Shown: one piece after another, positions 1-64,000 of the stretch
How the letters are laid out: every line of letters starts with the position of its first letter
Position numbering within the stretch: position 1 is the stretch's first letter
Source of the DNA: an uncultured Sphingomonadaceae bacterium
GTDB lineage: Bacteria; Pseudomonadota; Alphaproteobacteria; Sphingomonadales; Sphingomonadaceae
Length of the DNA: 64,000 bases
Reading direction: 5' to 3'
NCBI GenBank assembly: GCA_947497315.1
Contig: CANMFX010000004.1
Coordinates: 62,001-126,000 of the forward strand
The notes under the pieces: generated by a model
What the model saw: the letters and a program-made list of their open reading frames with translations, nothing else
What the model was told of the DNA's origin: nothing
The model's database searches: none
Translations under genes and position numbers: made by a program

Positions 1-1055
1 GGCCGAGCAGGCGTGCCGTAAATCTCATTGCCGAACGCCAGAGCACCGCTGGCATTGAACAACCCGATCAAAACCAGCACAACGAAGGCTGGACTTTTAA
101 AAACCTGGGTCATTTCAAAGCGGGTTCGTGACGCCAGCCGGCTCCAGGCTGTTCCTTCCTTGCTGGTCGCTGGCAGATTATCGACAGTCTGCGGTGCAAC
201 AGATGCGAGTTTCGCAGCTTTCTTGGCTTGTCGCCGCGCCTTGCGCGCTGAAACGCCGCGATCAGCAAAACTGAACCAGCGATAGGCGAGCGCAAGCGCA
301 CAGAAAGAGACACCGATCCAGATCAATCGGTTCCAAACTATCGCCCCCTCAATAGCGGGAAGCAGGTTATTGGATTCAGATGCGGTCCAATAGCGAATGA
401 CATTGTTTAGCGTTGCAAAACCAAATGGGTCAGCATAGCCTGTAAATTCGCGCAGCTCGGGCATATTGTCGGTGCTGACATTGAACACAATATAGAGAAC
501 CAGCAGCACGACGACGCCCAGATAGCTGTACATCATCGATCGAGTAAGTGTTGCCACCGCAAAGAATATACAGGACGTCAGGAATATGCCCGGCAGCGCC
601 ATAAGGAAATAGGCATAGGCATAATAATGCAGCCGGTTCGGGCCCAATGTTTCCTGGTCAAGCCAGGGCATGAGCGAACCGAACCAAATGGCGAATGGTA
701 CGGTCAGGAAGGCGATCCCGGCCGCCATAAAAGCGCCGGTGAAGCGACCAAATAGATAGTCAAATTTCTTCACGCGCGTCGAACGGACCATAGGTCCAAA
801 GCCACTTTCGTCGTCACGTACAATCACATTGGCGACAAAGGCCGTCGTCACGAACATGAAGAATAATGTCAGGATGAGGTGAATTTGCACAATGGCAACC
901 GGGCTATTGGCATTCACATTGCCGCCACTGCCGATAGAGATACCGTCGACGGTCATCGCTCCGAAAGTGAGCAGGAAAAATAATATAGAAACAACCCAGA
1001 AAACCGGGTTTTTGAACTGATAGCGAAGCTCGAAAGCAGCAATCTTGGCGAACAT
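1..1055 (-). CDS. ABC-2 type permease, N-terminal part of a permease/M1-aminopeptidase fusion (partial)
   Basis: The minus-strand frame is open from an ATG at 1055 to the window edge, about 351 codons with no stop. The protein starts MFAKIAAFELRYQFKNPVFW and continues with hydrophobic segments typical of an ABC-2 permease (VFWVVSILFFLLTF, ILTLFFMFVTTAFVANV, LPGIFLTSCIFFAVATL, YLGVVVLLVLYIVF). A basic Ala/Lys-rich cytoplasmic stretch and a further membrane segment follow near the edge. This N-terminus resembles the family in Sphingomonadales where a permease is fused to an M1-type aminopeptidase. The peptidase half and its HEXXH motif would lie outside the window, so that part is inference. 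It begins 13 nt after the ATP-binding gene ends and is probably co-transcribed with it. Confidence 0.8.
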   Translation of the reverse strand, partial: MFAKIAAFELRYQFKNPVFWVVSILFFLLTFGAMTVDGISIGSGGNVNANSPVAIVQIHLILTLFFMFVTTAFVANVIVRDDESGFGPMVRSTRVKKFDYLFGRFTGAFMAAGIAFLTVPFAIWFGSLMPWLDQETLGPNRLHYYAYAYFLMALPGIFLTSCIFFAVATLTRSMMYSYLGVVVLLVLYIVFNVSTDNMPELREFTGYADPFGFATLNNVIRYWTASESNNLLPAIEGAIVWNRLIWIGVSFCALALAYRWFSFADRGVSARKARRQAKKAAKLASVAPQTVDNLPATSKEGTAWSRLASRTRFEMTQVFKSPAFVVLVLIGLFNASGALAFGNEIYGTPAR

Positions 1056-1068
1056 ATAGTCTCTCCGA

Positions 1069-1968
1069 TTAAGCTGCTTGGGAAGTATTGGCGGCGTCTC
1101 TACGGGTCGCAGCGAGAGTTGAGAAATAGACATCCTCCAACCCTCCTTCGACGGCGACAAATCCGTCACCGGGATTATCCGTCGCCAATATGTGGATGAT
1201 TGTGGAACCAGCGAACAAACGAGTAGAAATAACCTCATATTTCGCCCGATATTCTTCCAGTTCCTCGCGTTTTATGGTCTTCGACCAGATTGTACCCTTG
1301 GTCTTGCTGATAAGATCCAGTGGCGCACCTTCCAGTTGAATACGGCCATTGGCAATCACGGCCATATTAGGACAGAGATCAGCAACATCTTCGACAATAT
1401 GAGTCGACAGGATGATGACAACATTCTCACCAATCTCCGCGAGCAAATTCAAAAAACGATTGCGTTCCTCAGGATCAAGGCCGGCCGTTGGTTCATCGAC
1501 GATGATCAGTTCCGGATTCCCGATCAGCGCCTGCGCAATGCCAAAACGTTGCCGCATACCCCCGGAAAAACCAGCTATAGCTTTCTTGCGTACATCCCAC
1601 AAATTTGTCTGGTTAAGTAGAGTTTCGACGGTTGCCTTGCGGTCAGCTTTCGATGTCATACCCTTCAAAACCGTCATATGCTCCAGCATGTCATAGGCCG
1701 AAACACGCGGATATACTCCAAAATCCTGAGGCAAGTAGCCCAGTCGCTCACGGAGTTTTTCCGGAGATTTCAGAATATCGATATCGCCAAACTGGATGCT
1801 TCCGTGCGTTGGTGTTTGCAGCGTTGCAACAGTCCGCATTAAAGTTGATTTGCCAGCTCCATTCGGCCCTAACAACCCGAACATTCCTTTCGGGATGGAC
1901 AGCGTCACATTGTCTAGCGCCTTTGTTCCATTGGGATAAATATGGGTAACTTCACGCAATTCTAACAT
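1069..1968 (-). CDS. ABC transporter ATP-binding protein
   Basis: This is a cytoplasmic ATPase subunit of about 299 residues. Walker A is GPNGAGKST at residues 34-42, followed by a Q-loop (YLPQDFGVYP), a signature FSGGMRQR and Walker B IIVDEPTAGLDP, then a switch His in STHIVED. The C-terminal ~80 residues fit the drug/antibiotic exporter (CcmA-like) subgroup. A GTG lies one codon upstream, but the ATG at 1968 is better placed behind the ribosome binding site (GGAGGA, 5 nt gap). It precedes the permease on the same strand, so the two form an exporter operon. Substrate unknown. Confidence 0.9.
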   Translation of the reverse strand: MLELREVTHIYPNGTKALDNVTLSIPKGMFGLLGPNGAGKSTLMRTVATLQTPTHGSIQFGDIDILKSPEKLRERLGYLPQDFGVYPRVSAYDMLEHMTVLKGMTSKADRKATVETLLNQTNLWDVRKKAIAGFSGGMRQRFGIAQALIGNPELIIVDEPTAGLDPEERNRFLNLLAEIGENVVIILSTHIVEDVADLCPNMAVIANGRIQLEGAPLDLISKTKGTIWSKTIKREELEEYRAKYEVISTRLFAGSTIIHILATDNPGDGFVAVEGGLEDVYFSTLAATRRDAANTSQAA

Positions 1969-1990
1969 CACCGTCCTCCAAAAACTTCAT

Positions 1991-2018
1991 TTGGTGATAT
2001 ATGCATGTAATACACCAA
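1991..2018. promoter_or_regulatory. 28-bp palindrome, candidate operator of the ABC operon
   Basis: TTGGTG (1991-1996) and CACCAA (2013-2018) flank an AT-rich core containing ATGCAT. The site lies 23 nt upstream of the ABC ATPase start and about 210 nt before the divergent regulator. The layout resembles operators of GntR/YtrA-like repressors of ABC exporters, but no such gene is in the window. The role is inferred. Confidence 0.45.
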
Positions 2019-2081
2019 TGACAAGATGCCGTGTCAGGAAATTTAGTTAAGTGAAATTTTGCGTATCAATGACATGGTCCC

Positions 2082-2110
2082 AATGGCCGCTTTCGGGATG
2101 AAGCGGTCAT
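2082..2110. repeat. dispersed palindrome, loop type A (CGGGAT)
   Basis: An imperfect hairpin, ATGGCCGCTTT-cgggat-GAAGCGGTCAT, in the gap between the ABC operon and the TPR regulator. It is a degenerate member of the family whose core arms are GTCCGCTTT / AAAGCGGAC. Confidence 0.6.
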
Positions 2111-2121
2111 CTGACAAGGCG

Positions 2122-2147
2122 CCTGCTTTGGGCGCAAAAGCGGACAC
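2122..2147. repeat. dispersed palindrome, loop type B (GCGC), degenerate
   Basis: CCTGCTTTgggcgcAAAAGCGGACA lies 12 nt after the type A copy. The right arm is intact and the left arm has decayed, so the two loop types sit in tandem here. Confidence 0.45.
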
Positions 2148-2227
2148 CAGAAAAAGCGCTCATCACCCCGCATCTAGGTCCTTACTGATTTATCGATTGT
2201 GCCGATTCCAATTTGCATTATGTTACA

Positions 2228-4360
2228 ATGTGTTGGTTGGGGGACGGCCTTTTGGATTCTTTAGAGCGGCAGGGTAATCTCGCCGAAATTGGCGGGTACG
2301 CACGGGCGGCGCTTTTTGGGCCATTTCAGCTTGTGGCGCCGGATGGCGCAGAAATCCTTATTTCTAATCGCCGCGCGCGCGCTTTGCTGGCAATGCTATG
2401 CTTGGCGCCGGATGAACCGATTGACCGCGATCATTTGAGCAAGCTATTATGGCCCGGCCGGTTTGAAGCACAGGCGCGGGCAAGCTTGCGGCAATGTTTG
2501 TCGGATTTGGGCAAACTATTGGCGTCGGCGGATTGTGACCTTTTGGATATTTCGCGATCCCGGATCAGCCTGAAAACCGGAACCGTTAAAACCGATCTCT
2601 CTGATCTGCATGTCTGCCTCACGGAAGGCGATAGTCTTCAGGTGACCGAAAGACTGACGTCCATCGGCACCAAACCATTATTGGATCAGATGAATTTTGG
2701 CGAAGCATTCGACGACTGGCTGATAGGGCATCGCCATCAGGCGGAGCAGCGTTTGCAAAGCGCGGTCACAACTGCATTATCCGCTTTGGAGAAACGTGAT
2801 AATCTGGCTGAACATGCCCGATTGCTTAACGTCTGGTCGGTGCGATCTCCTACCGGCAAAACAATATCGGACCGGAAACAAGGCAAAGCCCGGATTGCCG
2901 TACTGCCATTTAAATCAATGTCCGACCCGGACGATCACGGATTTTTTGCCGATGGTGTTGTTGATGAACTGATCACCAGTCTGGGACAAGTGCCACAGCT
3001 TCTGGTTGCCGGTCGGACATCATCCTTTCAATTCAAGGATTCGAACAAAGCCCCATCGGAAATTGCCGGCGCACTCAACGTGTCGCATCTTTTGGAAGGC
3101 TCGGTTCACCGGCAAGGAGAACAGGTTCGTGTTGCCGTCGGTCTGGTTGACGCGGAAAGCGGCTTTGAATCATGGGCCTTTAACTATGATGGGAGTCTCG
3201 ACGATATGTTTGCCGCCCGGGCAGAAGTTGTACAGGCAGTAACAAATGGGCTGAGTGATGCGCTCAAATTGAAGGAGCATGACACCAAACCCCGCAAGCT
3301 GACGAGCAATAGGGAAGCTTACGGGCTTTATCTGCAAGGCCGGGCGCTAACCATCAGGGCAATCGGAGATGGCGTGCTGCCAACAGCCATCGAACTGCTC
3401 GAGAAGGCGCTGGAAATCGATCCCGAATTTGCGGAATGCTGGACGGCACTGGCCGAAGCCGAAATCAATATGACGGTTTACACGCCCTGTCTGGACAGAT
3501 TGGAGCGATGCGAAAAAGCTGCCGGATATGCAAAGAAAGCGCTCAGCCTGTCGCCGCAGCAGGCGCATGCCCGCATCGTGCTTGCCTTTTATGCGTGGTC
3601 GCAAAATAATATTGTCGGTGCGCTTGACCTGGCTTTCGAGGCTTACCGGCTGGAACCCAATAATCCCGATGTTCTAAACCGTGTCGGTTCTTTCCTGCTC
3701 TATTGCGGGCGTTCTCGGGACGCCTTGGCCTATATTGAAGCCAGCATAGATCAAGATCCGGTAAATGGCCGTAATTACGCTATACTTTCTGGAGTGTATC
3801 TCAACCTTGGTAATGTTGATGCCGCTATTGAGGCGGGGCAGAGGATGGTGGATCTTGGTTTTCCATCTCTGTGGCTTGCAGCGGCATTGGCAGTATCGGG
3901 CGACAATGATGCTGCGGTGGAAACCTATCAGCTGACAAAGAAGCTGATGAACACTGTCATATTTCCGCCGGCGGGCAGTGCACCGCTCGACCCAGACGCT
4001 ATGGATGCCTATTGGCTGATGGCTGCAAAGGGGCTTTGGAGCGGTGGAGACCAGGACCGCAAAAATTATTGCATAGTGTTAGAGATGCTCCACGCGACAC
4101 TGCACGATCCCTATGATAGTACGATCACATTACCGGCGATCTGGATGGGCCAGGCGCAGATGGTCTTCAAAACTCTTGGCCAGCAGATAACAACTGCTAA
4201 TTTCTTTTCTTTCATGTCGCTCTGGACCGACGCAGAGCCGATAAACCAGGTTCGACTGCATCCGGACTTTATGGATTTCGCCGAACGGATTGGAATGGTT
4301 GCGGCATGGGAAAAATATGGCTGGCCGGATCTGCTCCCCAAGCCTTCCACCATGAACTAG
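2228..4360 (+). CDS. winged-helix / TPR transcriptional regulator (SARP/CadC-like)
   Basis: About 710 residues. The N-terminal ~90 residues form an OmpR/BTAD-type winged helix (LFGPFQLV..., SNRRARALLAMLCLAPDEPIDRDHLSKLLWP). A TolB/FlgO-like segment follows (IAVLPFKSM, FFADGVVDELITSLGQV, YLLEGSV-type HLLEGSVHRQGEQVRVAV). The C-terminal half is TPR-like helices (LLEKALEIDPEFAECWTALAEAE). Proteins of this build sense an unknown cytoplasmic signal and activate nearby genes. The start is unclear: TTG 2213, ATG 2228 and TTG 2252 (behind GGGGGA) are all possible. Its targets could be the divergent ABC operon or the MFS gene downstream. Confidence 0.8.
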   Translation: MCWLGDGLLDSLERQGNLAEIGGYARAALFGPFQLVAPDGAEILISNRRARALLAMLCLAPDEPIDRDHLSKLLWPGRFEAQARASLRQCLSDLGKLLASADCDLLDISRSRISLKTGTVKTDLSDLHVCLTEGDSLQVTERLTSIGTKPLLDQMNFGEAFDDWLIGHRHQAEQRLQSAVTTALSALEKRDNLAEHARLLNVWSVRSPTGKTISDRKQGKARIAVLPFKSMSDPDDHGFFADGVVDELITSLGQVPQLLVAGRTSSFQFKDSNKAPSEIAGALNVSHLLEGSVHRQGEQVRVAVGLVDAESGFESWAFNYDGSLDDMFAARAEVVQAVTNGLSDALKLKEHDTKPRKLTSNREAYGLYLQGRALTIRAIGDGVLPTAIELLEKALEIDPEFAECWTALAEAEINMTVYTPCLDRLERCEKAAGYAKKALSLSPQQAHARIVLAFYAWSQNNIVGALDLAFEAYRLEPNNPDVLNRVGSFLLYCGRSRDALAYIEASIDQDPVNGRNYAILSGVYLNLGNVDAAIEAGQRMVDLGFPSLWLAAALAVSGDNDAAVETYQLTKKLMNTVIFPPAGSAPLDPDAMDAYWLMAAKGLWSGGDQDRKNYCIVLEMLHATLHDPYDSTITLPAIWMGQAQMVFKTLGQQITTANFFSFMSLWTDAEPINQVRLHPDFMDFAERIGMVAAWEKYGWPDLLPKPSTMN

Positions 4361-4525
4361 ATCATTATTGACGCTTTTTTGACGGTAGCGCCGTTGACGG
4401 AATGTTACATTTGCGCCCATCAACAACGCACTGAAATTACAGATAAGTTTACTGTTTGGGTCGGTTCAAAAATCTCTTTGGACGACAGCAGGAGAGCTTT
4501 GCCAGTAACATGTGGGGAGGGTAAA

Positions 4526-5866
4526 ATGACGCAAGCTGCTAAGCTGCCGGTACAGCTGGCCTTCCCCTCTTTGTCAGAAAGCAAGATGGCGCGCTTGATC
4601 GTTGTAGCGATTCTCTATTTCCTGCAAGGCGTGCCAGTGGGATTGACTACCGTGGGCATTTCGGCGTGGCTCGCGGCCAAGGGCGCAACACCTGTTGAGG
4701 TTGGTGTTTTTATCGGCACGGCTATGCTGCCCTGGTCTTTGAAGCTCGTGAACGGCCTGTTGATGGACCGTTTTACCTTCAAACCCATGGGCCGCCGCCG
4801 GGTCTGGATTATCACCGCACAAGTCATGATGACGATCGTCCTGCTGGCTATGGCGATAGATGCGCCGACGGTTGATCAGATCGGGCTGTTGGCTGGATAT
4901 TGTTTTGCTCTCAACCTTTGCGCCACTTTCAATGATGTGGCGGTCGACGGGATGGTGGTGGACATTGTTCCCGATGATGAGCGTACAATCGTGAATGGCC
5001 TGATGTTCGCATCCCAATCAGTGGGAATAGCCGGTGCCAGTTTCATGGCCGGACAATTGCTGGTTTCGGGCGACATTGCATCGACCGCGCTGTCCTTTGC
5101 CATCTTTGTTGCAGTCGTCTCATCTGTGGTCATTATTGTCCGGGAGCGTCCAGGCGAGCGGTTGCTGCCATGGAGCAACGGTAATGCCTCCCGTGAATGT
5201 GAAGAACGGCAGCACAGCGCTTGGTTTCCAATTATCACCGGTTTGTTCCGATCGATTGCCTCGCCGCTTACTTTGCTGTTCCTGCTTTCTATGTCCTTAG
5301 CACAGGTGAGCTGGTCGTTTATTGACGCCGTCAGCCCTACGCTAACCATCCAGCAGCTCGATTGGGGCAGTGATCAATTTTCCAGCTTTTCGGCGATTGT
5401 CAGTTTAGTCGCCGCCCTTGCTGTGGGTGTTTTATCGCCGCTGATTGTGCGCACCACTGGCTTACGCAAAGCCATTATCGTTCTTTTTCTCGTGCTTGGT
5501 GTCAATGCAGCGATTGGCGGAGCGACTTTCGACAGTTGGGAAGGCGACAGAATCTTCATTGCGGTTTTCTTGATCCAATATGTCACGGCCCTTCTGCTGA
5601 TGATTCTGCTCATTGTCTGGGCGATGCGTATTTGCAGTCCGGCCGTTGCCGCCAGTCAATTCGCCCTATTCATGGCGGTGCCTAATTTAGCCCGGGCAAT
5701 GATGTCTGGCAATTCCGGCTGGCTGGTCGAAAGTGGCGGCTATTCGGCCACCTACTACGCAGTTGCAGCTATCACACTGGCCGGCCTCGCTTTGTGCTTG
5801 TTGGCCAAAGTGGGGAAATCTGACGCTGTGCCGAAGACGGCGCTGCCCATCAAAAGTTCAATTTGA
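4526..5866 (+). CDS. MFS transporter, AmpG-like
   Basis: This is a 446-residue inner-membrane protein with about 12 hydrophobic segments. The first helix (LIVVAILYFLQGVPVGLTTV), the GLLMDRFTFKPMGRRR loop and the FNDVAVDGMVVDIVPDDER stretch match the AmpG / acetyl-CoA transporter branch of the MFS. The ATG at 4526 has GGGGAGGG just upstream and is preferred over longer in-frame starts. A truncated paralogue follows at 6875. Substrate unknown; a muropeptide or acyl-CoA role cannot be assumed from sequence alone. Confidence 0.8.
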   Translation: MTQAAKLPVQLAFPSLSESKMARLIVVAILYFLQGVPVGLTTVGISAWLAAKGATPVEVGVFIGTAMLPWSLKLVNGLLMDRFTFKPMGRRRVWIITAQVMMTIVLLAMAIDAPTVDQIGLLAGYCFALNLCATFNDVAVDGMVVDIVPDDERTIVNGLMFASQSVGIAGASFMAGQLLVSGDIASTALSFAIFVAVVSSVVIIVRERPGERLLPWSNGNASRECEERQHSAWFPIITGLFRSIASPLTLLFLLSMSLAQVSWSFIDAVSPTLTIQQLDWGSDQFSSFSAIVSLVAALAVGVLSPLIVRTTGLRKAIIVLFLVLGVNAAIGGATFDSWEGDRIFIAVFLIQYVTALLLMILLIVWAMRICSPAVAASQFALFMAVPNLARAMMSGNSGWLVESGGYSATYYAVAAITLAGLALCLLAKVGKSDAVPKTALPIKSSI

Positions 5867-5893
5867 AAAGTTCAACAACCAAGGAGAAGAAGA

Positions 5894-6346
5894 ATGAAGA
5901 TGATTACACAAATGAAAATGGCGGTTGCGATGGTCGTAACCCTGCCAATGGCGCTACCCACTGCTGTCCACGCACAGGAATTCCCGCTAGTCGCCGGAGA
6001 CTATTCGGAAGTTGCCGGTATTTTTGTCAAGGACGGCGGAGCATATAAATATGCGACCCATCTGGCCACCAAATGGGTCGACGTTCAGGAATTTGCCAAA
6101 TCCAAGGGCTGGATCAGCGATTACAAAATACTCATCAACGAATATCCCCGCGATGGCGAGCCAACAATCTATCTGATGACCACCTTTGCGAAAATGGCTG
6201 ACGCGGCGGAAGGTGAAAGACGCAACAAAGAATATGATGCTTACATGAAATCATCTGTAGAGCAGCAAATAGCAGAATCCGGCAACCGGGCGGAATACCG
6301 GACCGTGCAGAGCAGCATGCTGCTTCGCGAATATAAAGTTCGATAG
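5894..6346 (+). CDS. small exported protein of unknown function
   Basis: 150 residues. It has a Sec signal peptide (two Lys, a hydrophobic run, cleavage after AVHA-Q near residue 27) and a mature region rich in charged residues with an NKEYDAYMKSS stretch. The start has AAGGAGAAGA 5 nt upstream. It follows the MFS gene by 27 nt and is probably in the same transcript, ending at the terminator at 6389. I do not recognise the family; it is likely periplasmic. Confidence 0.65.
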   Translation: MKMITQMKMAVAMVVTLPMALPTAVHAQEFPLVAGDYSEVAGIFVKDGGAYKYATHLATKWVDVQEFAKSKGWISDYKILINEYPRDGEPTIYLMTTFAKMADAAEGERRNKEYDAYMKSSVEQQIAESGNRAEYRTVQSSMLLREYKVR

Positions 6347-6388
6347 ACCGCCCTTAGGTCTTTTCGAAAAGCACGCGCAAGCGATGCG

Positions 6389-6430
6389 TCCGGCGGATGG
6401 ATTTGCGACCCTCCATCCGCCGGATTTCCT
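6389..6430 (+). terminator. rho-independent terminator
   Basis: Perfect 13-bp stem TCCGGCGGATGGA / TCCATCCGCCGGA (6389-6401 and 6412-6424) with a 10-nt loop, followed by TTTCCTCTT. It closes the MFS / exported-protein unit. Confidence 0.75.
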
Positions 6431-6460
6431 CTTCATTCTAGCAAATATGAGCCGGACGAT

Positions 6461-6829
6461 ATGGCCGATATCGAAGAACTCGCAGATGATTTTTTGTCCC
6501 TTATCCAGTCCGGTCAAGCGGTCGCGGCGGCGGAAAAATATTGGGCCATTGATATCGTCATCATCGAGCCTGAGGATAGTATCGAACATGTACCGGTCAT
6601 CGTGACGGGATTTGACGCTGCCCGTGACAAGTTAAACAATTGGCTGGGTCACAGCGCGATGGAGGAACTGAGCGTTGACGGCCCGTTCATCACGGGCAAC
6701 CGCTTTGCCTTGTTTATCGACATGCTGATCAAGCGCCGCGCAACCGGTGAGCGCGAACCCTTTTCCGAGATCGCCATCTACACCGTTCACGACGGCAAGA
6801 TCATTGAAGAGCGATATTTTTACGGCTGA
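6461..6829 (+). CDS. SnoaL-like (NTF2 superfamily) protein
   Basis: 122 residues with the cone-shaped alpha+beta pattern of SnoaL/NTF2 proteins: an N-terminal helix (ADDFLSLIQSGQAVAAAEKYWA), a hydrophobic sheet strand (VIIEP), a central GFDAARDKLNNWLG segment and a C-terminal strand pair ending IYTVHDGKIIEERYFYG. Members act as small isomerases, hydrolases or ligand binders, and the active site cannot be assigned here. The ribosome binding site is weak. It lies between the terminator and the broken MFS paralogue. Confidence 0.65.
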   Translation: MADIEELADDFLSLIQSGQAVAAAEKYWAIDIVIIEPEDSIEHVPVIVTGFDAARDKLNNWLGHSAMEELSVDGPFITGNRFALFIDMLIKRRATGEREPFSEIAIYTVHDGKIIEERYFYG

Positions 6830-6874
6830 TCGAAACGCCTTGGGCGCTTTCATTCATGGCCAGGAGTCGACCCT

Positions 6875-7144
6875 TTGACGCACTATGTTACCGAAATTCC
6901 AACTGCTCATGCTGGCAATAATCATGTTCCGCCCATGTGCGAAAACAAATATTTGCGCGCGACCACGATCATATTGCTCTATTTCATGCAGGGCATTGTT
7001 GCTGGCATCAGTCTGATCGCCATTCCCGCGTGGCTCGCAGCGCGTGGAGCTTCTCCTATCGAAGTCGGTGGCATTCGAGCTGCTGCTGCATGGTTTTTTG
7101 TGATTCTTGTGCCAGATCAAGACTGGCCAATGTGTTGGATTTGA
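6875..7144 (+). pseudogene. truncated AmpG-like MFS transporter (5' end only)
   Basis: 89 codons. Residues ~25-65 are clearly related to the intact transporter at 4526: IILLYFMQGIVAGISLIAIPAWLAARGASPIEVGG against VVAILYFLQGVPVGLTTVGISAWLAAKGATPVEVG. Similarity stops near 7075, after the first helix pair, and the rest is unrelated. The remaining ~380 residues of an MFS protein are missing, so it cannot transport. It faces another truncated gene at 7178. Confidence 0.75.
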
Positions 7145-7177
7145 AACGTCCGCTCGTGCAGTTTTCAACAAACTTTA

Positions 7178-7375
7178 TCAGCCAGCGCATCTGTATAGCA
7201 ATAGCTGAGCATCATTAGCGAACGAAGCACCTTCACCGGGACCGTCATGCTGATCAATGATCGTGACATCAACTCCCTGTCTCGCAAGCGCGTAAGCAGT
7301 TGCCAAGCCCACCACCCCAGCTCCTATAATAACAGCCGAACCGGGCTCCTGATCAGAACGCTTCCCCATGGTCAT
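7178..7375 (-). pseudogene. truncated FAD-dependent oxidoreductase (DadA-like N-terminus)
   Basis: 65 codons. The dinucleotide-binding motif is intact (VIIGAGVVGLATAYALARQG, then an acidic strand end VTIIDQ), followed by GEGASFANDAQL as in D-amino-acid dehydrogenases. The frame then reaches a stop. A whole enzyme has about 420 residues, so only the Rossmann start survives. About 100 bp separate it from the broken MFS gene; together they look like a deletion or recombination scar. Confidence 0.7.
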
Positions 7376-7482
7376 GAGAATGCGGCGATTTCAGCATTTC
7401 TGCCATTCGCAAAAGGGTCGCTGACTATAGATTGAGGCTATGGGTTAGTGATTGACCATGCGGGCAATATTAAGTTTCCAGC

Positions 7483-7511
7483 GTCCTCTTTTGCGCACAA
7501 AGCGGATATTA
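7483..7511. repeat. dispersed palindrome, loop type B, degenerate
   Basis: GTCCTCTTTT-gcgcac-AAAGCGGATATTA. It fits the type B family (compare 36294-36328) with a few changes in the arms. It lies 108 bp from the truncated oxidoreductase. Confidence 0.5.
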
Positions 7512-7520
7512 GGAGTGCGG

Positions 7521-7548
7521 CTACTTTATCCCAAAAGCGAACGTTAGA
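7521..7548. repeat. dispersed palindrome, loop type A, half-decayed
   Basis: CTACTTTatcccaAAAGCGAACGTTAG. The right arm and the ATCCC loop match type A in inverted orientation. It is in tandem with the type B copy 9 nt upstream. The rest of 7376-7749 shows no gene. Confidence 0.45.
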
Positions 7549-7749
7549 CCTAGTCAAAAAAGACGGAATACCGGCTATCCACCAAACTGTATGATGCATA
7601 GGCATTCAGTATTGGGATGGAGTTGAACTGCTCGCGACCCCCTTTCCTTAGCCGATAATAGTGTCTTTGCACCATTCGCCGTTGATCAAAGCCGGACTAT
7701 GTTAGTGCAAAAGAACCCCGGAAGAGAGGAGCCCGTTATAGCCGCCATT

Positions 7750-8169
7750 ATGACAAGCATAAAGGCACTGATCCGCATTGCACTGGCCTATGTCGCCGCC
7801 TGCCTCGCAGCTTCGCTCGGGATATTTTTGATCACCAGCCTCATGACGATCGGGCAGCCACTCATGGAAGGCGTGACCTGGGGTGAGGATATCGCGAACC
7901 AGGCGGGCTATCTGCCTGTGTTCGCTGCCATGGCAGGAGTCCTTGCTGCGCCCGTCGCTCTGGTCGCGATACTTCTTTCAGAGGTCCGCAAGATCACAGG
8001 GCTGTGGTTTTTCCTCTTTGCCGGAGCTGCAGCCGGGATCCCGGTCCTGTTCCGCGGTGACCAGATAACGGTGATGCGAGCCATCGAGGATTACGTTACG
8101 CTTGGCCCAATTGGTGCTACAGCGGGTGCGGCATTCTGGCTTGTTCGCCATCGCAAGTGGCCGATCTAA
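7750..8169 (+). CDS. small integral membrane protein, unknown function
   Basis: About 139 residues from ATG 7750; an in-frame ATG at 7699 would add 17 residues. Four hydrophobic segments are visible: IRIALAYVAACLAASLGIFL, AGYLPVFAAMAGVLAAPVAL, ITGLWFFLFAGAAAGIPVLF and GPIGATAGAAFWLV, ending in a basic tail RHRKWPI. A GAGGAG lies 18 nt before 7750, so neither start is well supported. I do not recognise the family. No obvious partner; neighbours are remnants and a convergent exported-protein gene. Confidence 0.6.
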   Translation: MTSIKALIRIALAYVAACLAASLGIFLITSLMTIGQPLMEGVTWGEDIANQAGYLPVFAAMAGVLAAPVALVAILLSEVRKITGLWFFLFAGAAAGIPVLFRGDQITVMRAIEDYVTLGPIGATAGAAFWLVRHRKWPI

Positions 8170-8240
8170 ACTCTGTCTGGGCTACAGCTTCACTGGCAGC
8201 AACGGAGCATGACCTGCAGATGGTTCCACCGCCAGATGGT

Positions 8241-8263
8241 AACGCTTCGGTCCAAAGCGAACA
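8241..8263. repeat. possible decayed dispersed palindrome
   Basis: AACGCTTcggtccAAAGCGAACAT resembles the right arm of the family (AAAGCGGACAT) with a decayed left arm. It sits in the short gap before the convergent gene at 8281. Confidence 0.3.
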
Positions 8264-8280
8264 TGTTTGGTCGCCTATAC

Positions 8281-9300
8281 CTATCTCTTTTTCTTACAGT
8301 TTTTAATCTTAATTTCGGGGACGCTGGGGCCTGTCTTGCTTTCGATATATCGCCTGTTCCCGACAAAGGTGAAAGGCACTTTTCTTAGCTTTCCGCTCTT
8401 AACGTCGAAACTTGTGGCAGGCCTTCCCGGAGTAAATAACCAGCGAAACTGCGGTTTGTCGGACAGGTAAATGTCCGACGTTTGTTTCCAGCCTTGTATC
8501 TTTCCATTGTCAACATATGCGTAAAAATCCTTGAGGTCGTAACCGTGTAGTTCCACAATCATGTCGGCCCGCGCAGAGATATCATGCCAGCCCCATACCG
8601 TAATGCCGGAATTCCTGTTTCGACTCGTTCGTGCAAACACAGCTCTAATGGGAGACGTGCAGGTGTTTGTAATTCTATATTGATATTTACTCCGGACAGG
8701 TTTGGGCTGTTTTTGCGGAATTGCTCTGATTGGCGGTGCTGGCTGATATCCTTCTGTCCGTTGCGGAGGCTCAGAGGGTTCCAAGGGTTCCGGACTCTGG
8801 CGCGGATTATATGATTGATCTTCCAGATAGGCGTTTGATGAACAGCGCTGATATTGCTGAATGCAGTAACCGCGGGAATAGCATCTGTCTTGTGGTTTTG
8901 GGCAGCTTTGGCGAGTGTTTTTCAGATTTTGGCATTGACGTCGAGCTTGCTGTTGCTTCCATTCCACAACCCGCTGACGATTTCCGGAACTGATGGCGGG
9001 CCTCACCGTTTGATAGACCCTGTCGTAACATGCACGGTATTTCGTGTCCTGCCGGGCTTTGCACTGATTTTGCCGCCTGATTGCATTGTCATGATTGGCT
9101 TTGCAACGATCCGAATTGATCATGCAACTATCCTGAGTGATGCGGCACTGATTTTCGGCCTCTCCGATGGTTTGGAGCAGCATGGCGGGAATTACGGGTG
9201 ATGCCTTTACGTGGTTGCTTGATGATACTGGCAAGAAGATAGAAATAATTAAAAGCACGGCCGCAAAAAGCCCACCTGCGATATAGCTTTTGCTGCCCAT
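8281..9300 (-). CDS. exported Cys-rich protein with DUF1036-like C-terminus
   Basis: About 339 residues from ATG 9300, behind AGGGG. An N-terminal signal segment (YIAGGLFAAVLLIISIFLPV) precedes a ~115-residue region with about thirteen Cys (for example CRITQDSC, CKARQDTKYRAC, CYSRGYC), then a Pro-rich linker (PLEPSEPPQR). The C-terminal ~130 residues begin YQYRITNTCTSPIRAVFA and contain a WGWHDISA segment, reminiscent of DUF1036. Function unknown; the Cys pattern suggests a disulfide-bonded periplasmic or surface protein. The ATG at 9355-9357 lacks a ribosome binding site and would add residues before the signal. Confidence 0.65.
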   Translation of the reverse strand: MGSKSYIAGGLFAAVLLIISIFLPVSSSNHVKASPVIPAMLLQTIGEAENQCRITQDSCMINSDRCKANHDNAIRRQNQCKARQDTKYRACYDRVYQTVRPAISSGNRQRVVEWKQQQARRQCQNLKNTRQSCPKPQDRCYSRGYCIQQYQRCSSNAYLEDQSYNPRQSPEPLEPSEPPQRTEGYQPAPPIRAIPQKQPKPVRSKYQYRITNTCTSPIRAVFARTSRNRNSGITVWGWHDISARADMIVELHGYDLKDFYAYVDNGKIQGWKQTSDIYLSDKPQFRWLFTPGRPATSFDVKSGKLRKVPFTFVGNRRYIESKTGPSVPEIKIKNCKKKR

Positions 9301-9340
9301 GTTGCTTTTTCCCCTGTTACTAGCGCCTGCGACTATAATC

Positions 9341-10360
9341 CTAGAATTCAAAACCATGTGTTTTCAGTATTTCGGAAACCGGCTTGTTGTCCGCAAATTG
9401 CTTAACATATCCAGCATGTTGCGTCTTCGCTTCATCACATCCCGCCTTTTGCCAACTACTCGCCACCTGCTTGTCGCGTTCCGGATTACCGCTGGTTTCA
9501 CCAGCAAGATGACGGCAAATTTCAAGCCGTTCAAAATGCAGGACGAGCCCATAGGGCAATCGGTTCGACTTGCTGCCCAGCTTTGCCATATCGGCCACGA
9601 AAAATCCTTTAGGGCTTGCCGAATATTGACGCCCATCAGGGTTGGCGGTTCGCCATGCCGGATATTCAATGCGCTGGTGGGGGGCGGCCTTGATGCTTGT
9701 CACCGCGCTACCCTCGATAAAGGTAAAGATGATTTCTCCCCGCTTGCCAGAGGACCAGAACCCGCCGGTCAAATTCATCGCCACCCCGGGTTCTTTTATC
9801 GAGCTCAGCAGAAAAAAAAGATTGCCTTCTGCGTCGGCCGTCACCGTCACCCTGTAATTTTGATCAATACCGGCATATAAAATATCCTTGCCCATCAGGC
9901 AGTCGAGATTTGTGAAATTATACCGCGGAACATGCACGCTGGATAATGTTGCCATGGATATTTGGGCCGGATCGCCCAAGGCGCCCGGATTTATGAAATG
10001 CAGCTCAGCAACAATCTCATCACTTTCCGGCTCAATCAGCCTGTAACGTATCTGGCTGACCCCGGCATCCGGTTCGCTCAGTTTCAATTTGGTTGGAGCA
10101 ACCTGCTCCCCCTCTCTCAGCTCAAAAAAGTCAAGCGTGCCATCACCAGTATTCTTGAAGGCCATCAGATCATCATGATTTTCGCCGATGCACATGCTGT
10201 CAACTGATCTATATTCGGAAAAGTCATCTGCATTCGTCCGCATCATGTAGAAGCCGTTCTCTGTAGTCGGAAGGCTTTGGGCCAGAATCGGAACAGGTGC
10301 GAACAGGAAAGCTGCACTGATGATTGCGCTCGCTATGTTTCTTGCGACAAAAATACACAT
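9341..10360 (-). CDS. exported protein of unknown function
   Basis: 339 residues. The start at 10360 is firm: AGGAGGT stands 5 nt before the ATG. A Sec signal peptide (ARNIASAIISAAFLFAPVPILAQ) precedes a mature domain of alternating strands with few Cys. A segment GGFWSSGKRGEIIFTFIEGSAV is typical of beta-rich periplasmic proteins. I do not recognise a family. It runs in the same direction as the Cys-rich gene at 8281 with a 40-nt gap, so the two may be co-transcribed. Confidence 0.6.
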   Translation of the reverse strand: MCIFVARNIASAIISAAFLFAPVPILAQSLPTTENGFYMMRTNADDFSEYRSVDSMCIGENHDDLMAFKNTGDGTLDFFELREGEQVAPTKLKLSEPDAGVSQIRYRLIEPESDEIVAELHFINPGALGDPAQISMATLSSVHVPRYNFTNLDCLMGKDILYAGIDQNYRVTVTADAEGNLFFLLSSIKEPGVAMNLTGGFWSSGKRGEIIFTFIEGSAVTSIKAAPHQRIEYPAWRTANPDGRQYSASPKGFFVADMAKLGSKSNRLPYGLVLHFERLEICRHLAGETSGNPERDKQVASSWQKAGCDEAKTQHAGYVKQFADNKPVSEILKTHGFEF

Positions 10361-10462
10361 GTTACACCTCCTCACAGGAGTGTATCATAGGCCCTTTGGC
10401 ATCCGGGCTACATGGTGTGAACACACTATTATCTTCGGCCTGCCGACCCTCATCCCTGCGAA

Positions 10463-12496
10463 CTATTGCAAATCCAGGAATAATTGCGCGACTGTGCCTT
10501 TTCCCGGTACGCTACTGAGTTTCCAGACACTCCCGATTTGTTCCGTCAAATCACTCACAATCGACAGGCCCAGGCCCTTGCCATCGGGATTGCCGGCAGA
10601 AATTTCCTCGCCCCGCTGACTGCGCGTTTTCGCCGTTTTCAACTGTTCGGCCGTCATTCCGGGACCTGTGTCGTGAACTTCAAATATCAACTGCGTGTTC
10701 CGGCGACGAATGCCCACAACTATGCGCGCGCCGGGTGCATAGGCAATGGCGTTGGCGACCAGGTTGCTGAGTATCCGCAACACCGCAACAGAGTTTGCCG
10801 TCATTTGCGCGGAAGACGGAACGACTTTTAGTTGTATGTCGGCCGCTTCCGCCTCTTTTGCAAAGATCGTGGCTATAGCCTGAAGGATATGTGATGCGCT
10901 CATCAGCCGGTTCGGCGCTTCCGGTGCCTGGCGGCGGTCCTCGCTGGCCTGGTTCAAATTCTCTTCTACTAGCGATTCCATATACTGGAGCGACTGTTCG
11001 ATATGGTCGATTTCACTTTTGTCGGTTGTCTTTTTGTCCGACAGATTGTGTATCACGGACCGCAGAGAATGTAGCGGTTGGCGAAGATCATGCGTGGTAT
11101 TGGCGACCATCCGGTTGGAATTTTCAACCATCGCCTGTGCCAGTTCATATTTCTGCTCGAGCCCGGCCAGTCTTCCGGCAAGCTCCAAATTGCGTTCCGC
11201 CGATGCAGCCCGCTGAACCATCAGTTGTTCGCGCTCCTTGCGTAATTCCGAAACAACACTGACGCAAGCTACGCCCATCATGAAGGCATCAAAGATCATT
11301 GATGTCCGCATGGTATCCAGGGTTGCCGACCGGGTCACTTCAATATCCAGCCAATGAGCGGTAAAGGTAGTCAAAGACGCTACGACAATACCTGACCAGC
11401 CGATCACGAAAAAGAGCACCCTTCGACCCTTTGTCCGCAAGGCGGAAAGTCCGGCTGTCAGAAACAGCATCGCGCACAGGGTAATGCTGATCGTCATCAG
11501 TTGCTTGATCAGTTCACTATCAACAAAGACCGTCACAAGAACCATCAAAACTTGCAGCAGGATGATCCCCAGCAAAATTCGGTCATAAACGGGAAAATCG
11601 TCCCGGGTGTTCAGATAGCTGCGCGTAAACTGGGAGGCAAAAGCCGTCAGTGCCGCCGCCAGCGGAAGGGAAGCAAAAGCATTCCAGCGCGGCCAGTCTG
11701 GCCAGAGGAACTGAAACGCATATCCGTCGCGATGGAAAATATATATTAGGACGGCAGCGGCATAAAAGAAATAATATATAAATATCCGCGCCGGAGCAAA
11801 AATGGCCGCCGCTATACTGGCGATCAGGAACATGCCGATGATTCCGTAAAACCCGAAATTCAGGGCCATTTCCCGGTTGGATCTCGAGTTGAAACTGTTC
11901 AGCGTTTCAATCGACATGGGCAAGGCGGTTAGTCCGCTCGTGCGATACCGGACCCACAAGATGGACTGCTGACCTGCCTCAATGGAGAATGGCACGGCCA
12001 GTTGATGATAATCAATCGGGCGCGTTCGAAAGGGCATCTCGGTGTTTTGCCTCATCAAGCTTCGCGTCGACTCGCCCACCTGCTGAAAGACTTCAATCTC
12101 GCTGACAAAATTTGTTTCAATTGCAAGGATACGGGACAATTCCTCATTGCTGGCGTTATCCAGCTTCAGCCGCAGCCAGATCGCTCCTTTCTGGAATCCG
12201 AAATTAGGTTCTGATTTTGCGACCTGCCGGAAGCGAAATTCTCCCTGATCCTGTTGAAGCTGTGACAGCACCAACTTCTGTTCGGGGTCGAGCAAATAAC
12301 TGATATAGCTTGCAATTGCACGATTTGGATTATCCTGACGCAGTTCGACATAATCGGACGCATCCTCACTATTTACCGCAAATGCTGGTTTTTCGGCAAA
12401 AAAGATGGAAAGAAGGCAGACGGCAAGAATCTTGAGCGCAACAGGAAAAGCTTGCCGGCGGTTCGGGTCAGGGATGGGACATGGGGCAAAAAGCAT
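10463..12496 (-). CDS. 7TM-DISM sensor histidine kinase
   Basis: About 677 residues. Order: a signal helix (ALKILAVCLLSIFFAEKPAFA), a periplasmic 7TMR-DISMED2-like sandwich (~40-185), about seven membrane helices (~190-395), a coiled coil, a HisKA box with the phospho-acceptor in THDLRQPLHSLRSV, and an ATPase domain with N box SNLVANAIAYAP, G1 DTGPGM and G2 GKGLGLSIV. It senses an extracytoplasmic signal, perhaps a carbohydrate or envelope cue, and should phosphorylate the regulator at 12481. The ATG at 12496 has GAGG upstream. The two genes are divergent and their starts overlap by 16 bp. Confidence 0.88.
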   Translation of the reverse strand: MLFAPCPIPDPNRRQAFPVALKILAVCLLSIFFAEKPAFAVNSEDASDYVELRQDNPNRAIASYISYLLDPEQKLVLSQLQQDQGEFRFRQVAKSEPNFGFQKGAIWLRLKLDNASNEELSRILAIETNFVSEIEVFQQVGESTRSLMRQNTEMPFRTRPIDYHQLAVPFSIEAGQQSILWVRYRTSGLTALPMSIETLNSFNSRSNREMALNFGFYGIIGMFLIASIAAAIFAPARIFIYYFFYAAAVLIYIFHRDGYAFQFLWPDWPRWNAFASLPLAAALTAFASQFTRSYLNTRDDFPVYDRILLGIILLQVLMVLVTVFVDSELIKQLMTISITLCAMLFLTAGLSALRTKGRRVLFFVIGWSGIVVASLTTFTAHWLDIEVTRSATLDTMRTSMIFDAFMMGVACVSVVSELRKEREQLMVQRAASAERNLELAGRLAGLEQKYELAQAMVENSNRMVANTTHDLRQPLHSLRSVIHNLSDKKTTDKSEIDHIEQSLQYMESLVEENLNQASEDRRQAPEAPNRLMSASHILQAIATIFAKEAEAADIQLKVVPSSAQMTANSVAVLRILSNLVANAIAYAPGARIVVGIRRRNTQLIFEVHDTGPGMTAEQLKTAKTRSQRGEEISAGNPDGKGLGLSIVSDLTEQIGSVWKLSSVPGKGTVAQLFLDLQ

Positions 12497-13119
12497 ATTC
12501 AATCATCCTCGTGGATGACCATGACGTGGTCCGTCAGGGAATCAAGATGCTTCTCGAAAATCACGGTAGCTTCGATGTCGTCGCTGAGTGCGCAGATGGA
12601 GGTGCGGGCCTGGAGAGAGTGAAGCAACTTTCTCCAGACATTGTCCTTCTGGATATCTCCATGCCCGACGTGACGGGTATCGAAATTCTGGAGGAAGTGC
12701 GTCGATGGTGTCCGGACACGCGAATCGCCATTCTCACGGGCCTGACATCGCGCAAGTTGCTGGCCCAGGCCTGGGAGGATGGTGTCGACGGAATTTTTCT
12801 GAAAACATCCAATTCCGCCAATCTTGCCCACGAACTTAAACTGGTTTGCGAAGGCAATCGGCGACTGCCCCCGGAAGTCGCCGATCTACTGACCGAGGAG
12901 AAAGAGCAGGAAAAACTTACGCAGCGGGAATCCCAGATACTTTTCGCCATCGCGCGCGGCGAAACCAACGGGACGATTGCCGAAAGGCTGGGTATCAGCG
13001 CGAATACGGTCGATAACCACCGGTCCAACATCATGCGGAAGCTGGGTGCCCATTCCGTCGCTGAGTTGCTGGCACTGGCTTTGCGGGAAGGGTTACTGGA
13101 CAGCGCAAAGCAGACTTGA
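12481..13119 (+). CDS. NarL/FixJ-family response regulator
   Basis: 212 residues. The receiver domain has the acidic pair D12 D13, phospho-acceptor D58 in VLLDISMP and K107 in FLKTS. A LuxR-type helix-turn-helix follows (LTQRESQILFAIARGETNGTIAERLGISANTVDNHRSNIMRKLG). It is the natural partner of the divergent histidine kinase. Their 16-bp head-to-head overlap means the kinase transcript must start within this gene's coding region, an arrangement compatible with mutual interference. Targets may be the exported-protein genes around it. Confidence 0.9.
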   Translation: MGQKAYSIILVDDHDVVRQGIKMLLENHGSFDVVAECADGGAGLERVKQLSPDIVLLDISMPDVTGIEILEEVRRWCPDTRIAILTGLTSRKLLAQAWEDGVDGIFLKTSNSANLAHELKLVCEGNRRLPPEVADLLTEEKEQEKLTQRESQILFAIARGETNGTIAERLGISANTVDNHRSNIMRKLGAHSVAELLALALREGLLDSAKQT

Positions 13120-13152
13120 TTTTTCGCCATCCCTCTACCCAATCGATTCTGC

Positions 13153-13965
13153 CTAGTTAAAGTTAAACGTGTTTTCTGCTCCCGGAGACAGGTTAAATTC
13201 AAACGTCTCTGCTAACCGCTCGTCGCGTTTGGTGCAGGCCATCCGGTCGGCATTCAGATGATCAAAATCTGAACGGTTTATGCAAAATGCGTAATCTCCT
13301 TTGCCCCAGTTTATGTTGTCCGATGTCGCGTGCAGATAGACCGTGTCCTCATAGGGATCACCGTTGCGATAATGCGGAAACTCGATGCGTTTACATTGTC
13401 CGCGTGCCAGTCTGACCCAGCCTTGAGCACGCCAGTTTTTCGGACGCTTCCGTTCACCCCAATCGTGCCATACCCAGGCGGCATAAATGGTATCGGTGCG
13501 AGAGCGGTTGCACATTCTAAGCGCAGTATATTCCGCCTTTCCTCTGCCATAGCCGGTGGACGGCGGTGCGGCTGGCGGTTGGCGCGGGGCCTCTGTACGC
13601 CGCGCCACATCCCGGCCACAATGCAGGGTTCTCCCATGCAAGTGGTACTGTGAAGTTCCACGGAACTTGCGACAGGCTTCTGCATAGCCAAGAGGTTTGA
13701 AATGGGCCGGAGTGATTATGTTAAAGCCCACTTTCTGTGGAATGTAGCATCCCCATTTTTTCCTTTTCGGATCCCATTTTGCGCGAATTTTCGCTCGCAA
13801 TCCTTTTAACAAACCGTTCCGATATTTGCCGTCACAGAAATTCGACAGATTAATCGATGAGCCCCCAGCCTTGGCGGGTTCAGGAAGCAAAATCCCTGAC
13901 ATCCCCAGGCATATTGAAAACATCAGCGCACCTGGCGCGGTACGGCGGAGAAATGGGACAATCAT
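13153..13965 (-). CDS. exported two-domain protein with DUF1036-like C-terminus
   Basis: 270 residues. A signal peptide (LMFSICLGMSGILLPEPAKAG) is followed by a ~75-residue domain (CDGKYRNGLLKGLRAK ... GCYIPQKVGFN ... YHLHGRTLHCGRD) that is also found in the neighbour at 13962. A Pro-rich linker leads to a DUF1036-like domain (LRMCNRSRTDTIYAAWVWHD ... GWVRLARGQCKRIEFP ... ICAINR-type FCINRSDF). The start ATG overlaps the stop of the upstream gene (ATGA), so the two are translationally coupled. Function unknown; it is probably a periplasmic or secreted binding protein. Confidence 0.7.
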   Translation of the reverse strand: MIVPFLRRTAPGALMFSICLGMSGILLPEPAKAGGSSINLSNFCDGKYRNGLLKGLRAKIRAKWDPKRKKWGCYIPQKVGFNIITPAHFKPLGYAEACRKFRGTSQYHLHGRTLHCGRDVARRTEAPRQPPAAPPSTGYGRGKAEYTALRMCNRSRTDTIYAAWVWHDWGERKRPKNWRAQGWVRLARGQCKRIEFPHYRNGDPYEDTVYLHATSDNINWGKGDYAFCINRSDFDHLNADRMACTKRDERLAETFEFNLSPGAENTFNFN

Positions 13966-14321
13966 CTGTGATCATTCCGGCCGCAGGCGACCCGGCCCTC
14001 TCCGTGCCAGTGGAAACCCGACCGGCCCGTCGTGAAGTGACACAGTTCATTCAGGTTGATCCAGAAAGTCCGGCCTTTGACCGATGTATTGAACCCCATT
14101 GAGTCCGCTTCTCGGCATTCCATCCGCTTTGTCCGACTGTTATAGCCGTAGCTCCACCGCGGCTTGACCCCTTTCAAGGCGCCGGTCCGATATTTCGCCT
14201 CGCAATAGGCGCGATACTGGGGCGTGGCTCCACTGGCTTGTGCCGGAGCGCTCCAGACGGATACCATTATCGGGGCTGTCAGAAGGGTAGCAGCGGAAAC
14301 GGTTTTGATAATGCTGGTCAT
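13962..14321 (-). CDS. small exported protein, single-domain paralogue of its neighbour
   Basis: About 119 residues from the second of two close ATGs (14321), which sits 7 nt behind AGGGAG. A signal peptide (TAPIMVSVWSAPAQAS) precedes one domain, CEAKYRTGALKGVKPRW ... ECREADSMGFN ... FHWHGEGRVACGRN. It has the same Cys, KYR-G-LKG, GFN, H-HG and CGR positions as the N-terminal domain at 13153. It looks like a tandem duplication in which only one copy gained or kept the DUF1036-like part. Confidence 0.65.
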   Translation of the reverse strand: MTSIIKTVSAATLLTAPIMVSVWSAPAQASGATPQYRAYCEAKYRTGALKGVKPRWSYGYNSRTKRMECREADSMGFNTSVKGRTFWINLNELCHFTTGRSGFHWHGEGRVACGRNDHR

Positions 14322-14359
14322 GTTCATTCTCCCTCGGCAGATCGGCCGGATAAGTGCTT

Positions 14360-15712
14360 CTATTTGCACTTCCGCTTGTTGAGCCCGAAGATCGTGGAAA
14401 AGCCCTTGCAGGTCGACTTGCCGATATTGCTCGCAGTCTTTCCGACCTGTTTTGTGCCATGATTGACCTGCTTGGCCGCATAGTTGGGATCAGTCATGAA
14501 CCGGGCGCCGTCTCGCGTGGTTTTCACAGCGGTTTCACCGACATATTGCACTGCGCCAACGCCAGTTCGGGCAACACCTGTCACGGCGCGATTCACGTTG
14601 CCCGGGATTTTTCGCGGGTCGCGGATGGACTCGCCAACACCGCGTGTTGCGCCATAGAGATTCTGTCCGAACCGCTCTGTAGCTCGCCCCGCGGCAATGA
14701 TAGGGTCACCGCCATTGGCGAAGGTTTGCGCCTGACCGAAAGTCATGTCGACGCCATATTCGCCAATTCCAGTGCTGTGCCCACCAAAGGCCTCTGTACC
14801 CATATCGATGGCCGAAACCCTGTTCGACAGAGATGTCGCGGCGTAGCCAGTTCTTGCGGTGGACTTTATCCGGCTTGTCCTGCTCATATTGCGCGCGCCC
14901 TGACCGCGGACTGGCGCTCTGCCCGCACCCGGATAGCCATTGTTGCGATAGCCTGCAAGCGGTTGGTAGTGACGGGTGCCAGCGGTTGTTCCCGTTGCCA
15001 CTGGACGGAAGCCATTGCGCTGTCCACGCGTAACCTGTGCCTGGCGTCCGTGCTGCTGCAAATCCCGGCGCTCGTTTGGTGTTAAATCGTATTCGTCCCG
15101 GATTTGATGCCCCGGCCGGGCCCGACGGGCATTATAGCCGCGCTGATCCAGTTCCTGCAGATTGCCGGTTCCGGCCAGTCGGCCAACATGTTCGCGATAA
15201 GCTGCACCCTGGAAATCCGTGCCGCGCGGCGTGCGTCCCCGGCCACGCTGGTGGCGTGTAGTGCTGCGTTGTGCAGAAGGATGACCGTTATTCTGATACC
15301 CCTGTCTTGCGCCGCGTGCGACTTGTGCATTGCGGCCCCGACGATCCAATTGTTGTCGCTCGATCGGCGTAAGGTCATTCACATCATTAGTCTGCTGTCC
15401 CGGCCGAGCACGACGGGCATCATAGCCCCGCTGCTCGAGCTCCTGAAGGTCGCTATTGGCCGCCAGATCACCGACATGCCGGCGATAATCCGGACCATTG
15501 AAATCGGGATCGGCCGTCCGCCAGGCATTCCGTCTCTGATCTCGCGCCTGATTGCCGCGCTGTTCCAATTTGCGCGTTTCGCTGCTATTCTTTTCGAACA
15601 GCGCGTTAAAACCTTCTGCCTGCGCCAGCGCCGGCTGAACCCCGGCAAAGCTGGTAACTGCTAACGCCGCTGCTGTCAGTGACAATCCGGAATGCAATCT
15701 GATCTTTCTCAT
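14360..15712 (-). CDS. exported protein with tandem ~75-residue Arg-rich repeats
   Basis: 450 residues, ATG 15712 behind GGGGAGA. The signal peptide ends in VQPALAQ. Two repeats are plain: YRRHVGDLAANSDLQELEQR ... DLTPIERQQLDRRGRNAQV and YREHVGRLAGTGNLQELDQR ... DLTPNERRDLQQHGRQAQV, each with RGY-ARRARPG between. The remaining half is Gly/Arg-rich, then has hydrophobic helices (VGAVQYVGETAV) and ends with Cys-Lys. Strongly basic; could bind an acidic envelope polymer or nucleic acid, but I do not know the family. Confidence 0.6.
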   Translation of the reverse strand: MRKIRLHSGLSLTAAALAVTSFAGVQPALAQAEGFNALFEKNSSETRKLEQRGNQARDQRRNAWRTADPDFNGPDYRRHVGDLAANSDLQELEQRGYDARRARPGQQTNDVNDLTPIERQQLDRRGRNAQVARGARQGYQNNGHPSAQRSTTRHQRGRGRTPRGTDFQGAAYREHVGRLAGTGNLQELDQRGYNARRARPGHQIRDEYDLTPNERRDLQQHGRQAQVTRGQRNGFRPVATGTTAGTRHYQPLAGYRNNGYPGAGRAPVRGQGARNMSRTSRIKSTARTGYAATSLSNRVSAIDMGTEAFGGHSTGIGEYGVDMTFGQAQTFANGGDPIIAAGRATERFGQNLYGATRGVGESIRDPRKIPGNVNRAVTGVARTGVGAVQYVGETAVKTTRDGARFMTDPNYAAKQVNHGTKQVGKTASNIGKSTCKGFSTIFGLNKRKCK

Positions 15713-15820
15713 GCTCGTTCTCCCCGTGTCTGGCGATGGAACGATCATGTGGAAAAGTGGCCCAAAAACCCATAGTGGAATCACACCATATTCGCCGAAA
15801 ATCGTTCATCTGCAGTTCAT

Positions 15821-15839
15821 TGGTTTTTTGAAAAAACCA
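15821..15839. repeat. 19-bp near-perfect palindrome
   Basis: TGGTTTTTT / AAAAAACCA around one G, lying between the 3' end of the lipoprotein gene and the start of the Arg-rich repeat gene. The one-base centre argues against a terminator. It may be an operator for the gene at 15712. Confidence 0.35.
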
Positions 15840-15892
15840 CTTCTATACAGTGGCTTGTGCTTGTCTTCGTCCAGAAGTCATCAGCCAGATGC

Positions 15893-16570
15893 TCAGCAGT
15901 CCACACCGCCGGTTTTCACTTTGCCGGAATATCCGGACTTGCGGTCAAACCGTTTCTCGATGGCTCGCATGAAACGCGGCATTAATGATGGAATACTGCC
16001 ACATGATCCGCTGCTTTTCAGACGTAACTCATATACCGGAGTGGTCTTGGAAGTAGTGTTCTTTGGCAGGATATCAATATGCACAAACCGGGAATAGACG
16101 GTCCTGCTCCTTACCTCCTGCGTATATCCGGTAATCCCGTATGTTGGATCTGTGCCGCGTACGGTGCTGTTGATCACCTGCTGTCCGGGATTGCTATCAT
16201 CCACCACAGTCGAAGTGGTCTGACTATTATAGGTCGTACCCCATTGCGGGACGTTATAGGTGTAGGTAACGGGACGGCCATCATCGATGCCGTAATCCAG
16301 GTAGGCGATATAATCTGCCGGTTGGCCAGGATCGACCACCCTCAACCCGGCTTCCCGCATGATCGCAGTCAAGCGCTGCGCATAGCTGCGGAACTCCAGT
16401 GACCTGTCCAGTTCCGGCCGCCATGAGACTACCGAAAAGGTGGCGGACGCCGGAACGGAATCCAGCGTGTGAAATTGCGAGACATTGCTTTTGACGGGCC
16501 CGCTGCCGCCGAGACAGGAAGAAAGGGTCAAACTCGTGGCGGCAAGTAGCAGCAGGGTTTGCGGTCGCAT
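15893..16570 (-). CDS. DUF4136-like lipoprotein
   Basis: 225 residues with a lipobox (LSSC, Cys19) after a short hydrophobic signal. The body has a WRPELDRSLEFRSYAQRLTA segment, then VVDPGQPADYIAYLDYGID, a Tyr/Thr-rich stretch, and the C-terminal ELRLKSSGSCGSIPSLMPRFMRAI. This follows the DUF4136 pattern. Such proteins are outer-membrane or periplasmic lipoproteins of uncertain role. CAGGAG precedes the ATG. It is the first gene of the minus-strand block of exported proteins. Confidence 0.75.
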   Translation of the reverse strand: MRPQTLLLLAATSLTLSSCLGGSGPVKSNVSQFHTLDSVPASATFSVVSWRPELDRSLEFRSYAQRLTAIMREAGLRVVDPGQPADYIAYLDYGIDDGRPVTYTYNVPQWGTTYNSQTTSTVVDDSNPGQQVINSTVRGTDPTYGITGYTQEVRSRTVYSRFVHIDILPKNTTSKTTPVYELRLKSSGSCGSIPSLMPRFMRAIEKRFDRKSGYSGKVKTGGVDC

Positions 16571-16727
16571 ATCGGGTCTCCTGAATTGATGTGCCGCTGG
16601 TTCTAGGATCAGTCAAACAACCACGGAATAGTGCGATCACACCATTTGGTGGCTACCGGAAATTGGTTAGGTCAGGAGCATTATTGCAGACCTTTAGTCT
16701 CATCGAAGGAGTGATCTGATTCCACTT

Positions 16728-17123
16728 TTGAAACAAACTATCGGAGGATTCGCGATCGTGCTGGCCAGTTTCGCCAGCCTTCTGCCTGCACAATCGAAGG
16801 ACGGCCTGGCTCCAGTCTTCCGCACGGACCGGAGTCCCACAACATATTTATGTGACGACAGTTTCCGCCTTCAGGTCTCATGGATGTCCATTGATGCCAA
16901 CCAGCTTATTTCCATCACGCTTCCGTCTCGTCGAAGCCCTCAAAAAAGCCGGACACTACTCCTGCCCTTGTCCCAAAGCGGTAGCGGCGTGCGCTATGCC
17001 ACTGACCTTGCCAGTTTTCACATAAAAGGCGACCAAGCTGCTTTTACATCGATAGAGACCGCCCTTTCCGATGAGGTCCGTTTGCCAAACTGCAGGACAT
17101 CCCATCGAGCATTGGCAAGATAA
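16728..17123 (+). CDS. MliC-like lysozyme inhibitor
   Basis: About 131 residues. A signal peptide (GFAIVLASFASLLPAQS) precedes a MliC-type domain: YLCDDSFRLQVSW with the conserved first Cys, then the hallmark SQSGSGVRYATDLASF and IKGDQAAFTSI, and a second Cys near the end. Such proteins block c-type lysozyme in the periplasm. No ATG is available. A TTG at 16728 is in frame, and an in-frame ATT at 16719 stands 7 nt behind AAGGAG, so the true start is uncertain. Confidence 0.6.
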   Translation: MKQTIGGFAIVLASFASLLPAQSKDGLAPVFRTDRSPTTYLCDDSFRLQVSWMSIDANQLISITLPSRRSPQKSRTLLLPLSQSGSGVRYATDLASFHIKGDQAAFTSIETALSDEVRLPNCRTSHRALAR

Positions 17124-17149
17124 TTGTGAGGCTATGTTTGAGAAGTACC

Positions 17150-17182
17150 AATGTCCGCTTTGAGCCCAAAAAGCGGACGTTA
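17150..17182. repeat. dispersed palindrome, loop type B
   Basis: AATGTCCGCTTT-gagccca-AAAAGCGGACGTTA, in the gap between MliC-like and SnoaL genes that end toward each other. Arms intact. Confidence 0.7.
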
Positions 17183-17197
17183 TCCCGCTTGCGAGTG

Positions 17198-17593
17198 TCA
17201 GCCGCTAAAAGCCGCTTGCGCATTGGCCGTGTTCATAAAATCGCGGAACAAGAGCCATTTCTGATCTGCCACAGTGATCACGTGAACGAAATCGGAATCG
17301 ATGATCAACCCCGTCGACTTGGTGGTCAAATTGAGATGGCCAGTCACAACCACCTTGTCGCCTTCGCAGATAAATTCTTCCGGGTCGAATTGATGAATGT
17401 CGACCGAAGACAAAACTGTTTCGAAGAATTGTCGACATTCATCGCGACCGTCATAATTTCCGGCATAGGGGATCACATTGGGCCCGTAAAACTCGATCCT
17501 GATATCGGGATGCAGCGATTCGACTATGGTATCGATATCATGTGCGCCAAAAGCCTCGAAGATTTTTTTTGTGACATCAATTGGGGCAATCAT
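17198..17593 (-). CDS. SnoaL-like (NTF2 superfamily) protein
   Basis: 131 residues: ITKKI-type N-terminal helix (DVTKKIFEAFGAHDIDTIVE), SLHPDIRIEFYG with the usual His-Pro-Asp, a YDGRDECRQFFETVL helix and the sheet strands GDKVVVTGHLNLT and DSDFVHVITVADQKW. The fold is a small alpha/beta cone seen in ketosteroid-isomerase-like enzymes. It is the third gene of the operon with the P450 and the TonB receptor, 50 nt after the receptor. It may act on the product of the P450, which is inference. Confidence 0.75.
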   Translation of the reverse strand: MIAPIDVTKKIFEAFGAHDIDTIVESLHPDIRIEFYGPNVIPYAGNYDGRDECRQFFETVLSSVDIHQFDPEEFICEGDKVVVTGHLNLTTKSTGLIIDSDFVHVITVADQKWLLFRDFMNTANAQAAFSG

Positions 17594-17643
17594 ACTGTTC
17601 CTCCGACTTATAAAATAGGAAGCTCATCTCGGGCATTCATTAT

Positions 17644-20112
17644 CTAAAAGCTCAATGTTCCCGAGACAGTTATATTTCTTGGCGGCATGACTTGTCCGAA
17701 ATGGGATCCAAAGGAGATAGGGATATCGTTTCCGCTGGTGATTTCGTTTTCATTGGTGATATTGTTGGCACGGACGCCCAGGCTCCAGAATCCGTCAACC
17801 GGACCAATACGCAATCCGGCATTGAGCAGATTGGTGTTTCCCGTTTCCAAAATTGGGTCAAGATCACCCTGTCTGAAGACACTGGTGGAGAAGCTATATT
17901 CTGCCGTGAATTCAGCAAGTAATCCGCCGATTTCTTTAGAGTAGTCAAGGAGAATTGAAGCCGAGAACTCTGGAGTATCCACCGCTGTACGGCCAGCAAG
18001 GTTGTTGATACCCGCGGCTGCGCAATCGGCTGCCGTCAGTGCCGCAGCCGCGGGCCCCAGCGCGCCATCAAACTGAGTCTGTCGAAAGGCTAAGAATTGC
18101 GCATTTGTACAGGCCTGATTGGCGAAACTGTCGAACTCAAAATCGGTGTAGGCAGCCGCAGCTGTCAATCGCAGATCATCCGTCAGTTGCCAGCGGGAAT
18201 CTATTTCAATACCCCTCGTCGTTGCCGCTGCGGCATTGCTCACATTGAAGGTTGTATTACCGCTGAACACTGCGACCTGAAGATTATCATATTCAGTGTA
18301 GAAGGCCGCGATATTGAAATCGGCAATACCATCGAAGATTGTTGTTTTTGCACCCATCTCGAAAGACAATGCCGTCTCATCTTCAAATTCCACATCCGCT
18401 GGAAGCGCGCCGCCGCCAGCGGCTGCCCCGGTAAAAAAGGAATTGAAACCGCCTGCCTTGAAACCACTCGCGGCTGATGCATAGAGCATCACATCGTCGC
18501 TGGCGTCCCATTGAAGGTTGGCCGACCATGTCACACTATTTTCCTCTCGCCGAAGATCCTGAAAATCGTGGGTGGTAAATTCCAACAATTGTTGAGCAAC
18601 AGCTGTCACAACAGGATTGGCTGTCTGGGCAGTATTTCCCGGCGCATAGTCCGCTGCATATGCGAGCTGCGACGCTGTCTTTACCTCATTGGCATAACGC
18701 AACCCGCCGGTCAGGCGAACCGTATCGCTCAATCTCCACGTCAACTGCCCGAACACGGCGAATGTCTCGGTATTCTGATTGAGTTGCGCATAACGCGTAA
18801 CCCCTGGTAGCAACCCGACCAGGGGCTGCAAGGTTGCAGCAGTGCCGCAGGCGAAAGCGGCACCAGCGTCCGTCACCGGATTGCCAGCCGCGCAGCCAGC
18901 CGTGGTTAGCGCAAAAAAAGTCGGAATGCTGGCCGGTGTCGACCCGTCAACAACAAGATCGCTGTTCAGATAGAAGCCACCTAACAGATAGTCGACAAGA
19001 TTTCCCTCATCTGACGCATAACGAATTTCGAAAGTCGTCTGCTCTTGGTCTTCGGTGTCATCGAAACGAACCAAGGCTATGGGTGAAATGTCAGCGTCAA
19101 TCGATCGCTGGAAATCGTAACTAGAATGAGCACCGATCGCGGTCAGTATACCGCCATTGCCAAATTCATGTTCGAGAGACAGGCGAAACTCATCAGTTTG
19201 GCCTTCGGATTGCTGGATGGTACCAAAATCCTGTACCGGATCACTCATTCCGGTCAGGGGGTTGATGTCGGCCTGCGCAATCATGAAGTCCCTTACGTCT
19301 TCAACGCCGACAGCTGCCAGTGGTCCAGCCACAAGATGTTCATAGGGCGCTCCGCGATTATCCCATTCGCCATGCTCATACTTGAAGCTCAACAGCGTTG
19401 CGGGTCCAAGGTCGATTTCTGAGGAGAAGCGTACGCCCCATTCGCTGAGTTCGGGATAATCATCTCCGGAGATGGAATTACTGACCCAACCATCATCAAT
19501 ATTGCGTGTCTGGAAAGCCAGTCTGGTGCGCACCGAATCTGAAAGCGGTGCCGACAGAAAACCAGACATCTCCAATTGATCAAAGCGCGGCGTATAGTCG
19601 ACAGAAAAAGAGCCTTCCAGAATATCTGTTGGCTTGGCCGATGTAATGTTCAAGGCGCCCGCCACCGTGTTCTTGCCAAACAGCGTGCCTTGCGGTCCGC
19701 GAAGCACCTCCACTGCGGCAATATCCATGAAAGCAAAACGGCTTTGGACACCTCGTCCCCGGTATACCCCATCAACAAAGGTTCCCACGGACTGCTCAAA
19801 CCCCGCCTGCTCACCCGATCCGATGCCGCGAATGCTGATACGGTCGGAAATGGTGTCCTGATTGATCTGAAGGTTCGGTATCGATGTAGATAGCGTATCC
19901 AGTCGGGGCGTCCCGAGCTTCTCTATTGTGTCTCCTGTAACTACCGATATCGACACCGGAACATCCTGAAGATTCTGAGATCGCTTCTGTGCAGTGACGA
20001 CAATGACCCCCAAACCTTCTTCCCCAGAAACTTCCTGTGCCAGTGCCGGCGCAGATACAGATACAATAGCTCCCAGGGCAGCAGAGCATGCAAGATAGCG
20101 TTTGGTTTTCAT
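17644..20112 (-). CDS. TonB-dependent outer-membrane receptor
   Basis: 822 residues. Signal peptide (SAALGAIVSVSAPALAQ), then a plug domain starting IVVTAQKRSQNLQDVPVSIS with the DVAAVEVL-type DIAAVEVLRGPQGTLFGKNT motif, and a ~600-residue barrel ending in the phenylalanine of ITVSGTLSF. No N-terminal signalling domain. GGGAGGAAG precedes the ATG. It imports a specific hydrophobic or large substrate across the outer membrane using TonB energy. Placed between the P450 and the SnoaL gene, it probably delivers their substrate. Confidence 0.93.
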   Translation of the reverse strand: MKTKRYLACSAALGAIVSVSAPALAQEVSGEEGLGVIVVTAQKRSQNLQDVPVSISVVTGDTIEKLGTPRLDTLSTSIPNLQINQDTISDRISIRGIGSGEQAGFEQSVGTFVDGVYRGRGVQSRFAFMDIAAVEVLRGPQGTLFGKNTVAGALNITSAKPTDILEGSFSVDYTPRFDQLEMSGFLSAPLSDSVRTRLAFQTRNIDDGWVSNSISGDDYPELSEWGVRFSSEIDLGPATLLSFKYEHGEWDNRGAPYEHLVAGPLAAVGVEDVRDFMIAQADINPLTGMSDPVQDFGTIQQSEGQTDEFRLSLEHEFGNGGILTAIGAHSSYDFQRSIDADISPIALVRFDDTEDQEQTTFEIRYASDEGNLVDYLLGGFYLNSDLVVDGSTPASIPTFFALTTAGCAAGNPVTDAGAAFACGTAATLQPLVGLLPGVTRYAQLNQNTETFAVFGQLTWRLSDTVRLTGGLRYANEVKTASQLAYAADYAPGNTAQTANPVVTAVAQQLLEFTTHDFQDLRREENSVTWSANLQWDASDDVMLYASAASGFKAGGFNSFFTGAAAGGGALPADVEFEDETALSFEMGAKTTIFDGIADFNIAAFYTEYDNLQVAVFSGNTTFNVSNAAAATTRGIEIDSRWQLTDDLRLTAAAAYTDFEFDSFANQACTNAQFLAFRQTQFDGALGPAAAALTAADCAAAGINNLAGRTAVDTPEFSASILLDYSKEIGGLLAEFTAEYSFSTSVFRQGDLDPILETGNTNLLNAGLRIGPVDGFWSLGVRANNITNENEITSGNDIPISFGSHFGQVMPPRNITVSGTLSF

Positions 20113-20165
20113 AATCTTCCTCCCATAATGCCGTCGGCTGTTGCCGATCAGGTCAATTTTGTGTG

Positions 20166-21404
20166 CTAAGTCTTCGGAACGAAACGTAATTTGTTCTTCA
20201 CAAGACCGTGATTGAGCAGACTAACTCCTTGCCATTCTGCTGGTTCGACGCGTTCGATCAGGCCAAATCGTTCCCGCAGCAATTCGGCGGTCACCGCGAG
20301 TTCAAGCTTTGCGAGCGGTGCACCAAGGCAACGGTGAATACCGTAACCAAAACTCATCTGCCGATTGAGATTGTCACGATCCAAATCAAATTCGGAAGGA
20401 TTGGGGAACATCGCCGGATCGTGATTGGCAGCACCAAAAAACACGGCTACCCAATCACCTCTTGTTATTAGCGCGTCACCAATCTGTGTATCGCGTGTTG
20501 CTACTCTGAACAGCCGTTGAGGTGGCCCGTGATAACGCAGCGTTTCGTCAAAAATTGCGTCGAACAGATCCGGATCGACGCAATAGCGCTCCCAGACGCC
20601 GGCCTCATCGGCCAAAACGGCGAACAAATTTCCAAGGTGAAAAGATGTGGTTTCCGCGCCAGCCACTGTCACGGTAACGCAGAACCGGATCACTTCATCA
20701 ATGTTCAGCCTGTCGCCGTCCACCTCTGTGTCGAGAAAGGCGCGTAGCAGAGGTGCAGATGTATTGTCGGGATCGCGATCTTGGACATACTCTCGTACAA
20801 ACCCGTCAAAATATTGGAACAAAGCGATATTGCGAGCCTGTCGCTCTTGGGACGGTAAGTCTTCTGACAGCATGAAAGCGGTCGCCCATTTGCGGATATC
20901 ACGATCGCGCTCCTGGGGAACTCCCAGCAACGCCGCCATGATCCGACTTGGTAGCATGGCACAATAGTCCGCGATTACATCAACTGGCTCTTGTGGTTTG
21001 ATAAACTCATCCATGGTACGAGCGGCGAGCGCCTTGGCTTCTGCGTGAAAGGCCTTGATTGAACTGGGCCGAAACACTTTGGCAGCTATTTTTCGTAGCC
21101 GCGTATGTTCGGGCTTGTCGTGATTGACCAACATCAAAGTTGGCGCGCTGGAATCCTCTTGCAAGCTGTCGCGCGAAGAAAACGCCTCATTGTCATAAGC
21201 AACCTTGGCGACATCATCAAAGTTCAACACAACCCAGGCCGGTTGCGGCTCATCAACGCCTGGAACCGTACCAGGCGGGAAGTCGTGATATCCGAATAGC
21301 GGGCTTTTTGCGCGCAACTGATCATAGACAGGATAGGGATTGGCGATCGTCGCCGGGTCATTGAGGATCGCCAGATCACCAGACTTCAACTTCCGCTGCA
21401 ACAT
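20166..21404 (-). CDS. cytochrome P450
   Basis: About 412 residues from ATG 21404. The I-helix is VAGAETTSFHLGNL, the K-helix ExxR is ETLRYHGPPQ, and the heme-binding loop is FGYGIHRCLGAPLAKLEL with the thiolate Cys. It is a soluble bacterial class I P450, hydroxylating an unknown substrate with a ferredoxin from elsewhere. A longer start at 21446 would put the ATG inside the operator palindrome, so 21404 is preferred. TonB receptor and SnoaL genes follow. Confidence 0.9.
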   Translation of the reverse strand: MLQRKLKSGDLAILNDPATIANPYPVYDQLRAKSPLFGYHDFPPGTVPGVDEPQPAWVVLNFDDVAKVAYDNEAFSSRDSLQEDSSAPTLMLVNHDKPEHTRLRKIAAKVFRPSSIKAFHAEAKALAARTMDEFIKPQEPVDVIADYCAMLPSRIMAALLGVPQERDRDIRKWATAFMLSEDLPSQERQARNIALFQYFDGFVREYVQDRDPDNTSAPLLRAFLDTEVDGDRLNIDEVIRFCVTVTVAGAETTSFHLGNLFAVLADEAGVWERYCVDPDLFDAIFDETLRYHGPPQRLFRVATRDTQIGDALITRGDWVAVFFGAANHDPAMFPNPSEFDLDRDNLNRQMSFGYGIHRCLGAPLAKLELAVTAELLRERFGLIERVEPAEWQGVSLLNHGLVKNKLRFVPKT

Positions 21405-21413
21405 AATTCCAAA

Positions 21414-21464
21414 GACTCCAAATAGTTTCCTTAGGACACTTTCCATAGGAAACTATTTGGAGTC
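21414..21464. promoter_or_regulatory. double operator between P450 and MarR genes
   Basis: Perfect 18-bp inverted arms (21414-21431 and 21447-21464; GACTCCAAATAGTTTCCT and its complement) around a 15-bp spacer. Inside are two overlapping ~17-bp palindromes, AGTTTCC-tta-GGACACT (centre 21432) and ACTTTCC-ata-GGAAACT (centre 21446). The centres are 14 bp apart. This fits a regulator dimer binding twice to shut both divergent promoters. The divergent MarR gene is the likely binder, which is inference. Confidence 0.65.
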
Positions 21465-21496
21465 AACCCCAATTTGTTTGCAATTCTGCTGTCTTT

Positions 21497-22009
21497 GTGA
21501 ATGATCAGGCTATGGTAACAAAAATTTCTCGCAGCAAAACGGCCTCTCAAGTCACTTCAGGCCGGTTTCTGAAACGCTTTTACCCATTTCATTACCTTGT
21601 CGGAGAAGTCATGGAAGGCGCACTGCGAGGAGAAGATCTTACGCATCACGAGACTGTAATTCTTTGGATGATCCATTCGGAAGGTAAAGATGGTCACAGT
21701 TTACCGCGTAAGGAGATCGAGCGGCTAATTGCAAACTGGTATGAGTTGGGAAGTCCGGCGATCACAAAGGTCCTGAAGCGAATGGCAACGGGCGTGACAC
21801 CATTGATCACTATTCGCGACAACCCTCGTTCCGCGAGGGAAAAATTGGTGGTCCTGACGAGAGCTGGAGAAGAAGAGATTGTTAGGATGATGGACCGAGC
21901 CAATACAATGATTGATGACATCACAGTTGGTTGGACGGATGACGAGATTGAGGACGGTCTGCATTTTCTCCAACGGGTAATTGAACGGGTCGCAGAGATT
22001 AGAAGCTAG
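21497..22009 (+). CDS. MarR-family transcriptional regulator
   Basis: 170 residues. A winged-helix core contains LTHHETVILWMIHSEGKDGHSLPRKEIERLI, recognition-helix region SPAITKVLKRM and a wing ITIRDNPRSAREKLVVLTRAGEE. MarR proteins are dimeric repressors released by aromatic or lipid-like ligands. GTG 21497 or ATG 21512 may be the start. It is divergent from the P450 operon with the double operator between them, so it probably controls that operon and itself. Confidence 0.75.
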   Translation: MNDQAMVTKISRSKTASQVTSGRFLKRFYPFHYLVGEVMEGALRGEDLTHHETVILWMIHSEGKDGHSLPRKEIERLIANWYELGSPAITKVLKRMATGVTPLITIRDNPRSAREKLVVLTRAGEEEIVRMMDRANTMIDDITVGWTDDEIEDGLHFLQRVIERVAEIRS

Positions 22010-22051
22010 CCAAGCAATGTCCGCTTTCGGGATAAAGTGGACATTGCTTGG
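22010..22051. repeat. dispersed palindrome, loop type A, extended arms
   Basis: Arms CCAAGCAATGTCC / GGACATTGCTTGG (22010-22022, 22039-22051) extend the core GCTTT-cgggat-AAAGT. One G-T pair in an otherwise perfect 42-nt stem-loop. It lies between the MarR stop and the 5' break of the LysE remnant. Confidence 0.75.
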
Positions 22052-22089
22052 CTACGATATGCGTGCACCTGACCCGAGAAAAAACGAAA

Positions 22090-22476
22090 CTGTCTTTGCA
22101 TAGCGATGTGGCCTGGCGGTCGGGGATCAAAGCTATCAGCTCGTCAAAATATGTCGGTGTACCGGAATCGAGACGGGCGCAGCTCGCCCCACATTTTTAT
22201 CGCGGTGTACTGATGCATATAACCAACCCAAAAGCAGTGCTCGCATGGCTCGCGATGGTAACAGTTGGGACTTCCCCCGATGCGCCGACTTGGCACAGTT
22301 TCATGATAGTCATTTCATGTTGTGGCCTCGGGATCATCATATTCGGTGGATATGCCGTTCTGTTTGCTACAGATCGCGCCCGGCGCATCTACCGTAGCAC
22401 AGCGCGCTGGATCGACGGATTCTCTGCGGTGATATTCGGAGCACTTGGCCTTGGTCTGTTATTGCGTCGAACATAG
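22090..22476 (+). pseudogene. 5'-truncated LysE/RhtB exporter
   Basis: Only the C-terminal ~2/3 of a LysE-family amino-acid exporter remains: FYRGVLMHITNPKAVLAWLA with the conserved NPKA motif, then FGGYAVLFATDRA, and a final helix FSAVIFGALGLGLLLRR. The first helices and a plausible start are missing; an open frame reaches back to 22048. Compare the intact homologue at 35522. The break lies about 40-60 bp from the palindrome at 22010-22051. Confidence 0.7.
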
Positions 22477-23114
22477 AAATTGACGAGAGCATATTCTCTG
22501 TTTTTGGCGGGTTCCAAAATCAAAGCACAAATAGTCACCGAAACCGAGAACGGTTCTGGAAGCTCAGTTTTACGACTTAAGAACCTCACTCTCTGGAGAT
22601 GCATGGCGATATAATTTTGCTGCACAAGTATAAATTCTACATCAGCTTCAACTACAGCTCCTACCCGGCGAGCGACGGCTGCCGAAGGTTCATTGTCAAC
22701 AGATATAACACTGACCGCCGTTTTCCAGCCAAAGTCTTCATAAGCAGAAAACAGGGCTCTTTTTGCAGCTTCGGTTGCATAGCCATTTCCATGGTGTTCT
22801 GGTAGGAGAACCCAGGTTATCTCTGGTTCTACCCATCCTTCCGGATACCATAATCCGCAGATTCCAAGACAATCTCCATGATCCTTAGACTCCAGTGCCC
22901 AAGGCCCGTAACCACGAAGCTGCCAATGGCCCGGGTACATCGAGAACAGTCGAAATGCGGTTTGACGATCACACGGACCGCCGTAATATTTTGAAACTGG
23001 ATCGGCATAGAAACTACCCATTTTGTCAAAATCACCGGATTTGAAATGTCGCATTTTCATGCGTTCCGTTTCCAGTACAGGCGTATTTGTCTGAAATTTG
23101 AATTGGGTGGTCAT
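22389..23114 (-). CDS. GNAT acetyltransferase with aberrant C-terminal tail
   Basis: About 241 residues from ATG 23114 (AGGA 8 nt upstream). Residues ~10-165 are a RimJ/RimL-type GNAT fold: ETERMKMRHFKSGD, then EITWVLLPEHHGNGYATEAAKRAL with the acetyl-CoA loop, and SVDNEPSAAVARRVGAVVE. The last ~60 residues (KTELPEPF onward) have no family look and read antisense through the end of the LysE remnant. The gene probably lost its own stop when the two sequences were joined. Substrate unknown. Confidence 0.65.
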   Translation of the reverse strand: MTTQFKFQTNTPVLETERMKMRHFKSGDFDKMGSFYADPVSKYYGGPCDRQTAFRLFSMYPGHWQLRGYGPWALESKDHGDCLGICGLWYPEGWVEPEITWVLLPEHHGNGYATEAAKRALFSAYEDFGWKTAVSVISVDNEPSAAVARRVGAVVEADVEFILVQQNYIAMHLQRVRFLSRKTELPEPFSVSVTICALILEPAKNREYALVNFYVRRNNRPRPSAPNITAENPSIQRAVLR

Positions 23115-23143
23115 GCAAATTTTCCTATCTGTATCTTTCTCGA

Positions 23144-23530
23144 CTAATCCAGCCTTGATATTTTTGCGGTCCGCATATTCCAGATAACCCAAAGGCTTGC
23201 CCAAGCTGGGAGTTGGATCAAAACGAGGTTTGTCGCCGATACATCATCAAGCAACATGCCCCGGTGAAAGAAAATGGCGATGTGATAGATGGCATGGAGA
23301 GCAGGCCAGATGCAGGCAAACGTACCGACCGAAGCATCGCGAAATGCCCACAATATACCGCCGCCCATCACGCCGTAGGCAATGCCGATGTCGCGGACGA
23401 AATGCTTATGATACAAACCCATCTCGGCGATGCCGGGTACGGTGTCATACCACCATTGCGGTGCGAACCACATCACCAGTCCGTTGACGATGTAGGCAAT
23501 TCCCACAGTCCATAAAATCAGCTTGTTCAT
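23144..23530 (-). CDS. small 4-TM membrane protein (DUF4345-like)
   Basis: About 128 residues from ATG 23530 (GAGGG 5 nt upstream). Hydrophobic segments: LILWTVGIAYIVNGLVMWF, IGIAYGVMGGGILWAF, CIWPALHAIYHIAIFFH and LIQLPAWASLWVIW. This matches small DUF4345-type proteins of unknown role. It stands between PadR and GNAT genes on the same strand, probably in one operon (29-49 nt gaps). Confidence 0.6.
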   Translation of the reverse strand: MNKLILWTVGIAYIVNGLVMWFAPQWWYDTVPGIAEMGLYHKHFVRDIGIAYGVMGGGILWAFRDASVGTFACIWPALHAIYHIAIFFHRGMLLDDVSATNLVLIQLPAWASLWVIWNMRTAKISRLD

Positions 23531-23579
23531 TTCGTCCCTCAAATATTTGCGATCAGTTTTGAGGTGCAGCTTGCTTTGA

Positions 23580-24155
23580 TCATGATCCCGCTCGCGTGAT
23601 GGGAACTACAGAGCTCAGTTCCCGGACGCGCTGCTCGCTCAGTTCTTCCAAGGCATGAGCGCACCAGTTGGCCCATTCTCGTTCATTTCTTACGCCAACT
23701 TCCAGGGCCAGTTTCCTGCCCAAATCGGCTAATGACCGAGCTTTGCCGATTTTGTTGTGAATGGCCTCATATTGCTTCTGACGATCTTTATGCCGATCCA
23801 ATCGCAGAAACAGATTTTCGCGCAGTGCCTTCAGGTCAACCGACTCAATTCCGTAGAGTTGCACCAGAAAATCGTCTTTCATAGGTTGCGGTTCTGAGGG
23901 GGATTGAGACCAGTCGAAAAGATCCGAACGTCCCGGTTCAGTAATCTCAAAGACAATGCGATTGGGCTTGCCGGTTTGCTCGACCTCTTCCGATTTGACG
24001 AAGCCTTTCTCTTTCAGTTTGCGAAGTTCGCGATAGATTTGGGAATGCTGGGCACGCCAAAACAGACCTGTCGACTTATCGAACTGTTTGGCTACGTCAT
24101 AGCCGGTTTTAGGTCCGTCAGTGAGGGCAACCAATATTGCATATCGTAACGACAT
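23580..24155 (-). CDS. PadR-family transcriptional regulator
   Basis: 191 residues. The N-terminal winged helix is classical: MSLRYAILVALTDGPKTGYDVAKQF, then QHSQIYRELRKLKEKGFVKSEEVEQ. A C-terminal Vir-type helical domain (LRENLFLRLDRHKDRQKQYEAI, ERNWANWCAHALEEL-type) mediates dimerisation. ATG 24155 is behind GGGAGAG. PadR proteins usually repress stress or detoxification genes; the two genes after it and itself are likely targets through the palindrome at 24167. Confidence 0.85.
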   Translation of the reverse strand: MSLRYAILVALTDGPKTGYDVAKQFDKSTGLFWRAQHSQIYRELRKLKEKGFVKSEEVEQTGKPNRIVFEITEPGRSDLFDWSQSPSEPQPMKDDFLVQLYGIESVDLKALRENLFLRLDRHKDRQKQYEAIHNKIGKARSLADLGRKLALEVGVRNEREWANWCAHALEELSEQRVRELSSVVPITRAGS

Positions 24156-24166
24156 GAAATCTCTCC

Positions 24167-24212
24167 CATATGATACTAATCATATATTTTTATATGATAT
24201 TTGTATCATATG
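24167..24212. promoter_or_regulatory. nested palindrome upstream of padR gene, candidate operator
   Basis: Outer arms CATATGATAC (24167-24176) / GTATCATATG (24203-24212), inner arms ATCATATA (24179-24186) / TATATGAT (24191-24198). The site begins 12 bp upstream of the PadR ATG and covers its likely promoter. The ATGATAC...GTATCAT form is close to known PadR operators; autorepression is inferred. Confidence 0.6.
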
Positions 24213-24307
24213 AGTCAAGCTTCGATCGGATGGCTGTATCGCGATGATCGCGCTTGAGATTGAACTGTAGAGATATGACCGGTGTCCCCCAGCCGTAAAA
24301 ACTGATT

Positions 24308-24394
24308 CTAGCCAGCTGGCCATGTCATCCCGCCAATTCGATCGACTAGGAAATCGATGAAAACTCGAACCTTGGCCAGGATGTTGGGAACGAA
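24308..24394 (-). pseudogene. 3' remnant of a LysR-family regulator
   Basis: A 28-codon frame (FVPNILAKVRVFIDFLVDRI, then GGMTWPAG stop) matches the typical LysR C-terminal end, KVR-FIDFLV. Nothing upstream in frame continues the protein. A second open stretch at about 24420-24510 (INFDDLVQRDRKYGIRLAV) may be another scrap. 24213-24510 therefore holds decayed coding sequence and no intact gene. Confidence 0.45.
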
Positions 24395-24510
24395 CTTGTT
24401 CACTTTTCTGCATCATTAAATTGGTGAAGCCATACTATCAGTCACTGCCAATCTAATGCCATATTTGCGATCCCGCTGAACAAGATCATCAAAGTTGATC
24501 GACGCTCCCA

Positions 24511-24909
24511 TTAGGCACCTACATTAATTTTGGCATGCCCCTCAATTTCAACCAAATACGCCGGAGACATTAGTGCCGTAACGCCCACCAATGTCATCGC
24601 CGGTATATGGTCGTTTTCAAATAGGTTGCTAAAAGCGATCGAGAATCCTTCGGCCTCAGCCTGAAATGCAGCCATATCAGCAACATAGATCGTCAATTTT
24701 GCGATATTGCCAACATTCCCACCCGCAGTTTCCACCACAGATACCAGATTGGCAAGTGCAACGGTCGCCTGCGCCGCAATACCTTCGGCCACTTCATCGG
24801 TTGATGCATCGACACCGATCTGACCGGAAATGAACAGATCATCGCCGGAAAGAATACCGTTTGCATGGGTCTGAGGTTGATTGGCAATATTGGGTTCAAT
24901 ACGTTTCAT
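24511..24909 (-). CDS. RidA / YjgF family enamine deaminase-like protein
   Basis: 132 residues with the RidA pattern: GDDLFISGQIGVDA, AAQATVALANLVSVVETAGG, AKLTIYVADMAAF, and the C-terminal PAMTLVGVTALMSPAYLVEIEGHAK. The Arg common in active RidA proteins appears replaced (TLVGVTALM), so this may be a RidA-like subgroup with another activity. GGAG precedes ATG 24909. It follows the DJ-1/PfpI gene by 20 nt in one operon. Confidence 0.85.
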   Translation of the reverse strand: MKRIEPNIANQPQTHANGILSGDDLFISGQIGVDASTDEVAEGIAAQATVALANLVSVVETAGGNVGNIAKLTIYVADMAAFQAEAEGFSIAFSNLFENDHIPAMTLVGVTALMSPAYLVEIEGHAKINVGA

Positions 24910-24929
24910 CTCATTTTCTCCAGAAAAGC

Positions 24930-25631
24930 TCAGTTGCCGTGAAGTCTTTCGTGACGATTGACTGCGCCAAGCATAAGCTCCGTGCGGCGCTCAACATCCT
25001 CGGAATCAAAATGCTGCTTCACTACTGCCAGAATTTCCGGTGGTGCCTCTTGGGGAGTGCCAGATGAATAGGGGGGGCTAGGAGAATATTCCATCGCCAA
25101 TTGCACTTGCTGTGCCAGTTTCTCATCGCCGGAAATGTGCGCCATAAGTGCAAGGCCGAAATCAATCCCTGCGGTAACTCCGCCACCCGATGCGCGATTA
25201 CGGTCAATCACCCAGCGGCCCTCACCTACCTCTACACCAAATGCAGGCAGCATCTCTTTTGCCATCCAATGCGTTGTCGCACGGTAACCATTTAGTAGTC
25301 CAGCAGCAGCGAGTACGATGGATCCTGTACAAACGCTGGTAATCCAACCAGCATTGCTACCCTGCTGCTCCAGAAATTTGAGTACGTCTTCATTGTCGAG
25401 CAATGCAAAGGTACCTTCAGTGCCGCCCGGTACAAACAAAATGTCGGGATCGCTCCAAGCTTGGTCGAAATTGTGAGTGGCATTTACGCTAAGGCCACAA
25501 TCTGTTGGGACAGAACCAGTAGACTGGCCAACTATTTGAATTTCTGCTCCCGGCCAAGCGCTCCATGTTTGTAGCGGCCCGACAAGGTCAAGTAATGTCA
25601 TGCCGGGGTAAATAAACATCTGGATCTTCAT
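24930..25631 (-). CDS. DJ-1/PfpI family protein (isonitrile hydratase-like)
   Basis: About 233 residues. Class I glutamine-amidotransferase-like fold: MFIYPGMTLLDLVGPLQTW, then DILFVPGGTEGTFALL and the nucleophile elbow ITSVCTGSIVLAAAGLL with Cys, followed by TTHWMAKEML. This matches isonitrile hydratase-like DJ-1 proteins, although the substrate is not proven. A leading TTG lies just before ATG 25631; GGAG is 8 nt upstream of the ATG. It is paired with RidA and divergent from the GlxA-type regulator. Confidence 0.85.
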   Translation of the reverse strand: MKIQMFIYPGMTLLDLVGPLQTWSAWPGAEIQIVGQSTGSVPTDCGLSVNATHNFDQAWSDPDILFVPGGTEGTFALLDNEDVLKFLEQQGSNAGWITSVCTGSIVLAAAGLLNGYRATTHWMAKEMLPAFGVEVGEGRWVIDRNRASGGGVTAGIDFGLALMAHISGDEKLAQQVQLAMEYSPSPPYSSGTPQEAPPEILAVVKQHFDSEDVERRTELMLGAVNRHERLHGN

Positions 25632-25701
25632 CAAAATTGCTCCTTCAGATTTTCTAAACGGATGGATAGATCAAATTGACAATGTCTGTTATGACTTTGT
25701 T

Positions 25702-26691
25702 ATGTCCATACCTGCCAAAACGAAACGCATCCTATTTGTCGGATTTGAAGGCTTGCAAATGCTTGATTTGGTAGGCCCCGCTGACGTATTTTCAATTGCC
25801 AATACTCGCGTACCGAACAGCTATGAGATCCACTATGTTGGGACGTTTAAAAATGTTGTCGCTGCTAACGGTCTTACATTCCAACTGAGTGGATTGCCGA
25901 AAGTGCAAAGCACCGACACAATCATAGTTCCCGGTGGTGTTGCAAGATCGGTTTATGCAGCAATTGCAGACGATGAGTTGGTGGCCTGGTTGGCGCAGGC
26001 TTCGTCGACCGTTTGCAGGGTCGCGTCAATATGCAGTGGAGCATTTATCCTCGCTCATCTGGGATTATTGGATAACAAGCGAGCTGTCACACATTGGTCC
26101 GCTGTTGACTATTTGGCAAAATATGCGCCCAAAACAGAGGTCGAAAGGGATGCGATTTATATCGAAGACGGAAAAATCTGGACATCGGCCGGAGTGACAA
26201 CCGGTATCGACCTCGCCTTGGCAATGGTTCGACGAGATATTGATGACAAAACCGTACTCCAAATTGCCAGAGACATTGTGGTTCATATGATGCGACCCGG
26301 CAATCAGTCACAATATTCAACCCCACTAACGCTGCAAAAACAAGCCGGACCAAATCTGGACAAACTAATACCCTGGCTGGAGAGCCGATTGTCCGAAACG
26401 ACAAGTGTTATGAATATGGCGACGGAAATGGGTCTGAGCGAGAGACAATTTCACCGTCAATGTTTGCTGCAATTTGGACGCACTCCGGCAAAGCTGGCTC
26501 TCGAACTGAAGCTAGATCATGCACGAAATTTTCTGCAGAATGATCGGATTCCGATATCAACTATCGGCGAGATTTGTGGCTTTTCAGATAGAGCGGCGTT
26601 TTCGAAAGCCTTCAAGAAGCAATATGCTGTCTCCCCAGCCATGTTCCGCAAACACTGGAAAGTAAATGACCCCAAAAAATCAATCGTCTGA
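25702..26691 (+). CDS. GlxA-family transcriptional regulator (DJ-1/PfpI + AraC domains)
   Basis: 329 residues. Residues ~8-190 are a DJ-1/PfpI domain (FVGFEGLQMLDLVGPADVFS, IIVPGGVARSVY, ASICSGAFILAHLGLL with the Cys elbow). The C-terminal ~95 residues are an AraC-type double helix-turn-helix (MATEMGLSERQFHRQCLLQF, ISTIGEICGFSDRAAFSKAF). It is divergent from the DJ-1/RidA operon across 70 bp and probably regulates it. Inducer unknown. Confidence 0.9.
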   Translation: MSIPAKTKRILFVGFEGLQMLDLVGPADVFSIANTRVPNSYEIHYVGTFKNVVAANGLTFQLSGLPKVQSTDTIIVPGGVARSVYAAIADDELVAWLAQASSTVCRVASICSGAFILAHLGLLDNKRAVTHWSAVDYLAKYAPKTEVERDAIYIEDGKIWTSAGVTTGIDLALAMVRRDIDDKTVLQIARDIVVHMMRPGNQSQYSTPLTLQKQAGPNLDKLIPWLESRLSETTSVMNMATEMGLSERQFHRQCLLQFGRTPAKLALELKLDHARNFLQNDRIPISTIGEICGFSDRAAFSKAFKKQYAVSPAMFRKHWKVNDPKKSIV

Positions 26692-26741
26692 TGTGGATCG
26701 GATCATATATGGCATTTTCTCGCCGCAGCGGTCTAATCAGG

Positions 26742-26772
26742 CATGTCCGCTTTATCCCGAAAGCGGACATTA
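26742..26772. repeat. dispersed palindrome, loop type A (inverted)
   Basis: CATGTCCGCTTT-atcccg-AAAGCGGACATTA between the GlxA-type gene and the convergent dioxygenase gene. Intact arms. The rest of 26692-26867 shows nothing else. Confidence 0.75.
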
Positions 26773-26867
26773 GTGCTTCGAACCAATGATCGATCTGGCC
26801 TGGACATAGCATTCAGCTTTCGGATTTTGAGCAAAGCAATAAATTGGGCCCGCTGACAGGCTTTTCG

Positions 26868-28310
26868 TTACGCAAAAATAGGTTCAGCTAGAGAGCCGTC
26901 CGCGCTGTAATAATTGCAGTGGAAGCCGCTCGGGATGCGATAGGGGATGATGACCCTCGCTACAGGGCCTGCAGCAACGTCTTGTGCCTGGAAGATTGCC
27001 AATTCAGTCGTGTTGGAATTGGCTGGATGGATCAAGCTCATTGCATAGCCGTCGGCTTCTTCAGTTGACCCGGTCTTTGGCGCGAAGACCAATTCACCGC
27101 AGCCTGCGCCGTTGCCAAAGTGGTAAATATCCTCTTTGCCGGACTTCGTATCGAAGTGGATTACGCCATCCATTCCATCCACGCGTCCATCGACCGAATT
27201 GAGATTGAGGTTGGCATAACCGTGGCGCGTCTTGCGCGTCATCATACGGTCATCCGGGCGCGGGAACTGGATGTCGCGATCGTTGAGGGTTTCTTCTTTG
27301 ATATCATTGGTCTGGCCTGTTAGATCAATCGTCCAACGTCGTAATTCCAATGCCGTGTCGCCATGTGTGCTTTGCGAGCCATCATCGTTCGGGAAAAGTG
27401 CAGTACCATTGGCGGCTGCGACATCTGCGACCAACTTGCCATCTTCTTCCCAGGCGTTGAGCTCATGGAACATGTGCCGGCCCGGCATTTCCAGCCAGCG
27501 AATATCACTGGCGCTTCCATGCCTTGGGAACAGGGCAAAGCGCGAATTGCGCCCCTTGACCCATGCCTGCATCGGGCCGCCCTTCATCGCGCGTTCAAGG
27601 CTGACCTCAAGCGGGTTGAACGGCACCAAGACCCAGTTTTCGGTAACAAGTGCGGTGTGAACCATGCTCATATATGGCGCTTCAAACGTGAATTGATTTG
27701 TGATCTGGCCGTTCTTGTCGATTACTTCATAGCGGATTTCCGGTTTGCCCTGCGGCCCGTTTATCATCCACCCATAGCTCATCATCTCGCCGGTGGAGAG
27801 ATCGACGGTGGGATGCGCAGAAAATGGCCCGGTGATCGTCCCGCCATAATCAAGATAATCGCGCGTTTCGAGGCTGCGCGGATCCATTTCGATAGCAGGA
27901 CACCCCTCCATAACGGCCATCAATTTGCCATTGTGGAGGATGATATTTGTATTGCCAGTGTTGTAGCGGACGCCCTGCACGCTCGGGTCGCTGGTTGCAG
28001 GATCGCCAAAGACCCCAAACAAACGTTTGCCTGCTGCCAGTTCAGCGTCAAATTTTTCAGTGCGCACCCATTTGTTGCGCATCGACACACGGCCATCCTC
28101 GAAGAAAAAGCCGTAAACCATCCCATCCCCATCAAACCAGTGATAGCCTTCTGGCGGGTCGTAGAGCGGCTCTGAACCTGTGCGATAGAATACCCCGTGC
28201 AGATCATCTGGCAGCTCGCCTTCGACAATCAAATCGGGCGCGTGCGCTTCGAACCGCATCGGCTGATGGTGGCCTGTGAGATAGGGGTGATCGGAAAAGG
28301 GTTGTGCCAT
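26868..28310 (-). CDS. carotenoid-cleavage/lignostilbene-type dioxygenase 1
   Basis: 480 residues of the carotenoid oxygenase (RPE65) family. Four iron-binding His appear in the expected places: SAHPTVDLSTGEMM, MVHTALVTENWVLV, MFHELNAWEEDGKL and SGFHCNYYSADG. GVFYRTGSEPLYDP and HWFDGDGMVYGFFFEDG near the N-terminus are also typical. The enzyme cleaves a C=C bond in a stilbene or apocarotenoid with O2. CGGAGAA precedes the ATG. It follows the aldehyde dehydrogenase by 49 nt; that enzyme would oxidise the aldehyde product. Confidence 0.88.
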   Translation of the reverse strand: MAQPFSDHPYLTGHHQPMRFEAHAPDLIVEGELPDDLHGVFYRTGSEPLYDPPEGYHWFDGDGMVYGFFFEDGRVSMRNKWVRTEKFDAELAAGKRLFGVFGDPATSDPSVQGVRYNTGNTNIILHNGKLMAVMEGCPAIEMDPRSLETRDYLDYGGTITGPFSAHPTVDLSTGEMMSYGWMINGPQGKPEIRYEVIDKNGQITNQFTFEAPYMSMVHTALVTENWVLVPFNPLEVSLERAMKGGPMQAWVKGRNSRFALFPRHGSASDIRWLEMPGRHMFHELNAWEEDGKLVADVAAANGTALFPNDDGSQSTHGDTALELRRWTIDLTGQTNDIKEETLNDRDIQFPRPDDRMMTRKTRHGYANLNLNSVDGRVDGMDGVIHFDTKSGKEDIYHFGNGAGCGELVFAPKTGSTEEADGYAMSLIHPANSNTTELAIFQAQDVAAGPVARVIIPYRIPSGFHCNYYSADGSLAEPIFA

Positions 28311-28359
28311 GATATCGTTCTCCGTTTAAGAAATTGTGCTTGTGTGAACTTTGGATTGA

Positions 28360-29805
28360 TCAGGAAATGCCGCCCATCAAAGCGTATTTCAGCTCCATAT
28401 ATTCATCGAGCCCGTGCTTTGAGCCCTCTCGCCCAAGCCCGGATTGTTTTATCCCGCCAAAAGGCGCGACTTCAGATGAGACGATGCCATCGTTAATGCC
28501 GATCATTCCATATTCGAGCGCTTCCATTACCCGCCATACGCGCCCGAGGTCACGCGCGTAAAAATACGCTGCCAGGCCGAATGGCGTATCATTGGCGATG
28601 CGAATTGCCTGCTCCTCATCGGTAAAGGTCATGATTGGAACAACCGGGCCAAAGATCTCTGCATTCGCAATATCCATATCCCTCGTGACACCGGTCAAGA
28701 CGGTCGGCTCGTAGAAATTTCCACCCCTATCGCTTGATCTGCCGCCGAGACGTGCAACTGCTCCCGCAGCGATCGCGCTTTCGACCAAGGCGCTGACCTT
28801 TGAATGGCCTGCATCGTTTATCAGCGGACCAATCTCGGCCCCTTGTTCCAGACCCGGCGCAACTTTAAGTCCATCAATTCTGGCGGTAAGCTTCCCGGTA
28901 AACTCCTCTGCCACGCTTTCCTGAATGACAAATCGGTTCGCGCATACGCAGGTCTGGCCAGCATTTCGGAATTTGGAGGCTATTGATCCTTCAACAGCGG
29001 CATCAATATCTGCATCGTCAAAGACTATGAAAGGCGCGTTTCCGCCCAGTTCAAGACTCACTTTGGTGACATTTTTCGCCGCCTGCCTCATCAGAATTTT
29101 TCCGACCGGCGTAGAGCCGGTGAAGCTCAATTTGCGGATGCGTTCATCGCTGCAAAAAAGCTCACCCACGGGTGCAGGATCAATGACCGGAATGACCTTG
29201 AAAACCGCTTTGGGAACGCCCGCTTCTATCGCCAATTTTTCCAGCGCAAGCGCGGAAAGCGGAGTCGCCTCCGCTGGTTTCAAAACGATTGAACAGCCTG
29301 CTGCGAGTGCGGGTGCGACTTTGCGCGTCACCATCGCGATAGGGAAGTTCCACGGCGTTATTGCTGCACAGGTTCCAACCGGTTGTTTTATAGTAAGGAC
29401 CCGTTTGCCTGCAGCAAAGCTGGGAATGGTTTCGCCATAAGCGCGCTTCCCTTCTTCGGCAAACCATTCAATGAACGCGGCACCATAGGATACCTCAACC
29501 ATCGCTTCCGTCAACGGCTTGCCGCATTCCGCGGTGACCAAATGTGCCAACTCCGATTGATGAGCCATGACCAAATTGAACCATTTTGTTAAAATGGCCC
29601 CGCGCTCTTTCGCAGTCCGAGCCGCCCAAGCATGTCGAGCGTCATCCGCGCCACCGATTATCTGAGAAATCTCATCGAGGCCATATGCGCGCACCCGAGC
29701 GATAATTTCTCCCGTGGACGGATCGTCAACGGGTAAATCTCCGCTGGCAACGTCCAGTGCGCCAAGCAAATTTTGCATCGCAATTTCAACCGGATCGTCT
29801 GTCAT
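28360..29805 (-). CDS. NAD(P)-dependent aldehyde dehydrogenase, succinate-semialdehyde type
   Basis: 481 residues. Catalytic Cys in KFRNAGQTCVCANRFV, general base Glu in VSLELGGNAPFIVF, nucleotide-binding FTGSTPVGKIL, proton-relay Asn in TPWNFPIAM. The GQTCVCANR stretch is characteristic of the GabD (succinate-semialdehyde dehydrogenase) group, though aryl aldehydes are also used by relatives. The start overlaps the TetR stop by 4 nt (ATGA). In this operon it probably handles aldehydes from the dioxygenase. Confidence 0.88.
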   Translation of the reverse strand: MTDDPVEIAMQNLLGALDVASGDLPVDDPSTGEIIARVRAYGLDEISQIIGGADDARHAWAARTAKERGAILTKWFNLVMAHQSELAHLVTAECGKPLTEAMVEVSYGAAFIEWFAEEGKRAYGETIPSFAAGKRVLTIKQPVGTCAAITPWNFPIAMVTRKVAPALAAGCSIVLKPAEATPLSALALEKLAIEAGVPKAVFKVIPVIDPAPVGELFCSDERIRKLSFTGSTPVGKILMRQAAKNVTKVSLELGGNAPFIVFDDADIDAAVEGSIASKFRNAGQTCVCANRFVIQESVAEEFTGKLTARIDGLKVAPGLEQGAEIGPLINDAGHSKVSALVESAIAAGAVARLGGRSSDRGGNFYEPTVLTGVTRDMDIANAEIFGPVVPIMTFTDEEQAIRIANDTPFGLAAYFYARDLGRVWRVMEALEYGMIGINDGIVSSEVAPFGGIKQSGLGREGSKHGLDEYMELKYALMGGIS

Positions 29806-30536
29806 GAATTCTTAAAATCCGGAAAAAATTGATTTTGGAGCGCATTCTGCACTTCATCGAAATTCTCGCTATCTTGAGCTGTTGCGGTGGGCGACTGAGT
29901 ACCCAATTTGCCTAGGCTCGTAACAGGGTCGCTGTTCAAGAAGAGAGAGATGATGGCGTCAGTGAACTTCTCAATCTGCTCTTCTTCGAAGACATCAATA
30001 CCAAATGTTGCTTTGATATGAGGCGCCAAAAGAAAGATGGAGTTGGACGCGTGCGTCACAATGAAATGCAGGTGGATGGCAGAGACATCTGAAGAATAGA
30101 CACCTTCGTCCTGAGCCAGCGAGACCCACTCCATTGATTTCATTGAGAAGAGAGAAAATTTCCGCTCGTTCATCCAATCGAGCATCTCGCCACCTTGGAT
30201 GGTTTCAAACATTGAGATGCGATGCAGCTCGGGATAGCGAGCACAAAATCGAACGTAATTTCGGGTCGTACTCTTCACCCTGTCATATGGTGTCATGTCC
30301 CGCCACTTGTCTGAATCGACGAAAATAGCTTCAATCAAATTATTTTGCAGATGAGTAAAAACAGCCTGCCAAAGCTGTTTCTTTGACCCGTAGTGATAGG
30401 TTACGCTTGCGATATTGGTGCCAGCCAAATCAACGATTTGACGAATTGAACCTCCAGCATAACCATGGTTGCTAAACACCTTGATCCCAGCTTGCAGCAA
30501 TTTTGACTTTGTCGTGTATTCCATTTTGGTTTGCAT
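29802..30536 (-). CDS. TetR-family regulator of the dioxygenase operon
   Basis: 244 residues. N-terminal TetR helix-turn-helix: KSKLLQAGIKVFSNHGYAGG, IRQIVDLAGTNIASVTYHYG, SKKQLWQAVFTHL. The larger C-terminal domain binds an inducer and resembles the CerR/DUF1956 type. It is first in the operon, its stop overlapping the ALDH start. The ribosome binding site is weak. The likely targets are its own operon and perhaps the TonB receptor upstream. Confidence 0.8.
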   Translation of the reverse strand: MQTKMEYTTKSKLLQAGIKVFSNHGYAGGSIRQIVDLAGTNIASVTYHYGSKKQLWQAVFTHLQNNLIEAIFVDSDKWRDMTPYDRVKSTTRNYVRFCARYPELHRISMFETIQGGEMLDWMNERKFSLFSMKSMEWVSLAQDEGVYSSDVSAIHLHFIVTHASNSIFLLAPHIKATFGIDVFEEEQIEKFTDAIISLFLNSDPVTSLGKLGTQSPTATAQDSENFDEVQNALQNQFFPDFKNS

Positions 30537-30674
30537 CAGGTCTCACTTTTGGCTTTTGCACGAAAGGGCGGTGGCGATAATAACAGGACATTGGTCTTGT
30601 CCCGCTTCCGACCCACATTACAATGCAACGACTGTCGATCGCAAGACAACCTCCTAACTGCAACCAGGGGAAAA

Positions 30675-30706
30675 GGTGGGTGCCATCTTAGTTTCCGGCA
30701 CCCACC
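30675..30706 (-). terminator. rho-independent terminator of the TonB receptor gene
   Basis: 10-bp stem GGTGGGTGCC / GGCACCCACC (30675-30684 and 30697-30706) with a 12-nt loop. On the minus strand it is followed by TTTTCCCC. It separates the receptor from the TetR-ALDH-dioxygenase operon. Confidence 0.75.
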
Positions 30707-30734
30707 CAAGGAATTAGTCGGAAGAGAACGCCAA

Positions 30735-33182
30735 CTAAAATTTAAAGCCAACCTCGACAAACACTTGCCGGCCTCGGTTCAGAGTTACCAACCGGTCATC
30801 AGTTCCAGGCGCGCCAAATGGGGGCGGAGCGGAAGTGTTGATGAAAATTTCGTCTGTGAGGTTTGTCCCAATCAACGACAGCGTCCATTTCCCATCCGGA
30901 TCACCGATCGATATCGAACCGTCGATTGTAAAGAACCCATCCTGGACGATGTCGCCGATGTTCGTTGCCAGATCAAGTTCGGTTGGGCTGGTCGTCGTCG
31001 TGAAGTATTCATCTGTGTAGCTGATCACCGAATTGAGCCCAAGCTCTAGCGAATCGCCAAGGGGAATATCCCAATCGATAGCAACATTGCCGGACCATTC
31101 AGGTGCTCGAGCAGCAGCGCGGCCGTCCAAATCCAAACCATTCACTGAGACAAAGGTGTCGCTGAAGGCTGCATCCAGATAAGCGAGAGCACCGCTTATG
31201 GTAAGTCCATCGAGTGGCGTAGACCAGCGCCAATCAACGTCGATACCTTGCGTTGTGGTTTCACCAGCGTTGAATGTCGAGAAGTTGAAAATATTGACGT
31301 CAAAGTTCTGAATTTGTTGATCAGAAAACACATAGTAAAATGCGGTTGCGTTGAGTGTCAAAGACCCGTTGGCCAATTGCGAACGAACACCAATTTCACC
31401 ACCAGTTGAAGTCTCTGAATCGAACCGAAGAGAGTCCGCAGCTGCTTCAGCAACTGCCGGATCGGGATCGTTCAGTAACAGTACCGCGCCTGTTGGCAAA
31501 GTGTTGTTATCGACACCACCCGATTTGAAGCCAGTCTTGAACGCCGCATAGACATTGAAATTGTCGGTTGGCGAGTATTTCAACACCACCTCGGGAGAGA
31601 AATTGCTGTCACTGAATTTGATCGGGCCAGCAAAAAAGCCTGACGGGACTGCACCCAATGGACCAGAGATGAACGAATGAACATACGGAAAGGCAATCGT
31701 TGTGCTCTTTTGTTCATCGGTCCAGCGAACACCTCCGGAAAGGTTGATTGTGTCGGTCAGGTCGAGCGACCCACTAGCATAGAACGAGATTGCTTCGGCT
31801 GAGAGAGGGCGATCCGCCAACCAATCAAAAGTAAAGCCAGTGGCAGCGTCCGGTCCCAGCAAGATTGATGGCAGAAACGCGTTCTGAGCCGTTAGCAGCC
31901 CGCTATCACGACTTTCCCAGAAGCCACCGAGTTGGAAATTGAACGGGCCTGTAAAGTCACTTGAGAGACGAAATTCCTGGGTGTATTGCTCTAGAGTGTT
32001 GATGAACGGTGCCGAAAACCCGGCGGCCGTTCCATCTGCGTTTTGGCCAGTTGTGTTGAAAGTGTCGTTGTAAATATTATCCAACTCAACATAACCTGAA
32101 AGCAGTGTCAGAGTGAGATTTTCGGTCAATCCGATGTTGGCCTCTAAACTCGCAAAGAACAGGTCGGTATCATTGAATGCCTGAGTGACATCACGTCCAC
32201 CGAGGTCCAGTCCGTCCGGAGCAACATTAATCCTGGCATCACCATCAGGCCCGGGGAACAGATTGTCGGAAATATTACAGTTATGGGTGGGCGCAAATGA
32301 CAAGCCAAACACCGCCAGGAATGATGGCTCCGGCTGTCCATTGCCGCCACAAAACATGTCAGTGAAGCCGTTCAACGTCTCCGAACGCTGCCTGTTGTAA
32401 TTGACTTTGAGGGTTGCATCGAACCTGTCTGAAGGCTCAAAAGCGAGCGTCAGACGGCCGATAAAATTGGTCAATCCCTTGTCCTGATCGCGCGCAGGTA
32501 CATTGTCCTGCAGCTCCACGAACTTATCAATGTCTTGATATTCGGCAGCGACGCGGATGCCCAAAGTATCCGTTATCGGCCCGGAGATATAACCCCCTAC
32601 GGTATATCCCTCTTCTTCGAATTCATAAGAGACAGTCCCGGACACTTCCCAGTCTGGCGTTGGGTTCGCGCTGCGCAGAGTCAAAACACCTGCTGAAGTC
32701 GACTTGCCGAAGAATAACGGCTGAGGCCCCTTCAAGACTTCCACCTGCTCCAGATCGAAAAACGCTGATTGCAAGATCCGTTGCGTGCTCACGGCTATAC
32801 CATCGATATTGATCGCGACTGCGGAATCAAATGCATTCGAAATGTTGGAAGAGTTGATGCCGCGGATACCAATCTGCGCACCAGCGCCCGAACCACCGAC
32901 CTGTACTGAAAGAGCAGGCACGCGGCTAACCAGATCAGCGGCTTCATCAATGCGGAAGTCATCAAGCGTGTCACCACTGATAACGGCAACTGCGACAGGA
33001 ACATCCTGCAGGGTTTCTTCCTGTTTCCGAGCAGTCACGATGATGAGGTTGCTATTGGACTCATCTTCCTGCGCAGCCTCATCCTGAACCTGAGCGATGG
33101 CCGGGTTGGTCATGCCTATTGCCAGAGTTGTAGAAATAGCAACGCTTGCCGTCCGCAGGCACAATCTCTTCTTGAATGACAT
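30735..33182 (-). CDS. TonB-dependent receptor of the dioxygenase module
   Basis: About 815 residues from ATG 33182 (GGAGGGGAG 8 nt upstream; a longer frame to 33302 is unsupported). Signal peptide ISTTLAIGMTNPAIAQ. Plug: IIVTARKQEETLQDVPVAVA, ISGDTLDDFRIDEAADLVSR, FDLEQVEVLKGPQPLFFGKS. The barrel ends in Phe (FVEVGFKF). It lies between the two carotenoid-oxygenase genes and probably imports their substrate. Confidence 0.93.
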   Translation of the reverse strand: MSFKKRLCLRTASVAISTTLAIGMTNPAIAQVQDEAAQEDESNSNLIIVTARKQEETLQDVPVAVAVISGDTLDDFRIDEAADLVSRVPALSVQVGGSGAGAQIGIRGINSSNISNAFDSAVAINIDGIAVSTQRILQSAFFDLEQVEVLKGPQPLFFGKSTSAGVLTLRSANPTPDWEVSGTVSYEFEEEGYTVGGYISGPITDTLGIRVAAEYQDIDKFVELQDNVPARDQDKGLTNFIGRLTLAFEPSDRFDATLKVNYNRQRSETLNGFTDMFCGGNGQPEPSFLAVFGLSFAPTHNCNISDNLFPGPDGDARINVAPDGLDLGGRDVTQAFNDTDLFFASLEANIGLTENLTLTLLSGYVELDNIYNDTFNTTGQNADGTAAGFSAPFINTLEQYTQEFRLSSDFTGPFNFQLGGFWESRDSGLLTAQNAFLPSILLGPDAATGFTFDWLADRPLSAEAISFYASGSLDLTDTINLSGGVRWTDEQKSTTIAFPYVHSFISGPLGAVPSGFFAGPIKFSDSNFSPEVVLKYSPTDNFNVYAAFKTGFKSGGVDNNTLPTGAVLLLNDPDPAVAEAAADSLRFDSETSTGGEIGVRSQLANGSLTLNATAFYYVFSDQQIQNFDVNIFNFSTFNAGETTTQGIDVDWRWSTPLDGLTISGALAYLDAAFSDTFVSVNGLDLDGRAAARAPEWSGNVAIDWDIPLGDSLELGLNSVISYTDEYFTTTTSPTELDLATNIGDIVQDGFFTIDGSISIGDPDGKWTLSLIGTNLTDEIFINTSAPPPFGAPGTDDRLVTLNRGRQVFVEVGFKF

Positions 33183-33414
33183 CTTGTTTCTCCCCTCCAC
33201 GACGATGCTTTTTTTGCATCTGTTACGCGATTTAAACCGGCGAACATAAAATGTTGGATTTCGCCGCAATCCTGAAAGGGAAGCTAATAATCCCATTTTC
33301 AAAAGATACTCTCACAATTGTTATGATCGTTTGAATTGATAATATGGCATGCGGGACGATGTGACCTGCCGCGGTGAATGGCAGGCAAATTCAGTGCGAG
33401 AGAGGAGCAAAATT

Positions 33415-34734
33415 TTGACAAGAGAACATTCCGATGCACCTTTTTGGATGACGGGGAACTTTGCGCCGGTCGAAGAAACTGTCGAGACAGTTAATCTGAA
33501 GGTAACCGGCGAAATCCCAAAAGAGCTGAACGGAAGATATCTGCGCAACGGACCGAATCCGCGTGCCCACCCAAGCGCTGACTGGTTCCTAGGCGAGGGG
33601 ATGATCCACGGCGTCAAAATCAGTGACGGCAAAGCCCATTGGTATCGCAATCGCTATGTCCAAACGCCCCTTTTGGATTTCGAAGAGATCACCAATGAGA
33701 GCAGACTTGTAAGAGGAAACTCCCTCGCAAATACCCATATCGTGGGACATGCGGACAAGATATTGGTGCTTCAAGAAACGCAGATTCCCATCGAAATGTC
33801 TGATGATTTGGAAACCGTCGGTCCATATGATTTTGACGGAAAGTTGGCAGGCAATATGACGGCTCACCCCAAAATTTGTCCCAAAACTGGAGAAATGCTA
33901 TTCTTTGGCTATGGGATAATGCCTCCGTTTTTGACCTATTGCCGTGTCTCGCCCAGCGGTGAATTGGTCCAGTCCGAAATCATTGACGTCAAAGCAGCGA
34001 CGATGGTTCATGACTTTGCAATCACGGAAAATTTCGTTCTGTTTATGGACCTGCCCATGCTTTGGGATTTAGAGAAATTGGGTAAACCGGGAATCCCGAT
34101 CAGCTATGATGAAAGCTATGGTGCGCGGCTTGGTGTCATGCCGCGCACCGGCAAAAGCCAAGACGTAAAGTGGTTCGAAATTGACCCTTGCTATGTTTAC
34201 CACACAATGAATGCCCATGAGCACGGCTCGCGGATCGTTTTTCACGCGCCGCGAATGGTTGGCTACACCTCGGTAGGGATGAAAAATCCGCCGGTACCAA
34301 AGCTTCATCGGTGGACAATAGACCTTGATCAAGGCTCGATTAAAGAAGAGCAACTGGATGACTTGGGTGTTGACTTTCCGGTGACTTCGCCGCTGCTGGT
34401 CGGCCGGCCACACAAACATGGATATGCTGCAGAGTTTGATACCGGCGGCGCCCCTAATATCCTTGGTTTTCACAAGTACGATATGGAGACAGGAGCGCGC
34501 ACTTGCCATCGTCTCAAAGATGGGCGGTTAGGAAGCGAAGCCATCTTCGTCCCTGCCGACAATCCAGGCAGCGAGGATGATGGGTATCTGATGACTTTTG
34601 TTTTCGATCCCACCGAGCATCTGAGCGAGTTGGTCATCCTCAACGCGGCGGAAATGTCTGATGAGCCAATCGCGCGAATACATTTGCAGGCGCGTGTACC
34701 TGCCGGTTTTCATGGCAGTTGGATTGGCGATTAG
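33415..34734 (+). CDS. carotenoid-cleavage/lignostilbene-type dioxygenase 2
   Basis: About 440 residues. Iron His: MTAHPKICPKTGEMLFFGYG, MVHDFAITENFVLF, VYHTMNAHEHGSRIVF and PAGFHGSWIGD. GRYLRNGPNPRAHP and MIHGVKISDGKAHWYRNRY near the N-terminus are typical of the family. A TTG at 33415 has GAGGAG 7 nt upstream and is favoured; an ATG at 33349 has none. A more canonical set of motifs than the paralogue at 26868, so the two may cleave different substrates. Divergent from the TonB receptor. Confidence 0.85.
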   Translation: MTREHSDAPFWMTGNFAPVEETVETVNLKVTGEIPKELNGRYLRNGPNPRAHPSADWFLGEGMIHGVKISDGKAHWYRNRYVQTPLLDFEEITNESRLVRGNSLANTHIVGHADKILVLQETQIPIEMSDDLETVGPYDFDGKLAGNMTAHPKICPKTGEMLFFGYGIMPPFLTYCRVSPSGELVQSEIIDVKAATMVHDFAITENFVLFMDLPMLWDLEKLGKPGIPISYDESYGARLGVMPRTGKSQDVKWFEIDPCYVYHTMNAHEHGSRIVFHAPRMVGYTSVGMKNPPVPKLHRWTIDLDQGSIKEEQLDDLGVDFPVTSPLLVGRPHKHGYAAEFDTGGAPNILGFHKYDMETGARTCHRLKDGRLGSEAIFVPADNPGSEDDGYLMTFVFDPTEHLSELVILNAAEMSDEPIARIHLQARVPAGFHGSWIGD

Positions 34735-34895
34735 ATTGCAACTTTCAGTGTCCGGCGCGTTGGCTGTTGGAGTGGGAGGCTCTTATTGGCCAGTTTCTCG
34801 CCAGATGCCTGGCTGCCAGCCCTGCTGCAGTGTTAATTTCAAAGCACCATTATGACTGTTTAGTGGTCGTTAGGAAAAAGACTGACACCGGTTGT

Positions 34896-34930
34896 CTAAT
34901 GTCCGCTTTCGCGCCCTAAGCGGACGTTAG
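34896..34930. repeat. dispersed palindrome, loop type B
   Basis: CTAATGTCCGCTTT-cgcgccc-TAAGCGGACGTTAG between the dioxygenase and the convergent Lrp gene. Intact arms. 34735-34895 holds nothing else recognisable. Confidence 0.75.
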
Positions 34931-34942
34931 CTTAAAACTGAC

Positions 34943-35440
34943 TCAATCCAATTCTGCTTGTGGTCCACGCTCTAACAAGGTCGTCAAAACAATATGGCTC
35001 CTTGTGTTGGTAACATCACCAAATTCACGCATCCGGATCAAAAGTTTGTCGAGGCCATTAGCATCTTTGCATCGGGCCTTTATTAAAAGGCAGGAATCTC
35101 CGGCCACGCTATGAATTTCTTCAACATCAGCATCTTCATGTAATCTGGCAAAATTGTCTCGGGCTTTGGCGCCGGTATAGTTCACATGAATGAAGGCGAG
35201 AAACGGACGCCCTATTTTCGTACCGTCTAAATTGATGGTGTTTTTTGTAATTACGCCTGCGGCCTTCATCTTCTTGACCCGTTCGTGCACCGCGGGCGCT
35301 GAAAGATGCACTTTTGCACCCAGATCGGAATAGGATTGTGATGAATCTTCGGTCAGCGCGGTTAACAGCTTTCGGTCAGTGTCATCGATAGTCAGTTCCG
35401 AAGAGCGTTTTTGCTGAATGCTATTCGTATCTTGATCCAT
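34943..35440 (-). CDS. Lrp/AsnC-family regulator
   Basis: 165 residues. DNA-binding N-terminus LTIDDTDRKLLTALTEDSSQSYSDLGAKVHLSAPAVHERVKKMKAAGVI, then the RAM ligand domain (FLAFIHVNYTGAKAR ... IHSVAGDSCLLIKARCKD ... TTLLERG). It probably senses an amino acid. It is divergent from a LysE exporter across ~80 bp, a common sensor-exporter pairing. Confidence 0.9.
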   Translation of the reverse strand: MDQDTNSIQQKRSSELTIDDTDRKLLTALTEDSSQSYSDLGAKVHLSAPAVHERVKKMKAAGVITKNTINLDGTKIGRPFLAFIHVNYTGAKARDNFARLHEDADVEEIHSVAGDSCLLIKARCKDANGLDKLLIRMREFGDVTNTRSHIVLTTLLERGPQAELD

Positions 35441-35459
35441 AAATCATAATTTCCTTGAA

Positions 35460-35507
35460 GCAGAATACTATTAAGCAATACGATTATATCGCTAAACAAT
35501 ATTCTGC
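35460..35507. promoter_or_regulatory. inverted repeat between Lrp and LysE genes
   Basis: Arms GCAGAATA (35460-35467) and TATTCTGC (35500-35507) around an AT-rich core, immediately before the LysE start. A plausible Lrp-type operator; inferred. Confidence 0.4.
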
Positions 35508-35521
35508 AATGAGAATTATCT

Positions 35522-36133
35522 ATGGAATTGGGAATCTACTTCATCTTCTTGTTTACCACCGCCGTTGTGATTTTTGTCCCAGGCCCTGCTGCGATCGCCA
35601 TCGCAGCCCAGGGAGCTGGCAATGGTCACAAACGTGCAACCTTTGGAGTATTTGGCGTAGCAGCCGCTAATGCGGTCTACTTCATTTTGTCCGCCACGGG
35701 TATTGCCTCACTACTGATCGCATCGACGACTGTTTTTGCCGTGATCAAATGGGTTGGTGTCGCATATCTGGTCTATCTGGGTTTAACAGCCATCTTTAGC
35801 AAAACCGGTGGCATTCAGTTTCCCACGGGCAAACTGCAATCCGCCATTTCTTTGTTTGGAATGGGATTCATAGTCGAATTTGCCAATCCAAAAGCGCTTC
35901 TGTATTTCGCAGCAATTCTCCCGCAATTTCTGGATGTTTCAAAACCCATATTGCCTCAAATCCTTCTTATGGGTGGCACCACCGTTGTGCTCGATCTGAT
36001 CTCTTACAGTTTATATGCCTACGCTGGTGATCGGTTGACGAGTGGTCGCGTCAAAGAATGGATCGTGCGTTTGATCAATCGCGTCGCGGGCGGTGCCCTT
36101 TTACTTGCAGGAGCACGAATGGCGACCGTTTAG
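35522..36133 (+). CDS. LysE-family amino-acid exporter
   Basis: 203 residues with about six membrane helices. Typical LysE/RhtB features: IFVPGPAAIAIAAQGAGNGHKRATFGVFGVA, a second-half NPKALLYFAAILPQF, and final helix AGGALLLAGARMA. It exports an amino acid or related small molecule. Intact counterpart of the remnant at 22090. Divergent Lrp gene likely controls it. Confidence 0.88.
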   Translation: MELGIYFIFLFTTAVVIFVPGPAAIAIAAQGAGNGHKRATFGVFGVAAANAVYFILSATGIASLLIASTTVFAVIKWVGVAYLVYLGLTAIFSKTGGIQFPTGKLQSAISLFGMGFIVEFANPKALLYFAAILPQFLDVSKPILPQILLMGGTTVVLDLISYSLYAYAGDRLTSGRVKEWIVRLINRVAGGALLLAGARMATV

Positions 36134-36173
36134 GCACAACTTGGACTTGTAAACGCTCGCAGAAAGAACCGAT

Positions 36174-36290
36174 ATGATCGAATTATTCCCTCCCATCGAA
36201 CCTTGTGAAACAGAGTTTCTGGGTGTTGCTAACGGCCACAGGATATTTATTGAACAAGCCGGCAACCCTATGATTGGCATAAATGGGTAA
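36174..36290 (+). pseudogene. 38-codon stub of a proline iminopeptidase
   Basis: ATG 36174 to TAA 36290: MIELFPPIEPCETEFLGVAN, GHRIFIEQAGNP, then a short unrelated end. This is the conserved N-terminus of proline iminopeptidases (ELFPPIEP...GHRIYWEQCGNP). The other ~275 residues, including the catalytic triad, are absent. The dispersed palindrome starts 4 bp after the stop. Confidence 0.7.
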
Positions 36291-36293
36291 TTT

Positions 36294-36328
36294 CTAATGC
36301 CCGCTTTTGCGCCCAAAGCGGGCGTTAG
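36294..36328. repeat. dispersed palindrome, loop type B
   Basis: CTAATGCCCGCTTT-tgcgccc-AAAGCGGGCGTTAG, with matched C-to-G changes in both arms (GCCCGC / GCGGGC), so the stem is preserved. 36329-36577 has no supported gene. Confidence 0.75.
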
Positions 36329-36577
36329 AGAGCGCTCTTCGAGCCTCGAAATAAGCATCGCTTTCGCTCTTGCATTAGGAAAGAAAGTGTTCTGTACAGC
36401 CGACCCTCATGCATTCCGCCCGACGGCATCGCCAGCAGAAGCCCGTGCGATTTTTTGTTCAAATTTTAAGTTGATCGCCTTGCGCAACGCCACATCCCCC
36501 TCACGGAACCATGAAAGAAAACCAGTTGTTGATAGTGATCGACAGGCGATACTCCTCTTGAGCCGCGAACAAGCTCT

Positions 36578-36609
36578 AAAAAAAGGGGTAAGCACTGCTG
36601 CTTACCCCT
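36578..36609 (-). terminator. rho-independent terminator of the large TonB receptor gene
   Basis: Stem AGGGGTAAGCA / TGCTTACCCCT (36584-36594 and 36599-36609), 4-nt loop, followed on the minus strand by a run of T. Strong. Confidence 0.85.
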
Positions 36610-36674
36610 GATTTTCTAGTCAGAATCGAGAGAGAATGAACTGACTAGCGGGCTATCCAGCCTGTCCCCACAGA

Positions 36675-39617
36675 CTAGAAACCAACTTTGGCGCCAAGCC
36701 TCCAGACCCGTCCCAGCGGGTTGCCGGTGAATGGGTTGTAACCCAACTGCGTTCTGGCAGAAGGTGGATCTTCATTCGTAAAGTTTTCTACCGAGAATTG
36801 GAGCTGGGCATCAAAGGCAGAAATCGGCAGATCATAAGCCAGATGAACGTCATGTTGTGTGAAGCTCGAAATATTCCGGCCAAAATCTGTGGGACCAAAA
36901 CTGGTGGTCGCACATGGGTCGGGCAGAGCCGGACAACGCTCATCGCGAACACCATCAACATATTTTACACCATAGCGCGCATTGAACCCGCTAATATTGA
37001 AATTGACATAGGCATTGCCCCGCCACGGTGCGATTGTGCCTGGTAAGCGATCGAGATTGGCCAAGCCAACCGCACTGAACCCTGGACGGAGCAGCGTGCC
37101 ATTAAGATCAAAATCACCGACTTTATATGTTAAAATATGGCTGGCATTCGCGCCGATGGTCAAAACACCGGTTCCGATTTCTGTGGTATAACTTGCCGCG
37201 AAATCCAGACCTGAAGTCTTTGTTGTCGGCCCATTGACCCACTGGGTGAAAACACGAGAGATATCATCGCCCACCGTGACGCCTTGAACACAGGCGCCGC
37301 CGGCGAACGTGATCAAGCCGACGAAGGGGCTTGAACAATCAGCAAGACCATCGGGTATCGGCACCACATTACTCGCAATGGCTTGACCATCGGTTGTTGT
37401 GATTTCATCTTCGAAGTCAAAACTCCAATAGTCCACAGAGAAGTTGAAGCCACCAAAGTCGACAATTGCACCGACATTATAAGTGAATGCTGTTTCGGGA
37501 CCCAAATCCGTTGGATTTCCGGCAATATCGACCGCTTTAAAGTCACCGCCTGCGGCCGCTAGGCCGGCAAGTGAGGTGATAGCATTGGTGGATACTTGAG
37601 CCGCCAAAGGCGCACGGAAGGTCGTACCGACCGAGCCGCGAAGCACTAACCAATCAGTAGGCTCCCAGCGAACAGAGCCTTTTGGATTAAAGGTTGATCC
37701 AATGGAACCGCCATATGCCTCGAAACGGGCCGCCGCGGTGAATTCAAGTGTGTCGCTAATCGGAACAGCAACTTCGGCAAAGGCAGCTATCACATCCTGG
37801 GTCAAATCTGCATTGCGCTGGCCGCCAAGGAAGATGAAAGAGCCCGCTCCCTCAAGCGCGCCACCTACACAAGACTGATCGCCCAATACCGGACATGGAT
37901 TGAGATCCAAATTGCCAAATTCGTTGAGCGGTTTGTTGTTGAACCGTGTCTTGCGGTACTGAGCACCGGCTGCCCAACCAATGGCGCCGCCGCCAAAATC
38001 AAGTCCCAGTTCGCCGGAGAAAATCAAATCCGCAACAACTGTATCCTCGCTTTGGTCGTTACCGTTTGGAACAGCGAGCCAATTGGCCAATTCTGCTGTG
38101 TTCTCAGCACCCGGAACGTAAAATGGATTGTCTAGGCCCAGAGTAGGGTTGCCGGGACCGGCATTGGTAAATGGATTGAACCACAAGCAGCCATTGAGAC
38201 CCGGAGTATTGCCGTTACAATTTGGCCCACCAAGACCATTTAACGCAGCCTGCAATCTCGATCCGATGATACCCGGTGAACCACCGCGGCGATCATAGTT
38301 CATCATTGTAAGCGAAAATTGCCCCCGGAATGATTCTGAGAAATCCTTCTCGAAGGTACCGGAAAATCTATAGGCCTTACTGTTAACAAATTGGCGGCCC
38401 GACCCTCTTTCATCGTTCGGAACGCCCAACCAGCCATAGGGACGCCAGAAGAAAGGAAATAGGCGGCCACCTAGTGGTGATGTTGCTCCGGTCTGCGCCA
38501 GGAAAGGAGCAACACCAGGATTTTCAACGGGAACGCTGAACCCCCCGAAAGGAGGTCCGCCACCTAAACCGGCGCCTCCGGGGCCTTGCAATGGAGGATA
38601 TCCCGGCGAAGTTCCGATCGAATCCAGGTCGGTTTGCGCATAGGTAAACTCACCCCGAAAACGGAAAGTATCGGAGAGATCAACATCTGCTTGAATATAG
38701 CCTTGATAGCGATCTGTGTCCTCAACAAGATTATCAAAGGGAACAAAGCTAAACCGACAAATTGGGAAAGCTCCGACAGCGTCTTCAACCCCGCCCAGAT
38801 CATTACAGCCTACGTCGCGTACGCTACCAAGGAAACCGGGGTTTCCGGGCACGAAGAAATGACCAGGCGTACTCAGTGAAGACCAAGCCGCTGGATTAAC
38901 CTCATAGGGTTGGGATGCATAGTCGCGTTCAGTCGTAGGTAACTCCGAACGATGCTGCCAACCGAAGCCCGCCAGGATATTCACATCGCCAAAAGTTTTA
39001 CCGACCAATATTGATGCGGTATAATTATCGTCTGAGCCATTGACGAATTCATAGTCGCTTTTGATTTCGACCCCTTCAAAACCCTTTTTGGTGATGAAGT
39101 TGGCCACACCGGCAATAGCGTCGGAACCATAAGTCGCCGCCGCGCCATCTTTTAGAATTTCAATCCGTTCGAGCGCGAAAAGAGGAACAGCATTTGTATC
39201 ACCAAAACCGCCACCGACGGCGCCCGGTGCGGTAAATGTCCTTCTGCCGTTAAACAGCACCAGAGTACGTTGTGGACCCAAACCGCGCAGGTTGATGGAA
39301 CCTAGACCTTGATTGCCTTGAGCGGCCGTAGAAAATTGATTGGTGTCGCCAAGTACGCTGCCGACCTGAGGCAGATCCTTGATAAATTCAAGCGGAGACG
39401 AAACGCCCGCACTATCCAGATCCGCTGAGGAGAACACATCCACCGGTTGCGCTGCATCTTCAGGCGTGCCGCGAATGAAGCTGCCTGTTACGACGATGAT
39501 ATTTTCGTCATTATCCGCTTCTTGCACGTCCTGTGCATGAGCCATATTCGGTGCGACCGTGGCCGAAAATACGACCGCGCTAAGCGCACTTGTGCAACGC
39601 AAGAGTGTTTTATTCAT
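36675..39617 (-). CDS. large TonB-dependent receptor of the catabolic cluster
   Basis: About 980 residues from ATG 39617 (GGGAGGG upstream). Signal ends in NMAHAQ. Plug: IIVVTGSFIRGTPEDAAQPV, INLRGLGPQRTLVLFNGRRT, FALERIEILKDGAAATYGSD. The barrel ends in LGAKVGF. The long barrel loops (Gly/Pro-rich, LGGGPPFGGF) suit a bulky ligand. One copy of the shared 17-bp element lies 104 bp upstream. Likely import of the cluster's substrate. Confidence 0.92.
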   Translation of the reverse strand: MNKTLLRCTSALSAVVFSATVAPNMAHAQDVQEADNDENIIVVTGSFIRGTPEDAAQPVDVFSSADLDSAGVSSPLEFIKDLPQVGSVLGDTNQFSTAAQGNQGLGSINLRGLGPQRTLVLFNGRRTFTAPGAVGGGFGDTNAVPLFALERIEILKDGAAATYGSDAIAGVANFITKKGFEGVEIKSDYEFVNGSDDNYTASILVGKTFGDVNILAGFGWQHRSELPTTERDYASQPYEVNPAAWSSLSTPGHFFVPGNPGFLGSVRDVGCNDLGGVEDAVGAFPICRFSFVPFDNLVEDTDRYQGYIQADVDLSDTFRFRGEFTYAQTDLDSIGTSPGYPPLQGPGGAGLGGGPPFGGFSVPVENPGVAPFLAQTGATSPLGGRLFPFFWRPYGWLGVPNDERGSGRQFVNSKAYRFSGTFEKDFSESFRGQFSLTMMNYDRRGGSPGIIGSRLQAALNGLGGPNCNGNTPGLNGCLWFNPFTNAGPGNPTLGLDNPFYVPGAENTAELANWLAVPNGNDQSEDTVVADLIFSGELGLDFGGGAIGWAAGAQYRKTRFNNKPLNEFGNLDLNPCPVLGDQSCVGGALEGAGSFIFLGGQRNADLTQDVIAAFAEVAVPISDTLEFTAAARFEAYGGSIGSTFNPKGSVRWEPTDWLVLRGSVGTTFRAPLAAQVSTNAITSLAGLAAAGGDFKAVDIAGNPTDLGPETAFTYNVGAIVDFGGFNFSVDYWSFDFEDEITTTDGQAIASNVVPIPDGLADCSSPFVGLITFAGGACVQGVTVGDDISRVFTQWVNGPTTKTSGLDFAASYTTEIGTGVLTIGANASHILTYKVGDFDLNGTLLRPGFSAVGLANLDRLPGTIAPWRGNAYVNFNISGFNARYGVKYVDGVRDERCPALPDPCATTSFGPTDFGRNISSFTQHDVHLAYDLPISAFDAQLQFSVENFTNEDPPSARTQLGYNPFTGNPLGRVWRLGAKVGF

Positions 39618-39720
39618 GATGTTTCCCTCCCAAAAATTCCGGATATCAAACCATGAGAATTTGATTCCAGCGCCCTCTTTGTGGCGATAAATTTTCTCTC
39701 CAAGACGAAGAGTTAATGTA

Positions 39721-39737
39721 ATTACACCGTTAGTCAA
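39721..39737 (-). promoter_or_regulatory. 17-bp cluster element 1
   Basis: TTGACT-AACGG-TGTAAT upstream of the large TonB receptor. One mismatch to the -10-like half TATAAT. Confidence 0.65.
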
Positions 39738-39811
39738 TAGTAATTGACGAAACATCAAATTAGATATCTGGCTGAGAAATTCGGAATCGCGGCCTCAGCC
39801 GGTGACTGTCT

Positions 39812-41137
39812 TCAATTTCTTTTGTCAGCTATATTTTGTGCCGCGCGGAACACCCGGAGAAAATTTTCGCCCCAAATTTTCCTAATCTGCTCAGCTGAAT
39901 AACCGCGTTTTACCAGAGCGATGGTGACGTTCCCCGCCTCACTTGCATCCACAAATCCGGCAACGCCGCCGCCATGATTAAAGTCGCTGCCAATTCCGAC
40001 ATGGTCGATACCCACACGGTTCACGATATAGTCAATATGATCAACCAATCGATCGACAGAGCCCGGACCGATCACCTTCCGCATCGCAATCAGAAACGAC
40101 TGACGTTTTTCGGGATCAGGGATCTCCCAATAGAGTTCGTAAGGGTAAGAATAGGCATCAGGCAATCCGGCATCGCGTCGGACTTTCAGAATGGCGGCCA
40201 ATAATTTTGGGTCCGACAGATCGACAAGGTAGGCACCAAATGCTGCGAGATGAATAACGCCGCCGGTTTTCGCAATGAGATCGATTTCTTCATCGGACAG
40301 ATTGCGTGACACATTGGATAATTTGCGCGCGTTAGAGTGGCTGGCGATGACGGGAGATCGAGATAATTTTGTCGCCTGCAAAGTCGCTGCCTTCGACATT
40401 TGCGAAACGTCGATTATTCCCCCAAGCGCATTGATACGCCGTACCGCGGCCACCCCCAAAGGTGACAAGCCCCCATGCTCTTCGGCGATTTCATAAGACC
40501 GCTTCTCGGCAATATATAAAGGACGCGAACTGTCTGAAAAATCATTATGCCCCAAATGGTTGAGACCGAATAGACGAACTCCGGCGGCGTAGTATCGATC
40601 CAGTGCTTCAACCTGACCATTCAGTGATCGGGCATTCTGGAAGCCCAATAGAATTACGGTCTTTCCGCTAGCATTCAGACTTTCGATCTCGGCTGGCGAT
40701 GTTGCCAGGCCCAGATTCCGGTCTTGTTGCACCATGTTGGAAACCGCTGCCAGTTTTTCATCGGCCTCGGCTCTCGCCAAGGCGCGACCGTCTGTTGTTC
40801 TGGAGCCGGGCCCCACGGCGATCGACATGATGACAGCATCTACGCCCCCCGCTCGCAACTTGGCTGGAGCGACTTTGGATAGTCCATCGGCCCCCAGATA
40901 GGTTTTAGAGGTGGAAGGCAGGGCAATATCCGCATGGGCATCCAGCACCAGGCTCTGTTGATGAATTTCTCTCGCCCGTTCGACAAGAGCCGACTCGGCT
41001 TCGGGAACGGCCGATGCGGCGACAGGGCCGATCCCGGTCGTCGCGCATGCCGATAACATTGTCGCCGCGACAAAAGTCATCACAGCATGCAGAACTGGGA
41101 GAGCACCATATGAATATCTCGCAGGCATTTTTCGCAT
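39812..41137 (-). CDS. lipoprotein of the M19 (membrane dipeptidase) family
   Basis: About 441 residues from ATG 41137 (GGAGGA upstream). Lipobox LSAC (Cys31). Metal-site motifs of renal dipeptidase: DAHAD, ASHSNAR and GSDFNHGG. The acidic bridging residue is plausible but not certain. The family cleaves dipeptides, beta-lactams or related amides. It would act in the periplasm. It starts 4 nt after the alpha/beta hydrolase gene stops, in the same operon. Confidence 0.85.
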   Translation of the reverse strand: MRKMPARYSYGALPVLHAVMTFVAATMLSACATTGIGPVAASAVPEAESALVERAREIHQQSLVLDAHADIALPSTSKTYLGADGLSKVAPAKLRAGGVDAVIMSIAVGPGSRTTDGRALARAEADEKLAAVSNMVQQDRNLGLATSPAEIESLNASGKTVILLGFQNARSLNGQVEALDRYYAAGVRLFGLNHLGHNDFSDSSRPLYIAEKRSYEIAEEHGGLSPLGVAAVRRINALGGIIDVSQMSKAATLQATKLSRSPVIASHSNARKLSNVSRNLSDEEIDLIAKTGGVIHLAAFGAYLVDLSDPKLLAAILKVRRDAGLPDAYSYPYELYWEIPDPEKRQSFLIAMRKVIGPGSVDRLVDHIDYIVNRVGIDHVGIGSDFNHGGGVAGFVDASEAGNVTIALVKRGYSAEQIRKIWGENFLRVFRAAQNIADKRN

Positions 41138-41141
41138 CAGG

Positions 41142-42167
41142 CTATTCCTCCAAAAAATCGACAATTGCGCTGGTCGCACGCTCTGGTTCTTGCATCGATG
41201 TCCAATGATTGATTCCTTTTAACCGAACTGTTCGCATGTCCGGCCCGGCGTTGTCGACTTGATCAATAAGTTCAGGCACGAAAACCTGATCCTCTTCGCC
41301 CCAGATAAACAGGGCGGGCATGGTGATTTTCGTATTAGGTCCGGGCCAGAGATCGGAATCTGAAACATTGTCAAACGGTGGAATATTGGCGCGGTACCAA
41401 TTCATCGCCGCATAAAGCATTTCGTTGCTCGACAAGGCGTTTTGGAACAATTCCAATTCCTCCCGGGACAGATCACCGCGTTCGCCGAGTTTCCCGTAGG
41501 CTGAAACTCGCGCTGACTCGATCGCATTGCCGGACTTGAGCATTTCCAAAGTCGTACCCCGAAATCTCTGCATATATTGGTTTCGGCGCTGTTGCTCTTT
41601 GTTATTCGCCGCATACCTGAGGAACAGGTTAAGCGGAGGAGCACTCATTCCTACTACTTTATGTAGGCGATCTGGATAAGCCTGCGCATAGGACAGTGCC
41701 AATACCGAACCCCAGTCATGACCAATTAATATATATTTCTCGTCACCGCCTAGATGCCGAGAAAGCGCATCCAATTGGGAAGCCAGTTTGGCTATATTAT
41801 AAGGTTCCAGTTGATGCGGTTTGGCGGACAGGCCGGAACCGAGAGCATCCACGGCGACAACCCGGTACCGGTCTTTCAGCGCCTCCATCTGATCAAACCA
41901 ACTGTACCAGAAAGATGGAAATCCATGGTAAAAAATGATCAGTGGTCCCTCGCCTGCCTCAACATAATGCAAGCGGGTATCGCCGGAACCGAAATAGCCT
42001 TCCTTATATTTCACATCGCTTGAACCGTTGGCATTGGCGAAGACCACTGCTGGATCAGGGGGAACGGAATTCGTCGCTTTGGGGGTTTCGACAGCAGGAT
42101 TGGCTGACATACAGCTTGGCAGCGTGAGCAGGCCTGCAAGCAAAGTCACGCTCGTCAGAAATGCCAT
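41142..42167 (-). CDS. lipoprotein alpha/beta hydrolase (epoxide-hydrolase type)
   Basis: 341 residues. Lipobox LPSC (Cys19). Oxyanion region HGFPSFWYSWFDQ, nucleophile Asp in IGHDWGSVLAL, acid/His in WGEEDQVF and GINHWTSM. An Asp nucleophile fits epoxide hydrolases or haloalkane/fluoroacetate dehalogenases rather than esterases. AAGGAGAG precedes the ATG. Element 2 lies 52 nt upstream. A surface or periplasmic step is implied. Confidence 0.85.
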   Translation of the reverse strand: MAFLTSVTLLAGLLTLPSCMSANPAVETPKATNSVPPDPAVVFANANGSSDVKYKEGYFGSGDTRLHYVEAGEGPLIIFYHGFPSFWYSWFDQMEALKDRYRVVAVDALGSGLSAKPHQLEPYNIAKLASQLDALSRHLGGDEKYILIGHDWGSVLALSYAQAYPDRLHKVVGMSAPPLNLFLRYAANNKEQQRRNQYMQRFRGTTLEMLKSGNAIESARVSAYGKLGERGDLSREELELFQNALSSNEMLYAAMNWYRANIPPFDNVSDSDLWPGPNTKITMPALFIWGEEDQVFVPELIDQVDNAGPDMRTVRLKGINHWTSMQEPERATSAIVDFLEE

Positions 42168-42218
42168 TGTCTCTCCTTCGCCTGTGTCTTGGCCATTGCT
42201 TTATAAGGAAGGCTTGTT

Positions 42219-42235
42219 ATTATACTAATAGTCAA
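42219..42235 (-). promoter_or_regulatory. 17-bp cluster element 2
   Basis: TTGACT-ATTAG-TATAAT, perfect fit, upstream of the hydrolase / M19 operon and 70 bp before the divergent quinohemoprotein gene. Confidence 0.7.
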
Positions 42236-42304
42236 CAACAATAGGCTGCACCTGTCAAACCTTTCTTACAGGATGCTCCAGAACCAAAGGATGCAGAAAA
42301 TATA

Positions 42305-44167
42305 ATGCGTCTATTTATGTCATTAACGGCAACGCTGATATTGGCATCCGTTGGCTTATCTGGCTGTCAGCAGAAAGATCCCGAACCTGAGATCGTAGAT
42401 TCCGCACAGGCTCAGGTGGGAGGCAATCCTGGCGAAAGACTTTACCAGAAACATTGTGCCGCATGCCATGATGGCGGCACTGCAGAAGCGCCAACCAAAG
42501 CTGCTATCCAGTTAAATGGCGTTGAATCGATCAGAGCCTCGCTTTCTACCGGTACAATGAAAGAACAGGCGTCGATGATGACGCCGATCGAAATACGGAT
42601 CATTGCCGACTATCTGGCCAGTCCAAGCAGCGAGAGCGCATTAGCCAATGCAAAAAAGCACCAGTGCACAGGCCAGTTAAAACTCTCCAATCCGCTTTGG
42701 AACCGGTGGGGAAATAGCAAACGCAATGTCCGTTTCCAGCCCGCTGTCAATGCCGGTATCACTGCGAAGGACGCGCCGAATCTGAAATTGAAATGGGCCT
42801 TTGGTTTCCCGGGTTCGGCGCGCGCGCGCTCCCAACCCGCAGTCACCGCGGAAGCCATATTTACAGGGAGCCAGAGCGGGCTATTTTATGCGCTGGATAC
42901 CAAGACCGGCTGTGTCTGGTGGACATTTGAAGCCAAGGCAGAGGTTCGTAACGCACCGACCATATCGACCGACAAAAATGGCTATGCGAAGACACTCTAT
43001 TTCGGGGATGTCGATGCCAATGTCTATGCTGTCGATGCCAAAAATGGAGAGTTGATTTGGACACGCTCTGTCCGAGACCATCCGGTTGGAACGATAACGG
43101 GCTCGATCACGCTCCATAAAGGGCGGCTCTATGTTCCGATGTCTTCGCTTGAGATTATCAACGCCTATCTTCCAGACTATGAATGTTGCACCTTTCGAGG
43201 TGGCGTGATGGCACTGGAAGCGAAATCGGGTGAACCAGTTTGGCGTTTTCACACGGTTCCCGAGCCAAAAAAGACGACAAAGAATAAAGCGGGTGCTCAA
43301 AATTACGGACCATCGGGCGCGCCAATCTGGTCCACTCCAACTGTCGATGCCAAGCGCGGGTTGCTCTATGTCGGGACGGGAGAGAATTATTCCTCGCCCG
43401 CCAATGACAAGAGCGATGCCATCATCGCATTACGGCTTGATACAGGAGCGGTTGAGTGGATCCAGCAGACCATTTCGGGTGATGCCTGGAACGCGGCCTG
43501 CGGGAAAAATGGTTCACAGGTCAACTGTCCTAAGGAAGACGGGCCGGACTTTGATTTTGGTGCTCCGCCGATTTTGACGACCATGGCCAATGGCAAGGAT
43601 ATCATTCTCGCGGGGCAAAAATCAGGAATGCTCTATGGCATGGATCCCGATGCAGAGGGCAAAATCCTCTGGGAAACGCGGGCCGGCATGGGCGGCTTTA
43701 ATGGCGGCGTCCACTGGGGAATGGCGACCGACGGCAATACGCTGTTTGTCGGGATAGCCGATACGCCAGGCAACCGGTTCGCCACGGGCCCATCACGTCA
43801 AGGCTTGCACGGATATGACCCCGCAACGGGCAAAGCTTTGTGGAGCAAATTTGAACCCAATGTCTGTGAAGAAAAAGCGCACAAATGCATGACCGCATTG
43901 TCTGCCCCGCCAACCACCACGTCAGACGTTGTTTTCGCTGGCGCACTCAATGGCATATTGCGTGCCTATAGCGCCGATGGCGGCGAGATATTGTGGAGCA
44001 CCGACACACGCCGGGAATATAAAACTCTGAATGACGTTAGCGCGCGTGGTGGCTCGATAGATTCCGCAGGCCCTGTCGTCGCAGGCGGCCTGCTTATCGT
44101 CAATAGCGGCTATGATAAATTCGGGCAGATACCAGGCAATGTCATGCTGGTTTACAGCGCCGACTGA
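42305..44167 (+). CDS. quinohemoprotein (PQQ + cytochrome c) dehydrogenase lipoprotein
   Basis: 620 residues. Lipobox LSGC (Cys21). Heme c site CAACH at 51-55 in an N-terminal cytochrome domain, followed by an eight-bladed PQQ propeller (repeated blade motifs such as SGLFYALDTKTGCVWWTFEA, ANVYAVDAKNGELIWTRS). This layout is known from polyvinyl-alcohol dehydrogenases. It oxidises an alcohol in the periplasm and passes electrons on through its own heme. VOC gene starts 11 nt after. Confidence 0.9.
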   Translation: MRLFMSLTATLILASVGLSGCQQKDPEPEIVDSAQAQVGGNPGERLYQKHCAACHDGGTAEAPTKAAIQLNGVESIRASLSTGTMKEQASMMTPIEIRIIADYLASPSSESALANAKKHQCTGQLKLSNPLWNRWGNSKRNVRFQPAVNAGITAKDAPNLKLKWAFGFPGSARARSQPAVTAEAIFTGSQSGLFYALDTKTGCVWWTFEAKAEVRNAPTISTDKNGYAKTLYFGDVDANVYAVDAKNGELIWTRSVRDHPVGTITGSITLHKGRLYVPMSSLEIINAYLPDYECCTFRGGVMALEAKSGEPVWRFHTVPEPKKTTKNKAGAQNYGPSGAPIWSTPTVDAKRGLLYVGTGENYSSPANDKSDAIIALRLDTGAVEWIQQTISGDAWNAACGKNGSQVNCPKEDGPDFDFGAPPILTTMANGKDIILAGQKSGMLYGMDPDAEGKILWETRAGMGGFNGGVHWGMATDGNTLFVGIADTPGNRFATGPSRQGLHGYDPATGKALWSKFEPNVCEEKAHKCMTALSAPPTTTSDVVFAGALNGILRAYSADGGEILWSTDTRREYKTLNDVSARGGSIDSAGPVVAGGLLIVNSGYDKFGQIPGNVMLVYSAD

Positions 44168-44178
44168 GGAAAAGACCC

Positions 44179-45279
44179 ATGGTCAGATCATATATTGCTA
44201 CTCTTTGTGTGAGCTTGGCCCTCGGCTTGGGCCTGACATCTTGCGTGCAGACAGCTAACACTGAATCGGCCGCCACGGCGACCACTCCGCCGCGCATCGT
44301 GCAAACGCCATTTTTCCGTCCGGCCACTTTGGGCGATACCAGAATCAAAGGCGTGCGGTTCATTGGCAAGACAGTGTCAGACATTGATCAGAGTATCGCC
44401 TTTTATCAGCATGCGGTGCCGTTTGAATTGGTCAGCCGATATCGTGTCGCCGCCAGCGACATCTATCTTCCCGGGATGACTTCCAAGCAGCATGGAAATG
44501 TAGAAGTTGCGCTGATTAGAACCCCAACGGTTTTTGTAAAACTGGTTGATTTTGATCCGGACGCGAAAGCACCTCCTTATGCCAAACCGGTCATTGGCCC
44601 TGGATATACGCATATTTGTTTCCAATCCCCGGCGACCGACCCCGCCCTGCCAAAATTCGAAAAAAAGGGCCTGGATATGGTCTCCCGAAATGCGCCGGTC
44701 GATTTGGGCGGCTATGGCGTTACCTATGCCTATGGTAGAGATCCCGACGGCACGATCATCGAGAATGAGACCGTCGATAGACCCCGCCGACAGGACAGCG
44801 CCTGGATAACCCATATCGGCGGAGCAACGTCGGATGCCGACCGGATCGCTGATTTTTACACCAAGTTTATTGGTTACGGTGCGAGGCGGCGCGGTGAATA
44901 TTCGAACTTTCCGACTATGGACAATATTGTCGCAATCGATGGTGTGGCCCTGCGCAGCGCATGGTTTGCCGTCCGCAATCTCGAGCTTGAATTTTGGGAA
45001 TTTGTCAAACCGGCAACGCCTGACCGTAATGTGCCTGCAAAAGTCGACGAGATCGGCTATAATATGACTGCCTTTGAAGTAACTGATGCAGATGCAGAGC
45101 GCGATAGGCTGGCCAAGCTAGGTATCAAAATGATGGGCCCGGCCAAGAGCACCAAAGGCTGGAAAATATACTATGCCCATGATCCCGACGGAAATGTGAT
45201 CTCCATTCAGGAAAACGTCTCTGCACCGAAATCAGAATCGATTGATGACATGATGTGGATCGACCCAACGACCTTTTAG
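44179..45279 (+). CDS. lipoprotein with two VOC (glyoxalase/dioxygenase) domains
   Basis: 366 residues. Lipobox LTSC (Cys22). Two VOC modules: RFIGKTVSDIDQSIAFYQHA ... HICFQSPA ... YAYGRDPDGTIIENE, and THIGGATSDADRIADFYTKF ... YYAHDPDGNVISIQE. VOC proteins include extradiol dioxygenases, epimerases and isomerases, usually cytoplasmic; a lipid-anchored exported one is uncommon. It is related to the gene at 56352. It stands in an apparent operon with the quinohemoprotein. Confidence 0.85.
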   Translation: MVRSYIATLCVSLALGLGLTSCVQTANTESAATATTPPRIVQTPFFRPATLGDTRIKGVRFIGKTVSDIDQSIAFYQHAVPFELVSRYRVAASDIYLPGMTSKQHGNVEVALIRTPTVFVKLVDFDPDAKAPPYAKPVIGPGYTHICFQSPATDPALPKFEKKGLDMVSRNAPVDLGGYGVTYAYGRDPDGTIIENETVDRPRRQDSAWITHIGGATSDADRIADFYTKFIGYGARRRGEYSNFPTMDNIVAIDGVALRSAWFAVRNLELEFWEFVKPATPDRNVPAKVDEIGYNMTAFEVTDADAERDRLAKLGIKMMGPAKSTKGWKIYYAHDPDGNVISIQENVSAPKSESIDDMMWIDPTTF

Positions 45280-45296
45280 GAGCTGCAATTTTGTTG

Positions 45297-45311
45297 ACCG
45301 CCTTCGCGGTT
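45297..45311 (+). terminator. short hairpin after VOC gene, possible weak terminator
   Basis: ACCGC-cttcg-CGGT just after the stop, with no T run. It may slow read-through into the TetR gene or act as part of an operator. Confidence 0.3.
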
Positions 45312-45328
45312 CATCAACGAAAGATTAT

Positions 45329-45982
45329 ATGGTAGCAATTGAAACAATGAACAATGAAACTCCCGTCAAAAGACGGCGCCTTAGTCCAGAAAAGCGCAAG
45401 TCGTTGATCCTAGATCATACGGCAGAGATTGTTGCACGCGATGGTGTGGCAGTTTTGAGTATGGAGCTCATCGGCAAAGAAGCGGGAATTAGTAAGTCGC
45501 TCGTCTACACCTATTTTGACAGCCTGACGGAACTGCTCCGCGCGCTCCTATATCGCGAACTAAAGCGCTTGCGGCGATTGCAGGTACGGGAGGCAGAGAA
45601 AGCGAAGACTTTCGAAGACCTGGTCCGCGGCATTACACATCAATATCTCAAATATATTGAGGAACGCGGGCTAATCATTGAACGCCTCCAAACCGAACCC
45701 AGCGTATCGGGCGGCCATGATCCTACAGACTATAGCCGCGATGATGCGGTTGATTATATTGCCGATATTGTGGCCAATAATTTTGATATTCCAAAGGATG
45801 CAGCCAGGGCGGCAAGTGATATATCCTTTGGCCTGCCGGCGACTGCGGGGGCCTATTATCTGCACAGCGATATGAGCAGGGAAGAGATCGAAAACATCAC
45901 CGTCACAATGATATTGGGTTCGTTAAATGCCGTTCAGAGTGACTATAACATGAGGCAGCAACCTTTGAAGCGAAAGCCCTGA
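45329..45982 (+). CDS. TetR-family regulator (cluster paralogue A)
   Basis: 217 residues. HTH: RRLSPEKRKSLILDHTAEIV, VLSMELIGKEAGISKSLVYTYF. The C-terminal domain (RGITHQYLKYIEERGLIIERLQTEPS) is close to the protein at 60710 (RRLSPEVRKNIILDKTAELI ... THTYLKHVDETGDHIQRLMREPS). The two are paralogues and the best candidates to bind the 17-bp elements. A second ATG is at 45347. Confidence 0.85.
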   Translation: MVAIETMNNETPVKRRRLSPEKRKSLILDHTAEIVARDGVAVLSMELIGKEAGISKSLVYTYFDSLTELLRALLYRELKRLRRLQVREAEKAKTFEDLVRGITHQYLKYIEERGLIIERLQTEPSVSGGHDPTDYSRDDAVDYIADIVANNFDIPKDAARAASDISFGLPATAGAYYLHSDMSREEIENITVTMILGSLNAVQSDYNMRQQPLKRKP

Positions 45983-46016
45983 GGTCTTTGGCTAATACCG
46001 GGATCTGAGGGACGGA

Positions 46017-46805
46017 CTACAGCGGGTGGATGGAATGACCTCCATCGATGACCAGTGATTGACCAGTCATGAAGTTACTTTGCTGGGACGCCAGATAGAC
46101 GGCGATGCCCTCCATGTCTTCCAACTCCCCAACCTTACCCGAAGCAGATCGGCGCTTACATGCATCCCGGAATATTTGCGGCGTATTTAGCGACATGTCC
46201 GTCTCAATATATCCTGGCAGGATCGCGTTAACTTGAATATTTGCCTGCCCTAGTTCGATTGCCAGAGCACGTGTCAAACCGGTGACTGCCGCCTTGGTGG
46301 TTGAATAACCACTCCCCATTGGCATGCCCATTATCGCAGCAGCAGAAGAGGTTACGATCAACTTTCCGCCCTGCCCACGTTCCAGAAGATGAGCGATGAC
46401 CGGTTTATAGGTGTTCACTACACTGGTAAGGTTCATATCCACCGTCGCCGTCCACGCTTCCCCGCTCGTCTTGTGCAACATGCCCGCAGACCCCCCGCCT
46501 GCATTGGCGAAACAGCTATCCACTTTTTGAAAGCGTTGCAGCGTTGCACCAAAGGCGGCATCAACTTGCTCGGCATCGGTGACATCACAAGAAAACACCG
46601 CTGCATCGCCGCCCATATCATGCAGTTCCTTCAATGCTGCTTCATTTTTTCCCGGATTGCGACCCCAGATTGCAACAGCGGCACCTGCTTTGACCAATCC
46701 TTTGGCCATCGCCAAACCAAGGCCGCCATTGCCGCCCGTCACCAAAGCGACATGGCCGGTTAAATCGAATATAAAATCTATCCTTACGCTGAATTGGAAG
46801 AACAC
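46017..46805 (-). CDS. short-chain dehydrogenase/reductase
   Basis: About 263 residues from GTG 46805 (approximate start; the open frame reaches 46943 without a good ribosome binding site). Cofactor motif TGGNGGLG, ANAGGG, catalytic SSAAAIM...YSTTKAAV (Tyr-x3-Lys), and a C-terminal DGGHS. Classical NAD(P)-dependent oxidoreductase of alcohols/ketones, cytoplasmic. Element 3 lies 58 nt upstream of the GTG. Confidence 0.82.
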   Translation of the reverse strand: MFFQFSVRIDFIFDLTGHVALVTGGNGGLGLAMAKGLVKAGAAVAIWGRNPGKNEAALKELHDMGGDAAVFSCDVTDAEQVDAAFGATLQRFQKVDSCFANAGGGSAGMLHKTSGEAWTATVDMNLTSVVNTYKPVIAHLLERGQGGKLIVTSSAAAIMGMPMGSGYSTTKAAVTGLTRALAIELGQANIQVNAILPGYIETDMSLNTPQIFRDACKRRSASGKVGELEDMEGIAVYLASQQSNFMTGQSLVIDGGHSIHPL

Positions 46806-46862
46806 CTGATCGTCTCGTGAGCGAGTGGCCAACAAAACAAAGTATTGCGTCACTTCATTGTT

Positions 46863-46879
46863 ATTGGAAATAAAGTCAA
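46863..46879 (-). promoter_or_regulatory. 17-bp cluster element 3
   Basis: TTGACT-TTATT-TCCAAT upstream of the SDR gene. The right half is degenerate, but the outer TATTG...CAATA symmetry is kept. Confidence 0.55.
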
Positions 46880-47111
46880 TAGTGATATTGGTGATTGATA
46901 GATAAGGCATGCCCAGTCGAGATAACCAAGTGCACAAAACCATGATCCCAAACCATATCTTCTCAACACGGTTGCGGACGGCGTATCGTCATAAGCTGGA
47001 ACCGCCTGAGTTTATGCAAACCAAAATTCAAAAGATCGGGGCACACGGATGCGCGGTGGCTGGAACGCCGGCTGATCTTCAAGATAGTCCATGCCTAATC
47101 CAACAAGATTA

Positions 47112-47128
47112 TTGACTATATTTTCAAT
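47112..47128 (+). promoter_or_regulatory. 17-bp cluster element 4
   Basis: TTGACT-ATATT-TTCAAT, 40 nt before the GST start. Extends to a near-perfect 20-bp palindrome, TATTGA-N8-TCAATA. Confidence 0.6.
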
Positions 47129-47168
47129 AGAAGCTTAAACAATGGCAGCTTTAGGATGGGGGCGTAGG

Positions 47169-48002
47169 ATGTTTGGTTTAGAGACGAAAATTGTTCGTTC
47201 GATAGGTGCAAGCTTGCTGGCAATTGGCCTAGCTGCAAGCCAGACTGGGGCAAGTGCTTCAACGCCTTCAGAAAATGAGGGCGAAATGGCCACAGCTACC
47301 CCAGCGCCAGATATTACAATCTATCATCTTGAAGGCCGAAGATCAGAGCGGATCATATGGTTGATGGAGGAATTGGGCCTGCCTTATGAACTAAAATATG
47401 TTCGCGGTAACCTGATGGCATCTATGATGCAGATTCGCGCCCTCGGTCATGGCATGCCGATGGCACCAACGGTCGTCTATGGCGATGATATCATCGTAGA
47501 GTCGGGCGCTATTATTGATACAATCCTATCCCGGCATGCGCCTGGCAAACTCGTTCCTCCCATCGACAGTCGGGCTTATCCGCACCACATCAAATGGATG
47601 CATTATGCCGAAGGGTCACTGGCCGCTCGTTTGTTCAGTGATTATCGCGCTTGGCGTGTCAATCCGCCCACGCAGCGGTCTATGTTGGTCGACAGTGAAA
47701 ATGTTGTGCAATATTCCGAGGATTATCTGAAAGAAAATCCATGGTTTGGTGGTCCCGAATTTTCAGCTGCCGATATCATGATGGATTGGCCGCTTAACGT
47801 CGCGTTTAAGCTGAATTTGGTTGATTCAGCGCAGTTCCCCAATATTCAGGCATGGCAAAAGCGAATTCGGGCTCGCCCAGCCTATGCCCGGATGCGCGCA
47901 ATAGCTACGCCCGATGGAGTGATAGGCGCATTGCCACCCGTGAAGCACCCGCCATCAAACAGCCGAGCGACCACGCTACCTGGCACCAAGCCAAAAGAAT
48001 AA
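47169..48002 (+). CDS. exported glutathione-S-transferase family protein
   Basis: About 277 residues from ATG 47169 (G-rich ribosome binding site; the ATG at 47142 would leave almost no leader behind element 4). A signal-like segment (IGASLLAIGLAASQTGASAS) precedes a complete GST: ITIYHLEGRRSERIIWLMEELGLPYE, PTVVYGDDIIVESGAIID with the Ser of the glutathione site, and a helical C-terminal domain. GSTs are normally cytoplasmic. Lig-type GSTs cleave aryl ethers or isomerise; activity here unknown. Confidence 0.8.
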   Translation: MFGLETKIVRSIGASLLAIGLAASQTGASASTPSENEGEMATATPAPDITIYHLEGRRSERIIWLMEELGLPYELKYVRGNLMASMMQIRALGHGMPMAPTVVYGDDIIVESGAIIDTILSRHAPGKLVPPIDSRAYPHHIKWMHYAEGSLAARLFSDYRAWRVNPPTQRSMLVDSENVVQYSEDYLKENPWFGGPEFSAADIMMDWPLNVAFKLNLVDSAQFPNIQAWQKRIRARPAYARMRAIATPDGVIGALPPVKHPPSNSRATTLPGTKPKE

Positions 48003-48337
48003 TCGCTGCTTGTTTACTGCGACTGAGGCGCTGTCAAATTGCACGTCGCTTATGATCAACACCTTGTAAGTGATTTTCATCCGCAGATTGACCAACGTGC
48101 TACTCGGCTTTTAAGATATCCACCTGCTTCTGAGTCCAAAACAGGCACTGACTTTGAGTTTACTTCATCGCAAAGCGAGGTGGTCCTGCTAGAGCAAAAT
48201 GTAGCGGCTCAAAAACCCTTGGATCCGTTGGTTTGCGACGCACTCAGTCTGTACGTTTGGGGGCAGCTTCACTATTCGCGATATAGTCGACTAGCGAATA
48301 TAACAGCTTGCCCGCTTTATCTAAAAAAAAGCCTATA
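48003..48337. other. gap without a supported gene
   Basis: Between the GST gene and the convergent desaturase-like gene. Short open stretches on both strands show no recognisable domain or ribosome binding site. It may contain decayed coding sequence. Confidence 0.5.
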
Positions 48338-49513
48338 TTAGACATCCGCGAGCAAGTTGTTTCTAGGATTATCTGTATCCGTTGTGTGTTCGGCATTTTC
48401 GGGTGCCCAAATCTTCTGGTCCGGCAGGAACGGCGCAATATAGAGCCCGGCCATGGTCATCGGATAATTGGGCGCGGTGCCGATACCGATATTGTCGTGC
48501 GGACGCTCGCCTTTCACCTTGTGGAAAGTGCCGAACAGAATGTCGAAGAGGATGAATTCACCGCCATAATTGCTGTCGCCAACCCCTTTGTCGGGATAAT
48601 GGTGGTAGCGGTGATTGTCGCCAATCGAGAAGATATACTCCCAAAAACCAAGCTTCAGGTCAATATTAGCGTGTTGGAATATGCCGATAGTGAGCTGCAT
48701 GAGAATGGCGACCATGGCGACTTCGGCCGTGGGCTGCAGCAGTGCGTAGGGAACCGCGAAAAGGACCGCCTGCCCCACCACTTCCACCGGATGGCTACGG
48801 ATGCCATTGAGCCAGTAGAGCCGCTTGACCGAGTGATGCGCAGCGTGGAAGCGCCAGAGGAAGGGTACTTCATGAAGCGCACGGTGTAGCCAGTAGCGGA
48901 AGAAATCTTTGATCAGGATGAACAAAAACACCTGGACCAGGGCTGGCCAGTGGGACGGCCAGAGACCATGCCCATATGCCTCCATCGCTTCCACCAGCCC
49001 AACCAGCAACAGAGTCTGGATTAGATATTTGGCAAAGCCATTCCAGAACGCACCCGAGATAAACATCATCAGGTCGACCGAGGTGTCGTTACCGCCCTCC
49101 AGCCAGTTGCGGCTATAGGGCATGAGGCGTTCCAGCGGAGCAACGATCAGGCCGATGACCACTGGAATGAGCGCGAGCGTGGTGATCGATTGCAGCGAAG
49201 CACCGGCGTCGGTGGCGGCGAAACCGATGAACATCCCGGCAATCATGATCACCGGGAACAGGACATGCTGCAAAATGACCTTCAGCCGTGTGCCCTCTAA
49301 TTTGTACGACAGACCATCCAGATGCCTGAGCCCCCAGTTCATCGGGCGAACGAGCAGATAGGAAATCAACGTCTCAATCAGGTTGAGCGGAATACCGATC
49401 CATTTTTCGAGCATCCAGCCGATCCGGCTATGGGAACGCAGGTTGCGATTCTGGTAGCGGATATGAAATTCATCACTTGTGGCATGGGATGCGGACAGGG
49501 GTTTTGCGGTCAC
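48338..49513 (-). CDS. sterol desaturase / fatty acid hydroxylase family membrane protein
   Basis: 391 residues. Diiron His boxes: LHRALHE, HAAHHS, and GDNHRYHHYPD, with NGIRSHPVEVV between. Membrane helices before and around them (VLFPVIMIAGMFIGFAA, LIQTLLLVGLVEAM). It hydroxylates or desaturates a lipid, sterol or carotenoid-type substrate at the inner membrane. A weak element copy lies in the upstream gap shared with the paraoxonase-like gene. Confidence 0.88.
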   Translation of the reverse strand: MTAKPLSASHATSDEFHIRYQNRNLRSHSRIGWMLEKWIGIPLNLIETLISYLLVRPMNWGLRHLDGLSYKLEGTRLKVILQHVLFPVIMIAGMFIGFAATDAGASLQSITTLALIPVVIGLIVAPLERLMPYSRNWLEGGNDTSVDLMMFISGAFWNGFAKYLIQTLLLVGLVEAMEAYGHGLWPSHWPALVQVFLFILIKDFFRYWLHRALHEVPFLWRFHAAHHSVKRLYWLNGIRSHPVEVVGQAVLFAVPYALLQPTAEVAMVAILMQLTIGIFQHANIDLKLGFWEYIFSIGDNHRYHHYPDKGVGDSNYGGEFILFDILFGTFHKVKGERPHDNIGIGTAPNYPMTMAGLYIAPFLPDQKIWAPENAEHTTDTDNPRNNLLADV

Positions 49514-49591
49514 GATTCTGGTCCTTAATAGCCCAAATATAGGCGGTTCCGAACGAAAATATTGATAAAACGAACATGTTCATTATTCTCA

Positions 49592-49608
49592 TCTGCACGG
49601 TTAGTCAA
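49592..49608 (-). promoter_or_regulatory. weak 17-bp cluster element
   Basis: TTGACT-AACCG-TGCAGA. The first twelve bases are close to element 1 but the right half is lost. A perfect GAACATGTTC palindrome lies at 49572-49581. Confidence 0.35.
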
Positions 49609-49639
49609 CCGGCCAACATATTTTTCGAGGAAAAACAAA

Positions 49640-50716
49640 ATGTCCAATAAACTGATTGTTGTCTCAATCGTGCTCGGCCTGATCGTGTTTCAGGCTTTTC
49701 GCATTTCCACGGATGCAGGCGCGTTCGTTGAGATCAAGCCAGTTGACTATGGCCGCTGCGAAAAACTGCATGGCCCCCCGGGTTCGGAAGATATCAATGT
49801 GGACCGCATCAATCGTGTTGCCTTTATCTCGTCGGGTAATGGCCGCGAGGCATTTGAAAATTATCGCAGCGGCAAGCCTGGCCAGGTGGCAGATGGCGAC
49901 ATTTGGGTTCTTGATCTGTCCGTGGCCGATAGCCTGCCGCGCCCACTCAAAGTCAATGCCGGCAGTAAGTTTCATCCCCATGGTATCGATCTGCTCACCC
50001 TGCCCAGTGGCGCGCGGGAACTTTATGTCGTCAATCATCCGGCCCGCGACCAGCACGAAATCCTGATCTTCACGGTGAGCGCGAATCATGGTTTGACGCT
50101 TAAGCGGCGAATCCATTATCCCGAGCTCATCTCTCCGAACGACATCAAAGCGATCGACACTGACCGTTTTTTTGTAACCAACGACCATGGGAGTCCGCAG
50201 TCCTCATTCATGGCCCGCGTTGAGGAGTATCTCGGACTATCCTGGTCATCGGTCTCCTATTTCGACGGAAACAAGGGATCTTTTTTGTTGCAGGGTCTGA
50301 AAAGCGCCAACGGCATCACTGTGTCCAACGATCAGCAAACGCTATATGTCGCTGAAGCGCTGGGGCGATCCGTCAAGCGCTACCGCCGGGGAAAATCCAT
50401 CCGGCAGTGGGAGCTTGTTGACAAGATTTCCGTTGATACCGCTGTCGATAATTTGGAATGGAGCGATGATGGCCGGCTGTTATCGGGAACTCATCCCAAG
50501 ATATTTCCTTTGTTAGAGCATTTTGACGATCCGGCTGCGATTTCCCCGTCACAAGTTATCGCGATAAATGTCCAAAAACCGGAAATGACGGTCGAGACTT
50601 TGTACACGAACGACGGATCGGAACTGTCAGGATCAAGCGTTGCCACTTTGCTTGACGGTGAGCTGCTAATTGGCGCAGTTGCGGAGACGCATTTTCTGCG
50701 TTGCTCGAATGAATAG
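49640..50716 (+). CDS. paraoxonase (PON)-like lactonase/arylesterase, exported
   Basis: About 358 residues from ATG 49640 (GAGGAAA upstream). An uncleaved signal-anchor-like segment (LIVVSIVLGLIVFQAF) precedes a six-bladed propeller with the PON signatures FHPHGIDLLTLPSGARELYVVNH and SPNDIKAIDTDRFFVTNDHG, including the calcium-binding Asn-Asp. Ring-opening of a lactone in the periplasm is likely, downstream of the alcohol dehydrogenase. Substrate unknown. Confidence 0.82.
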   Translation: MSNKLIVVSIVLGLIVFQAFRISTDAGAFVEIKPVDYGRCEKLHGPPGSEDINVDRINRVAFISSGNGREAFENYRSGKPGQVADGDIWVLDLSVADSLPRPLKVNAGSKFHPHGIDLLTLPSGARELYVVNHPARDQHEILIFTVSANHGLTLKRRIHYPELISPNDIKAIDTDRFFVTNDHGSPQSSFMARVEEYLGLSWSSVSYFDGNKGSFLLQGLKSANGITVSNDQQTLYVAEALGRSVKRYRRGKSIRQWELVDKISVDTAVDNLEWSDDGRLLSGTHPKIFPLLEHFDDPAAISPSQVIAINVQKPEMTVETLYTNDGSELSGSSVATLLDGELLIGAVAETHFLRCSNE

Positions 50717-50735
50717 TTTGAAAGTCTGATTTTTT

Positions 50736-51002
50736 ATGACTCGACCCGCAATCTCTCCTGAAAAACGTGCTGAAATGCGCAGCTCTATACGCGATGCCGT
50801 CGTCAGGATAGCGCGACAAAGAGCGGGAGATTTCCGGGAACTTGATCCGCATAAGATGGCGCAGATATTCTGGGCAGCCATCCAAGGTTATCTGGCCCGT
50901 CCAATCAATCTTGATCGCTTCAAATTCGATAATGCGGAGGAATTTTCGTCAGAAATGATTGAAGAATTGATGGCGATAGTCCTGGACCTATCCCGCCCAT
51001 AG
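50736..51002 (+). pseudogene. TetR-like protein lacking its DNA-binding domain
   Basis: 88 residues. It resembles only the C-terminal domain of a TetR regulator: RSSIRDAVVRIARQRAGDFR, ELDPHKMAQIFWAAIQGYLA, MIEELMAIVL. The helix-turn-helix is absent, and the upstream sequence is the lactonase gene. No good ribosome binding site. A truncated gene is most likely, but a small ligand-binding protein cannot be excluded. Confidence 0.5.
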
Positions 51003-51087
51003 ATTTGCTACAAAAATTGGTTGAAACAGGTTGAAAACAGAACGGCCGTCGGATGGTCAGGGCCGCACAGTATTAGCGAGCCCTTTA

Positions 51088-51117
51088 GTATCCACTTTAT
51101 CCTGAAAGCCGACGTTG
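51088..51117. repeat. dispersed palindrome, loop type A, decayed
   Basis: AGTATCCACTTT-atcctg-AAAGCCGACGTTGG. It lies 86 bp after the TetR-like fragment. Several arm changes. Confidence 0.5.
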
Positions 51118-51222
51118 GCGGGAGTGACCGGTAGCGCTAATCTGGGGCAAGATTTCGATCTCGCTCAAATTTTCCCAACCAGAAGATCGGGGCTACCAAC
51201 AACGATTTCCGAACCACCTTAA

Positions 51223-51239
51223 TTGACGGTATATATAAT
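51223..51239 (+). promoter_or_regulatory. 17-bp cluster element 5
   Basis: TTGACG-GTATA-TATAAT, perfect, 74 nt before the PhyH ATG. A GTG at 51242 would start right behind it and is therefore unlikely as a start. Confidence 0.7.
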
Positions 51240-51313
51240 TAGTGCTAGAAGCGTTTGACCCGACAAACGGCTATCTGGATCGACTCCAATACCATTGTGC
51301 TTTGCATAATTTT

Positions 51314-52315
51314 ATGGCCAAAAAACAGGACGCAAAAGTGACGGAAACGATGAATGATGAAATTACGATAAGCCCATCCCCAGAAACAGCTCCTGAGAAC
51401 AACCTCGAAACCGCCGAAAGCCAGAGATATCTGGAGGAAAATAACGGGATTCGCAATCTGGAGATAAAGAAGCCCACTGATGTCGAAGGGATTGTCGCGT
51501 CATTCCGCCGCGATGGCTTCGTTCTGGTTTCAGACATCCTCAACCCGGAGCAGATTCAGTTACTGGCAAACGGCTGTGCGGAAGTTATTGACGAGATTTT
51601 GAAGCTGGACACCGACAATCTGGGCAATCGCGGTTCCGGCCGTTACTCCTTTGGTGGATCCAGTCTGACCCGCAGCCAGTTGCATCGTCCTGCGTGGCAG
51701 ATGATGCTGGAAATTCCGCAAGTTTGGACGCTGCTAGATGCGCTTTTTGAATCACCTAATTATGTCTTGCGCGCCGCGAGTGGCGATTTCTGCCTCCCAG
51801 GTACGACGGAGTACCAGCCGCTGCATTCGGACGTGAGCGAATGGAAAGTATCAGGAAAATCATGGTTCAGTTCCTACCATGATCCACGCGGTCAAATCAG
51901 CCTGCGTGATTTGCCTTGTCCCTATATTTGCGTGAATTTTCTTCCGCAGGATGTGACACGACTGAACGGGCCAACCCGTCAGATACCGGGCACGCAGAAT
52001 TCTCGAGCACCGATACCAAATCTCGAAGAAGAGCCCGAATGGATGCGCCTTAGCACGGTTTGCCCTGCGCCGGCTGGCAGTATCATGATCCGCGATGTCC
52101 GCGCCTGGCATGGTGGTACACCAAATCTATCTGGAAAAGTTCGTTCCATTCCGAATCTGGAATTTTATGCACCGTGGTTTCGGGAGCCTATGGTGCCAGG
52201 GATCGATTACAAGGGTTTCCAGAAACTCTCTAAACGGGCGCAAGGTTTTACGAGGCATCTGGTTGCGGATTCTGGCGAGGAATTGGTCACCGGCTCGACC
52301 CTGCGTGCCCCCTGA
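51314..52315 (+). CDS. phytanoyl-CoA dioxygenase (PhyH) family protein
   Basis: About 333 residues from ATG 51314. Fe(II)/2-oxoglutarate oxygenase: RDGFVLVSDILNPEQI, the His-x-Asp LHSDVSEW, distal His in VRAWHGGTPNLS and the 2-oxoglutarate Arg in GKVRSIPN. It hydroxylates an aliphatic or isoprenoid-like carbon. First gene of a pair with the aldo/keto reductase, 26 nt apart. Confidence 0.88.
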   Translation: MAKKQDAKVTETMNDEITISPSPETAPENNLETAESQRYLEENNGIRNLEIKKPTDVEGIVASFRRDGFVLVSDILNPEQIQLLANGCAEVIDEILKLDTDNLGNRGSGRYSFGGSSLTRSQLHRPAWQMMLEIPQVWTLLDALFESPNYVLRAASGDFCLPGTTEYQPLHSDVSEWKVSGKSWFSSYHDPRGQISLRDLPCPYICVNFLPQDVTRLNGPTRQIPGTQNSRAPIPNLEEEPEWMRLSTVCPAPAGSIMIRDVRAWHGGTPNLSGKVRSIPNLEFYAPWFREPMVPGIDYKGFQKLSKRAQGFTRHLVADSGEELVTGSTLRAP

Positions 52316-52341
52316 ACCATGACCGCGGAAATGGCTCATAA

Positions 52342-53307
52342 ATGAAATATCATACTCTTGGACATTCGGATCTTCGGGTCAGCAATCTGTGCCTTGGTAC
52401 CATGAATTTCGGTCCCCGGACGTCCGAGAAGGAATCGTTCGGTATTCTCAACCAGGCACTCGACGCCGGGATTAATTTTGTAGACACAGCCAACCAATAT
52501 GGCGGGCATCTGGGTGTGGGCACGACAGAGAAAATTCTGGGTAAATGGTTTGCTGAAGACAAGGCGCGGCGGGAAAAGGTCGTGTTGGCTTCAAAAGTAT
52601 ATGAACCGATGTCGGATGATCCAAAAGACCGCGGCCTGTCCGAGCGGCATATACTGGAAGCCTGTGATACGAGTCTGCAGCGGATGGGGGTAGATCATAT
52701 CGATCTCTATCAGATGCATCATATCGATCGCTCGGTTCCTCTGGAAGAAACCTGGGGTGCTATGGAGAAACTGATATCCCGAGGGAAAGTTCGATATGTC
52801 GGCACCAGCAATTTCCCCGGCTGGGCCATCGCCAAAGCCAATGAGCAGGCGCTGTCACGCAATCAGTTTCGGCTGGTTTCGGAGCAAAGCCTGTACAATT
52901 TGATCGAGCGCCGAGTGGAACTGGAGGTACTTCCCGCATGCCGTGACTATAATATGGGAGTAATTCCCTGGAGTCCCCTTGCAGGCGGCTTGCTTGCAGG
53001 GAAAGACCACAGCACTGGAGGTCGTCGCCAAAGTACAGAAGCACAAATAGCATTTGCGAAACATGCTGATCAATTGACAGACTATCAGGATTTATGTGCC
53101 GGTCTTGGATGTTCACCGAGTTCCGTCGCATTGGCCTGGTTGCTTCATCAACCAGGGGTTGCTGCTACCATTGTTGGACCCGCCACCGGCGATCAGCTCG
53201 CCTCCAACCTTGATGTACCAGATATCACATTGAGCAAAGAGGTGCTGGCAAGGATTGACGAGATATTTCCAGTACAGGGTGAAGCACCGGAGGCCTATGC
53301 CTGGTAG
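52342..53307 (+). CDS. aldo/keto reductase
   Basis: 321 residues, TIM barrel. Catalytic set: Asp/Tyr in FVDTANQYGG, Lys in VVLASKVYEP, His in YQMHHIDRS. C-terminal NADPH site VAATIVGPATGDQLASNLD. Reduces an aldehyde or ketone in the cytoplasm. The co-occurrence with a PQQ alcohol dehydrogenase recalls oxidation-reduction epimerisation pairs (DepA/DepB for deoxynivalenol); a parallel only. Confidence 0.9.
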   Translation: MKYHTLGHSDLRVSNLCLGTMNFGPRTSEKESFGILNQALDAGINFVDTANQYGGHLGVGTTEKILGKWFAEDKARREKVVLASKVYEPMSDDPKDRGLSERHILEACDTSLQRMGVDHIDLYQMHHIDRSVPLEETWGAMEKLISRGKVRYVGTSNFPGWAIAKANEQALSRNQFRLVSEQSLYNLIERRVELEVLPACRDYNMGVIPWSPLAGGLLAGKDHSTGGRRQSTEAQIAFAKHADQLTDYQDLCAGLGCSPSSVALAWLLHQPGVAATIVGPATGDQLASNLDVPDITLSKEVLARIDEIFPVQGEAPEAYAW

Positions 53308-53319
53308 GCAGCCTGCGGG

Positions 53320-53673
53320 CTATCCTGCATCGGCATTGACGATGTCGCATCTGATGATTTTGCCATCTCTCATCTTATAATCATGACCAACCGGACCATC
53401 GAACAACAATCTTTTCTCCGGCGTCCAGACTTTTTCCTGCACGACAACAAAAAAGCCCCCCTTTTTGGGTTTGACGCTTGTTACGTCAAAATGCACAATG
53501 GCGACGCCTTTTTGCTTTACCCAAGATTCTCGCAATTTTTCCAAACCCTGAACGTGAATCTTTTTGGGTTTGTTGACCCATTCGACTTGCGGATGCAAAA
53601 ATCCGGCAACGGCATCGACGTCGCGCACATTGAACTTCTCATAGAGATTGCGAGCCAATTTTTCATAATCCAC
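53320..53673 (-). CDS. SnoaL-like (NTF2 superfamily) protein
   Basis: About 117 residues. GTG 53673 behind GGAG (6 nt) is preferred to an ORF reaching 53742. LARNLYEKFNVRDVDAVAGF, LHPQVEWVNKP with the HPxVEW pattern, and a strand VVVQEKVWT then KMRDGKIIRCDIVNADAG. Possible isomerase or hydrolase in the pathway. Divergent from the MFS gene with element 6 between them. Confidence 0.75.
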   Translation of the reverse strand: MDYEKLARNLYEKFNVRDVDAVAGFLHPQVEWVNKPKKIHVQGLEKLRESWVKQKGVAIVHFDVTSVKPKKGGFFVVVQEKVWTPEKRLLFDGPVGHDYKMRDGKIIRCDIVNADAG

Positions 53674-53757
53674 GATATTCTCTCCGTCCCATTTTCTGTA
53701 CTGCCGACATTTCCGAAACACGGGTTTGACAGCTGCTGCCAACGCCTCTACTCATAG

Positions 53758-53774
53758 TTTACGGTTTATATAAT
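53758..53774 (+). promoter_or_regulatory. 17-bp cluster element 6
   Basis: TTTACG-GTTTA-TATAAT, 86 nt before the MFS start and 84 nt from the divergent SnoaL start. Identical over 17 bp to element 9. Confidence 0.7.
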
Positions 53775-53860
53775 AAGTGATGCTGCTGTCCAAGCCAATT
53801 CTCGGCAAAAGATGCAATGTCAGGAGACCGGATACATTGGGAGGGGGAAGTGGCATCGAC

Positions 53861-55351
53861 ATGAGTGTGGCGCAAACCAGATTGCCGATGAGGATTAAAA
53901 TGGCTTACGGCGTCGGTGCCGTTGGCGAGCAAATCTTCTTCGGGATGTTCAACACTTTCATCACGATCTACTATAATCAGGCACTGGGTCTTTCCAATAG
54001 TCTGATCGGTGTAGCAATCATGATTGCATTGCTTGGAGATGCGGTGTCAGATCCGGCGGTTGGTATGATATCGGATCGCTGGCGTTCGCGTCTTGGCAGA
54101 CGACATCCCTTCCTTTTCGCTGCACCGATACCGGTCGCCATATCCGTCTATTCCGTTTTCTCACCGCCCGAATTTCTGGTCAATAGTGTAGGCGATGGAG
54201 CGGCATGGCAATTTGCTCTTTTTGCATGGCTTTGTGTCTGGACGATTTTGGCCAGACTGTTTCTGACACTTTACACAATTCCGCATTTTGCACTTGGTGG
54301 AGAGCTGACCAAGGACGCCAATGATCGCTCGCGATTGTTCAGCATCAATTCGGTATTTGGTTATATGACGGGCGCCTTGTTTGCGTTCACCGCCTGGGGC
54401 TATTTTTTGGCAGGCGAGACGCTCAATGCAAACGGAGATTCCATTCCGAAGCATCTCGATGCAACAGCATATGGACCTTTGGTCTTCACGGCTTCCGGGA
54501 TTATATTGGTTGTAATATTGCTCAGTGCCTGGGGTACATATGGGCGGGTTTCTACATTGAGCGCACCACCCGAACCAAAAGGCAAGCTCAGCCTGAGAAC
54601 TTATTACCGTGATTTGAAAAATGCGGCAGAGAACAGAAACTATCTGTTTCTGATCGTCGGCTTCTTCTTCTTCATGCTCTCGGTCGGATTGAATGAAGTG
54701 TTTATTGTTTTTGTAAACACCTATGTCTGGGAACTGGGCACTGAGGATATGCGTTGGTTTGGACTGGCAGCCGTGCCCGCCATCATCATCGGTGCCCTGA
54801 TGGCACCTGCTTTGATGCGGCGTTTTGACCGCCGACCGGTCTTGCTTGTCGCTATTACTGGTGTTGTGGTTGCCGCTCAATTGCCGCTCAATCTGCGGTT
54901 GCTGGGATTATTCCCCGAGAATGACTCCAGCATCCTGTTACCATTGTTACTCTTTCATATGGCTGTGACCGCCGGGAGCGTAGCTGTCGCCGCGGTTTCG
55001 GTGCTTTCCATGCTAGGAGACATATCGGACCAGATCGAGCTTGAAAAAGGATTGCGGCAAGAAGGCTTGATCTATTCCGCCCGGACCTTTTTCGCTAAAG
55101 CTTCCAATTCGGCCGGGCACTTTCTGGCTGGCGTTTTGCTGGATCTGTTCGTGCGGATTCCATTTAATGCAGTGCCAGGTCAATTGGATGACGGCGTGGT
55201 TTTCCGATTGGCTCTCGTGGGCGGTCCGATCATGGGATTGGCCGCGATTTTGGCGATCCCCGTATATTCCCAATATCGACTGCCGCGATCGGAACACAAA
55301 CAGATACTAGAAAAACTGGCTGCCAGAAAAAGACATGAAGGAGACGAGTGA
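53861..55351 (+). CDS. MFS transporter of the GPH (glycoside-pentoside-hexuronide) family
   Basis: About 496 residues from ATG 53861. Twelve membrane helices; the GPH signatures GVGAVGEQIFFGMFNTFITI, DAVSDPAVGMISDRWRSRLGRRHP and ELTKDANDRSRLFSINSVFG. Takes up a solute with a cation across the inner membrane, here probably the cluster's imported intermediate. Starts at 53777/53780 would lie on the promoter element, so they are less likely. Confidence 0.85.
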   Translation: MSVAQTRLPMRIKMAYGVGAVGEQIFFGMFNTFITIYYNQALGLSNSLIGVAIMIALLGDAVSDPAVGMISDRWRSRLGRRHPFLFAAPIPVAISVYSVFSPPEFLVNSVGDGAAWQFALFAWLCVWTILARLFLTLYTIPHFALGGELTKDANDRSRLFSINSVFGYMTGALFAFTAWGYFLAGETLNANGDSIPKHLDATAYGPLVFTASGIILVVILLSAWGTYGRVSTLSAPPEPKGKLSLRTYYRDLKNAAENRNYLFLIVGFFFFMLSVGLNEVFIVFVNTYVWELGTEDMRWFGLAAVPAIIIGALMAPALMRRFDRRPVLLVAITGVVVAAQLPLNLRLLGLFPENDSSILLPLLLFHMAVTAGSVAVAAVSVLSMLGDISDQIELEKGLRQEGLIYSARTFFAKASNSAGHFLAGVLLDLFVRIPFNAVPGQLDDGVVFRLALVGGPIMGLAAILAIPVYSQYRLPRSEHKQILEKLAARKRHEGDE

Positions 55352-56349
55352 CCTTGGAGAATACCACTGTAAGATTGGCGGAGCGTCCCGAGGGCGAAAT
55401 TAATGACCGCACCTTCGTTATCGCAAGCGAGCCAGTTCCTTCCTTAAGCGAAGGAGATATCCGCGTGGCGCTGGAATATTGCTCGGTCGATCCGGCGATG
55501 CGCACATGGCTGTCGGAAATCACAAGCTATGTTCCGCCAATGGCGATCGGTGAGTTGATGCGATCTGGTGGCATTGGGGAAATTGTCGAAACAAAATCAG
55601 CTGACTTTCAAGTCGGCGACAAGGTGATGGGACGGTTTGGCATCCAGTCCGTTTATTCTGGTTCAACGTTGGACGTGATCAAGCTCGAGTCCACCAATAT
55701 CGATATCCGCCACTATCTTGGAGGGCTGGGTGGAACGGGCCTTGCGGCCTATTTTGGATTGCTGGATGTTGGTGCGCTCAAGGACGGAGAAACCGTCGTC
55801 GTTTCGGCCGCGGCCGGCGCCGTCGGTCATATCGTCGTCCAGATAGCGAGATTGAAAGGCTGTAAGGTTATCGGCATCGCTGGCGGAGCAGAAAAATGCA
55901 GCCGCGTTGTTGAAGAATATGGTGCGGATGCTTGTATCGACTATAAATCGGAATCCCTTGCTGAGAGAATGAAAAACTTATGCCCGGACGGGATTGATGT
56001 CTATTTCGATAATGTCGGAGGCGAGACGCTAGAGGCCGCCCTGGACAATATTGCACTGGGTGCGCGCATCGTCATTTGCGGGGCCATAGGCGAATATGAC
56101 AATCTGGATAGCGTGATCGGACCACGCAACTATCTTAACCTGATCGGCAAGGCCGCTCGTATGCAAGGATATGTGAACTTTCATTTTGCCGAACATTATG
56201 AAACTGCACGGGCGGATTTGATAAAATGGAGTCAGGAAGGCAAATTACAATTCCGTGATCAAATCGAACAGGGAATTGAAAATTTTCCGACAATATTGAA
56301 GATGTTGTTCGCCGGAAAAAATAACGGCAAATTGTTGCTGAAAGTCTGA
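55348..56349 (+). CDS. NADP-dependent MDR-family oxidoreductase (PTGR/CurA-like)
   Basis: 333 residues; GTG start overlapping the MFS stop by 4 nt. YCSVDPAMRTWL and PPMAIGELMRSGGIGEIVET are typical of the leukotriene-B4 / prostaglandin reductase branch, and the cofactor loop is SAAAGAVGHIVVQIARLKGC. No zinc Cys cluster. It reduces C=C bonds of enones. Co-transcribed with the MFS transporter. Confidence 0.9.
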   Translation: MTLENTTVRLAERPEGEINDRTFVIASEPVPSLSEGDIRVALEYCSVDPAMRTWLSEITSYVPPMAIGELMRSGGIGEIVETKSADFQVGDKVMGRFGIQSVYSGSTLDVIKLESTNIDIRHYLGGLGGTGLAAYFGLLDVGALKDGETVVVSAAAGAVGHIVVQIARLKGCKVIGIAGGAEKCSRVVEEYGADACIDYKSESLAERMKNLCPDGIDVYFDNVGGETLEAALDNIALGARIVICGAIGEYDNLDSVIGPRNYLNLIGKAARMQGYVNFHFAEHYETARADLIKWSQEGKLQFRDQIEQGIENFPTILKMLFAGKNNGKLLLKV

Positions 56350-56351
56350 TA

Positions 56352-57296
56352 TTATTGTCTCAATGCATCGGTCCGGCTACATATCCCGATATCATCTAAG
56401 GCGCTGATTGTTTGAGAAAAACCTTTCTGAGGTTCCAGCAACTCAATGATGTTCCCATCAGGATCACGCGCAAGCTGAATGCGAGCATTGCAGGTCTCGA
56501 CAGGTTCGCATATCGCCGTGGCACCGGCCTGGATCATATGCTCGAAGTCATGGTCTAGATCATCGGTCTCAAGACAGATATGTGTATAACCCAAATCGAG
56601 CATGGTCGTGCACCTGTGCTTGGACGGCGATAGCGGCGAATGAAACTGCCAAAACTCGAGCAACATATTGTCAGTTGGCAACCATGCACCTTCAAGCTGA
56701 GCGTCGTTTAAACCACCCATCTTATCTGACTGTGGACCCGGTCCTACCATCGAGCGGCCCTGCAGCTCCGTTCCCAAAATCGTACGGTAGAAGTTTATCA
56801 ATCGATCAAGCTTGGGCGTCACAATAGCAACATGACCGATCCAGGTGGATTGCTCTGCGGGCGCAAAGGGCAGTCCTTCGATTTCGATTATATTGCCTTC
56901 GCTATCTCGCGCATAAGCATATTGATTGCCGGTGCCCAGATCCAACGGGTCGGCAATCAAGCTGCCACTGGCGTTCCAGACGCCATCAGCCAACATATCA
57001 CAATCCCGATTCTGGAGGCAGAAATGTCGAATACCGGATGTGTTGATGGGCGGAACGGTATCTTCCTTGCGATCAATTACCGAACCTTTTGCGGTGCACT
57101 GGATATATCCATTGGGGCCCGCGATTAGCGCGATTTCTATGGGTAAGCCTTCCTTGTTCAGGGCATCTCGCAAGGAATTATCCGCATCCAACTTATGCCG
57201 TGATACAACTGAAAAGCCGGCAACATTTTCAAAAAAACCAGTGGCATTGTCTAAATCGGCAACGCCCAATCCAATATGATGCAGCCCAGAAATCAT
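56352..57296 (-). CDS. double-domain VOC protein (cytoplasmic)
   Basis: 314 residues, two VOC modules: GLHHIGLGVADLDNATGFFE and WIGHVAIVTPKLDRLINFYR ... YTHICLETDDLDHDFEHMIQ, LARDPDGNIIELLEP. No signal peptide, unlike its relative at 44179. Possible extradiol dioxygenase, isomerase or lyase. Convergent with the MDR gene, 2 nt apart. Confidence 0.82.
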   Translation of the reverse strand: MISGLHHIGLGVADLDNATGFFENVAGFSVVSRHKLDADNSLRDALNKEGLPIEIALIAGPNGYIQCTAKGSVIDRKEDTVPPINTSGIRHFCLQNRDCDMLADGVWNASGSLIADPLDLGTGNQYAYARDSEGNIIEIEGLPFAPAEQSTWIGHVAIVTPKLDRLINFYRTILGTELQGRSMVGPGPQSDKMGGLNDAQLEGAWLPTDNMLLEFWQFHSPLSPSKHRCTTMLDLGYTHICLETDDLDHDFEHMIQAGATAICEPVETCNARIQLARDPDGNIIELLEPQKGFSQTISALDDIGICSRTDALRQ

Positions 57297-57321
57297 ATTG
57301 GATCGCTTTCAAAAATCGTGA

Positions 57322-57366
57322 CGCTGCAACCGGCTATCTTGGGAGAGTATATACCGGTTTGCAGCG
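57322..57366 (-). terminator. stem-loop after the TonB receptor gene
   Basis: CGCTGCAACCGG / CCGGTTTGCAGCG with one bulge and a 20-nt loop, followed on the minus strand by ACGATTTTTG. It lies between the receptor stop and the VOC gene. Confidence 0.55.
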
Positions 57367-57386
57367 CCACATACGCCCCCTGGCGA

Positions 57387-59681
57387 TCAGAATTTAGTTC
57401 TCAGAGTCACATTCCAGGTGCGTTCTTCGCCCAGGAACTGCGATCGGGTTGTCCCGTCCAGAGCGTTGAATGTAGAACCAAAAATGAAATGCTCATAATC
57501 TTTGTCGAAAACATTCTCGACCGAGAAAGTGATGCCATAGCGACTGTCCGGACCATCCAAGCCGACACGAAGATTTAGCAATCCGTACGAGTCAACAAAG
57601 GTCGTCGGATCCCGGGCCAGGCTTGTGTTTTTTGAAGATTGCCAGGTCCATTCACCACGCAGGAACCCTTCCAGGTCGGAATTGCCGAGACTTGTCCGAT
57701 AGTCTCCTACGACTGAATAGAAGAACCGGGGGTTGTCCCGATAACGGATCCCGACCAGATCAGGCCGAGCGGCAAACTGGTTGATCTCAATATCATTGTA
57801 AGTGAAGCTCCCAGAAAGTGTGAAGCCAGGCAATGCCGCGGGCTTCAGGAAAAAGTCCGCTTCAATGCCCTTGGCCCTGATCTTGTCAATCGAGAGGTTG
57901 AGGGTGACTCCGTTGGCATCGGTTGCAATCCCCTGAACATCCCGAACATCCTGATGATAGAGCGCAACATTCACAGCAAGCGCATCATCAAGCAGGTTAG
58001 CCCGGATGCCGGCCTCCCAAAGTGTAGGAATTTCCGGCGGCAAGACCGGCAGGCCGCCTGGAGTCGTTATCGCGGCCACATTGACGCTTTCTGCAACATC
58101 AATGCCAGGACCTTTATATCCCCGCGACCAGGACAAATAAGTCATCACCTGATCAGACCAGATATAGCGACCAATAACCCGACCGGAAAGATTTTCGTCC
58201 GTCACTCTTTGGCTGCCGGTCACGTCCGCCCCGAAAAAGGCGCCAAAAGGTGCGCCCTGAAGGATTGGACTCGCGACACGTGTATAGGTCGCATCGAGCT
58301 TCTCGTTCGTATAGCGACCGCCCAGCACCAGGGATAATTTATCCGTAACATCCACCGTCGTTTCGCCAAAAATTGCAAAACTGTCGGTTTCGACTGTGCG
58401 ATCGGCATTTGTGCGTACGTTGAAAAATGGCGGAAAGGGAAGCGCCAGCTCAATATCAACTTGGCCCTGTGCATCTAGATCCTGATGAAAATAGAACAGG
58501 CCTGCAACAATCGAAACATTATCGGTGACTTTGCCGTCCAGCCGCAGTTCCTGACTGTACTGATCGGTAGAAGAAACGGTGCCATTGCGATTGTTGACAT
58601 TGGAGTTGGAAACACCATCCGCTTCATTAAACTCGTCAATCTCCCAGTGCCGCCATGACGAGATGGACGTCAGAGTTAGATCGCCCAACTCGTGTTCGAC
58701 CGTCAGTGCGAGACCATAGGCTTCCGATTCCTGGAGGATATTTTCGTCGAAGACAGGCACTGATCGATTTCCGGGTCCCGGAACGACGCCGAATTCTGCA
58801 AGCGCATCCTGTAGCTGGACCGCACCGGGGTTCAGCGCAAAGAGGATGGCCGGTGAGGGATCACCCGCGACCCGATAGGTCGGAAGGCAGCAGTTATTCT
58901 CTTCTGTGACATAGTCACCTGCAAGCGTGATGTTCAAATCTTCATTGGGCTTGAAAAGCAGTTTTGCGCGCAAGGACAGTTGTTCCTTGTCGTTCAGATC
59001 CGCTTCTCCGGGAATGGGGTTGTCATAGACGCCATCCCTTGTGTTGTATGTTCCGCTGATGCGGGCCGCGAGCTTGTCCTCGACCAGCGGGCCGGTGACC
59101 GTACCGCGGATCTTGATCTCGTCGAAGGTCCCATAGGAAATGTCGGCTTTGCCGCCAAATTCAAATTCCGGTGCTTTGGTCCTGATATTGATCACGCCAG
59201 CAGAGGCATTTTTCCCAAACAGCGTGCCCTGCGGCCCCTTGATGACTTCGATCGACTCAACATCAACAAAGTCAAAAAACCCTTGCGCTTCGCGGCCAAG
59301 GACAACGCCATCGATAACGGTTGCGACGCTGGATTCAAATCCGTCACTGAAACTGAATGTTGAAATACCGCGGATCTTGGAACCTGTCGCCCGCGTCGTG
59401 TTGAGTGGGGTCAAGTCAAACCCGGGAACAAAACGAACGATATCGCCGACCTCCACGAAACCGGTTCGCTCCAAAAATTCTTCTGAGATCACGGATACTG
59501 CGACAGGCGTTTCGAAGAGGGATTCTGCCGTCTTCCGTGCAGTAACAACAATGACACTTGAATCGGCGGATTGATCTTCTCCGGCCTGCTGATCCCCGTT
59601 GACTTGAGCCATTAGCGGCGTGACGGGTAATGAGGTGGTGGCTAGCACCGCTGCCAATATTTTCTTCCTGGTAAGTTTCAT
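57387..59681 (-). CDS. TonB-dependent receptor, second of the catabolic cluster
   Basis: 764 residues. Signal VLATTSLPVTPLMAQ. Plug IVVTARKTAESLFETPVAVS, KIRGISTFSF, VDVESIEVIKGPQGTLFGKN. Barrel ends in WNVTLRTKF. GGGGAGGAA precedes the ATG. Element 7 lies 100 nt upstream. Much shorter than the receptor at 36675, so the two may recognise different forms of the substrate. Confidence 0.93.
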   Translation of the reverse strand: MKLTRKKILAAVLATTSLPVTPLMAQVNGDQQAGEDQSADSSVIVVTARKTAESLFETPVAVSVISEEFLERTGFVEVGDIVRFVPGFDLTPLNTTRATGSKIRGISTFSFSDGFESSVATVIDGVVLGREAQGFFDFVDVESIEVIKGPQGTLFGKNASAGVINIRTKAPEFEFGGKADISYGTFDEIKIRGTVTGPLVEDKLAARISGTYNTRDGVYDNPIPGEADLNDKEQLSLRAKLLFKPNEDLNITLAGDYVTEENNCCLPTYRVAGDPSPAILFALNPGAVQLQDALAEFGVVPGPGNRSVPVFDENILQESEAYGLALTVEHELGDLTLTSISSWRHWEIDEFNEADGVSNSNVNNRNGTVSSTDQYSQELRLDGKVTDNVSIVAGLFYFHQDLDAQGQVDIELALPFPPFFNVRTNADRTVETDSFAIFGETTVDVTDKLSLVLGGRYTNEKLDATYTRVASPILQGAPFGAFFGADVTGSQRVTDENLSGRVIGRYIWSDQVMTYLSWSRGYKGPGIDVAESVNVAAITTPGGLPVLPPEIPTLWEAGIRANLLDDALAVNVALYHQDVRDVQGIATDANGVTLNLSIDKIRAKGIEADFFLKPAALPGFTLSGSFTYNDIEINQFAARPDLVGIRYRDNPRFFYSVVGDYRTSLGNSDLEGFLRGEWTWQSSKNTSLARDPTTFVDSYGLLNLRVGLDGPDSRYGITFSVENVFDKDYEHFIFGSTFNALDGTTRSQFLGEERTWNVTLRTKF

Positions 59682-59780
59682 ATTTTCCTCCCCTGCAACT
59701 TTTCTCGACAGCGATCTTGGTCTGCTGAAGGCGTTGATGGACTTAGATTTCTATTATACGAATCCTCACTAGTCAATTTA

Positions 59781-59797
59781 ATTATATAGACCGTCAG
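59781..59797 (-). promoter_or_regulatory. 17-bp cluster element 7
   Basis: CTGACG-GTCTA-TATAAT, 100 nt upstream of the TonB receptor ATG. Confidence 0.65.
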
Positions 59798-59858
59798 TTA
59801 AAAATGGCAGATATGTGACATATTCGCCATATGGAAGCTCCGGACGACCGACTCTTAA

Positions 59859-59875
59859 TTGACGGTTGCTATAAT
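59859..59875 (+). promoter_or_regulatory. 17-bp cluster element 8
   Basis: TTGACG-GTTGC-TATAAT, perfect, 46 nt upstream of the SDR ATG. It and element 7 are divergent across 61 bp. Confidence 0.7.
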
Positions 59876-59921
59876 AATATGCGACAGCGACAAAGGGTCT
59901 GAAGGGAAAGCGCATTGAGAT

Positions 59922-60692
59922 ATGGCAACGCAATTTAAAGACAAAACAGCTCTCGTAACCGGCGCAGCACAAGGTATTGGTCTGGCGACGGTCAAGAAGT
60001 TCGCAGCTGAAGGTGCGAATATTTTTTTAATGGATATCGATCCTTCTTTGCTTCGAGATGCTGCGTCGAAAATTGAAGCCAACGGAACAATTGCAGTTCC
60101 TGTCGCTGGAGATGTTGCCAATAAAGACACATGGGACAAGGTCAGGAGGTTGATTGGAGAGATGTCCGGATCGCTTGATATCATCATCAACAATGCAGGA
60201 ATATCCGGACCAAGCAGCCTGCTGGAAGATTATCCCGATGATGACTTCGACAATGTCATGCGCGTGAACTGTCGCGGCGTATTTCTGGGAATGAAATATG
60301 GGGCGAACATGATGAACGATGGAGGTTCAATTGTGAATATATCATCCGTTTCAGGGATGGGCGGCGGACAAAGGCTGGTCGCATATAACGCAAGCAAACA
60401 TGCCGTTATTGGTATGACGAAGGTTGGCGCTTCGGAGCTTGCTTCGCGGAATATTCGCGTCAATGCAATCTGCCCCGCGATGACCGAAACGCAAATGATG
60501 CAGAGCCTAGAAATAGACAAATCCCAAGCAGAGATAAGGGAGATACGTGGGCATTTTACTGATATGATTCCGTTAGGACGTTATGCAGATCCTTCGGAAA
60601 TCGCCGATGTGATAGCCTTTCTGGCCAGCGACAGTTCTTCGTTTGTGAATGGTGCGGTCATACCGGTAGATGGCGGATTAAAGGCACAGTAG
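59922..60692 (+). CDS. short-chain dehydrogenase/reductase
   Basis: 256 residues. TGAAQGIG cofactor motif, GDVANKDTW, NNAGISGPSSLL, catalytic ISSVSGMGGG...YNASKHAVIGMTK, and C-terminal PVDGGLKAQ. Classical NAD(P) SDR; oxidises or reduces a secondary alcohol/ketone. It is separate from the SDR at 46017 and not a near duplicate. Confidence 0.88.
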   Translation: MATQFKDKTALVTGAAQGIGLATVKKFAAEGANIFLMDIDPSLLRDAASKIEANGTIAVPVAGDVANKDTWDKVRRLIGEMSGSLDIIINNAGISGPSSLLEDYPDDDFDNVMRVNCRGVFLGMKYGANMMNDGGSIVNISSVSGMGGGQRLVAYNASKHAVIGMTKVGASELASRNIRVNAICPAMTETQMMQSLEIDKSQAEIREIRGHFTDMIPLGRYADPSEIADVIAFLASDSSSFVNGAVIPVDGGLKAQ

Positions 60693-60709
60693 CCGGCCAA
60701 ATTTGCTCA

Positions 60710-61360
60710 TCAGGCAGATTTGCGGGGCGTCTTCCTGACTTGCCGACTGTAATTGTCTTTCATGGCTCCTATGCTGCCCATTGCCAGATTGAGTGTTATT
60801 TCTTCAATGCGCTTTCGACTGGCGACACCCCGCGCGATCATGTCGCCAGCTGCTCCTGTCATGCCCATCGCAATTTCCGTAGCCAGTGCCGCTGTTTTCG
60901 GAGGAATGTCGAAAGTTTTTGACACTTTCTTTGAAAGCGTTTCGACCACTCGCTGTCTATCCTTGCGATCAAACTCTTCAAACACCTCGGCGACAGATGG
61001 TTCGCGCATCAGCCGCTGTATATGGTCACCCGTCTCATCAACGTGCTTCAGGTATGTGTGGGTGGTCCGGCGGATATAATCCTCAAAGTCCGAAGCCTCG
61101 GCCACTGCCTGCGCTTGCAAATCGATGAGTTTGTTCTGTTCGCGGATCAGCAATGCCCCGAGCAGTTTTGTCTGGTTAGGGAAATAGACATAGATTAAAG
61201 GCTTGCTGACACCGACCTCTCTTGAAACGCGCTCCATGGACACGGCCGATACGCCTTCCTTGGCGATCAACTCGGCGGTCTTGTCCAAAATAATATTTTT
61301 GCGAACTTCCGGACTGAGTCTGCGGTTTTTCTGTTTTTTGTTTTTTGCGGCGACTGACAA
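60710..61360 (-). CDS. TetR-family regulator (cluster paralogue B)
   Basis: About 216 residues. TTG 61360 behind GGAG (6 nt) is the best start; the frame is open to 61384. HTH: NRRLSPEVRKNIILDKTAEL, VSMERVSREVGVSKPLIYVYF. A paralogue of the protein at 45329. A palindrome CAATTATAATTG (61382-61393) lies just upstream, a possible site for autoregulation. Inducer unknown. Confidence 0.85.
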   Translation of the reverse strand: MSVAAKNKKQKNRRLSPEVRKNIILDKTAELIAKEGVSAVSMERVSREVGVSKPLIYVYFPNQTKLLGALLIREQNKLIDLQAQAVAEASDFEDYIRRTTHTYLKHVDETGDHIQRLMREPSVAEVFEEFDRKDRQRVVETLSKKVSKTFDIPPKTAALATEIAMGMTGAAGDMIARGVASRKRIEEITLNLAMGSIGAMKDNYSRQVRKTPRKSA

Positions 61361-61381
61361 TTGAAACTCCAACCTGTCATT

Positions 61382-61393
61382 CAATTATAATTG
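61382..61393. promoter_or_regulatory. 12-bp perfect palindrome upstream of TetR gene
   Basis: CAATTATAATTG, 22 nt upstream of the proposed TTG start. The following TATTATTACAAT may belong to the promoter. It does not match the 17-bp element. Confidence 0.4.
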
Positions 61394-61481
61394 TGGTCGT
61401 ATTATTACAATAAGCGCATCAGTGGTACAATTATTTTCAACAGTTTTGCCCCGCAATTTTGCTGAGGCGCAAGCTTCGAGA

Positions 61482-62213
61482 TTATGCAGCAACAAGGCCT
61501 GCGTCAGTGTTGCTGTTGTCCAGGCGCAAACACCGTGGGTACAGGCCATATTCGATCTGGATTTCTTCTAGTGGACGATCAAGCTGATGCTCAAAATGCA
61601 CAAACTGGAGGTTTTTGGCCTCCCGGCCAAAAGTCCAACCATCGGAAATCGCATCCATTGCCGGCTTCATAAGGTCGGGTTCCAAATAGGTCATATGAGC
61701 CGTGACCACAGCGATCCACATACCCGCATATGGGTAGCTCATTTGCGCCAGTCCAAAAGCCTGAAGCGCGATCTCTCCAACCGGATCCGGATCATAGCCG
61801 GTCAGCACATGGTGCATGTCATGTGTCTGATATCCCCGCAGCACTTTGTACTGGATCACATCAGGCATTCGCTGCAACCTGCCATCGCTCTTTATCTCTT
61901 CATGCAACTCGCGATAGCCAACGGCTAATTGTTCTCCCAGTTCATTGTCGACAATGAACTTGTAATAGGCTTGACCGAGAGTGCCGGGACCGCAGCCTTC
62001 CAGTCTCTCCATGTCAACCGGGGGTGCCAGCCAGCGTTGCTTTGCAAGCGGCCCTTGATCAGGATGGTCTTCTATGGCTGCGACATATTTTTCAATAGCA
62101 TCGTGAGGGGCTTTCTCCCACCAATCGTTAAAGAGCAGGTGCACACCATAGGCATCGTAATCGTCCACGGAGGTCAGGAATTTTTCCGCAAATTCGCGAT
62201 CCAATTTCGGCAT
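61482..62213 (-). CDS. Coq4-family protein
   Basis: About 243 residues from ATG 62213 (AAGGA, 7 nt). The Coq4 metal motif is QTHDMHHVLTGYDPDPVGE (His-Asp-x2-His and Glu), followed by a helical AFGLAQMSYPYAGMW segment. Eukaryotic Coq4 acts in ubiquinone ring processing. In this catabolic setting it may perform an oxidative or decarboxylating step on a ring, which is inference. Divergent from the alpha/beta hydrolase gene. Confidence 0.78.
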   Translation of the reverse strand: MPKLDREFAEKFLTSVDDYDAYGVHLLFNDWWEKAPHDAIEKYVAAIEDHPDQGPLAKQRWLAPPVDMERLEGCGPGTLGQAYYKFIVDNELGEQLAVGYRELHEEIKSDGRLQRMPDVIQYKVLRGYQTHDMHHVLTGYDPDPVGEIALQAFGLAQMSYPYAGMWIAVVTAHMTYLEPDLMKPAMDAISDGWTFGREAKNLQFVHFEHQLDRPLEEIQIEYGLYPRCLRLDNSNTDAGLVAA

Positions 62214-62250
62214 TTTCATTCCTTTCCAATCTGCGATTGCTTGATTTTAA

Positions 62251-62267
62251 TTTACGGTTTATATAAT
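62251..62267 (+). promoter_or_regulatory. 17-bp cluster element 9
   Basis: TTTACG-GTTTA-TATAAT, 86 nt upstream of the alpha/beta hydrolase and 37 nt from the divergent Coq4 start. Identical to element 6. Confidence 0.7.
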
Positions 62268-62353
62268 AATGACATTTCGGTTGTGTCAATAGACAGCCTG
62301 CCGGAACCGGAATAAGATCCCATGATACGGACTACGAACAAAGGAAATAACAT

Positions 62354-63694
62354 ATGAAGAAGCGGCATATTTTCGTTGGTTTTGTCGCCCTTTTGGCCAT
62401 TGGGGTGGGGGCAACCGCTTACGTTATCTCCCCAACTGTCCACCCGGGACAGCTTGGCGAGGCTCCCGAACTTGGCCGCACCGGTGATTACCCTATTGGT
62501 ACCGTAGAAAAGGAATATGTGCTTGCCGACCGGACAAAGATAACCGGTTGGGGGGCATTGACCGGGAATCTGGAATCAACGGAGCGCAAACTTACCGTCC
62601 GGATCTGGTATCCCGCCCGGGAAAAAACCGAAGCCCAGGCGGCCCAATATGTGCATCAGATGAACCTTGCCGGTAAAGAACCGTTTGAAATTGTCAGCAA
62701 CGGCATTGCTGTTTCTGACGCAGCGCCCCTCACAGGTGAGAAATTTCCGTTCGTGCTGATGTCGCATGGCTATGGCGGCTGGAGTACCCAATTCAGCAAT
62801 TTGGGAGAACATATAGCTTCACAGGGTTATGTAGTTGCATCAATCGATCATGGTGATGCGATGGCAGACGGCATCACTTCTGCCATTCTGTCATTTGGCA
62901 ATGTGCTGGTCGACCGCACACTGGACCAACGACAGATTATGGACCTGATTGTAAAGGAAGCGAACGGAGCCACTGAGGGATATGCCTCTTTGATAGACTC
63001 TGAAAAACGGGGCCTGATCGGATATTCAATGGGAGGGTATGGGGCAATCGCCTCCGCCGGCGCGCCTTATGTTTTTGACAGTGACCTGATGTCCAACATC
63101 CCTGAGACAGCGCGAGACAGTCTGAAACGTGCCAATACTAAGCAGCTCCCCATTCAAGCCCTGGTTGCTTTTGCGCCCTGGGGTGGTCAGCCGGATAATC
63201 GGGCTTGGAGCACGGAAACGATGAGCAATATCAATGTTCCTGCATTGATCATTTCAGGCAATCAGGACGATATCGTAAACTATGACGAAGGCGTGACTTG
63301 GCTTTTTGACAATATGAAAAACAGCGACCGATACCTGCTCGTCTACCGGGAAGCGCGCCATAATATCGTCGGCAATGAATTCGAAGTCAGTGACGACATG
63401 ATTTTCAGTGCGCTGGAATTCTTGAAAGAGCCAGTGTGGCGGAGTGACCGTCTGAACGTCATCAACCAACATTTCGTGACTGCATTTCTGGACTGGAAGC
63501 TGAAAGGTGATGATGACAAGGCAAGTTATCTGAACGTTCCCACAGTTGATTCAAATCAGGCAGACTGGCCTGTCGGCTTTGGTGAGCAGCTCAATGGCAA
63601 GCTCGCCGGGCCGGAAGAAGCAGGATATTGGCGCGGGTTTCAGCGCCGCTGGGCAGCCGGCCTGGAATTGCGCCAAGCCGATGCCGCGGAATGA
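62354..63694 (+). CDS. exported alpha/beta hydrolase (PAF-acetylhydrolase/dienelactone type)
   Basis: 446 residues. An N-terminal signal or anchor (HIFVGFVALLAIGVGATAYV) precedes the hydrolase: MSHGYGGWSTQFSNLGEHIA, nucleophile Ser in GLIGYSMGGYGAIAS, Asp in GNQDDIV, His in EARHNIVG. Ester or lactone hydrolysis outside the cytoplasm. AAAGGA precedes the ATG. The GST gene follows by 16 nt. Confidence 0.85.
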   Translation: MKKRHIFVGFVALLAIGVGATAYVISPTVHPGQLGEAPELGRTGDYPIGTVEKEYVLADRTKITGWGALTGNLESTERKLTVRIWYPAREKTEAQAAQYVHQMNLAGKEPFEIVSNGIAVSDAAPLTGEKFPFVLMSHGYGGWSTQFSNLGEHIASQGYVVASIDHGDAMADGITSAILSFGNVLVDRTLDQRQIMDLIVKEANGATEGYASLIDSEKRGLIGYSMGGYGAIASAGAPYVFDSDLMSNIPETARDSLKRANTKQLPIQALVAFAPWGGQPDNRAWSTETMSNINVPALIISGNQDDIVNYDEGVTWLFDNMKNSDRYLLVYREARHNIVGNEFEVSDDMIFSALEFLKEPVWRSDRLNVINQHFVTAFLDWKLKGDDDKASYLNVPTVDSNQADWPVGFGEQLNGKLAGPEEAGYWRGFQRRWAAGLELRQADAAE

Positions 63695-63710
63695 CAAGGA
63701 GTGTTTTGCA

Positions 63711-64000
63711 ATGAAATTATATGACTATTCCGGCGCTCCAAACCCCCGGCGCGTGAAAATATTTGCCGCGGAAAAGGGAATTGATCTGGAACTGGTGCAT
63801 TGCGATCTGACCAAAAGGGAGCACAAGGCTCCTGACTTTCTCCGGAAAAATCCAAGTGGTAAAGTCCCGGTATTGGAATTGGATGATGGTCGATGCATCC
63901 CGGAATCGGTTGCCATTTGTCGCTATCTCGAGATCATTGAGCCCGAACCAAATCTGTTCGGTCGGAATGCTTTCGAACAGGGCCATATCGAGGCGCGAAA
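63711..64000 (+). CDS. glutathione S-transferase (partial, runs off the window)
   Basis: ATG 63711 behind AAGGAG. 96 residues visible: MKLYDYSGAPNPRRVKIFAA, PSGKVPVLELDDGRCIPESVAICRYLE with the cis-Pro and the Glu-Ser glutathione-binding pair. No signal peptide, unlike the GST at 47169. The C-terminal domain is outside the window. Likely same operon as the hydrolase at 62354. Confidence 0.85.
   Translation, partial: MKLYDYSGAPNPRRVKIFAAEKGIDLELVHCDLTKREHKAPDFLRKNPSGKVPVLELDDGRCIPESVAICRYLEIIEPEPNLFGRNAFEQGHIEAR

Follow-up and report, generated by a model that had tools for sequence, protein, structure and literature searches.

The catabolic cluster analysed here raises the question of what reads a short DNA element that recurs ahead of its genes. 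The window, a 64,000-nt stretch from an uncultured Sphingomonadaceae bacterium, was described in an initial annotation as holding nine copies of a 17-bp element, TTGACK-N5-TATAAT, that would mark nine transcription units of a single regulon, with the right half possibly acting as a -10 box directly behind a regulator half-site and with two paralogous TetR proteins as candidate regulators. The genes concerned are the following (window coordinates):

36675–39758, minus strand: TonB receptor 1 (PF00593, PF07715)
39812–42167, minus strand: alpha/beta hydrolase and M19 dipeptidase-like genes (PF00561, PF01244)
42305–45279, plus strand: PQQ-type beta-propeller with cytochrome c domain ("quinoprotein") and VOC1 (PF13360, PF01011, PF13442, PF00903)
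45329–45982, plus strand: TetR1 (TetR_N, PF00440), recognition helix ISKSLVYTYF; proposed regulator of the left module
46017–46943, minus strand: SDR1 (PF13561)
47142–48002, plus strand: glutathione S-transferase-like gene (PF00043)
51242–53307, plus strand: PhyH-type dioxygenase and aldo/keto reductase (PF05721, PF00248)
53777–56349, plus strand: MFS_2 symporter and CurA-like reductase (PF13347; NF058644 scores 314 bits against a cut-off of 440)
56352–59681, minus strand: TonB receptor 2 and VOC2 (PF00593, PF00903)
59922–60692, plus strand: SDR2 (PF13561)
60710–61384, minus strand: TetR2 (PF00440), recognition helix VSKPLIYVYF; proposed regulator of the right module
61482–62219, minus strand: Coq4-like gene (PF05019), on the same strand as TetR2 and upstream of it
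62354–63694, plus strand: alpha/beta hydrolase, PETase/PAF-AH-like (PF12740, PF03403)

The quinoprotein scores above the Pfam cut-offs of PF01011 and PF13360 and below those of the NCBIfam PQQ alcohol dehydrogenase subfamilies (TIGR03075, 118.7 vs 480.05 bits; TIGR03074, 61.9 vs 832.65 bits).

All nine coordinates given for the element are correct. Three sites (42219, 51223 and 59859) fit the pattern exactly, four have one mismatch and two (46863 and 47112) have two, with TCCAAT and TTCAAT as their respective right halves. At up to two mismatches the window contains 16 matches, compared to 6.28 ± 2.85 for 100 shuffled sequences; a single shuffle gave as many as 16. Across the whole 3.42-Mb genome, all three exact matches lie inside the 22.5-kb cluster stretch, as do 7 of the 21 matches with at most one mismatch, in 0.66% of the genome; the binomial value for this enrichment is 6e-11, for a pattern chosen after the sites were seen. 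When two mismatches are allowed, the genome yields 404 matches and a reversed-pattern control 396, so that the loose matches elsewhere are noise. The earlier statement that the same form does not occur outside the cluster is nearly right, as TTKACK-N5-TATAAT has six exact matches in the genome, five within the cluster and one elsewhere. The sites are real and specific to the cluster.

A matrix built on the window's own sites is circular and was dropped in favor of de novo motif discovery in 109 intergenic regions from nine loci of nine other genera, without window data. A motif learned in this way is a fairer test than a pattern fitted to the window sites. It recovers the nine sites together with two weaker ones absent from the earlier list, 39742 (+) and 59750 (-), as 11 of the 13 best window matches; of the remaining two, one (41249) falls inside the hydrolase gene and the other is the site at 47110 read in reverse. 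The resulting predicted operators are:

39718–39739, minus strand: operator A, before TonB receptor 1 (originally placed at 39721); orthologous in L031 and L091 of the same genus
39742–39763, plus strand: second operator beside A, in opposite orientation; fifth best blind match in the window
42216–42237, minus strand: operator B, between the divergent hydrolase-M19 and quinoprotein-VOC1-TetR1 genes; conserved in L031, L091, L094 and L096
46860–46881, minus strand: operator C, before SDR1; conserved in L030 and L091
47110–47131, plus strand: operator D, before the glutathione S-transferase gene; best match in window and genome
51221–51242, plus strand: operator E, before PhyH-AKR; conserved in L022–L024
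53756–53777, plus strand: operator F, before MFS_2-CurA; conserved in L022–L024
59750–59771, minus strand: second of a tandem pair, before TonB receptor 2; L035 has a pair with the same 28-bp step
59778–59799, minus strand: operator G, before TonB receptor 2; conserved in L022–L024
59857–59878, plus strand: operator H, before SDR2; present in L022 and L023, diverged in L024
62249–62270, plus strand: operator I, between the divergent Coq4-TetR2 genes and the hydrolase; conserved in L022–L024

The blind scan of the window found no site at the divergent pair 48338–49513/49562–50716. Since the sites at 42216 and 62249 lie between divergent genes, the gene map suggests that about eleven units are served. 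The initial annotation put each site 34–104 nt ahead of a start codon; the called starts at 39758, 46943, 51242 and 53777, for their part, are found upstream of the element or just a few bases from where it ends. The called TonB receptor 1 frame overruns operator A, and its true start is probably downstream of that site, as is probably the case for SDR1 and operator C.

The 17-bp element forms the core of a longer, imperfect dyad of 22 bp, TTATTG-N10-CAATAA, which is best read as the predicted operator of one TetR clade. In 53 sites chosen by matrix score, the information falls within a single block of 23 bp whose outer arms form the dyad. Of the outer six pairs, a mean of 3.87 are complementary, as in a dyad operator, and the center is asymmetric, with pair 7/14 complementary in none of the 53. 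Covariation between the arms within a site is weak at best, as 21 and 24 out of 500 shuffles equalled two of the six pairs and most shuffles equalled the other four. A search of Rfam gave no match at gathering scores. A DNA model, R1, was built from 27 of the relatives' sites. On the whole genome at E ≤ 10, with 150 of 1107 candidates scored, R1 gives seven matches: six belong to the cluster and the seventh adjoins the fourth TetR paralogue. Six of the nine original sites are thereby recovered. In the same scan no match was found beside TetR3.

Both TetR proteins carry the TetR_N helix-turn-helix domain (PF00440, 38.0 bits for TetR1 and 49.1 for TetR2, cut-off 24) and share 42% identity. The structure model of TetR2, built from 4 sequences with a mean pLDDT of 79.3, places residues 61–67 in one helix and has the TetR fold, the 50 matches listed being mostly titled as TetR-family regulators (best E 5.5e-06). 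It resembles FasR, Rv0078 and KstR, including DNA-bound forms. The genome holds four paralogues of the clade. The further two, at C4:138017 (12 kb beyond the right end of the window) and C3:37191, both adjoin related genes. A plasmid search with TetR1 gave no match at 1e-25.

The presence of the motif follows this clade. R1 matches at E ≤ 0.5 occur in 13 of 14 genomes bearing such a TetR and in none of 14 without one, the latter including two of the same genus (G089 and G203) and being classed by loose first searches of which only part was scored. The exception, G375, has a clade TetR and no match. Furthermore, 25 of the 28 matches have a clade TetR no more than 14 kb away, and three (G278:C2, G309:C2 and G236:C1) are far from any. 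Scanned across the order, the DNA model found matches in 12 of 396 genomes, of which seven had not been used in model building; in five of these seven the match sits in a cluster of the same make-up, in four together with a clade TetR, and in G233 and G474 it stands in other surroundings. At the E ≤ 0.02 and stricter filters of that scan, no match appeared in the own genome, G153 or G243. Within this one bacterial order, the predicted regulator–operator family occurs in two families or more. The two TetRs are supported as candidate regulators, both by this tracking and by the cluster-specific R1 matches. That another DNA-binding protein or a sigma factor reads the element is very improbable, given that its presence tracks the TetR clade and that operator base 16 goes with the TetR recognition helix (see below).

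The reading we consider most likely is that dimers of TetR1 and TetR2 bind the 22-bp predicted operators, each protein at promoters within its own module. Bound TetR would repress the TonB receptor uptake genes together with the genes for breakdown of a presumed substrate, until a compound of the putative pathway, as inducer, releases the protein and the units are switched on. The cluster would then consist of two adjoining modules with diverged sister regulators. Each TetR may also control itself, since each TetR gene follows a same-strand gene that is preceded by a site, through which the whole gene row could be autoregulated. A site directly in front of the TetR gene is found in only 8 of 41 TetR units scored, so self-control would not be general.

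Activation by the TetRs from these sites is improbable. FasR is an activator, as its NCBIfam name says, and FasR chains are the best structural matches of the TetR2 model among those listed; some promoters may also need help, as no upstream -35 box is conserved. However, the two TetRs score only 39.1 and 44.7 bits with the FasR model (cut-off 330), and the sites lie near gene starts in either orientation, which fits a block better than activation. The KstR (23.5 and 29.7 bits, cut-off 280) and BetI models (TIGR03384; 34.4 and 31.8, cut-off 201.3) likewise score far below threshold.

The single regulon first proposed gives way to two modules, as these are found apart in relatives: G394 has TetR2 with the right genes and right sites and no TetR1, whereas G153 and G243 have TetR1 with the left genes and left sites and no TetR2. 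By gene content and sites, the modules are separable, TetR1 going with the left and TetR2 with the right. Redundant binding of all sites by both proteins is rather doubtful. The motifs overlap, and T16 occurs in two of the five left sites, so that TetR1 and TetR2 may cross-react; in addition, G127 and G204 have genes of both halves and a single clade TetR found, which in G127 sits with genes of both. Against this stand the separation of modules and sites in relatives and the difference between the TetR types at position 16.

This position also bears on the proposed -10 box. The count that follows omits four loci that nearly duplicate the window or other loci of its own genome (L022, L023, L115 and L116), two from the genome that also holds L024 (L089 and L090), L092 and L097, and the later additions L126–L132; L088 served as background. 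In loci with a proline-type (TetR2-type) regulator, all but one of 26 sites have T16, and 21 of these 25 carry a perfect TATAAT; the one without T16, L024 6159, is intragenic. In the other, serine/alanine/threonine-type loci, 13 of 68 sites have T16 and 45 have C16. The Fisher value for helix residue against base 16 is 3e-12, which overstates independence, as the proline types fall into two groups of the TetR tree, require 2 changes and carry a long-branch warning. GGT at positions 8–10 was considered as a TetR2 signature and is absent from the sites of G204, G236 and G272, which leaves position 16 as the shared feature of TetR2-type sites. A natural specificity switch is a tentative possibility: serine or proline as the recognition helix's second residue, tracking C or T at position 16, might separate neighboring sister regulons, and the T version, which makes the operator arm a perfect -10 box, would let operator and promoter evolve together as a single sequence.

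The composite promoter, with the right arm as -10 box and a regulator half-site directly before it, is not supported as a general rule and is rather unlikely. C16 predominates at the other loci, no -35 or second -10 box is conserved around the 53 aligned sites, and orientation is not fixed: TonB units have the site in the same direction as the gene in 14 cases, opposite in 11 and both in 10, and quinoprotein units have it opposite in 12 of 14. The lack of a conserved second box also disposes of TTGAC as the -35 for a downstream -10. In favor of a promoter role, none of the 53 sites departs from T14 or A17, which is partly a product of their selection by score. Fixed orientation, as proof of a -10 box, fails overall and holds only in TetR2-type loci, where all 25 intergenic sites face a same-strand start; the ratio is 25:0 there against 64:12 at other loci (p 0.035, omitting sites without a near start). 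A double role as operator and -10 box may accordingly hold in TetR2-type loci. Comparing exact TATAAT with all other sites for orientation gives p 0.17. A promoter scan of 44500–63000 is at chance level (24 matches vs 20.1 ± 3.9), with one match ending in the TATAAT of operator G.

Regulons of this general kind are common. TetRs of the KstR, FasR, Bacillus FadR and Rv0078 type have a dyad operator at a catabolic cluster, as in the window, and share the TetR_N domain and TetR fold with the cluster TetRs; unlike in those systems, the operator here is tied to TonB receptors, and to our knowledge it is not among their known operators. A PQQ protein encoded on a Sphingopyxis sp. 113P3 plasmid is 37% identical to the window quinoprotein and likewise has TonB receptor, SDR and PhyH genes nearby. 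For a 26-kb stretch of this locus, which we take to be the polyvinyl-alcohol locus, an incomplete gene table lists 20 features, and none of them is a TetR. Within sphingomonads, the bsd I bile-salt cluster of Caenibius tardaugens also contains a TetR gene and predicted palindromic operators; those proposed there, ATAGGGCCATTG and GCATGCGGGATGC, do not resemble the window motif (PMC12882949). PheR of Sphingobium sp. SHPJ-2 is a repressor that couples uptake and breakdown, as is proposed here, but belongs to the IclR and not the TetR family and has GCAACG as key motif (PMC13273656). No description of the window operator was found among the papers listed in searches of the open-licence PubMed Central literature.

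The regulator–operator family, defined here from DNA and protein sequences, marks TonB-linked breakdown modules, and its motif may help to set the bounds of such modules elsewhere, in other genomes. Moreover, four paralogues in one genome, with predicted operators of differing form, provide a compact natural set for studying TetR operator divergence and how duplicated TetRs come to ignore sister sites. The link to TonB receptors is visible in the units scored, where sites precede 35 of 42 TonB-receptor units. Tandem operators within 60 bp are found in 11 of these 35, whereas only 4 of the 74 remaining site-bearing units have them, and three of those four are genes divergent from a TonB unit.

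The cluster at 39721..62267 and its relatives are well supported as a TetR regulon family with a putative operator of 22 bp, of which TTGACK-N5-TATAAT is the core. Regulons of this kind are already known; the operator, its breadth and its association with the regulator's recognition helix are new, and no description of the operator was found in the literature searched (open-licence PubMed Central). All nine sites listed in the initial annotation are present (39721, 42219, 46863, 47112, 51223, 53758, 59781, 59859 and 62251), three fitting the core pattern exactly, four with one mismatch and two with two. Its restriction of the strict pattern to the cluster was borne out in the 3.42-Mb genome, where 3/3 exact matches and 7/21 matches with at most one mismatch fall there, while looser matches occur at the same rate as for a reversed control (404 vs 396). 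The constant 5-nt gap is the constant length of the putative operator.

A motif search in 109 intergenic regions from nine loci of nine other genera (L033-L041), with the window data excluded, returned TATTGACGATttgTcCAATAAa as its top solution. When the resulting matrix is run on the window, 11 of the 13 top places are the nine sites and two additional ones:

39742, + strand, additional site from the relatives-only matrix scan
59750, - strand, additional site from the relatives-only matrix scan

Among 53 sites chosen by score, information is confined to 23 bases with A6, T14 and A17 invariant and no clear conservation in the flanks; the centre is asymmetric and is flanked by outer dyad arms, TTATTG and CAATAA.

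The two proposed regulators of the cluster, TetR1 (45329..45982, +, left module) and TetR2 (60710..61384, -, right module), share 42% identity, and their modules are separable. G394, the source genome of L024, carries TetR2 with the right genes and sites and lacks TetR1; G153 and G243 carry TetR1 with the left genes and sites and lack TetR2. Both regulators are present in G397 and G398, which are near relatives. Gene content is mixed in other genera, with genes of both halves in G127 and G204. The proposed single regulon is better read as two modules; a regulator site specific to the cluster is supported. The window's own genome contains two more paralogues, near which the sites are related in form but different:

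L025 12017-12625 (contig C4, 138017-138625), third TetR paralogue, located 12 kb beyond the right end of the window
L028 (contig C3, 27001-47000), locus of the fourth TetR paralogue (C3:37191)

The third has a site that differs, ATTTGACTAATGATACATTTAA, and TonB, VOC and SDR homologues beside it. L028 has tandem sites 22 bp apart in front of a TonB receptor, and one of its genes is homologous (67%) to the fatty-acid-hydroxylase-like gene of the window.

Relatives of TetR1 are found in 11/199 genomes of the family (E ≤ 1e-25) and those of TetR2 in 27/397 genomes (E ≤ 1e-30), the named ones being Sphingorhabdus sp. EL138 and two uncultured Sphingomonadaceae. TetR homologues at G309:C2:31727-32338 and G292:C3:8691-9311 each have one in-frame stop codon within the match. 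The genome scan proposed as a check, run with a model of 27 sites from relatives (E ≤ 10; 150 of 1107 candidates scored), places 6 of 7 matches in the cluster and the seventh 2.6 kb from the fourth paralogue, with no match at 53758, 59859 or 62251; in an unfiltered scan of the window only, all nine sites are within the top eleven matches. At E ≤ 0.5, matches occur in 13/14 genomes with a clade TetR vs 0/14 without (two of the same genus and 12 others having no match in the TetR2 homologue listing), and for 25/28 matches a clade TetR is located no more than 14 kb away. An order-wide scan at E ≤ 0.02 finds a match in 12/396 genomes, with none in the own genome, G153 or G243. Seven of the 12 were not part of model building, and in five of these (G278, G424, G453, G463 and G603) the match lies within a cluster of like make-up, accompanied by a clade TetR in four; none was seen on the short contig of G463. 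The surroundings of the G233 match show nothing like the cluster, and those of the G474 match contain general SDR homologues only.

The initial annotation suggested that the right half of the element may be a -10 box. In 40 loci (looser score cut-off of 13), the site precedes 35/42 TonB units and 14/14 quinoprotein units, and is oriented toward the gene in 14 TonB units, away in 11 and both ways in 10, and away from the gene in 12/14 quinoprotein units. This mixed orientation fits an operator and speaks against a general -10 role. In loci whose TetR has a proline in its recognition helix, however, the right arm may double as a -10, since 25/25 intergenic sites have a same-strand gene start downstream (p 0.035 vs the rest) and 21/25 contain TATAAT; the orientation of sites with exact TATAAT vs all other sites does not differ significantly (p 0.17). 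Tandem sites at most 60 bp apart precede 11/35 TonB units having a site vs 4/74 other units having one, and a site lies immediately upstream of the TetR gene in 8/41 TetR units. The site-less TonB units include the window's two outside the cluster (17644-20112 and 30735-33302, both -), which are natural negative controls. A gene-internal site-like sequence kept across four loci (L022 6161, L023 6162, L024 6159 and L025 1204) probably reflects coding constraint.

TetR2 and its kin (G204, G397-G399 and one of the TetRs in each of G236 and G272) carry SKP in the recognition helix. The other clade members have SKS, SKA or SKT there, except for G218 with SRS; a distant non-clade TetR has SNP. With operator positions 15 and 16 masked during scanning, T16 is found at score 14 in 25/26 sites of proline-type loci vs 13/68 in the other loci, and at score 16 in 21/21 vs 8/58, with 0 matches at score ≥13 in a 135-kb background. 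Across the sequences compared, regulator helix and operator base thus appear to change together; the proline group occupies two places on the tree, so that few independent events lie behind this association. In the predicted TetR2 structure the variable residue is the second in the helix of residues 61-67. In classical TetR the probable counterpart of this residue contacts operator bases.

The cluster encodes two TonB receptors and a symporter, hydrolases, two SDRs, an aldo/keto reductase, a PhyH-type dioxygenase, two VOC proteins, and GST-like and Coq4-like proteins. It also encodes a cytochrome c domain-containing PQQ-type protein, which shares 37% identity with a PQQ protein on a plasmid of Sphingopyxis sp. 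113P3. Judged from this content, the cluster would suit a pathway that imports and oxidizes a hydrophobic alcohol or ester. No operator site accompanies the divergent hydroxylase-like/arylesterase-like pair within the cluster (48338-50716), whose counterpart in L104 adjoins a clade TetR. The Coq4-like gene (61482-62219) is located in a breakdown cluster, and its homologues adjoin clade TetRs in several genera.
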